The notes under the pieces were generated by a model, which was not told the DNA's origin, did not search any database, and saw nothing but the letters and a program-made list of their open reading frames with translations. Both the position numbers and the translations under genes were made by a program. Positions 1 to 27,242 of a DNA stretch of 27,242 nt are shown one piece after another. Every line of letters starts with the position of its first letter. Position 1 is the first letter of the stretch. The DNA comes from a virus, in IMG/VR virus record IMGVR_UViG_3300000553_000273, positions 1 through 27,242 of that record. One strand, 5' to 3'.

Positions 1-1
1 A

Positions 2-1180
2 GCAAGAGCTGTAGCAGGAGAAGCAGGTGTTTCATTTTTTAGTATCTCCGGTTCCGATTTTGTCGAAATGTTTGTAGGTGTGGGCGCAAGTCGTGTACGC
101 GATATGTTTGTTGAAGCAAAAAAACAATCACCTTGTATTATATTTATCGACGAAATTGATGCAATCGGTAAGTCTCGCACAAATAGTTTTGTAGGCAATG
201 ATGAAAGAGATCAAACTCTTAATGCACTACTGGTAGAGATGGACGGATTTGCCGGAAATGAAGGTATTATTATTGTTGCGGCAACTAACCGCCCAGAAAT
301 ACTTGACAAAGCATTATTGCGTCCTGGACGATTCGATAGACAAGTTACAGTAGGACTGCCAGATATAAATGGTCGTGAACAAATACTTAAAGTACATATT
401 AAAAATGTGCCGTTAGCAAAGGATGTTAAATTACATGATTTAGCTCGAGGAACACCAGGATTTAGTGGTGCCGAACTTGCTAACTTAGTTAATGAAGCAA
501 GTATTTTAGCAAGCAAATGCGATCGTGACGAAATACATATGAAGCACTTTGAAAAAGCAAAGGATAAGATCCTAATGGGTGCAGAAAGAAAAACTTTTGC
601 AATGAGCGAAGATGAAAAGCGGTTAACTGCATATCACGAAGCAGGTCATGCGGTAGTCGGTTATTTAACACCAGAACACGATCCAATTTACAAAGTCAGC
701 ATTATTCCTCGAGGACGCGCATTGGGCATAACAATGTTCTTACCTGAACGAGATTCGGTTAGTATGAGCAAGCGTAAATTAGAAAGTCAAATTTCTAGTT
801 TGTATGGAGGACGTATTGCAGAAGAAATGTTTGCAGGTGACGACGGAATTACTACTGGTGCTAGTAACGATATCGAGAGAGCAACTACAATTGCTACTAA
901 GATGGTTACAGAATGGGGTATGAGTACTAACTTACAGCCAATTAAATATGTTGAAGAAGAAGGCGGATATGTTGGTGCAGGTCACAGCCATTTGAAACAA
1001 GGTTTAGATGAAATTAACAACTTGATCGAAAAAGAGATAGAAGACTTAATCGAACGAAATTATTCCAGAGCACGAAACATACTAAAGACTAACTGGGATA
1101 AAGTAGAAAAGATGGCTAATATGCTTATGAAGCATGAAACTATCGATACTAAGCAGATTGACAAAATAATGAAAGATTGA
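2..1180 (+). CDS. ftsH: FtsH-type ATP-dependent zinc metalloprotease, 5' truncated by the window
   Basis: The frame is open from base 2, so the gene begins before the window; 392 residues are visible. FtsH is a membrane-anchored AAA+ protease that unfolds and degrades membrane and regulatory proteins. The visible part begins just after where Walker A should be (ARAVAGEAG, then [18 protein letters not shown]). Walker B IIFIDEID lies near residues 46-53, followed by the second region of homology with RPGRFDRQ. The zinc site HEAGH is at residues 212-216 and the third-ligand region is [12 protein letters not shown], so both ATPase and protease look intact. The N-terminal membrane segments and Walker A lie outside the window. 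It ends in TGA, embedded in a promoter -35 box, and is followed by a terminator. FtsH is normally a bacterial gene; here I read it as a phage-carried copy, with the viral context coming from its neighbours. Confidence 0.96.
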
Positions 1181-1204
1181 CATTTAGTTAAACTACTGTA
1201 TAAT
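1177..1204 (+). promoter_or_regulatory. consensus sigma70-type promoter overlapping the ftsH stop
   Basis: TTGACA (1177-1182), a 16-base spacer, then TATAAT (1199-1204), both perfect consensus hexamers. The TGA stop of ftsH lies inside the -35 box. The predicted start near 1211 falls inside the left arm of the following terminator hairpin, so transcripts starting here would lack most of that arm and should escape termination. It would drive the two small genes at 1238 and 1427. Confidence 0.8.
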
Positions 1205-1237
1205 AAAGGCTTACTTAATCACTAAGCCTTTATTTTT
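1205..1237 (+). terminator. intrinsic terminator after ftsH
   Basis: AAAGGCTTA (1205-1213) pairs perfectly with TAAGCCTTT (1223-1231) around a nine-base loop, followed by ATTTTT. The next gene's ATG starts immediately after the T-run. The left arm is also the initial transcribed region of the overlapping promoter. Confidence 0.8.
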
Positions 1238-1423
1238 ATGACAAAGAAAGAACTTGTAAGAATTCTTAATAAACTTGATGACGAGGACGAAGTTTATGTG
1301 CATGTAGCATATAACACTTACGAAATTCGACAAGTTATCAATTGGGGCGAGTTTGCAGTTCTAAATGCAGGCGCTACTGTTAATCCAGAACCGTTTACTT
1401 TACCAGACGACGATATAGCATAA
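1238..1423 (+). CDS. small acidic hypothetical protein (61 aa)
   Basis: A 61-residue protein with a KKELVRILNKLDDEDEVYV start and an acidic end (PDDDIA). I do not recognise the family. It reads like a small soluble alpha/beta protein; no Cys cluster, membrane segment or signal peptide is visible. The ATG sits directly after the terminator T-run, with no Shine-Dalgarno sequence, about 27 bases downstream of the predicted start of the consensus promoter at 1177-1204. The next gene begins three bases after its TAA, so the two are probably co-transcribed. Function unknown. Confidence 0.7.
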   Translation: MTKKELVRILNKLDDEDEVYVHVAYNTYEIRQVINWGEFAVLNAGATVNPEPFTLPDDDIA

Positions 1424-1426
1424 TTT

Positions 1427-1663
1427 ATGACTAAAGAAGAGAAAATTGCTCGTTGGATGCACAAGCATGATATTCATGACTTTGAAATTCACGGTGAAGC
1501 ATGGTTTGCAGACGGAATTTTAGTAGCATTTGACGGCTGGCGAGATACAGAAACTTATATTTTTAAATTCGATAGAAATAATAACATTAACAAGGTGTTA
1601 GGTGATGACTACTGTGATCGAATGATTGCAAGAGAATACGAAAAAGAATATGCAAGAGATTGA
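1427..1663 (+). CDS. hypothetical protein rich in aromatic and charged residues (78 aa)
   Basis: A 78-residue soluble protein (starts MTKEEKIARWMHKHDIHDFE, ends EYEKEYARD). The middle (AWFADGILVAFDGWRDTETYIFKFDRN) looks like a beta-sheet with many aromatics, and the C-terminus is a charged helix. I do not recognise the family. It follows the 61-residue gene by three bases and shares its promoter. The TGA stop overlaps the -35 box of the next promoter, the same arrangement as at the end of ftsH. Function unknown. Confidence 0.7.
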   Translation: MTKEEKIARWMHKHDIHDFEIHGEAWFADGILVAFDGWRDTETYIFKFDRNNNINKVLGDDYCDRMIAREYEKEYARD

Positions 1664-1687
1664 CAATATTTAAAAAGATAGTATACT
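1660..1687 (+). promoter_or_regulatory. sigma70-type promoter for the hairpin RNA and broken gene
   Basis: TTGACA (1660-1665), 16-base spacer, TATACT (1682-1687). The stop TGA of the preceding gene lies in the -35 box. The predicted start is near A1694, at the foot of the hairpin described next. Confidence 0.75.
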
Positions 1688-1693
1688 ATACAC

Positions 1694-1770
1694 ATAGTTA
1701 GATTTTAGGCTCAGTTCAGCAATTAACTTTTTCACCATTATAGAAAAACCAAGTTGAGCCTGTTAACTTC
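1694..1770 (+). ncRNA. structured leader or small RNA upstream of the Ro60-like gene
   Basis: The predicted transcript starts at the foot of a long hairpin. AGTTA (1696-1700) can pair with TAACT (1764-1768). Inside, AGGCTCAGTT (1707-1716) pairs with AAGTTGAGCCT (about 1751-1761) in a ten-pair helix with two G-U pairs. The loop holds a further TTTTTC/GAAAAA helix (about 1728-1747). No protein reads through it. It could be the 5' leader of the broken gene at 1776 or a separate RNA. Ro60-family genes often have a Y RNA gene beside them, so a Y RNA is one possibility given the TROVE gene 0.4 kb downstream. I could not match it to a known Y RNA or riboswitch consensus. Confidence 0.4.
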
Positions 1771-1775
1771 ATAGG

Positions 1776-2019
1776 ATGATTACAGCAAAATATAACTTTA
1801 TTACTGCACCAGCTAAGGCAGTAGACGGTGGCCCGGAAGGCAAGTAGCAATACTTTCTAGAAATAGACGCTAACGGAACTGATGACTTATGGAAAGACAT
1901 ATATGCGCTATTGCAGACACAAGAATAGCTAGGCTTGGGGAACTGAACCAATATACAGGGGATGGGGCCAAGCAGAAAATAAAAACTGTTCCGCTCATCC
2001 TGTATTGAATTTAGATTGA
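1776..2019 (+). pseudogene. interrupted small gene with two in-frame TAG codons and a frameshift
   Basis: From ATG 1776 the frame reads 23 coding-like codons (MITAKYNFITAPAK...), then TAG at 1845-1847, 26 more (QYFLEIDANG...LLQTQE), then TAG at 1926-1928. Coding resumes in another frame from 1933 (AWGTEPIYRGWGQAENK...) to TGA at 2017-2019. Omitting the seven bases TAGCTAG (1926-1932) rejoins the last two parts, giving a protein of about 80 residues with one remaining TAG. The composition of all three pieces looks like real protein. I call it a decayed gene; sequencing error, bypassing or stop readthrough are alternatives. Product family unknown. Its TGA overlaps the next -35 box, as for the two genes upstream. 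Confidence 0.5.
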
Positions 2020-2044
2020 CAAACACGCTGGCATAGCGTATACT
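2016..2044 (+). promoter_or_regulatory. sigma70-type promoter of the TROVE gene
   Basis: TTGACA (2016-2021), 17-base spacer, TATACT (2039-2044), followed by ATG C as in the other TATACTAT promoters of this window. Predicted start near G2051, leaving a leader of about 60 bases. Confidence 0.78.
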
Positions 2045-2057
2045 ATGCTTGTTAGTT

Positions 2058-2102
2058 AGGTTAATTACAGCACGTAATTATATTTTTTAAAGTAACCTGG
2101 AG
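2058..2102 (+). promoter_or_regulatory. structured leader in front of the TROVE start codon
   Basis: AGGTTA (2058-2063) can pair with TAACCT (2093-2098), directly next to the GGAG ribosome site (2099-2102). Alternatively TAATTAC (2062-2068) pairs with GTAATTA (2074-2080) around a five-base loop, followed by a T-rich run (2081-2088) that resembles a weak terminator. The two helices compete for 2062-2063. The fold could modulate translation or early termination of the Ro60-like gene, possibly through RNA binding by its own product; that is inference. Confidence 0.35.
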
Positions 2103-2110
2103 ATAATATT

Positions 2111-3514
2111 ATGACTACTTTTGTAGATGCAGTTGAGAATCAAGAAGCCCGTACTACTAATGGTATGAAGGCACGTAAGTCTACTACCGATAAGGTCGTT
2201 GACTTGTTTTTTAAGATCGGTGCAAGCCGCGGTAAGGACATTGTTCCTGATTTTGTTAAGGCGTATGTTCAAGATAAGGATTTAACGGCTCGTGTTGCTC
2301 TTTGGGCACGTGATGCGCGTGGTGGTGCCGGTGAGCGTGAGCTTTTCCGTAACATTCTAGTTTATCTAGAAACTGCTGATCCAGATCTTGCTCGCGCAAT
2401 GCTTCGTAAGGTTCCAGAGCTTGGCCGTTGGGATGACATCTTTGCGTTCAAGACCGTAGCGTTCAAGCATGCCGCATTTGATATGCTTAAGGCAGCACTA
2501 GAGAATGGTGATGGACTTGCGGCTAAGTGGACTCCTCGTAAGGGAGAGTTAGCAGCTGAGATCCGTAACTACTTTGGTTGGTCACCAAAGTTCTACCGTA
2601 AGACTCTTGTGAACCTTACTAAGGTAGTCGAGACTCAAATGTGTGCTAACGATTGGGATAGCATTAACTTTAACCATGTACCATCTGTAGCGTCTGCGCG
2701 TTACAAGAAGGCATTTAATCGTCATACTACTAAGTTTGCGGACTATGTAGCGGCGTTGGTTAAGGGAGATCCAACTGCTAAGGTTAACGCCGGTGCAGTT
2801 TACCCATACGATGTAATAAAGGGTGTAGCATACGCTCGCTTTGATACAACTGAGAAGAACCATGTTATCGCACAATGGGAGGCTTTGCCAAACTTTGTAG
2901 GTGACGCAAACATTCTTCCAATGGTTGATGTTAGCGGTTCTATGAACTGTGCAGCAGGTGGCAAGGGAACAACTACTTGTATGGATGTTGCAGTTTCTCT
3001 AGGTCTTTACCTAGCAGAAAAGAACACTGGAAAGTTTAAGGATACCTTCCTTACTTTTTCAAGCGATCCAGAGCTATTGCACCTTAAGGGTAATGTAGTT
3101 GAGAAGATGCACCAAATGGTTCGTAGTTCTTGGGGCATGAGCACCAATCTACATGCAGCATTTGACAAGATCCTTAGCGTAGCAGTTAAGGGAAATGTTC
3201 CACAAGCTGAGATGCCAGAGATGTTGCTTATCCTTAGCGATATGCAATTTAACCAATGCACTCGGTTTGATGATAGCGCAATGGATATGATCGAGCGCAA
3301 GTACGTAGCAGCGGGTTACACCGTTCCACAAATTGTGTTCTGGAACTTGAACGCTAGCGATAACGTTCCTGTAAAGGCTGATAAGTCTGGTGCAGCACTT
3401 GTATCTGGTTTTAGCCCAAGCATTGTTAAGGCAATCTTGGCAGCTGATATGAGCGAGTTTACTCCATACGGTATCATGCTGAAGACTATCATGAACGATC
3501 GTTACACTTTGTAA
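2111..3514 (+). CDS. TROVE/Ro60-like RNA-binding protein with C-terminal vWA domain
   Basis: 467 residues. The N-terminal two-thirds are helical-repeat, TROVE-like sequence (TARVALWARDARGGAGEREL near residues 60-80, GRWDDIFAF near 107). The C-terminal part is a von Willebrand A domain with a complete MIDAS metal site, DVSGS at residues 273-277, and a later LILSDMQF strand. Ro60 proteins bind misfolded RNAs and Y RNAs in a ring of helical repeats and take part in RNA quality control; phage homologues are known. A relationship to the DUF2828 family is also possible. It has its own strong promoter, a good GGAG ribosome site and a terminator, so it is a single-gene unit. It uses AAG for nearly every lysine, unlike its AAA-rich neighbours, which suggests strong expression or a separate origin. 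The RNA partner is not proven; see the hairpin upstream and the tRNA-like RNA at 22314. Confidence 0.85.
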   Translation: MTTFVDAVENQEARTTNGMKARKSTTDKVVDLFFKIGASRGKDIVPDFVKAYVQDKDLTARVALWARDARGGAGERELFRNILVYLETADPDLARAMLRKVPELGRWDDIFAFKTVAFKHAAFDMLKAALENGDGLAAKWTPRKGELAAEIRNYFGWSPKFYRKTLVNLTKVVETQMCANDWDSINFNHVPSVASARYKKAFNRHTTKFADYVAALVKGDPTAKVNAGAVYPYDVIKGVAYARFDTTEKNHVIAQWEALPNFVGDANILPMVDVSGSMNCAAGGKGTTTCMDVAVSLGLYLAEKNTGKFKDTFLTFSSDPELLHLKGNVVEKMHQMVRSSWGMSTNLHAAFDKILSVAVKGNVPQAEMPEMLLILSDMQFNQCTRFDDSAMDMIERKYVAAGYTVPQIVFWNLNASDNVPVKADKSGAALVSGFSPSIVKAILAADMSEFTPYGIMLKTIMNDRYTL

Positions 3515-3528
3515 CAGTTAATAAGTAC

Positions 3529-3557
3529 AAGGGCAGTTTTAATGACTGCCCTTTTTT
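3529..3557 (+). terminator. intrinsic terminator after the TROVE gene
   Basis: AAGGGCAGT (3529-3537) pairs perfectly with ACTGCCCTT (3545-3553) around a seven-base loop, followed by a T-run to 3557. It closes the TROVE transcription unit. Confidence 0.88.
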
Positions 3558-3570
3558 AACGAGGTGATAT

Positions 3571-3771
3571 ATGGGTTGGTATTTAGTGTTGTATCTGGTT
3601 GGCACTTCAGATGTGCTGGTAAAGCCTTTTGAAAACAAAGCAGCATGTGAGGTATATAGGCATGCTCATCAAACAGAATATAAGAAAGATAAGAATATTA
3701 AAAAGTCTGTTTGTGAGGAAGGCGTTCCTATCGACGGACTAGACAATCAATCGTATGATACGAGTATCTAG
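3571..3771 (+). CDS. hypothetical protein (66 aa)
   Basis: A 66-residue protein starting MGWYLVLYLVGTSDVLVKPF, with a central EVYRHAHQTEYKKDKN segment and one Cys in each half. The hydrophobic start is short and followed by charged residues, more like a beta-strand than a convincing membrane segment. Ribosome site GAGGTG lies about seven bases upstream of the ATG. It ends in TAG, two bases before the BFD-like gene. I do not recognise the family; function unknown. Confidence 0.65.
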   Translation: MGWYLVLYLVGTSDVLVKPFENKAACEVYRHAHQTEYKKDKNIKKSVCEEGVPIDGLDNQSYDTSI

Positions 3772-3773
3772 CA

Positions 3774-3971
3774 ATGTATTTGTGCGTCTGTAATGGGTTA
3801 ACTGAAACCGAGGTTAAAGCCCTTCTTGAAAAGAATACAGTCGATAATATCGATGAATTAAGAGATTTAGGGGTTGCAGATAATTGCTGTAAATGTTATA
3901 ATCAGACACAAGAACTTTTAATTGCACATATCAATGAAAAAGCACAGCAAGCCGACAATAACGATTACTAA
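3774..3971 (+). CDS. BFD-type [2Fe-2S] ferredoxin-like protein
   Basis: 65 residues. MYLCVCNGLTETEV at the start and GVADNCCKC near residues 33-41 match the bacterioferritin-associated-ferredoxin (BFD) fold: Cys4 and Cys6 (CxC) plus Cys38 and Cys41 (CxxC) would bind a [2Fe-2S] cluster. In bacteria BFD hands electrons to bacterioferritin to release iron; BFD-like domains also occur in NifU and some reductases. The length is typical for a stand-alone BFD. Its 3' end overlaps the next gene. In this window a small electron carrier or iron-release factor could serve the eight radical SAM and six non-heme iron proteins encoded from 5.5 kb on, but that link is inference. Confidence 0.8.
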   Translation: MYLCVCNGLTETEVKALLEKNTVDNIDELRDLGVADNCCKCYNQTQELLIAHINEKAQQADNNDY

Positions 3972-4350
3972 AAAACTTCAAGAAGAACTTATTATTTTTA
4001 ATAGGACATATCGTAAACCTAAAAATGAAAAACCGTTAACTATTGAAGAATATACCAAATATTTGTACGGTAAAGGATTACCGACTACAAAAGTAGTTAA
4101 AGATCGTAGACCACTGAAAACATTTGATATTCCTGTATGGGCTAAAAATGTTTACGATATTCCAAGTGCTGCAAATACCGATCATATTGCAGTAAAGAAT
4201 TCGATTATGGACAGATTGAATAAAGAGTCCGAAGAAACACGGACTGAAATTATTAATAAAAAGAACAGAATCGCGTTACCATATAGCAAAGGTGCATATC
4301 AGTATATTACTGATGCAGATTTAGCAAAATGTTTAGGGCGCAAACTATAA
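3934..4350 (+). CDS. hypothetical basic protein (138 aa)
   Basis: I start at ATG 3934 (MKKHSKPTITITKKLQEEL) rather than the TTG four codons upstream. The product is basic and soluble, with a conserved-looking middle (RPLKTFDIPVWAKNVYDIP) and a helical C-terminus ending DADLAKCLGRKL. It overlaps the end of the BFD-like gene by 38 bases in another frame. A strong terminator begins at the base after its TAA. I do not recognise a domain; a small nucleic-acid-associated phage protein is possible from the charge only. Confidence 0.65.
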   Translation: MKKHSKPTITITKKLQEELIIFNRTYRKPKNEKPLTIEEYTKYLYGKGLPTTKVVKDRRPLKTFDIPVWAKNVYDIPSAANTDHIAVKNSIMDRLNKESEETRTEIINKKNRIALPYSKGAYQYITDADLAKCLGRKL

Positions 4351-4375
4351 TAGGACCGAAAGGTCCTATTTTTTT
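4351..4375 (+). terminator. intrinsic terminator with GAAA tetraloop
   Basis: TAGGACC (4351-4357) pairs with GGTCCTA (4362-4368) across a GAAA loop, followed by a T-run to 4375. It separates the early-type region from the late tail-fibre unit. Confidence 0.9.
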
Positions 4376-4396
4376 GACTTGCAATCCTCTCCGTTT

Positions 4397-4405
4397 TAAT
4401 AAATA
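4397..4405 (+). promoter_or_regulatory. T4-type late promoter box for the tail fibre gene
   Basis: TAATAAATA resembles the T4 late consensus TATAAATA. It lies 27 bases before the ATG at 4433, with a CGGAG ribosome site between. A TTGACT at 4374-4379 lies 17 bases upstream but the element between is a poor match to TATAAT, so I favour the late box. Confidence 0.6.
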
Positions 4406-4432
4406 CAGTATAGTTATAATCGGAGATAGCAC

Positions 4433-5563
4433 ATGTCGCTACGAATTAGAAGAGGAACTGATGCACAGCGTCAGAGTATTACATTTGATTTAGGAGAGCC
4501 AGTCTGGACCACAGATCTTGAACAGTTTTGGATCGGTGATGGTATGACCACTGGTGGTAAAAGTATTGCACAAGGAATTGCAGGACCGGGATTAAATTAC
4601 AATTCTACTACAGGAAAGCTAGAAACATCAAACGCAACGCTTACAACAGATCAAATTAGTGAAGGTACAACTAATAAATATTTTCTTAACCAAAGGGCAC
4701 AGGATGCAACTGCATTACTATTTGCAAACGGGACGCAGACAGGAATAACATTTAGTTACAATGCCGTAACTCATGCAATTAGTGCAACTGTAACAAGCAC
4801 TGCAATTATACATGATACTTCCCCTAGTTTAGGCGGAAATCTAAGCCTAAACGGACACAGCGTTACCGGAACAGGTTTAGAAGATATCACAAATATTTTA
4901 GATCTACAGTTTTCAGGAAATATTTACAATAGTCAAATTACTCTTTCCAACAATGCTTTACAGTTGAATAATAATCAAATACTTGCATTTTACTTAGGTT
5001 CACCTGTAGTTCCTACACCGTTTCTAATAAAACAATATAATAATGTTGCTTCTCCGAATTATTCTGTGTATGGAATAACTAATGGATCTACTACGAGTGG
5101 TTTTCAATACTTTACTTCCCGAGGAACTGTTGATGCTCCTACTACTGTACAGCTTGGTGATTTTATAAAACTAGATACAGCTCAACCATATACAGGTTCA
5201 ACATTTGCACTTTCATCCGCTGTAGCGCATATGGTTGATCCTTATGGTTCTGTTGGTACTTCATCAGTATCTGGCATGATTGCGTTGTCGACTTTCTCAG
5301 ACAGCAATCCAGCTCATTATAAAGGTGTGATAATAAACTCGTTGGGTTATGTTTCGATTAATCATTTAGCATCGGATAATCTATATTGTGCTCTAAATAT
5401 TAATGGAGTTATGCAATTAACTCCGCAAACTGCTGCTCCGAGTACATTAGTAGAAGGCATGATCGCAATTGCAGACAGAATAACCTGGGACCCAGCATCG
5501 AAAGGTTCAGGGTATAGCTATCCAGTTTATTATAACGGTCATACTTGGACCGCGTTCTATTAA
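4433..5563 (+). CDS. phage tail fibre / receptor-binding protein with Mtd-like N-terminal domain
   Basis: 376 residues. The start (MSLRIRRGTDAQRQSITFD, then EPVWTTD and FWIGDG) matches the small N-terminal domain of major tropism determinant-like fibre proteins common in T4-like marine phages. A DTSPSLGGNLSLNGHSVTG motif near residues 128-146 is a recurrent tail-fibre repeat. The rest is Ser/Thr/Asn-rich beta structure without catalytic motifs, ending YPVYYNGHTWTAFY. It should form part of the distal tail and contact the host surface. It is preceded by a T4-type late box and a CGGAG site. The modification island begins three bases after its stop on the opposite strand. This makes the fibre an obvious candidate substrate of that island, though nothing in the sequence proves it. 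Confidence 0.83.
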   Translation: MSLRIRRGTDAQRQSITFDLGEPVWTTDLEQFWIGDGMTTGGKSIAQGIAGPGLNYNSTTGKLETSNATLTTDQISEGTTNKYFLNQRAQDATALLFANGTQTGITFSYNAVTHAISATVTSTAIIHDTSPSLGGNLSLNGHSVTGTGLEDITNILDLQFSGNIYNSQITLSNNALQLNNNQILAFYLGSPVVPTPFLIKQYNNVASPNYSVYGITNGSTTSGFQYFTSRGTVDAPTTVQLGDFIKLDTAQPYTGSTFALSSAVAHMVDPYGSVGTSSVSGMIALSTFSDSNPAHYKGVIINSLGYVSINHLASDNLYCALNINGVMQLTPQTAAPSTLVEGMIAIADRITWDPASKGSGYSYPVYYNGHTWTAFY

Positions 5564-5566
5564 TAA

Positions 5567-6418
5567 TTATTTGTAATAATATTCTAAATTATCAACCCCG
5601 ATTTTTTTCCTAAAGTCGGGGGTAAATCTTCCTTCTACCTTAACTGTAATAGAAGATTTCCTTCCAGGTTCTATACTACCGTGCCAATTATGATGATTAA
5701 AGAACGCTGTATATCCTTCAACAGGAACAGTTTTAGTGATTTTACCGTCTTCTATGTCAAATAAAGAAAACGGCCGGTCCAAATCAAATCTGAACCAAAT
5801 TAGTTCTTGTCGATGAGGGAAAGTTTCAGGTTTGTTACCCATTTCTCGAGGAAAATAATTGAAATCTCGATGTTGCCCTAATGGCACATAATGCTCATTA
5901 TAAAATACTGTTACTATTCCAATTCTATCGAGCGGTAAATCTAAAATAAAATCTTTTATCTTTTGGTAATCATCTATGTAATCTACCCACGAGTATGTAT
6001 CCCAATCTTCGTCCTTAAACCAATATGCATCGGCTGCATAATTTGAGCTAGAAGTCTTCCTTAAATTTAGTACATTATATGGATCGAATGCACCATATTT
6101 AACTTTTAGATATCGACCTAATGCGTGTCTGTCGTTCATTGCTTCAAAATGAGATAAGTGTCTGTTTAGATCTTCATCGATTTTTCTGTCAATGTTGGCT
6201 TGCTCATATACATAATACAATAACCCTTTTTCTCGAAATACTTCAGTGTCGGCGTAAATATCTTCGGGTGCATGACCACCTGCGTTCCAAACACCGGTTC
6301 TAATGTTTTTCCAATTATTACATAATAAAAAAGTAAATTCGTCTTCTAAACTTAAAAGTCTTGGAATATCTAGGTGTTCATCTAACGTGATAAAAGGTTT
6401 GTTGTTAATATTAAGCAT
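5567..6418 (-). CDS. 2OG-Fe(II)/aspartyl-hydroxylase-like double-stranded beta-helix protein (283 aa)
   Basis: The C-terminal half carries the HxD...H iron site of 2-oxoglutarate-dependent oxygenases: H183 and D185 (GQHRDF), then H246 (NWHGS), with R253 or R264 available to bind 2-oxoglutarate. Such enzymes hydroxylate proteins, sugars or small molecules using O2. The N-terminal half (about 150 residues) is conserved in length with the paralogue at 7641, and both end in a similar tail (TPDFRKKIGVDNLEYY here). It faces the tail fibre gene tail-to-tail with a three-base gap. A late box lies five bases before its ATG. The substrate is unknown. Confidence 0.75.
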   Translation of the reverse strand: MLNINNKPFITLDEHLDIPRLLSLEDEFTFLLCNNWKNIRTGVWNAGGHAPEDIYADTEVFREKGLLYYVYEQANIDRKIDEDLNRHLSHFEAMNDRHALGRYLKVKYGAFDPYNVLNLRKTSSSNYAADAYWFKDEDWDTYSWVDYIDDYQKIKDFILDLPLDRIGIVTVFYNEHYVPLGQHRDFNYFPREMGNKPETFPHRQELIWFRFDLDRPFSLFDIEDGKITKTVPVEGYTAFFNHHNWHGSIEPGRKSSITVKVEGRFTPDFRKKIGVDNLEYYYK

Positions 6419-6423
6419 AAAAA

Positions 6424-6431
6424 TATTTATC
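6424..6431 (-). promoter_or_regulatory. T4-type late box abutting the 6418 start
   Basis: On the minus strand GATAAATA is followed by TTTTT and the ATG. With T4-like spacing the transcript would begin at or next to the start codon, giving a leaderless or nearly leaderless message. Confidence 0.5.
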
Positions 6432-6457
6432 GATACCTTTTTTAGGATATATAAGTT

Positions 6458-7021
6458 ATGAACGCAATAAACTATATCGGAAATTGTCGAAATTTAATCG
6501 ACTGTGATTCGTTGTTGGAAGAATTAAAATCGAAGGAAGGAGTTTCGAGAACAATTGAAACTCCGTATGGTAGAGGATCGGACTTAACTCAAAATGTTGA
6601 CGCGCTGTGCATGTATAACGCATGGAAAGATGCAGGTTATATCGATGCAAATTGTGTAGAATGGATTAATTTCTATCCTGAAACAGAGTTTAGTTCTAAC
6701 TATATCGATCTGTTATCTAAGTTTTTAGGTATAATTCCAAAAAATGTTTGGATAAGTTCTATTAAACCGGGTAAATGTGTTCCGTGGCATTGGGATATTG
6801 AACAAAATGCCGATGAATGGTCGAAAGAAGGATCGTTGACTAGATATACAGTTTTTATCGATACACCGAAGTTAGGACATGTATTTGTTGCCGATAATCA
6901 ATGTTTTTACTTAATTGAGCAAGGCTCTATGTACAAATGGAAGAATTGGAAAGACTGGCATCTAGGATTCAATTGTGGTTTCGAACAAAAATATATGTTA
7001 CATATTGTAGGTGTTGAATGA
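6458..7021 (+). CDS. aspartyl/asparaginyl-hydroxylase-like oxygenase (187 aa)
   Basis: A compact beta-helix protein. The strand-turn SSIKPGKCVPWHWD gives H111 and D113 (HxD), and H168 (DWHLGFN) is the distal iron ligand; the expected 2-oxoglutarate-binding basic residue would be K178. PGKCVPWH resembles the PG..IP.H.D motif of aspartyl/asparaginyl beta-hydroxylases. The gene is divergent from the 6418 gene across 39 bases and has AGGA ten bases upstream of its ATG; a GATATATAAG stretch replaces the clean late box seen elsewhere. Its TGA overlaps the next ATG (ATGA), so it is co-translated with 7018. Substrate unknown. Confidence 0.72.
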   Translation: MNAINYIGNCRNLIDCDSLLEELKSKEGVSRTIETPYGRGSDLTQNVDALCMYNAWKDAGYIDANCVEWINFYPETEFSSNYIDLLSKFLGIIPKNVWISSIKPGKCVPWHWDIEQNADEWSKEGSLTRYTVFIDTPKLGHVFVADNQCFYLIEQGSMYKWKNWKDWHLGFNCGFEQKYMLHIVGVE

Positions 7022-7644
7022 AAATAATTAGCATAATCGATGATACAGTATTCGAGTATTTTAAAACTTATGGTGTTGGATCTCCTACATATGTCGGAAA
7101 TTGGGCAGATGTTTTGCCTACCAATTTATCAGACAGATTGGAGTTATTTGATTGGAACAAACTCCCAATACGAAATTTTTCAAGCATTAACCCGTTAGCA
7201 GTTGACCATCCTTTGTATAACGACTTAATAGATTTATCTCACTTTAGTCACTATAAAACTATCGATCACTGTCAATGGAGAATTGTTAGTTTAACAGACT
7301 TTGAACTAGATTTAACGGCATTAAACAACAAAATTGAGGAGACGTTTACTCATTATAAAATATGGGTTACACGCATTGACCCAGGTTGCTGTATACCACA
7401 ACATCTTGATTCGACAAACGATTTTGTGGACAAATTTCAAATCGATCCAATTAATTTTAAACACATTAAACGAGTAATGATTCTTCCGCATGATGTACAA
7501 CCTTGGCACCATTTATGGTATGGTAACGAGATTATATCGAAAGGAACCAGAGGTGATACTTGGTCTTTAAATTTTTGGGAACCACACGGAGGAAGTAATT
7601 TAGGACCTATTCCTAAATATACATTGCAAGTTATGGGAATTTAA
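7018..7644 (+). CDS. aspartyl/asparaginyl-hydroxylase-like oxygenase (208 aa)
   Basis: VTRIDPGCCIPQHLD near residues 117-131 supplies H129 and D131, and EPHGGSN supplies H190, with K200 near the usual 2-oxoglutarate-binding position. The motif order matches the 6458 protein, and both end in a short hydrophobic strand (LQVMGI here, LHIVGVE there), so they may be diverged tandem copies. Its TAA overlaps the stop of the convergent 7641 gene by three bases, with no terminator visible between. Substrate unknown. Confidence 0.7.
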   Translation: MKIISIIDDTVFEYFKTYGVGSPTYVGNWADVLPTNLSDRLELFDWNKLPIRNFSSINPLAVDHPLYNDLIDLSHFSHYKTIDHCQWRIVSLTDFELDLTALNNKIEETFTHYKIWVTRIDPGCCIPQHLDSTNDFVDKFQIDPINFKHIKRVMILPHDVQPWHHLWYGNEIISKGTRGDTWSLNFWEPHGGSNLGPIPKYTLQVMGI

Positions 7645-8423
7645 TAATAATCTAAATGACCGATTCCTAGTTTTTCGCGAAATTCTTCAGTAAACGGCCC
7701 ATCGATTCTTAAACTATAAGTTTGCTTGTTTGTTCTTCCGCCTGCATGCCAGTCTTGATCGTTAAAGAAAATTGCACGATGCTCGGTTAGTATTTTTGTA
7801 TTAGTATCCGGATCCCATATATAAAATGGCTTATCTAAGTTTGGTCTAATATGTATGAATTCATGTCTGTGATTAAAATAATCTGTTTCTTCGGGAAGAA
7901 TTAAGTCTCTATGCATGGGCATTAGACAATCGTGTTCTGCTTTGAAAAAGATTACACGGCCTAAATGTTTAAAAACTTTATTTGTAACCAAACTTTCTAA
8001 CCACAATTTTAATTCAGGAAAATATTGTATATCAGGAGTCCACGCTTTTTCATCAAATCTAGATTCCCATCCTCCGTCTTCGGTTCTAAGAAAAATAAAC
8101 TGATAAGGATCATACGATCCCATTACTAATTTAAGATATAACATAAATTGATCTCTGTTGTTATACTCTCCAATTTCTCGTCCTAATATACGTATTTCGT
8201 GATCATCCGGCAGTGCGTGATATTCTTCCAATGCTTGAAAATTTGGTTTAAATGTTAGTTCATACGCATTGTCGCAGCCTCCCGGTTTAACCATATTTCC
8301 TTCTTTCTTATATTTAGACAATACAATTCCTTTACACATTTTATAATGTAATCTACTAAATCCTTCTACGTCAATGTGATCATCTAAATTTAAATATGGT
8401 ACTGATCCTATTCCTTTAATCAT
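7641..8423 (-). CDS. 2OG-Fe(II)-oxygenase-like protein, paralogue of the 5567 product (260 aa)
   Basis: Iron-site residues H171 and D173 (MPMHRDL) and H226 (DWHAGGR), with R239 in YSLRIDG as the likely 2-oxoglutarate ligand. The end (TEEFREKLGIGHLDYY) parallels TPDFRKKIGVDNLEYY of the 5567 protein, and the N-terminal halves share a similar layout, which supports a duplication. It is the last gene of a three-gene minus-strand block (9098, 8416, 7641) linked by overlaps of 8 to 11 bases. A function on the same substrate class as 5567 is likely but unproven. Confidence 0.74.
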   Translation of the reverse strand: MIKGIGSVPYLNLDDHIDVEGFSRLHYKMCKGIVLSKYKKEGNMVKPGGCDNAYELTFKPNFQALEEYHALPDDHEIRILGREIGEYNNRDQFMLYLKLVMGSYDPYQFIFLRTEDGGWESRFDEKAWTPDIQYFPELKLWLESLVTNKVFKHLGRVIFFKAEHDCLMPMHRDLILPEETDYFNHRHEFIHIRPNLDKPFYIWDPDTNTKILTEHRAIFFNDQDWHAGGRTNKQTYSLRIDGPFTEEFREKLGIGHLDYY

Positions 8424-9108
8424 AATCGATCACCTCGAAATCTAATTCCATTTTTTTCAATTCTCTATATATAAATTCAAACGTTGCTGGATTAAGTTGC
8501 AAGTATAATTCCGTAGCCGATACTGGATCGAAAAAACTTACATTACCTTGTTTAATTTCTCTGCCGATGATTGCTGATACTGTTTGATCTATTTTATATC
8601 TTAAATCGAATGGCGGATTGTTGACTGTAATTTTCTTTGCGATATGTGTAACATTGTGATATCGAGATAATGGAACTCGGATGACTAATTGTACCCTTGG
8701 ATGAGCTCCAAAATTAACAGCAGTGTGTATAACAGATCCGTCCATTTCATATAAGATGCCATCTGTAATGATCGGATGCATTGTTGATGTGTTCAAATCG
8801 ATCAAATAGCACTGGTCATTACTAATTAAGTTAAGATGATATCTGTTGTCTACATCTGCATGTGCCATATAGCATTTTCCGGGTTCTAATTTCATTAATC
8901 GGGCTTCACCTATTTTATAAGGAATAGAATCTAGAAAATAATGAAACGCGGTATCTTTCCATTCGTTAGATATAGTATACGGATCATATAACCAATGGCC
9001 AATCGGGTTATTTAATCGGCATCGTCCGGTTTCGTCCCATTTTACCTGATCCAACAACGGAATTAGTTCATCGAGATTTGTCTGGAATTTAAGTTTTTTA
9101 AGAAACAT
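8416..9108 (-). CDS. aspartyl/asparaginyl beta-hydroxylase-like protein (230 aa)
   Basis: I start at the ATG at 9108 (MFLKKLKFQTNLDELIPLL), because longer starts run deep into the upstream gene. LEPGKCYMAHADVD gives H83 and D85; DGSVIHTAVNFG gives H128; R138 or R144 (PRVQLVIRV) fits the 2-oxoglutarate position. This is the clearest aspartyl/asparaginyl hydroxylase signature in the island. About 80 residues follow the catalytic domain, a helical extension without recognised motifs. The start overlaps the previous gene by 11 bases and the stop overlaps the next start by 8. Confidence 0.77.
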   Translation of the reverse strand: MFLKKLKFQTNLDELIPLLDQVKWDETGRCRLNNPIGHWLYDPYTISNEWKDTAFHYFLDSIPYKIGEARLMKLEPGKCYMAHADVDNRYHLNLISNDQCYLIDLNTSTMHPIITDGILYEMDGSVIHTAVNFGAHPRVQLVIRVPLSRYHNVTHIAKKITVNNPPFDLRYKIDQTVSAIIGREIKQGNVSFFDPVSATELYLQLNPATFEFIYRELKKMELDFEVIDYD

Positions 9109-9784
9109 ACAATCCCTTGGCTCTTTCGATAAACCCATCGGGATAGTTAGATTTAAAACTTTCGAAAGCCATAAATTGCATAGAATTATATGACAATACA
9201 CTATCCCATGTAATTCCAGCCTTTGCCATCGTTTCTTCTAACTTAGACTGACGACCATCGCTAATATGGCTTTTAAAATTCTTTAATGGAACTAACTCTT
9301 CTTCATCGGAATGACAAAAGAAATAATTAATACTTTTTAATCTATTATTGACTATAAAATAACTACTAGGATGTAATGAATACTTGTAAAAATTTAAAGA
9401 CTTATGCGCCTTAAAAATTTCTATCATTTGATCTTGCCAATCAGGAAGCACTTTATCATAAGTACAATTATTATCATAATGTTGTTGCCAAAAATCCGGA
9501 CCGTCGATTTTTAAAAATATCTTTTTTGTAATGTAATCGATTTCTAAGATTTCAGGAACTAATTCGGGATAATGTTCGTTCATTAATGACAAATACTTTA
9601 CTTCCCGATTCCATTTATCCTCCATTAATTCTGGATCGATAATCTGATTCATACCTTTATGATAATCGGTATCATTGTGATACCATTGACAAAATATTTT
9701 TTTATCTTTACTTATGAGACTAGTATAAATTAGATTATTTCTGACCAATCCATATTCCGGTGTATTATTATAGTAGTATTCCAT
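9098..9784 (-). CDS. protein-kinase-fold-like protein, possibly a small-molecule or sugar kinase (228 aa)
   Basis: The layout recalls kinase-like phosphotransferases: an N-terminal sheet, a helix with WNREVKYLSLMNEHYPELVP (residues near 55-75), a linker strand FLKIDGPDFWQ, a helix ending FKAHKSLNF, and LHPSSYFIVNNRLKSINYF where a catalytic loop and metal strand would sit. The usual HxDxxxxN and DFG residues are not clean (HPSSYFIV and INYFF), so it may be a pseudokinase or a diverged family. It leads the minus-strand block 9098-8416-7641 and has a late box four bases before its ATG. The fold call is tentative. Confidence 0.5.
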   Translation of the reverse strand: MEYYYNNTPEYGLVRNNLIYTSLISKDKKIFCQWYHNDTDYHKGMNQIIDPELMEDKWNREVKYLSLMNEHYPELVPEILEIDYITKKIFLKIDGPDFWQQHYDNNCTYDKVLPDWQDQMIEIFKAHKSLNFYKYSLHPSSYFIVNNRLKSINYFFCHSDEEELVPLKNFKSHISDGRQSKLEETMAKAGITWDSVLSYNSMQFMAFESFKSNYPDGFIERAKGLYVS

Positions 9785-9788
9785 GAGA

Positions 9789-9796
9789 TATTTATT
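9789..9796 (-). promoter_or_regulatory. T4-type late box abutting the 9784 start
   Basis: On the minus strand AATAAATA is followed by TCTC and ATG. Back to back with the plus-strand box at 9804-9812, so this 50-base gap is a divergent promoter pair. Confidence 0.5.
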
Positions 9797-9803
9797 TTGC
9801 CAC

Positions 9804-9812
9804 TAATAAATA
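9804..9812 (+). promoter_or_regulatory. T4-type late box for the 9835 gene
   Basis: TAATAAATA, 22 bases before the ATG, with a GGAG ribosome site at 9826-9829. Together with the tail fibre gene, this is the conventional late layout with a leader. Confidence 0.55.
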
Positions 9813-9834
9813 ACAAACAGAAATTGGAGCATAA

Positions 9835-11070
9835 ATGTCGGTTCAATTATACAAAAATAAACTCAAGAGTCATATCGTTTATTGTTTTATTAACGATCTC
9901 GATAGGTATACCTCTAATTGGATAAAAGAGATTATAAAAAATAGTGCAGACTTTGAACTCACATCGGTGTTATCAAGAGGACACGATGTAATTATTAGCG
10001 ACAATGCAGATCATGCGTTATTAGAAGCATGTAAAAAACATACACATGCAGTTGTATGCTCTTTGGGCAATCAATGGTTCGATCAAGATACATTCTTTAA
10101 ATTAGTAAATGATAAATGTCAAGAAAATTTCTTCATAATCGGAGATATTGTAGACAACGAATTAGACACTACTTGCTATTTAATAGATTTAGATTGTTAT
10201 AGACGATTAAATTACACTATTAAAGGAAATGAAGGAGACATTGAGCCATTCGATGATGAATTTAAAAAATATAAAAGATATTTTCATCCTGATAAGTGCA
10301 ACTCGTTAAAAATGTTAGGACAACTTTATTTGGAGTCTTCGATTGGTAGTAAATCGTGGACCAGCGCATTTCAAATGCATCGATGTAATACACACTTGGA
10401 TATGGCAGGACCGCTATTAAATTTTGTTACAAATGCTAATGGGTTAGATTGGATTTTATATTTGTATCATTATGGGTTTGATGAGAATACCCGAGTCAAA
10501 TTTGTAGACTACAATATGGCTTCGTTGGAATTTACACGGCAATTAGTACAGTGGGAAGGCGAAGATTACCCAGAATTCATGTACAATTTCGGAAAAGAAA
10601 AAACAGAATACTTAAATCTTCCATACAACAGTTTCTTTTCCGAAAAAGATAATATCGAACAGTTGTGGAGTGAAACTAAAAAAATGGTAAATTGGGACGA
10701 AACATGGCCTAAAATTAGAAAGATGGTTAAATTTGAATTTTGTTATAAAGATTTCCTACATCAAGAAATCGATCACTGGTTAGACGAATCATATAACACC
10801 GAGAAAACATTAATCAACATCAGTCATGTCTTTAGTTATTATCCATCGGCTATATTTTATACATTGGATTACAGAATATCGATGGAAAATGCAACCATTA
10901 GATATCTAAAAGAAAACGTTCCGGAAGCATTTATTAAATTTACAGGTCGTGCAGGAGAAGGACTATATGAAGAAGAAATGCGTAGCTTTGGACAATGCAA
11001 AGAATTAGTAGAAATTCAAACAACGGAGTTAATTCGACCAGCATGGCACGATCCTTCCGATTGGTTATAG
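9835..11070 (+). CDS. large island protein, possible SAM-dependent methyltransferase (411 aa)
   Basis: A soluble 411-residue protein. The centre (LLNFVTNANGLDWILYLYHYGF, then VKFVDYNMASLEFTR near residues 225-240) resembles a Rossmann-type nucleotide-binding unit with an acidic residue ending the second strand, as in class I methyltransferases. The glycine-rich loop is not canonical. The first 180 residues look like a separate alpha/beta domain (HAVVCSLGNQWFD, FFIIGDIVDNE), perhaps glycosyltransferase-like. The C-terminus ends RPAWHDPSDWL. It stands alone on the plus strand with its own late box, and its TAG stop overlaps the convergent radical SAM gene's end. Function is uncertain; the methyltransferase call is an inference from pattern only. 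Confidence 0.45.
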   Translation: MSVQLYKNKLKSHIVYCFINDLDRYTSNWIKEIIKNSADFELTSVLSRGHDVIISDNADHALLEACKKHTHAVVCSLGNQWFDQDTFFKLVNDKCQENFFIIGDIVDNELDTTCYLIDLDCYRRLNYTIKGNEGDIEPFDDEFKKYKRYFHPDKCNSLKMLGQLYLESSIGSKSWTSAFQMHRCNTHLDMAGPLLNFVTNANGLDWILYLYHYGFDENTRVKFVDYNMASLEFTRQLVQWEGEDYPEFMYNFGKEKTEYLNLPYNSFFSEKDNIEQLWSETKKMVNWDETWPKIRKMVKFEFCYKDFLHQEIDHWLDESYNTEKTLINISHVFSYYPSAIFYTLDYRISMENATIRYLKENVPEAFIKFTGRAGEGLYEEEMRSFGQCKELVEIQTTELIRPAWHDPSDWL

Positions 11071-12486
11071 TAAATGTGCTAATTCAGGGAATGTTTTTTT
11101 AAAATCAGTTCCTCGAATTTTATCCATCTTTTGTATATACTCTTGAAAATCGGGTATTAGGTTAGATTGGTCTTCTGAATCCATCCAATCTAATATTCCT
11201 TCCCACCTTTTCCACCCATACGGATTCGTTTCCCAAAATTCAGTATCTTGTGTGTAGTTATTCCATAGCCATTGTTTTAACTCGTCGAACAATTTACGTA
11301 TTTCTGTCTTATCTTCTTTAGGTAATACTCGAAGACTTAGCCACGTTGGAATCCATACTAAATGTACTCCAATCAGACCTCCTCCTGACAATTGCCCTGC
11401 GGCATTTTTTTCAGAATTGAGTTTTTTAAACCCACTCAATACCTTCCACTTAATGAAGTCAGGAACATGCTTAATATTAAGAATCTGTATAGCATATGCT
11501 ATTGTAATTTCTATGTGATCTGGAGTATTTTCTAACATCCACAAGTTTTTTTCCACAATTTTCCAATCAGTAGGATATCGTATATAATGCACACGTTCGC
11601 CTATTCCGTCTAGACTAATACCGACTTTAACTTTACGAAACTGTTTCCAAATACTGATAATTTCTTCGTTAATAAGGATTCCGTTAGTATTGTACCGCAG
11701 TCCGATTTTATTTGCATAACCCCTACGAATGATCTCTTCTAAGAAAATTTTGTGTTCTTTGATCAATAAAGGTTCTCCTCCAGCAAAATATAATTGTTTG
11801 ATATTAGGAATTTGATCGAATATCTCCTCCCAGAATTTCGGATTTTCATGCCAAACATTATTAAACCCTTTTTGATCCCAAGTCATTTGTTTTTTGATTA
11901 ATGGACTTTGTACAATAGGAAATAACTTCTTGTGATCAGGAATCCAATGACTGGAATCATGCGGACTGCACATAACACATTTTAAATTACAAGTGTGGCC
12001 TAGTCTTAAGTCCAAATATTCCAATTTATAAGGAATAGAACCATCATCGGTTGTTTGTTCAACAAGTTCTGGAATGTTAATACCGTCATAATACCATGAC
12101 CCGGTTTCCCATACACGTTTACTAACAACTCCTTGCTCTTCCTCTTGATGGCACTTTAAACAATTTGCTGGAATTTCACCTGCTAAAATTGTTCGTCTTA
12201 TTGATCGCATGTATTCATTATTAAATGCTTCAGTCGGCAAATTATATGCAAAGTTTGCTGGTTTTCCATCTGCCATTTTAACTAAGCCCACTGTATAATC
12301 TCCAGACTCGGCACCACTAGCATTTGCTACACAACAAACCCTCATATCTCCATTGGGGCGTGTTGCTAAATGTATCCACGGTAATACACAGAAAGTAGGA
12401 CTTCCTGATACCTCTGTAATTTGTTTTTGCCACGTTCCTAATTGTGTGTTTTCGGAATGCAATTGAAAATGTTTATATTTTGTCAT
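11065..12486 (-). CDS. radical SAM protein with N-terminal twitch domain (473 aa)
   Basis: The first 120 residues hold a twitch-type cluster domain: C33 (TFCVLPWIHLATRPNG), C51 and C52, then C109 and C112. The radical SAM core follows with CNLKCVMC at C166, C170 and C173, and FAGGEP further on. This N-terminal-twitch order is the reverse of the usual SPASM layout and is known as a distinct radical SAM family. These enzymes cleave SAM to a 5'-deoxyadenosyl radical and usually modify peptides or other polymers when an auxiliary cluster is present. It overlaps the upstream gene by ATGA and is co-transcribed with it. Its homologue is at 14327. Confidence 0.88.
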   Translation of the reverse strand: MTKYKHFQLHSENTQLGTWQKQITEVSGSPTFCVLPWIHLATRPNGDMRVCCVANASGAESGDYTVGLVKMADGKPANFAYNLPTEAFNNEYMRSIRRTILAGEIPANCLKCHQEEEQGVVSKRVWETGSWYYDGINIPELVEQTTDDGSIPYKLEYLDLRLGHTCNLKCVMCSPHDSSHWIPDHKKLFPIVQSPLIKKQMTWDQKGFNNVWHENPKFWEEIFDQIPNIKQLYFAGGEPLLIKEHKIFLEEIIRRGYANKIGLRYNTNGILINEEIISIWKQFRKVKVGISLDGIGERVHYIRYPTDWKIVEKNLWMLENTPDHIEITIAYAIQILNIKHVPDFIKWKVLSGFKKLNSEKNAAGQLSGGGLIGVHLVWIPTWLSLRVLPKEDKTEIRKLFDELKQWLWNNYTQDTEFWETNPYGWKRWEGILDWMDSEDQSNLIPDFQEYIQKMDKIRGTDFKKTFPELAHLL

Positions 12487-13568
12487 TTTTTTAAATCTGT
12501 AAAATGATTACGAGTTCTGTTAAGATTCTTATCTTTAAAATTTCCACATACTCTTGCACAGACATTAACACAATTAGTCCTAACCGCATCGTTCCACGCT
12601 GTTTGCCATTCGGTACTATTTACAATTTCTTTAATGGTTTTATTATGTAAGCTAAGTTGGTCCATATTTCCGAATCTTTCATTTAAAAATAATTTAAGGT
12701 TTAATTTAGCATCTTGTATGTAATCATAAATTAATTCTTCGGGCCTAGAGAAGATATATGGAATACCTGCAGTGAACGAACACGGCCATAGATACCCTTG
12801 TGCATCTATGTGTACCATCTGAGAACGAGCAGATTCGCAAGTTATCTCGGCCATCGCTAAAATCTGTTTATAATTAGCTAGCGTGTCAGCATCAATAGAT
12901 GGTGTCGTCGGTATTGTCGGTTGCTCTATCTTATAAATTACATTCCCATTTTTGTCTAATACATCGAAATAAGATTGCCCGATAAATCGACTAGATTGAC
13001 GTTTATAAAATTTGTTAAATCCGATTTCTTTTGATAATTTTTCAGCATCATTAAGTTGATGTTCATTATGTTTAAATTCTATAAAACACCAACTAGCATT
13101 ACCTCCAGCATCGATAAATGCACGAGCGTTATCTAGTATTTTATTAAAATCAGTACCAATTCGATGAATTTTATGTGTATCCTCTAATCCGTCTATGCCA
13201 AATCGTACTTCATGACGAAGAGGAAGGACTTTTGCTAATTGTTTCCACCATTCGGAAACCCTTGCACTTCCGTTCGTGTCAATACCGATCATTATCGACG
13301 GCTTGATACTAGCAACATATTCGATTATAGGAATTAAATCATTATTTAAAATAGGATCTCCAAAATTGCCACATAATGTAATATCATCTAATTTTTTAAT
13401 AAAATCTTCAGGGCATTTGTCTATAAAAAACTCTAATGTAATATCGCTCATAGGTAATAAAGGATTAGCTAATCCGCTATGATAATTTCTAGTACACATA
13501 GGGCATTGTGCTTGGCACCTAGAAGAAATCTCTAAACTAAGCGATCGAATTTGATTATAATTGTGCAT
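12483..13568 (-). CDS. radical SAM/SPASM-type protein, copy 1 of three (361 aa)
   Basis: SAM cluster C18, C22 and C25 in SRCQAQCPMC. The middle shares LCGNFGDP, NTNGSARVSEWWKQLA and FGIDGLEDTHKIHRIGT with the proteins at 16472 and 17548. The C-terminal third carries extra cysteines (EITCESARS, YLWPCSF, then CVNVCARVCGN), consistent with a SPASM-type auxiliary Fe-S domain. Length is typical. It leads a two-gene block with the twitch protein at 11065 and has an exact TATAAATA box seven bases before its ATG. Peptide modification is the usual role for SPASM enzymes; the substrate here is unknown. Confidence 0.87.
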   Translation of the reverse strand: MHNYNQIRSLSLEISSRCQAQCPMCTRNYHSGLANPLLPMSDITLEFFIDKCPEDFIKKLDDITLCGNFGDPILNNDLIPIIEYVASIKPSIMIGIDTNGSARVSEWWKQLAKVLPLRHEVRFGIDGLEDTHKIHRIGTDFNKILDNARAFIDAGGNASWCFIEFKHNEHQLNDAEKLSKEIGFNKFYKRQSSRFIGQSYFDVLDKNGNVIYKIEQPTIPTTPSIDADTLANYKQILAMAEITCESARSQMVHIDAQGYLWPCSFTAGIPYIFSRPEELIYDYIQDAKLNLKLFLNERFGNMDQLSLHNKTIKEIVNSTEWQTAWNDAVRTNCVNVCARVCGNFKDKNLNRTRNHFTDLKK

Positions 13569-13575
13569 AGGAAAA

Positions 13576-13583
13576 TATTTATA
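13576..13583 (-). promoter_or_regulatory. exact T4 late consensus abutting the 13568 start
   Basis: On the minus strand TATAAATA is followed by TTTTCCT and ATG. This is the only exact T4 late octamer found in the island. The T4 late transcription start would fall at or within a few bases of the ATG. Confidence 0.6.
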
Positions 13584-13598
13584 TGCTACTATAATGAA

Positions 13599-13606
13599 GG
13601 TAAATA
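13599..13606 (+). promoter_or_regulatory. T4-type late box abutting the 13612 start
   Basis: GGTAAATA, then TTTTA, then ATG. It faces away from the box at 13576-13583, forming a divergent pair in a gap of 43 bases. Confidence 0.45.
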
Positions 13607-13611
13607 TTTTA

Positions 13612-14343
13612 ATGAAATACTATGACATAGACGAAGTTCCAATTCCTTTCGACCCAACATGGAGCAGTATTGCTATTAGTTTAAGCGGTGGTGCAGATAG
13701 TGCATTACTATCGTACCTACTTTGTGATATTGCCAAAAATTACCAAACTAAAATAAACATCATCAATCATGTTAGATGCTGGAAAACACGCCCGTGGCAG
13801 CAATATAACGCTGATCAAGTATTCGATTGGTTATTTCAAAAATTTTATGATACAGAATTTATTAGACATACGAATTTCATTGCTCCTGAATTGGAATATG
13901 GAAATATAGGACCTAGCTTAACTGACGAGTATGGAAAGAACGTTAGCGGAGATAATATTCAACAACGTGCATATGCAGAATTTATTTGTCACAAACATGA
14001 TATACCTGCATACTATAACGGAGTCACACATAATCCTACATCCATAGACTTTAATGGAATGAAAGAAAGAGATGTTGAATTGAACGATAATACGCGTCAC
14101 TTACTTGTGATGAAACATATGGGTCGTTGGGCGTTACACCCATTTCGATTTACTGACAAATCTTGGGTCATTAAACAATATAAGAGATTAAACATCGAAG
14201 ATTTATTGCATATTACACGCAGTTGCGAAGGTGAATTTACTGGATTAAATTATCAAACATACATGAAAGGACAAGATGTACCGGAGTGCGGGGAATGTTT
14301 CTGGTGTAAAGAACGGAAGTGGGCAATTGAACAAAACAAGTAA
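13612..14343 (+). CDS. QueC-like PP-loop ATP-dependent enzyme (243 aa)
   Basis: I start at ATG 13612 (MKYYDIDEVPIPFDPTW), since the late-box spacing matches the other block-leading genes; upstream in-frame starts overlap the divergent promoter. The PP-loop SGGADS is at residues 25-30. A C-terminal zinc site is formed by C205, then C226, C229 and C232 (ECGECFWCKER), the arrangement typical of QueC, the 7-cyano-7-deazaguanine synthase. PP-loop enzymes adenylate a carboxylate or carbonyl and add nitrogen or sulfur. No QueD, QueE or FolE partner is seen in the window, so another amide-, nitrile- or adduct-forming reaction is possible. It overlaps the next gene by 17 bases and leads a block with two radical SAM genes. 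Confidence 0.78.
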   Translation: MKYYDIDEVPIPFDPTWSSIAISLSGGADSALLSYLLCDIAKNYQTKINIINHVRCWKTRPWQQYNADQVFDWLFQKFYDTEFIRHTNFIAPELEYGNIGPSLTDEYGKNVSGDNIQQRAYAEFICHKHDIPAYYNGVTHNPTSIDFNGMKERDVELNDNTRHLLVMKHMGRWALHPFRFTDKSWVIKQYKRLNIEDLLHITRSCEGEFTGLNYQTYMKGQDVPECGECFWCKERKWAIEQNK

Positions 14344-15601
14344 AACATTTTGTATGCATCCTTTTACAGGGTTAGCAACGAGAGAAGACGGTGCTATTAA
14401 AGTATGTTGTCGTAGTCACCCTATCGGTAATATACGCGATAACACCCTTGAAGAAATTTGGAATAACGACAATATAAAACGTATTCGTAAGCAAGTATTA
14501 ACCGACGAAAGACCGCCCGAATGTGAACCATGCTTTTATTTAGAAGATCAAGGAGTAGAAAGTTTAAGATCTCGACACGTTAAAGGATTCATCCCAGAAG
14601 CAAGAGTTAATTTATATCCTAATGCGTTAGAACAACTCGGTGATGATTATACCATGCCATTTGAAATTCCTACGATGGAACTTAAATTAAACAACTTATG
14701 TAATTTGAAATGTCGAATGTGCCATCCAGGCGATAGTACAAGCTGGACCGACTGGAATGAAATTAAAGAGTTTTATAAGAAAGAAAATAATATTATATAC
14801 GATCTAGTTGAATCAAATGATCTAGAAAATAAACCATTTCTTGATAAATTTCAAGACGATCCTAGATGGTGGGCCGACTTAGAAAAATTACTTCCTTATT
14901 TTAGGAGAGTAGAGTTTGCAGGAGGCGAACCATTAATGGATCCTCAACATTATCGTATATTAGATATGTTAGCGCCGTACGGTGATAATATCGAAATTAA
15001 GTACGCCACCAATTTAAGTATGCTAGGTAAAGGAGACAGGACCATTTGGGAATATTGGCCTAAATTTAAAAGTATAGCAGTAAATGTGAGTATAGACGGT
15101 ATTGGCGATTCGTACGAGTATATAAGAGGTAATGCTAAATGGACAGACTTAGTTGCAAATATTAAACAAATACAAACTATTCCAAATATTAGTCGAATAG
15201 TCGGAGCAGTAACCGTGCAAATAAGTAATATCCTAGTATTAGATAAGATAATCGAATATTTTCTCAATGACATAGGGATAGTATTTCACACACATCGGGT
15301 ATCTTACCCTAACTTGTTATCGGCACAAGTTCTTCCTCTCGATTTAAAAGAACTAGCTATCAAGCGTTTACGTGCAGTTAGTTATCGAGTACCTAATTTT
15401 AAATACGTTAAAGAAAATCCGAGATTGTTAGAATACACATTAGAACAGATACAATACAATATCAATTATTTAGAATCAAAAGATCTAAGTCATTTATTTC
15501 ACAAAAGTGTAGATTTTAACCATCGATTAGATCGAAGCAGAAAACAAAAATCATTTGAAGAAGTTAACCCGGAGTTTAGCTCATATATATGGAAAGAATA
15601 A
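14327..15601 (+). CDS. radical SAM protein with N-terminal twitch domain, second copy (424 aa)
   Basis: The likely start is TTG 14327, giving MNKTSKTFCMHPFTGLATR; the ATG at 14276 has a good AAGGA but would overlap the QueC-like gene by 68 bases. The next ATG would cut off the first conserved Cys. N-terminal twitch cysteines: C9, the CC pair in AIKVCCR, and CEPCF. The radical SAM cluster is CNLKCRMC at about C125, C129 and C132, followed by EFAGGEPL. Core motifs (VSIDGIG, YIRG) match the 11065 protein (SLDGIG, YIRY). Its end overlaps the next gene's start by 13 bases. Confidence 0.86.
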   Translation: MNKTSKTFCMHPFTGLATREDGAIKVCCRSHPIGNIRDNTLEEIWNNDNIKRIRKQVLTDERPPECEPCFYLEDQGVESLRSRHVKGFIPEARVNLYPNALEQLGDDYTMPFEIPTMELKLNNLCNLKCRMCHPGDSTSWTDWNEIKEFYKKENNIIYDLVESNDLENKPFLDKFQDDPRWWADLEKLLPYFRRVEFAGGEPLMDPQHYRILDMLAPYGDNIEIKYATNLSMLGKGDRTIWEYWPKFKSIAVNVSIDGIGDSYEYIRGNAKWTDLVANIKQIQTIPNISRIVGAVTVQISNILVLDKIIEYFLNDIGIVFHTHRVSYPNLLSAQVLPLDLKELAIKRLRAVSYRVPNFKYVKENPRLLEYTLEQIQYNINYLESKDLSHLFHKSVDFNHRLDRSRKQKSFEEVNPEFSSYIWKE

Positions 15602-16494
15602 CATCTCGTTGGCCCCATCAAGATTCTATTAAAGTTGAATGGAATATTGGAAAGCGTTGTAATTATGATTGTTCGTATTGCCCTAATGAAATACACGATC
15701 TCACAAGCCCACATGCTGATGTTAGTATTTTAAAAACGGCTATTGATAAATTGTCGTTATTAGGCAAACCTATAAGACTCAGTTTTACAGGTGGTGAACC
15801 TTGTATAAATCCTAAAATAGCAGAGCTAATTGATTATGCTCGATATAAAAGCATATATTGGATCAACGTAACTACAAATGGTACTAGAAAATCAGATTGG
15901 TATATTAAACAAAATGTCGATCATTACGTGTTTAGCCTACATTTTGAATTTGGATGGCAACGTGTTTTGCAAACTATAATCGATGTGCATAAACGCAGTA
16001 ACAAAGTAGTTATGGTTAATTTAATGGTACACCCTGATAAGATCGAAGAGGCTAAACTCTCTGCAAGTAAATTAAAACTCTCTGATATAAAATATGTATT
16101 ACGTAGAATACGTTGGACACAAGGCGACCATGATTTATTTGATGATATGAGATACCACCCTGACGATCTTAAATGGATACTCTCGTTAAATTCTACTGTT
16201 GATGGTAATTGTGTTATCGATAATGACACAATCATTCATGCTAATGATGTAATTAAACATAAACTAAATTGCTTTACAGATTGGAATTGCAATGCCGGAC
16301 TTGAAAGTTTAATGATTAATTGGGATGGAGAAGTTCATCGTGCTACTTGTCGTGTAGGAGGAAGTTTAGGTAACATTTACAATGGGACTTTCGAATTGCC
16401 AACTAGTGCTGTTGTGTGTACAAGAAACTGGTGTACATGTGCAGCAGATATACCTTTAACAAAATACAAACTTAATCAAAATCAATCTTCTTAA
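15589..16494 (+). CDS. radical SAM protein with C-terminal cysteine cluster (301 aa)
   Basis: The SAM cluster is CNYDCSYC at C24, C28 and C31, followed by SFTGGEP. The C-terminal 60 residues contain CNAGLESL, HRATCR and CTRNWCTCA, which could bind an auxiliary Fe-S cluster. It resembles the proteins at 20312 and 21270 in having the CNYxCxYC form and a Cys-rich tail. Third gene of the plus-strand block QueC-like, twitch radical SAM, radical SAM. It ends in a 23-base convergent overlap with the 16472 gene. Substrate unknown. Confidence 0.85.
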   Translation: MERITSRWPHQDSIKVEWNIGKRCNYDCSYCPNEIHDLTSPHADVSILKTAIDKLSLLGKPIRLSFTGGEPCINPKIAELIDYARYKSIYWINVTTNGTRKSDWYIKQNVDHYVFSLHFEFGWQRVLQTIIDVHKRSNKVVMVNLMVHPDKIEEAKLSASKLKLSDIKYVLRRIRWTQGDHDLFDDMRYHPDDLKWILSLNSTVDGNCVIDNDTIIHANDVIKHKLNCFTDWNCNAGLESLMINWDGEVHRATCRVGGSLGNIYNGTFELPTSAVVCTRNWCTCAADIPLTKYKLNQNQSS

Positions 16495-17548
16495 TTACTT
16501 GTTGCTGAGGCTTTGAAATTTTATTAATACCACACGATTTTGCACATGTGATTAACTTGGTATCATTCCAGTACTTCAACCAGACCGTTTGCCAAGTCGA
16601 TGAATTAATTATATCTTGAATAGAGTTTTTTAAAACATTTAATCTATCTATTCCTCCTAGGTCATTCACTAAATCAAAGTACTGAGAATTGATTTTTGAT
16701 TTTATGTCTGATAACAAACTGTTAGGATCGACATAACTGTAAGGTGCAGACGCTATATAACAACAAGGATACATATGTTTGTTTGCATCTATGTATATTT
16801 CTTTTAGTTTTTGAACATAACACGAAATATTAGAATCGTCCACCCACTTCTTAAATCCTTTAATCATTGTTTCATTAACTAATATAACTTCATTATTGGA
16901 TGGAGGTTCTAAGTAATATTCTATATTGCCGTCTTGATCTAAAACCGAATGCTGTGGTTCTAAGAATCGTGTGCTATTCTTAATGGAAAACGAAGAAAAC
17001 CCTAATTTCTTTGCAATAAGTTCAGCTTCATGTACTTGATGCTCATTATGTTTGAATTTTATAAAGACCCATTCAGCATTCCCACCGGAATTAATAAAGG
17101 AAGTAGCATTTTTAATAATCTGCTTGTAACTCGTACCGATTCTATATAAGTGATGGGTGTCTTCTAAGCCATCTATGCCAAAAATAACTGTATGATTCTC
17201 GGGTAATTCTTTAGCTAATGTTTTCCACCATGTTGTACTCCTTAAACTTCCATTTGTATGGATTCTAATTTGTATTTTAGGGTTTACAGATACAGCATAC
17301 TTACACATATCGATAAGATCGTCATTCAACAGAGGATCTCCAAAATTGCCACAAAAATATATAGAATATAGTTGTAGTAACGTCTTATGGTCGAATACCA
17401 TCATAAATTCGTTTAATGTCCAATCAGAAATTTTAAGATTAGGATTAGATATGCCTCCTTTATAATTACGAGCACACATCGGACATCTTGCTTGACATCT
17501 GCTAGTAATTTCTATATGTACCGCATGTAGTTCTGTAAATAAAAACAT
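16472..17548 (-). CDS. radical SAM/SPASM-type protein, copy 2 of three (358 aa)
   Basis: I start at ATG 17548 (MFLFTELHAVHIEITSRCQ), which overlaps the TAA of the upstream gene as TAATG. The SAM cluster is C18, C22 and C25 in CQARCPMC, the same positions as in copies 1 and 3. Shared motifs are FCGNFGDPL, FGIDGLEDTHHLYRIGT and FIKFKHNEHQ. Additional C-terminal cysteines (NISCYVQ, YPCCY, CAKSCGIN) suggest a SPASM-type cluster domain. It is a tandem neighbour of copy 3, and its product ends QQVIKKIDFD. Confidence 0.86.
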   Translation of the reverse strand: MFLFTELHAVHIEITSRCQARCPMCARNYKGGISNPNLKISDWTLNEFMMVFDHKTLLQLYSIYFCGNFGDPLLNDDLIDMCKYAVSVNPKIQIRIHTNGSLRSTTWWKTLAKELPENHTVIFGIDGLEDTHHLYRIGTSYKQIIKNATSFINSGGNAEWVFIKFKHNEHQVHEAELIAKKLGFSSFSIKNSTRFLEPQHSVLDQDGNIEYYLEPPSNNEVILVNETMIKGFKKWVDDSNISCYVQKLKEIYIDANKHMYPCCYIASAPYSYVDPNSLLSDIKSKINSQYFDLVNDLGGIDRLNVLKNSIQDIINSSTWQTVWLKYWNDTKLITCAKSCGINKISKPQQQVIKKIDFD

Positions 17549-18582
17549 TACAAACTGATATCTCCACAATTCTTTGCACAAGTTAGCATTTTCTTATCGT
17601 GCCAATATGTATCCCATATTGTTTGCCAAGATTCTGATTCCAAAACTTCTTCTATTGTTTTTTTATTTAAATCGATAGCAGATATGCCTCCTAAATCGCT
17701 CAACCATTTATAGAATTCTTCTAAAGATTGAATACGATATTTGTATAATGCTCCAGTTGGATCATAATATTGATAGTGGGCAGCAGCGAAGAAACAACAA
17801 GGGTACAAATGCATATATGCATCTACGTATATCTCATTTAATTGTTTTGCAATACATTTAATGTTAACATTCGAAAACCAATTGTCAAAGTTGTTAATTG
17901 CATGTTGATCAATAATGTAATGCAATCCATCATCGGGTGGTTCGAGTTTGTACATTAAATTTCCATCCGAATCGTATACTGGAAAATCTGGTTCTAAAAA
18001 TCTATGGCTAGGAGTTACAATAAACTCTTTAAATCCTAACTCGTTTGCGTATTGTCTAATTTCCTCTACTTGGCGAGCGTTATGCTTGAATTTTAAAAAT
18101 TTCCAGGTCGCAGTTCCGCCTTCGCCGATAAATGCTTTTGCATTTTTAATTATTTTTTTAAAATTAGTACCAATTCTATAGATATGATTAGTATCTTCTA
18201 ATCCATCTATACTAAACACAACTGAGTGATTTTTCGGCAATGCTGTATATAATTGCTTCCACCATTCCGTACTACGGATTCCACCATTTGTATTAATTCT
18301 AATAACCATTTCAGGGTTCACAGACTTCATGCGTTCGCACATTTTAATTAAGTCGTTGTTCATCAACGGATCGCCAAAACTTCCACAAAAATCCATTTTA
18401 TCGAGTTGTTTCAAGAATTCATCCGAAAACATCTTATTAAAATCATCGAAAGTCCATTCGATAAGTTTTAACTTAGGATTATCTAACCCACCATTACGGT
18501 TTCTTGAACACATTGGGCAACTGGCTTGGCATTTTGTAGTAATTTCGGCAACCACACTCTTAATCTGTTTAACTTTATACAT
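17548..18582 (-). CDS. radical SAM/SPASM-type protein, copy 3 of three (344 aa)
   Basis: SAM cluster C18, C22 and C25 in CQASCPMC. Shared motifs with copies 1 and 2 are FCGSFGDPL, NTNGGIRSTEWWKQL and FSIDGLEDTNHIYRIGT. The C-terminal cysteines (IKCIA, YPCCFF, CAKNCGD) fit a SPASM-type auxiliary cluster. It leads the two-gene block and is divergent from the 18599 gene across only 16 bases. The upstream minus-strand sequence is AT-rich (GATATATATTTATT) but lacks the clean TAAATA box. Confidence 0.87.
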   Translation of the reverse strand: MYKVKQIKSVVAEITTKCQASCPMCSRNRNGGLDNPKLKLIEWTFDDFNKMFSDEFLKQLDKMDFCGSFGDPLMNNDLIKMCERMKSVNPEMVIRINTNGGIRSTEWWKQLYTALPKNHSVVFSIDGLEDTNHIYRIGTNFKKIIKNAKAFIGEGGTATWKFLKFKHNARQVEEIRQYANELGFKEFIVTPSHRFLEPDFPVYDSDGNLMYKLEPPDDGLHYIIDQHAINNFDNWFSNVNIKCIAKQLNEIYVDAYMHLYPCCFFAAAHYQYYDPTGALYKYRIQSLEEFYKWLSDLGGISAIDLNKKTIEEVLESESWQTIWDTYWHDKKMLTCAKNCGDISL

Positions 18583-18590
18583 AATAAATA
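18583..18590 (+). promoter_or_regulatory. T4-type late box close to the 18599 start
   Basis: AATAAATA, then eight bases (TATATCTT), then ATG. It begins directly after the start codon of the divergent gene, so the whole intergenic region is this box plus its spacer. Confidence 0.45.
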
Positions 18591-18598
18591 TATATCTT

Positions 18599-19192
18599 AT
18601 GATCCCTTACTACTTTGAATTAACTGACTTTTTGCCTTTTAAAAAAGAATCCTTAATTGACATATCTTGCTTAACTATTTTAACAGATGTTATAGATGAA
18701 AACTTTGTTAGAAAAGACAATTATTCTCCTGATGTTCTAAGTCCTGCATTCTCTGATTATTTAAATGATTTAAGTTTAGAAATAAGAAAAATTATAGTAT
18801 GGCACTGGAAAACAACTAACCCGTCGATTGCTCATGTGGATTCTGGGCCTACAGGTGAAACTATTAATTCTGCTATAAACTGGACCTTAAACGAAAATCG
18901 CACGCAAGTGAACTTTTATGATATTAATGTAGAAGATTATGAAGTTAGTATTGGAAATTCGATAGTTCCTGAATGGAAAATGGATAACGTTGGTTCATTT
19001 ATACCTATCTATGTTAAAGATGTAACTCCAACGGCAATCTGGAGCGGAACCGAACCGTGCTTAATAAATCCTTTTATTCCGCATATGGTCGAAGCTCCAG
19101 AATTGAGAGTAACTGTGTCATTGCAATTTAAAGAAAATCATTCATTCTTGGATGTTATGAATCGAATCGCTCCATCTAGGATAACGACTTAA
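18599..19192 (+). CDS. aspartyl/asparaginyl-hydroxylase-like protein (197 aa)
   Basis: I start at ATG 18599 (MIPYYFELTDFLPF); any longer frame runs antisense through the divergent radical SAM gene. The iron site is H79 and D81 (SIAHVDSG) and H162 (FIPHMVEAPE), with R170 (ELRVTVSLQF) in the 2-oxoglutarate-binding position. The order and spacing match the other small beta-helix proteins of the island. It is a single-gene plus-strand unit. Its last 51 bases overlap the end of the convergent 19142 gene. Substrate unknown. Confidence 0.72.
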   Translation: MIPYYFELTDFLPFKKESLIDISCLTILTDVIDENFVRKDNYSPDVLSPAFSDYLNDLSLEIRKIIVWHWKTTNPSIAHVDSGPTGETINSAINWTLNENRTQVNFYDINVEDYEVSIGNSIVPEWKMDNVGSFIPIYVKDVTPTAIWSGTEPCLINPFIPHMVEAPELRVTVSLQFKENHSFLDVMNRIAPSRITT

Positions 19193-19720
19193 ATCTTCAT
19201 AAAACTGAAAAGAATTTAATTTCCATACCGATTGAGTTAACCCTCTATAAAAATAATCACCGGCATACGAAAGGATCTTTTTCTTTTTCAATGCAGGGCA
19301 GAATATCTTATGCACTAATTGTTGGGTACCTACTTCATTGTTATTCGAAGTAATATATAAATCAGCCCACGGTGGAGCCCATTCTATACAAATCGGAATT
19401 AAAAACTGTGCTGTGTAATTTTGATGTGTTGTGATTCCTGTAAGAGTTCGCAATGAGTTGATTGGTAGCATGTCCGAAAACAAGCATGTTCTTGCACAAA
19501 TGCGATAACTGTTTTCACCCATAATGTCAAATGTATGAGCAGCTACTGACCCTACCGCTTGATCATTATAATAGAAAATCCAAACCTGTTTTTCTGGTTC
19601 ATTGTTAAAACAATCGACTAGTGCTCTTTGACTACAATTGTTTTTAAATCCCTTAGATTCGGCAATTGAATAAAATGAAGTTAAATCTAGTTCAGGAGTC
19701 CAAGGGACTAGTTTATACAT
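19142..19720 (-). CDS. possible GNAT-type acyltransferase (192 aa)
   Basis: The layout fits a GNAT fold: N-terminal helices, strand QVWIFYYNDQAVGSVAAHTF (residues near 48-67), strand YRICARTCLF, then SLRTLTGITTHQNYTAQFLI where an acyl-CoA-binding helix could follow, and LYITSNNNEVG. The canonical acetyl-CoA loop Q/RxxGxG/A is not clear, so the call is tentative. It is the last gene of the four-gene minus-strand block (21270, 20312, 19713, 19142) and overlaps the methyltransferase gene by eight bases. An acyl- or aminoacyl-transfer step would fit a modification pathway, but that is inference. Confidence 0.45.
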   Translation of the reverse strand: MYKLVPWTPELDLTSFYSIAESKGFKNNCSQRALVDCFNNEPEKQVWIFYYNDQAVGSVAAHTFDIMGENSYRICARTCLFSDMLPINSLRTLTGITTHQNYTAQFLIPICIEWAPPWADLYITSNNNEVGTQQLVHKIFCPALKKKKILSYAGDYFYRGLTQSVWKLNSFQFYEDLSRYPRWSDSIHNIQE

Positions 19721-20315
19721 ATTTTTTACCTATAATCATGTAGCGTGTATATAAGGGCAATTCTAATTCACCGGCCCAATGCACGTCGATATTTGATTGT
19801 TCTTTAAATTCATCTAACGATTCTGCAATTCTACAATGCTCAGGAATTTTATAATTGTTACTTTGTACTACAATCGAAGTATCGGGCATTAGAAGATCTA
19901 ACCATTGTTCATAAGCATCTTGTGATATATGTTCTGCGCTGGTATTAATCGCAACGGGATTATTACCGAAATTCGGATATGTTTCCATCGGACGACATAT
20001 TGAACGAAATCTTCCCTGCATTTCTTCCAACTTGTTCATAGTACATGCTAGATCTAAACAACCGATGTCGATATCTACACTTTCAATTTTATTAACTGGA
20101 ATGTTAGATTGAAACAACATACTTGCTAAAACACCAACCCAGCCGCCGTAGATCACTATATCTGCAGGTTCCTGTATGAATGGTTTTAAATTATCAATTA
20201 ACCATTCTTTACTTTTCAATTGTCCGCCATAAAAGGCTTCTAGTATTCTTAATCGATCGTCACTATTGCGTATAGCGTCCATCCAGAATTTTACATGATC
20301 TAGATCTACCTTCAT
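19713..20315 (-). CDS. class I SAM-dependent methyltransferase (200 aa)
   Basis: A Rossmann methyltransferase core is visible. Motif I is IVIYGGWVGVLAS (residues 53-65), the acidic second strand is IESVDIDIGCLDLA (77-90), and motif IV is AINTSAEHI (122-130), where NTSxEH is distinctive of a phage and bacterial subfamily. A short helical N-terminus precedes it and a small C-terminal region (PLYTRYMIIGKK) follows. It starts with ATGA overlap to the upstream radical SAM gene, so both are made together. The substrate is not evident from the sequence. Confidence 0.75.
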   Translation of the reverse strand: MKVDLDHVKFWMDAIRNSDDRLRILEAFYGGQLKSKEWLIDNLKPFIQEPADIVIYGGWVGVLASMLFQSNIPVNKIESVDIDIGCLDLACTMNKLEEMQGRFRSICRPMETYPNFGNNPVAINTSAEHISQDAYEQWLDLLMPDTSIVVQSNNYKIPEHCRIAESLDEFKEQSNIDVHWAGELELPLYTRYMIIGKKYV

Positions 20316-21289
20316 TTAATTAATCTCTTTGTTGTATTAAACTCTTGCTCACAATTACAACACGATTTACTACATATTACAGGAACTAGTAATGGATCAA
20401 ACTGTTCCTTAAATTTATAATCATACAAGTTGTATTTGTCAGCTCTTCGATATAATGTTTCATTACAAAATGCTGTTATCTCTCCTGTGAATTGAATAAC
20501 AATATTATCTATACCTATATTACATTCCCAACCATTAAATTTGTTTAATTCGTGAAATAAAATATATTTTTTCTTAACTTGTTTTGTTTTACCATTTTCA
20601 AACTTTAATGTTACCTTATAATTGTATTCTTTATTAACTTTCCAAAACCAAAATAAGTTTGGTATCCTTTTTAGATAATTTTTAAGATATTTCTTCTGAA
20701 TAGGCGAGTAGGTAATTTTTTCATGAATTACCTGTGAAGCAATTATGCTCCATCTACATTTACTAGTTTTTAATTGATTAACAATATCGATCGCTCGATC
20801 CCAATTTTCAGAATCCATTAAAACAGATACATCGACATGCACATTTTGTGTATACAATAAATCTGCTACTTCTTTAACATGTCCTACATTAGCATACTTA
20901 GGGTGGCAGCTAATTAACACGTGGTCAAAATTCCTACCGTGACAATTCCACCATTCTATAGATTTAGATCCATTTGTAGTGATCATTATACTAATATTGT
21001 CGCCTAACCTATTTTTTAGCCTTTTTACAAAATCACTTAGGTGTGGCCAGAGGGTAGGCTCTCCTCCTAATAGATTTAATTGAATTTTTTGTTTTCCGAG
21101 ATGTTTTTTATAATAATCAATCAACCATAATAAATTATCAGTTACAACATCTATGTCGGGCCACTGCCAATTCCCTGTATTGCTGCCTGGAAAACAATAC
21201 CAACATTTATAATTGCATACATTGTGAATAGCGTAATTTATTAATAATCTATCTTTAGGCCAATGTTGATCAACTTTTACTAATTTCAT
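20312..21289 (-). CDS. radical SAM protein (325 aa)
   Basis: SAM cluster CNYKCWYC at C25, C29 and C32, followed by LNLLGGEPTLW. The C-terminal third has further cysteines (GWECNIG, AFCNE, CSKSCCNCEQ), which could form an auxiliary cluster. The region around residues 205-250 (KVTLKFENGKTKQVKKK) is unusually lysine-rich and may be a substrate-binding insertion. It overlaps the upstream 21270 gene by 20 bases. It is related in layout to the proteins at 15589 and 21270. Confidence 0.84.
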   Translation of the reverse strand: MKLVKVDQHWPKDRLLINYAIHNVCNYKCWYCFPGSNTGNWQWPDIDVVTDNLLWLIDYYKKHLGKQKIQLNLLGGEPTLWPHLSDFVKRLKNRLGDNISIMITTNGSKSIEWWNCHGRNFDHVLISCHPKYANVGHVKEVADLLYTQNVHVDVSVLMDSENWDRAIDIVNQLKTSKCRWSIIASQVIHEKITYSPIQKKYLKNYLKRIPNLFWFWKVNKEYNYKVTLKFENGKTKQVKKKYILFHELNKFNGWECNIGIDNIVIQFTGEITAFCNETLYRRADKYNLYDYKFKEQFDPLLVPVICSKSCCNCEQEFNTTKRLIK

Positions 21290-22256
21290 TCTTTTCTTTT
21301 GGTATTTTACTATCTGCCGAACTTACGCAACTAGGAGTTGTACATATCGTGGGTTCTTTGAATAAACTGAATCCATCTGTTAGTGTTCCTAATATTGTGT
21401 CGTGGCAACTATAGCTTCTCTTAACTTCATTACTTCGTATTATAACACTCTGATAACCACTGTTGCAACTCCAACCATAAAATTTGTTAAATCCAAAAGA
21501 ATTAAATCTTTCTGCCTGATCAAACAAATATTCGACATTATTTTTATCATATAACGCAACTTGAAATATTTCCTCCCCTGCTACCTTTTGCGGAAAACCT
21601 GTTTGCATCAATTGAATCATGTTTTCAGTATACCCATCTACTAGTTTGCTTGCAGTAGGATCGCTTTGCGGTTTTAAGGTTACATTAATTCCTTGCTCGT
21701 TAAATCTTGCACACCTCGAATACAATTCATAAAATTGATTCGGAATCATCACTTGGTTAATAGTAACATGGATGCCGTTATCCATTAAAAATAGAATCTT
21801 CTCACTAAATTCAGATTCATCGGCAAATTCAGCATGATAACTAGCCGTAATAGATCTTCTGTTTAAATTAGAAGTAGAAAGTATCCATTTTTTCCAAAAT
21901 ACTTGTCCTGGACTAAGGTTAGTAGTCATATGAATACTTTGAGACGACCCGTCATCTAGATGATCAACCAGATCCGGTAAATATTTATATGCAGTAGGCT
22001 CACCTCCGCTAAAGCTCCAATGAAATGATGTGAATCCGTTGTATCGTGCTTGTCTTTTAATTTCGGTAATAGATCGTTTATAAACATCTACCGGATAATA
22101 ATCAGGATGGTCAGATCTAGCATACGGCCAGCAATAACTGCAATGATAGTTGCAAAATCGACCTAGTATCCAACTAACTGAAAACAGCCTGTTGTCTAAC
22201 ATTGTTCTTTGTCCAAATTTCACAATTTGGTCGAATGGTATTTTAGAAAAATTCAT
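21270..22256 (-). CDS. radical SAM protein at the head of the minus-strand block (328 aa)
   Basis: I start at ATG 22256 (MNFSKIPFDQIVKFGQR), four bases after a late box, rather than an ATG 12 codons upstream. The SAM cluster is CNYHCSYC at C35, C39 and C42, followed by WSFSGGEPTAYK. C-terminal cysteines (GWSCNSGY, YSCHD, ICTTPSCVSS) suggest another Fe-S site. It heads the block of two radical SAM genes, a methyltransferase and a GNAT-like gene. Its start lies 58 bases from the divergent tRNA-like RNA. Confidence 0.84.
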   Translation of the reverse strand: MNFSKIPFDQIVKFGQRTMLDNRLFSVSWILGRFCNYHCSYCWPYARSDHPDYYPVDVYKRSITEIKRQARYNGFTSFHWSFSGGEPTAYKYLPDLVDHLDDGSSQSIHMTTNLSPGQVFWKKWILSTSNLNRRSITASYHAEFADESEFSEKILFLMDNGIHVTINQVMIPNQFYELYSRCARFNEQGINVTLKPQSDPTASKLVDGYTENMIQLMQTGFPQKVAGEEIFQVALYDKNNVEYLFDQAERFNSFGFNKFYGWSCNSGYQSVIIRSNEVKRSYSCHDTILGTLTDGFSLFKEPTICTTPSCVSSADSKIPKEKNEISKS

Positions 22257-22260
22257 CAGA

Positions 22261-22268
22261 TATTTACT
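22261..22268 (-). promoter_or_regulatory. T4-type late box abutting the 22256 start
   Basis: On the minus strand AGTAAATA is followed by TCTG and ATG, the same layout as the 9784 start (AATAAATA, TCTC, ATG). Confidence 0.45.
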
Positions 22269-22278
22269 AAGGTGTTTA

Positions 22279-22307
22279 TTGACTTGCAGCAAAAGAGGCT
22301 ATATACT
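22279..22307 (+). promoter_or_regulatory. sigma70-type promoter of the tRNA-like RNA
   Basis: TTGACT (22279-22284), 17-base spacer, TATACT (22302-22307). The predicted start, seven bases downstream, is G22314, the first base of the tRNA-like acceptor stem. Confidence 0.75.
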
Positions 22308-22313
22308 ATGTTG

Positions 22314-22412
22314 GTAGATGTGAGTGCAATTGGTAGACCTCCTCCCTTCGGGGAGGGAACGGGGCTAGGCTATGAGCCGCCTTTGGAGGTTCGAATCCTC
22401 CCATCTACACCA
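22314..22412 (+). tRNA. tRNA-like RNA, class II layout, CCA encoded, anticodon not assignable
   Basis: GTAGATG (22314-22320) pairs perfectly with CATCTAC (22402-22408), followed by A and CCA. The T-arm is perfect: GGAGG, loop TTCGAAT, CCTCC (22385-22401). A Leu-like D-loop (CAATTGGTAGA) is closed by GAG/CTC (22322-22324, 22339-22341). The anticodon position is abnormal: either TCCCT/AGGGA with a six-base loop TCGGGG, or CCTCCC/GGGAGG capped by TTCG (22341-22356). The long variable region holds GGCT/AGCC around an eight-base loop containing CTA. At 99 bases it is somewhat long. In the first fold CGG (Pro) would be the only T33-preceded triplet, but the D-arm and variable arm are not Pro-like. 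It starts at the promoter's predicted start and is followed by TTTTT. It could be a decayed or unusual tRNA, or a tRNA-mimicking RNA. Confidence 0.65.
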
Positions 22413-22434
22413 TTTTTAACAACTATTTAGGCAC

Positions 22435-22773
22435 ATGAAAACAATAATCATCTTAATTTTGATCTTCTTACCTCTTAATAGTTTTGCGTTAAACATTCAC
22501 GATGATCCTACTGAATTGTTCAACGGTTCTAATAAAATGCACAAGAATGTAAACATTGTCTGGGTAACAGTAGATGGTGACATTAATTCTCGATGTAATG
22601 CGGAAAGTAAGAAACGCGGATTCGGCGGATTCAACTACGTTGTTCAAGCATGTTCATTTTGGAATGAAAATCGTACTAATACTTGTACAATTTTCACACC
22701 TACTTGGTCAAGTATGCATCAACTCGGCCATGAAATACGTCATTGTTTTCAAGGTGACTGGCATTCACAATAA
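22435..22773 (+). CDS. small exported protein with HExxH zinc-peptidase motif (112 aa)
   Basis: The N-terminus MKTIIILILIFLPLNSFALN is a clear signal peptide, probably cleaved near residue 18, so the mature protein of about 94 residues should reach the periplasm or outside. Near the C-terminus is H99-E100-x-x-H103 followed by H110 (HEIRHCFQGDWH), resembling a zincin site with a third histidine, one residue longer than the metzincin HExxHxxGxxH spacing. Four cysteines elsewhere (C54, C73, C84, C104) could form disulfides. A role in envelope attack or host-surface processing is possible. The protein is short for a peptidase, so activity is uncertain. Confidence 0.65.
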   Translation: MKTIIILILIFLPLNSFALNIHDDPTELFNGSNKMHKNVNIVWVTVDGDINSRCNAESKKRGFGGFNYVVQACSFWNENRTNTCTIFTPTWSSMHQLGHEIRHCFQGDWHSQ

Positions 22774-22779
22774 TAAATA
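22771..22779 (+). promoter_or_regulatory. T4-type late-like box upstream of the IF-1 gene
   Basis: TAATAAATA overlaps the TAA stop of the 22435 gene and lies 26 bases before the IF-1 ATG. A second TTAAATA occurs at 22792-22798. No Shine-Dalgarno sequence is obvious before the ATG. Confidence 0.35.
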
Positions 22780-22805
22780 AAGTTTGAGAGATTAAATACA
22801 AACGA

Positions 22806-23027
22806 ATGGCAAAAAAACAAGATGTAATAGAACTAATAGGAGTAGTAAAAGAAGTTCTACCTGGCAACATGTTCAGGGTTAAAGTTGAACAAATTCCTAA
22901 CTTACTACTATGTTATATGGGTGGAAAGTTGAAACAACACAAAATTAGAATTATCCTTGGGGATTCTGTAAAACTAGAAATAAGCCCATACGATTTAACT
23001 AAAGGAAGGGTAACTTACCGATTATGA
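22806..23027 (+). CDS. infA: translation initiation factor IF-1
   Basis: 73 residues, the length of bacterial IF-1, with the S1-like OB fold: MAKKQDVIELIGVVKEVLP, NMFRVKVEQ, then GGKLKQHKIRIILGDSVK and the diagnostic end ISPYDLTKGRVTYRL (compare TPYDLSKGRI in bacteria). IF-1 binds the 30S A site and works with IF-2 and IF-3 in initiation. The bacterial GHVVxAHISGKMR region is altered (PNLLLCYMGGKLK). A phage-borne copy could bias initiation towards phage messages, including weak-leader ones; that is inference. The next gene starts one base after its stop. Confidence 0.92.
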   Translation: MAKKQDVIELIGVVKEVLPGNMFRVKVEQIPNLLLCYMGGKLKQHKIRIILGDSVKLEISPYDLTKGRVTYRL

Positions 23028-23028
23028 G

Positions 23029-23694
23029 ATGAGCGGTACAGCGGAAACTATATGCCTGATATGTAATAATGTCAGAAATAAAACTAAACAAGGTGTTAGT
23101 TTCCAAAAATTATTATCCGTTATTCGAAGAGAATTTAGACTACACGATATCGAACTAGAAATAAAATCCCACCGTCAACATTCATTAGAATACACTGAGT
23201 TTTATGTCAATGCTTATTATGATGCAGAAAATGATCGCAATTTCGACAATGCTATAGAAGTAATCATTTTTCATAATTTCAAAAAAACACACGATTGGGA
23301 TCGATATCATATTACTTCATTGTTGATACAAATATATGATGCTGTTATACATGAACATCGTCATAAACGTCAAAGCAAAAAACGAAATCATAAAATTTAT
23401 TGGGCTAAATCATCAAATACACGCTTGTACCTTAGTGATCCTGATGAAATTGATGCATATTCGGTATCCATTTCCATAGAACTATGCAGAACTATTGGAA
23501 AATACAGAGCATTGCAATACATGCACCGTTTCACTTTATTGAGTAGACTTAAACTTCAAAATTTATTTGTAAGTCCAAATTTATTTTCATATGTCAAAGA
23601 ATTTGAAACATTAGAACATCCTGTGTTAATTCGACTTGCTAAAAAAATTTATAAAAGACTTCTTAAGATTGACACAGATACAATTTTTATGTAA
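23029..23694 (+). CDS. HExxH-motif protein, putative zinc peptidase-like (221 aa)
   Basis: The central helix ends in IYDAVIHEHRHKRQ, giving H108-E109-x-x-H112, a zincin-type metal site. Downstream, SDPDEIDAYSVSISIEL (near residues 136-152) fits the region where the third ligand (E or D) would lie. No signal peptide is visible, so it should be cytoplasmic. The C-terminal helices are basic (LAKKIYKRLLK). The family is not certain; proteins with HExxH and a downstream DEIDAYA-like motif are seen in phages without known function. The start follows the IF-1 stop by one base. Confidence 0.6.
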   Translation: MSGTAETICLICNNVRNKTKQGVSFQKLLSVIRREFRLHDIELEIKSHRQHSLEYTEFYVNAYYDAENDRNFDNAIEVIIFHNFKKTHDWDRYHITSLLIQIYDAVIHEHRHKRQSKKRNHKIYWAKSSNTRLYLSDPDEIDAYSVSISIELCRTIGKYRALQYMHRFTLLSRLKLQNLFVSPNLFSYVKEFETLEHPVLIRLAKKIYKRLLKIDTDTIFM

Positions 23695-23700
23695 TATACT
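23669..23700 (+). promoter_or_regulatory. possible sigma70-type promoter for the 23723 gene
   Basis: TTGACA (23669-23674) lies inside the end of the preceding gene. TAATAT (23692-23697) sits at a 17-base spacing, overlapping TATACT (23695-23700), which has the TATACTAT form of the other promoters but a 20-base spacing. Confidence 0.4.
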
Positions 23701-23722
23701 ATTTTAAAATGGTGTATATGAT

Positions 23723-24412
23723 ATGAATTCTCCTAAAACCTTTGACGTACAAACTGTGCTTGAATTATCATGTGCAGCCCATCGTTTAAACGGAACTTAC
23801 ATCAAAGAACATGAAATTTTATTTTCCAAAACCGGAAACCGAATTTATTCTAATAAATTTCTAATCTTACATACGTTAGGTCTTCCTGTATGGAACGATA
23901 AAGACGGGTTGCCTCCTCGGCATCTTAAAATTCTTAATGAAGATCGAGAGATGGCAGATACTATTCGAAATTATTTTCGTCGACTAACCTTCGCAGTCAT
24001 CGAAGGATCAGATAACGTATTTGATTCGTCTATTCATAGTATTCTTAACAGAGATGAAATGGATTCGAGCGAAACAGGATATGTTGCATATTTGCCTACA
24101 AAATATCTTCATGAATATTCAGAAAATAAAGTAGAAAAAACATCAAAAACATGCGACAATTTGTATTTAGGGGAGCCCGACCAGACGTTATTTGATTTGG
24201 ATAGCGAAATCGTAGAAATTCGTCGCTCAAAAAACTATGACGCTTGGAATATTACTGCTATTATAAACAACAAGATGTGTTCTTGGATGACAAATGATAC
24301 ACTTTCATTCGGTCCTGCAGTAATAATTCGTGCAAAAATTAAGGAACATAGTCGACACTGGAAATATAACAATAAAGTCACTAGACTAAATTATGTAAAG
24401 GCAGCACAATGA
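23723..24412 (+). CDS. phage hypothetical protein (229 aa)
   Basis: A soluble 229-residue protein. Its C-terminus (FGPAVIIRAKIKEHSRHWKY, then TRLNYVKAAQ) looks like a conserved phage module in which a basic strand ends in TRLNYVK. The N-terminus has a helical part with RHLKILNEDREMADTIRNYF. I do not recognise an enzymatic motif. It begins 28 bases after the previous gene and overlaps the HNH gene by ATGA. A nucleic-acid-related role is suggested only by its neighbours. Confidence 0.65.
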   Translation: MNSPKTFDVQTVLELSCAAHRLNGTYIKEHEILFSKTGNRIYSNKFLILHTLGLPVWNDKDGLPPRHLKILNEDREMADTIRNYFRRLTFAVIEGSDNVFDSSIHSILNRDEMDSSETGYVAYLPTKYLHEYSENKVEKTSKTCDNLYLGEPDQTLFDLDSEIVEIRRSKNYDAWNITAIINNKMCSWMTNDTLSFGPAVIIRAKIKEHSRHWKYNNKVTRLNYVKAAQ

Positions 24413-24864
24413 AAAAAGAAGATGTGAGTTTTATATTATCAATGGGAGATAAGTTATTACTAGATTTATTACCAAAAGGATACAAAAAGAACTTTAAAGG
24501 AGTAGAGTGGGCACTTCCTGAATGGGCACATGTACTTCGATGTCTAAATGAAAAAGTTAATCGCACTTATGCTCGATCCGAAAGATTAGGCCTCGACAAC
24601 AATCTATCTCTAGAATTTTTAGCCGAATTATGGCTTCGTCAGCAAGGACGATGTGCAATATCTCGAATGATTATGTCATTCGAATCAGGAACATCTCGAG
24701 ACAAAAATCCGTGGGGCTGTTCGATTGATCGCATCGATAGTAATAAAGGATATTATAAGGACAATATACGGCTAGTTACTCATTGTGTTAATAATGCTAG
24801 AAATGTATGGCCAGATTCTGTTCTTGAAACTATGGTTCGAAATACCGCAAAATATTTACAATGA
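24409..24864 (+). CDS. HNH/His-Me-finger endonuclease (151 aa)
   Basis: The last 80 residues fit an HNH-like domain: QQGRCAISRM (C82), then GCSIDRIDSNKGYYKDN near residues 103-119, RLVTHCVNNARN with N128 and N129. The SIDRIDsxKGY signature is typical of phage HNH nucleases, although the first catalytic histidine is replaced in SIDR (Ser at the usual H/Y position). The N-terminal 70 residues are helical and may bind DNA. It could be a free-standing homing nuclease or a DNA-processing enzyme. It is translationally coupled on both sides by ATGA overlaps, which is unusual for a freshly invading homing gene and suggests it is settled in the operon. Confidence 0.75.
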   Translation: MKKEDVSFILSMGDKLLLDLLPKGYKKNFKGVEWALPEWAHVLRCLNEKVNRTYARSERLGLDNNLSLEFLAELWLRQQGRCAISRMIMSFESGTSRDKNPWGCSIDRIDSNKGYYKDNIRLVTHCVNNARNVWPDSVLETMVRNTAKYLQ

Positions 24865-25703
24865 AAATTAAGATAGTATCAGACCTTCACTTAGAATTTT
24901 CTGACATCGAACTCAAAAATAACGGGTGCGATGTCTTAATTCTTAGCGGCGATATTATGTTAGCAGATGTTCTAGCAGATTTTCCGGCCGACTATGACAA
25001 TACTAAAATTGTGTCGAGTCGACAGCTCAAAGCAATGAGGTTTAGGAATTTCTTAAGAAATTGTTGTGAAGATTTCCCACAAGTAATATACATTGCCGGG
25101 AATCATGAATTTTATAATGGCAAATTTTACAAAACGTTGGATATCCTTAGAGAAGAATGTGCCGAATATCCAAATCTTCATTTTTTAGAAGACAAATCTG
25201 TCACTATCGGTGACGTTATTTTTATCGGTGCCACATTGTGGACAGATTGTAATAAATCTGATCCACTCACAATGTGGCACCTTCCTAAGATGATGAACGA
25301 TTTTTATATTATCAAAAACGAAAGGAACAATTTTCGTAGAATGTCGACAGACGACATTGTAGCTAGGCATCATAAATCGGCAGAGTTTATACGAACAATT
25401 GCAAAAAATGCTCCAAAGGACAAAAAAGTAGTAGTGATTAGTCATCATTGTCCTAGTGAAAATAGTGTACATGCTATTTACAAGGATCACTTTGTAATGA
25501 ATGGTGGATATCGCAGTAATATGGACGACTTTATCTTGGATAATCCAAACATTGTTCTTTGGACGCACGGGCATACTCATCACTGCTTCGATTATATGAT
25601 CGGAAGTACACGAGTCATTTGTAATCCTCGAGGATATCATGATCCAAGCACACATTATAGTGAAGATACCGGATGGGATCCGGATTTAATAACAGAAATT
25701 TAA
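24861..25703 (+). CDS. calcineurin-like metallophosphoesterase (280 aa)
   Basis: All five blocks of the two-metal phosphoesterase family are present: D8 and H10 (SDLHLE), D31 (SGDI), N81 and H82 (AGNHEF), H195 and H196 (ISHHCP), and GHTH at 237-240. Such enzymes hydrolyse phosphomono- or diesters in nucleotides, nucleic acids or proteins. The length is typical of small cytosolic members. The substrate cannot be told from the sequence; a phage role in RNA end or nucleotide processing is plausible. It overlaps the HNH gene by ATGA and ends 14 bases before the next start. Confidence 0.88.
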   Translation: MKIKIVSDLHLEFSDIELKNNGCDVLILSGDIMLADVLADFPADYDNTKIVSSRQLKAMRFRNFLRNCCEDFPQVIYIAGNHEFYNGKFYKTLDILREECAEYPNLHFLEDKSVTIGDVIFIGATLWTDCNKSDPLTMWHLPKMMNDFYIIKNERNNFRRMSTDDIVARHHKSAEFIRTIAKNAPKDKKVVVISHHCPSENSVHAIYKDHFVMNGGYRSNMDDFILDNPNIVLWTHGHTHHCFDYMIGSTRVICNPRGYHDPSTHYSEDTGWDPDLITEI

Positions 25704-25717
25704 CTAAAGGAAAAAAT

Positions 25718-25894
25718 ATGGCAGAAAATACAACTGATGCTCCTAGAATTAGCGAAATGCTAAGAATTACAACCGAGAATACTAGCTTGTTATATCAGCA
25801 AATTGCAGATCATATCGACAAACTAGAGGACATTATTGCTAATCTTACACAAGAAAATAACGAATTAAAGGAAAAACTCAATGCAGATAACTGA
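25718..25894 (+). CDS. small coiled-coil protein (58 aa)
   Basis: I start at ATG 25718, which has AAAGGA nine bases upstream, rather than at an ATG 15 codons earlier inside the phosphoesterase gene. The last 35 residues (HIDKLEDIIANLTQENNELK) form clear heptads, so a short coiled-coil oligomer is expected. No domain is recognised. It overlaps the next start by 14 bases. Confidence 0.65.
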   Translation: MAENTTDAPRISEMLRITTENTSLLYQQIADHIDKLEDIIANLTQENNELKEKLNADN

Positions 25895-26171
25895 TACAGA
25901 ATTTGAAGAATTTAGGAAGTGGCTCAATGCCACACTTAAACTTGAAAAGGTAACTGTTACATTTACCAAGCAAGATGGTACCGAACGTGTACTAAAGTGT
26001 ACTACTAATCCTATGTTTATAACTGTAGTTCCCACCGACAATTCTGAGCCGAAGAAAGAAAGAAAGATAAACGAAGACGTTTGCCCTGTATTCGATTTAG
26101 AATCAAATACATGGAAAAGTTTTCGTTATGATTCGGTCAAACGAATCGAATTTAGCCTAACGGATGACTAA
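25881..26171 (+). CDS. SH3-barrel (DUF2693-like) phage protein (96 aa)
   Basis: VTVTFTKQDGTERVLKCTTN (residues 24-43) and VFDLESNTWKSFRYDSVK (70-87) match the small SH3-like beta-barrel protein often found in T4-like phages (DUF2693): a strand with KDGTER, then a strand ending in W-x-S-F-R-x-D-S. A short helical N-terminus and an acidic end (SLTDD) flank it. The biochemical function of the family is not established. It sits in a run of five small overlapping genes before clpP. Confidence 0.7.
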   Translation: MQITDTEFEEFRKWLNATLKLEKVTVTFTKQDGTERVLKCTTNPMFITVVPTDNSEPKKERKINEDVCPVFDLESNTWKSFRYDSVKRIEFSLTDD

Positions 26172-26404
26172 TGAAAACTAGAGAATATATCGACGACAAG
26201 TGCGAGGTTATTTGCGAAGATAACGGTCGCAAAATGGTAGCAGAAGTGTTATCATATACACAGAAAAAAAGTTTAACGGTTAGCATAGATCGTAGCCTCA
26301 AACTTACACTTATGTGGAATGGTAGGGTGTACGAAGGCAATCAAGGACCGTTAAGTTTTGTTAGTAATGGCCCAGATATCAGAGTAGTAAAATTAAGAAG
26401 ATGA
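26171..26404 (+). CDS. hypothetical small beta-rich protein (77 aa)
   Basis: A 77-residue, strand-rich protein (KCEVICEDNGRKMVAEVLSY, then SLTVSIDRSLKLTLMWNGRVY) ending in basic VVKLRR. It could be another small barrel, but I cannot assign a family. The start overlaps the previous stop as TAATG and the stop overlaps the next start as ATGA, so it is coupled to both. Confidence 0.6.
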   Translation: MKTREYIDDKCEVICEDNGRKMVAEVLSYTQKKSLTVSIDRSLKLTLMWNGRVYEGNQGPLSFVSNGPDIRVVKLRR

Positions 26405-26646
26405 ACAATACACCAAATGCATTTATATATTCTATAGGCGTTATCATTGGGATTTTTATAGGTGTTTTTATGATGTACATTAGCAAAGTAAAACCGAATC
26501 TTTTACTTCCTGAAGACTCTTATACTTGTATAGACGCTGAACCTACTGGAACCGATCCTAGTATTGTAGCATGTACTATTATCCTAAGAAAAGGAAGTAG
26601 TGCATATAAAAAGCATTTGGAGTTAGGAAATGACGCCGGAATTTAA
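26401..26646 (+). CDS. small single-pass membrane protein (81 aa)
   Basis: Residues 8-27 (FIYSIGVIIGIFIGVFMMYI) form one transmembrane helix with a GxxxG-like pattern. It is followed by a 50-residue polar tail with two cysteines (YTCIDAEP, VACTIIL). The N-terminus is short and uncharged, so either orientation is possible. It could be an inner-membrane phage protein; lysis or superinfection roles cannot be inferred. It overlaps the next gene by 17 bases. Confidence 0.65.
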   Translation: MNNTPNAFIYSIGVIIGIFIGVFMMYISKVKPNLLLPEDSYTCIDAEPTGTDPSIVACTIILRKGSSAYKKHLELGNDAGI

Positions 26647-26851
26647 AGAAGACGTTCAAAAAATTGTATTCGAAACGATTGCAAACATGCCTGGCGATTA
26701 TGTTATAATTAAAGAACAATTACGACAGATTCGAGAAGGAGAAACCGTCGTTCTTCCAGTAAATATAGATCACGCACGGTTTATGTTGCTGGTAGCACAG
26801 AAATATATTAGTGACACACACAACGAATTAATGGACACAATTAGAGGATAA
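26630..26851 (+). CDS. hypothetical helical protein (73 aa)
   Basis: A soluble, mostly helical 73-residue protein ([38 protein letters not shown]). No domain recognised. It overlaps the membrane-protein gene by 17 bases and ends one base before the clpP start, so co-translation with ClpP is likely. Confidence 0.65.
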
Positions 26852-26852
26852 T

Positions 26853-27242
26853 ATGCCAAATTTAGTACCAATGGTTATCGAGACCGAGCCTAAAGGTGAG
26901 CGCGCCTATGACATTTACAGCCGATTGCTCAAAGATCGAATTGTAATGTTAGATACCGATGTAAACGAACATACTGCAAGTTTAATTGTTGCACAGTTAC
27001 TATTTTTGGAAAGTCAAGGCAACGAAGATATTAACTTTTTTATCAATAGCCCAGGTGGTAGCGTATCTGCTGGGTTAGCAATTTATGATACCATGCAGTT
27101 TATTAAGCCTGATATTGCCACGTATGTTATCGGACAGGCAGCTAGTATGGGGTCATTCCTTGCACAAGCAGGAGCCCCGGGCAAAAGATTTGTTCTTCCG
27201 CAGTCACGTACAATGATTCACCGTGTTAGTTCAGGTACGCAT
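26853..27242 (+). CDS. clpP: ClpP-type ATP-dependent protease subunit, 3' truncated by the window
   Basis: The 130 residues before the window edge match Clp[21 protein letters not shown] near 64-83, the nucleophile S98 in [10 protein letters not shown], and the catalytic H123 in [10 protein letters not shown]. The catalytic Asp lies beyond the edge. ClpP forms a tetradecameric barrel fed by ClpX or ClpA; phage copies are common in marine myoviruses and in T4-like phages a related fold serves as prohead protease. The bacterial MIHQPxGG motif is changed to MIHRVSSG, a phage-type variation. Start chosen one base after the previous stop, with GAGGATA upstream. With ftsH at the other end of the window it adds a second proteolysis gene. 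Confidence 0.9.

Follow-up and report, generated by a model that had tools for sequence, protein, structure and literature searches.

The window, the whole 27,242-nucleotide stretch of viral DNA analyzed here, carries at positions 5567–22256 an island of 19 genes that most likely constitutes one pathway, and we tentatively propose, at a probability of roughly 0.4, that this pathway, encoded in the host-recognition region of a T4-like myophage, tailors a surface glycoconjugate. The preliminary description of this DNA had listed twenty genes; the count is 19, and the dense consecutive block that it described is borne out, with 99.5% of the DNA coding and neighbours mostly overlapping head to tail (Table 1). 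As it also stated, no structural or replication gene lies inside positions 5567–22256. The end at 22256 corresponds to rs8 opening at its ATG; with the longer form, initiated at a TTG, the island would extend to 22292.

Table 1. Genes of the island and the adjoining fibre gene
Gene	Position	Strand	Assignment and evidence
fib	4433..5563	+	Tail-fibre-like, borders island; N-terminal Mtd_N-like match, below cut-off
oxA	5567..6418	-	HxD...H oxygenase-like; H183xD185...H246 conserved, 5 homologues
oxB	6458..7021	+	HxD...H oxygenase-like; H111xD113...H168 100% in 49 homologues; no Pfam family
oxC	7018..7644	+	HxD...H oxygenase-like; motif H129xD131...H190; one homologue
oxD	7641..8423	-	HxD...H oxygenase-like; H171xD173...H226 and R239 100% in 21 homologues
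oxE	8416..9108	-	Aspartyl/asparaginyl beta-hydroxylase-like 2OG oxygenase; PF05118; likely ATG start 9108
apt	9098..9784	-	Kinase-like by sequence inspection only; no Pfam match; 52/80 ppl loci
u411	9835..11070	+	N-terminal GT-A-like domain, low-confidence model
rs1	11065..12486	-	N-twitch radical SAM; NF033640 397 bits; 8 invariant Cys, 68 homologues
rs2	12483..13568	-	Radical SAM, C-terminal auxiliary Cys; PF04055 34.3 bits
ppl	13561..14343	+	PP-loop ATP enzyme, Cys4 site; probable start at 13594 or 13609
rs3	14276..15601	+	N-twitch radical SAM; NF033640 331 bits; 78/80 ppl loci
rs4	15589..16494	+	Radical SAM, five C-terminal auxiliary Cys; PF04055 43.6 bits
rs5	16472..17548	-	Radical SAM; PF04055 34.7 bits; ATG start 17548, ORF opens 17581
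rs6	17548..18582	-	Radical SAM, paralogue of rs2/rs5; PF04055 32.2 bits
oxF	18599..19192	+	HxD...H oxygenase-like, likely ATG 18599; H105xD107...H188 numbered from 18521; one homologue
gnat	19142..19720	-	Acetyltransferase-like by inspection; no Pfam match; 17/80 ppl loci
mt	19713..20315	-	Rossmann methyltransferase-like; no Pfam match; motifs conserved in 22 sequences incl. Bdellovibrionota
rs7	20312..21289	-	Radical SAM, five C-terminal auxiliary Cys; PF04055 44.8 bits
rs8	21270..22256	-	Radical SAM, island core; PF04055 40.9 bits; TTG alternative start 22292

Radical SAM enzymes form bonds that few other enzymes can. All eight radical SAM proteins proposed for the island contain the complete CX3CX2C motif and exceed the Pfam Radical_SAM cut-off. 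When the 19 island proteins were shuffled, the motif appeared in 0.08 proteins on average, compared with the eight observed, and a chance origin was thus ruled out. The extra cysteine clusters noted previously were likewise recovered: each family has three to five auxiliary cysteines, which, together with the motif cysteines, are 90–100% conserved (in sets of 12 to 68 homologues at less than 85% identity). They are N-terminal in rs1 and rs3, which score above the cut-off of 170 bits for N_Twi_rSAM (NF033640), and C-terminal in the other six proteins, which score below it. Among solved structures, rs1 matches best to cytosylglucuronate decarboxylase, a sugar–nucleoside enzyme, although the match is weak (E 0.002). 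Relatives of rs8 were obtained with an alignment query; single-sequence pattern searches with rs8, p229 and fib gave none, a null result that reflects the method.

The six proteins previously called 2OG-oxygenase-like all hold up at the level of the HxD...H motif, with a family-level match for oxE only (PF05118, 29.8 bits versus a cut-off of 22.6). The other five (oxA–D and oxF) yielded no Pfam match and no significant sequence match to the PDB, and are best described as 2OG-Fe(II) oxygenase-like at the motif level. The motif is fully conserved in the homologues of oxA, oxB and oxD (5, 49 and 21, respectively), and oxC and oxF are assigned by the motif, with one homologue each in the conservation alignment. 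oxA is a homologue of oxD (hhalign E 9e-29), and oxB and oxE gave a weak profile alignment.

The enzyme ppl had been called QueC-like, a label that holds at the motif level: the protein has a PP-loop (SGGADS) and a Cys4 site and is not QueC proper. SGGxDS was found in 62 of 63 ppl sequences and C(x)18-30CxxCxWCxER in all 63. A pathway of 7-deazaguanine chemistry on DNA, tRNA or protein would be in line with the weak match of ppl to PHROG 1550 (QueC-like), the weak QueE-like PHROG matches of rs4 and rs7, and the modification of proteins by QueC relatives in the CBASS and Qat systems (PMC13279940, PMC11996544, PMC13329287). However, apart from SGGxDS and HP (the latter in 63), none of the 63 ppl sequences contained the diagnostic motifs of canonical QueC (PF06508 cluster 1: C(x)8CxxCxxC, YxQxHxxE, VPxRN and YPDC), QatC (C(x)19CGxCxxRR, D(x)4R(x)7WxR, RxRxxx[FY] and P(x)4TK) or the Cap9 and WbpG types (CE(x)6CxxCxxCxD and CxxC(x)6CxC, respectively). 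In addition, QueE models scored far below the cut-off, and QueD, FolE and a transglycosylase were not seen in the window. We rejected a QueC/deazaguanine pathway on the ppl motifs in these 63 sequences and regard such chemistry as extremely improbable.

Among the putative transferases, the ‘clear methyltransferase’ of the preliminary description is supported by Rossmann-type motifs in mt, which lacks a Pfam match. The model of u411 (pLDDT 56) resembles GT-A/nucleotidyltransferase folds (VIA Z 8–9) and is too poor to rely on. A further family, F230, has a GT-A fold (pLDDT 92; Foldseek E 1e-5; VIA Z up to 11.1 over ~130 residues) and occurs in 73 of 81 marine loci and 10 of 41 bacterial loci, and is missing from the lineage of the window, to which the longer contigs G213 and G214 belong.

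Co-occurrence was assessed with the ppl protein alone as the query, which is not a radical SAM protein and is independent of the radical SAM genes. Relatives turned up on at least 495 viral contigs, and the best 80 viral loci were examined. All 80 contained at least three radical SAM genes, and rs3, oxE, rs1 and rs4 were present in 78, 76, 73 and 72 of them, respectively. The families thus travel together in the fetched loci, with a fibre gene adjoining in several, and are not scattered singly. A core of approximately ten families has been kept together at 45–75% identity, in varying order, in many contigs of two lineages. The dN/dS values of 0.05–0.10 indicate purifying selection on 12 island families, and catalytic residues are 90–100% conserved across homologues. 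The joint pathway inferred in the preliminary description is strongly supported by the co-occurrence with ppl, the synteny in long contigs and this purifying selection. An assembly join to a bacterial gene cluster was excluded, since G213 and G214 keep the gene order of the window across both flanks.

Large T4-like myophages carry the island in their host-recognition region. In G213 and G214, whose TerL proteins are T4-like at 32–34%, the fibre gene adjoins the island; in a second T4-like lineage, the island lies beside tail/baseplate genes. In G001 and G005 it has tail/baseplate genes on one side and a fib homologue on the other, and in G003, G004 and G006 it lies at the tail/baseplate module. 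Homologues that share the N-terminus of fib flank the island in G001, G005, G213 and G214 and in L165, L179, L186 and L218. Genes beside the island in relatives encode gp25, gp6, giant tail proteins and a Collar-domain protein, as well as gp23/gp20 in G004; the window itself includes the fibre side only of this neighbourhood. The host recognition clusters of pelagimyophages and cyanomyophages are likewise large accessory regions among T4-like tail-fibre and baseplate genes, and radical SAM cassettes were noted in two pelagimyophage genomes (Zaragoza-Solas 2020, PMC7029224). Those regions are hypervariable, however, whereas the core of the present island is conserved.

Polypeptides are the most frequent substrates of twitch/SPASM radical SAM enzymes and of PF05118 hydroxylases. 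Eight auxiliary-cluster radical SAM proteins with a PF05118-type hydroxylase, directly adjoined by a fibre gene in two lineages, might be expected to modify the phage tail fibre or adhesin (and an adhesin in Bdellovibrionota) by hydroxylation, cross-links, epimerisation and capping, so that the receptor tip would be tougher or bind differently. No free small ORF family common to the window and its relatives was found inside the island, to which the search for a precursor peptide was limited (a precursor elsewhere in the genome is possible), so that any peptide substrate would be a large protein; a RiPP with a local precursor was rejected, none having been found in an island that is 99.5% coding. 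An ORF of ~60 aa ending in PA recurs in seven relatives and is missing from the window. However, fib showed no conserved substrate motif, its homologues differ widely among phages sharing the core, and the bacterial relatives of the island lie among GT2 and O-acyltransferase genes. Fibre modification is the main rival to the glycoconjugate reading, a live explanation that we judge somewhat unlikely. A more specific version, also unlikely and slightly more doubtful, is an undescribed maturation pathway in which as many as eight radical SAM enzymes would act with iron oxygenases and a new PP-loop ligase to build a chemically unprecedented decoration on the receptor-binding fibre, with machinery partly common to, and perhaps acquired from, Bdellovibrionota, where it would serve a comparable surface structure.

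Bdellovibrionota is a phylum that includes predatory bacteria. Some of its chromosomes also carry a core (rs1, rs8, rs5-type, mt and a GT-A protein), often near glycosyltransferases. Many of the loci found (L107–L119, L122, L124–L126, L129 and L132) contain the three radical SAM families rs1, rs8 and rs5, and some also mt and an F230-type GT-A protein, and they lack ppl, rs3 and most HxD...H proteins. The rs8 orthologues are 45–52% identical, and an orthologue was found in 11 of 192 genomes sampled. For most copies, misbinned phage DNA was rejected (contigs up to 937 kb; chromosomal neighbours such as S49 peptidase and MoxR); L120, L121, L127, L128, L130 and perhaps L123 resemble phage contigs in MAGs. 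Among 91 bacterial neighbours, 13 were GT2 glycosyltransferases, and an epimerase, a GDP-mannose dehydratase and an OafA-type acyltransferase were also present.

Because the bacterial relatives lie among GT2 glycosyltransferases and no precursor peptide was found, a glycan is at least as well indicated as a peptide, which remains one of two live readings of the peptide or polymer modification suggested earlier. Analogous phage clusters may point the same way, as those of Mosig and the CP220-type phage F379 hold sugar enzymes and one in a cyanophage has been linked to the capsule (see below), as may the weak match of rs1 to a sugar–nucleoside enzyme and the GT-A fold of F230. The Mosig cluster shows the layout of a host recognition cluster, with three genes annotated as MoaA-like, Asp_Arg_Hydrox, GNAT and a methylase, together with an ArnB-like aminotransferase and a carbamoyltransferase; that of F379 includes an inosamine-phosphate amidinotransferase and a nucleotide-sugar transferase, with no oxygenase annotated. 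Several points count against a glycan: the island of the window has no confident glycosyltransferase (F230 is absent and the u411 model poor), a nucleotide-sugar pathway was not recognized in the window, the Twitch/SPASM and PF05118 families favour polypeptides, and some Bdellovibrionota copies (L109) lie apart from polysaccharide genes.

Other multi-radical SAM clusters have been published, and the earlier statement that no such phage pathway is described is accurate for the exact gene set and not for its kind. The Campylobacter phages CP220 and CPt10, also T4-like, contain five radical SAM genes, several of them adjacent, and an amidinotransferase, compared with eight radical SAM genes in the island, and rs2 is distantly related (23.5%); the authors suggested auxiliary metabolism (Timms 2010, PMC2853527). 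A Bfd-like ferredoxin encoded near the island might also suit a general metabolic boost to the host with no surface function, but no island protein matched known central-metabolism enzymes in profile searches, and the fibre-side position and conserved set also make this explanation very improbable. The marine T4-like genome TARA_ERS488813_N000010 likewise has many radical SAM genes (12), a comparison based on published gene counts only (Nishimura 2017, PMC5332604). A multi-enzyme sugar/amino-acid modification cluster of cyanophage S-SSM6a, with 2OG oxygenases, was predicted to decorate the capsule or to produce a secondary metabolite (Iyer 2021, PMC7824862); unlike the island, it is built on carbamoyltransferases and a halogenase, with no radical SAM array described. 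The enzyme mix of the island similarly resembles biosynthetic clusters, and infection might yield a natural product, either a small molecule or a peptide, that acts as a toxin, antibiotic or siderophore. However, profile searches of the island proteins found no transporter, carrier protein or resistance gene, the island has no precursor peptide, and its position by fibre genes is constant; a natural product is quite improbable. Our literature searches found nothing linking radical SAM enzymes with tail-fibre modification or with polysaccharide/SPASM, and no description of the conserved gene set.

For the glycoconjugate reading, we infer the glycan substrate, the order of steps and the benefit as follows. 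With one catalytic Fe–S cluster and one or more auxiliary clusters apiece, the radical SAM enzymes would carry out difficult C–H chemistry on sugar or sugar–amino-acid units, by dehydrogenation, epimerisation, deoxygenation or C–C bond formation; the HxD...H oxygenases would hydroxylate, ppl may activate a carboxylate or amide at the expense of ATP, and mt and gnat would cap. Units may be transferred by GT-A-type proteins (F230 in the marine lineage and perhaps u411 in that of the window). Displayed on the envelope of the infected cell or on the fibre, the product would alter recognition by the phage itself or by competing phages.

Neither rs8 nor ppl matched any phage record, no cultured phage in the collection searched carried the core, and the core was absent from the ~50,000 phage records searched. 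Given the strong purifying selection on this core and its absence from those records, aquatic viruses appear to possess an entire biosynthetic pathway that has not been described. The related loci in Bdellovibrionota hint at a bacterial counterpart, which is open to study by gene removal. Should the product decorate fibres or host envelopes, the island would represent new chemistry in phage–host recognition and superinfection exclusion.

The island lies between a tail-fibre-like gene (fib) and a tRNA-Arg gene, and 99.5% of positions 5567-22292 is occupied by its 19 overlapping genes. Eight encode radical SAM proteins (rs1-rs8), each with a profile score above the Pfam cut-off, and rs1 (397 bits) and rs3 (331 bits) belong to N_Twi_rSAM. 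Six encode HxD...H oxygenase-like proteins (oxA-oxF), of which oxE is by score a PF05118 hydroxylase. The remaining genes, whose names rest on motifs, are ppl (PP-loop), mt (methyltransferase-like), an acetyltransferase-like GNAT gene, apt (kinase-like) and u411 (putative GT-A-like N-terminus).

Features bordering and flanking the island in the window, a 27 kb virus record from IMG/VR
Feature	Position	Length	Evidence	Location
FtsH fragment	2-1180			window flank
RNA-binding/vWA-like protein	2111-3514		phrog_850; DUF2828/DUF7788	window flank
Bfd-like 2Fe-2S protein	3774-3971			window flank
fib, tail-fibre-like gene	4433-5563			one border of island
tRNA-Arg	22314-22412			other border of island
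Secreted protein	22435-22773	112 aa	HExRH-like motif (HQLGHEIRHCFQG)	
IF-1, translation initiation factor	22806-23027	73 aa	PF01176, E 9e-19	
ClpP-like protease	26853-27242			window flank

The secreted protein, for which no Pfam family was matched, adjoins rs8 in at least six divergent loci; in L216, a histone H1-like Hc1 protein does so (18125-18319; PF07432, E 2e-15). The IF-1 gene adjoining the island is kept in the related contigs G213 and G214 (77-83%).

Shuffling of the 19 island proteins gave an expectation of 0.08 CX3CX2C proteins, compared with eight observed. In the residue-conservation set, the source of the dereplicated numbers (homologues below 85% identity), catalytic and auxiliary cysteines were 90-100% conserved (12 to 68 sequences per family), and HxD...H was invariant in oxB (n = 49), oxE (n = 54), oxD (n = 21) and oxA (n = 5). 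Median dN/dS values were 0.05-0.10 across twelve families. This residue conservation and the low dN/dS mark the island proteins as working enzymes.

A query with rs2 returned 145 viral relatives, and a gene block recurred in many of the best 80. Because rs2 is itself a radical SAM gene, the co-occurrence test was redone with ppl, which returned 495 relatives. Within 10 kb of ppl at the best 80 of these loci, which as closest relatives with near-copies among them are not independent, we found rs3 (78/80), oxE (76/80), rs1 (73/80), rs4 (72/80), rs5 (62/80), mt (59/80), oxB (56/80), rs8 (54/80), apt (52/80) and rs7 (46/80), and all 80 had at least three radical SAM matches. Same-strand neighbours were ppl and rs3 at 71/105 loci and rs3 and rs4 at 70/108; the order was otherwise variable. 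In some relatives, the island contains an ORF of about 60 aa (L226:7715-7915, minus strand; also L159, L182 and L207) ending in D[TG]PA or CPA (7 loci), possibly a small substrate; it was not found in the window.

The gene order of G213 (191 kb), mpp-p229-p221-IF1-secreted protein-rs8 ... island ... oxD-apt-fib ... Ro60-like, agrees with the window at both island flanks, as does that of G214 (265 kb), and this common order rules out an assembly artefact. The G214 island (183308-219000) spans 35 kb; about twenty extra genes separate rs2 from mt, and nitroreductase-like and further oxygenase-like proteins are among their products. The TerL proteins of both contigs are T4-like at 32-34%. Marine contigs (G001, 357 kb, and G003 to G006) represent a second lineage, in which tail genes likewise border the island. 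In G003 to G005 these are gp25, gp6 and the gene for a giant tail protein; G006 has the giant-protein gene there, and G001 one for a Collar-domain protein. The opposite end carries a fib homologue in G001 and G005, and G004 additionally carries T4-like capsid and portal genes. For pelagimyophages, this address has been named the host recognition cluster (PMC7029224).

SGGxDS was present in 62 of 63 ppl sequences and C(x)18-30CxxCxWCxER in all 63, and the diagnostic motifs of QueC, QatC, Cap9 and WbpG (signatures from PMC13329287) in none. A deazaguanine route is therefore unlikely, and these motifs place ppl in a separate PP-loop lineage.

In an rs8 alignment search, orthologues (45-52% identity) were detected in Bdellovibrionota MAG chromosomes. 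The contigs that carry them reach 937 kb, and 11 of 192 genomes sampled across this phylum have one, often accompanied by rs1 and an rs5-type gene, and in some by mt. Beside some of them lies F230, a family of ~230-320 aa with a modeled GT-A fold (pLDDT 92), also present at 73/81 marine phage loci; GT2 glycosyltransferases made up 13/91 neighbours at the Bdellovibrionota loci. In the rs8 tree, the 30 viral rows group in a single clade (100/99) that lies next to Halobacteriovoraceae, and Bdellovibrionota are paraphyletic under midpoint rooting, a topology consistent with one ancient exchange. Some MAG-binned contigs (L120, L121, L127, L128, L130 and perhaps L123) look phage-like, with bin labels of Rickettsiales, Gammaproteobacteria, Chloroflexi, Acidimicrobiaceae or Bdellovibrionales; L128 has the same radical SAM order as viral contig L058. 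Elusimicrobia loci (L133, L137, L138 and L145) each hold up to about seven distant rs8-like radical SAM proteins in loose arrays.

Phages with several radical SAM genes have been reported previously (PMC2853527, PMC5332604, PMC7029224). In the phage collection searched, rs8, ppl and F230 had no matching record, and the only matches to rs1, rs3 and rs4 lay at 24-28%. The conserved set, the second lineage and the bacterial counterpart appear new to the openly accessible literature.

Modification of the fibre protein, the less probable of two candidate roles for the island, fits the substrates on which twitch/SPASM and PF05118 enzymes usually act, as well as the constant presence of a fibre gene next to the island. 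Glycan tailoring is the candidate role favored here, at a tentative probability of about 0.4, in view of the setting of the bacterial relatives, the GT-A fold of F230 and the sugar enzymes in analogous phage clusters.
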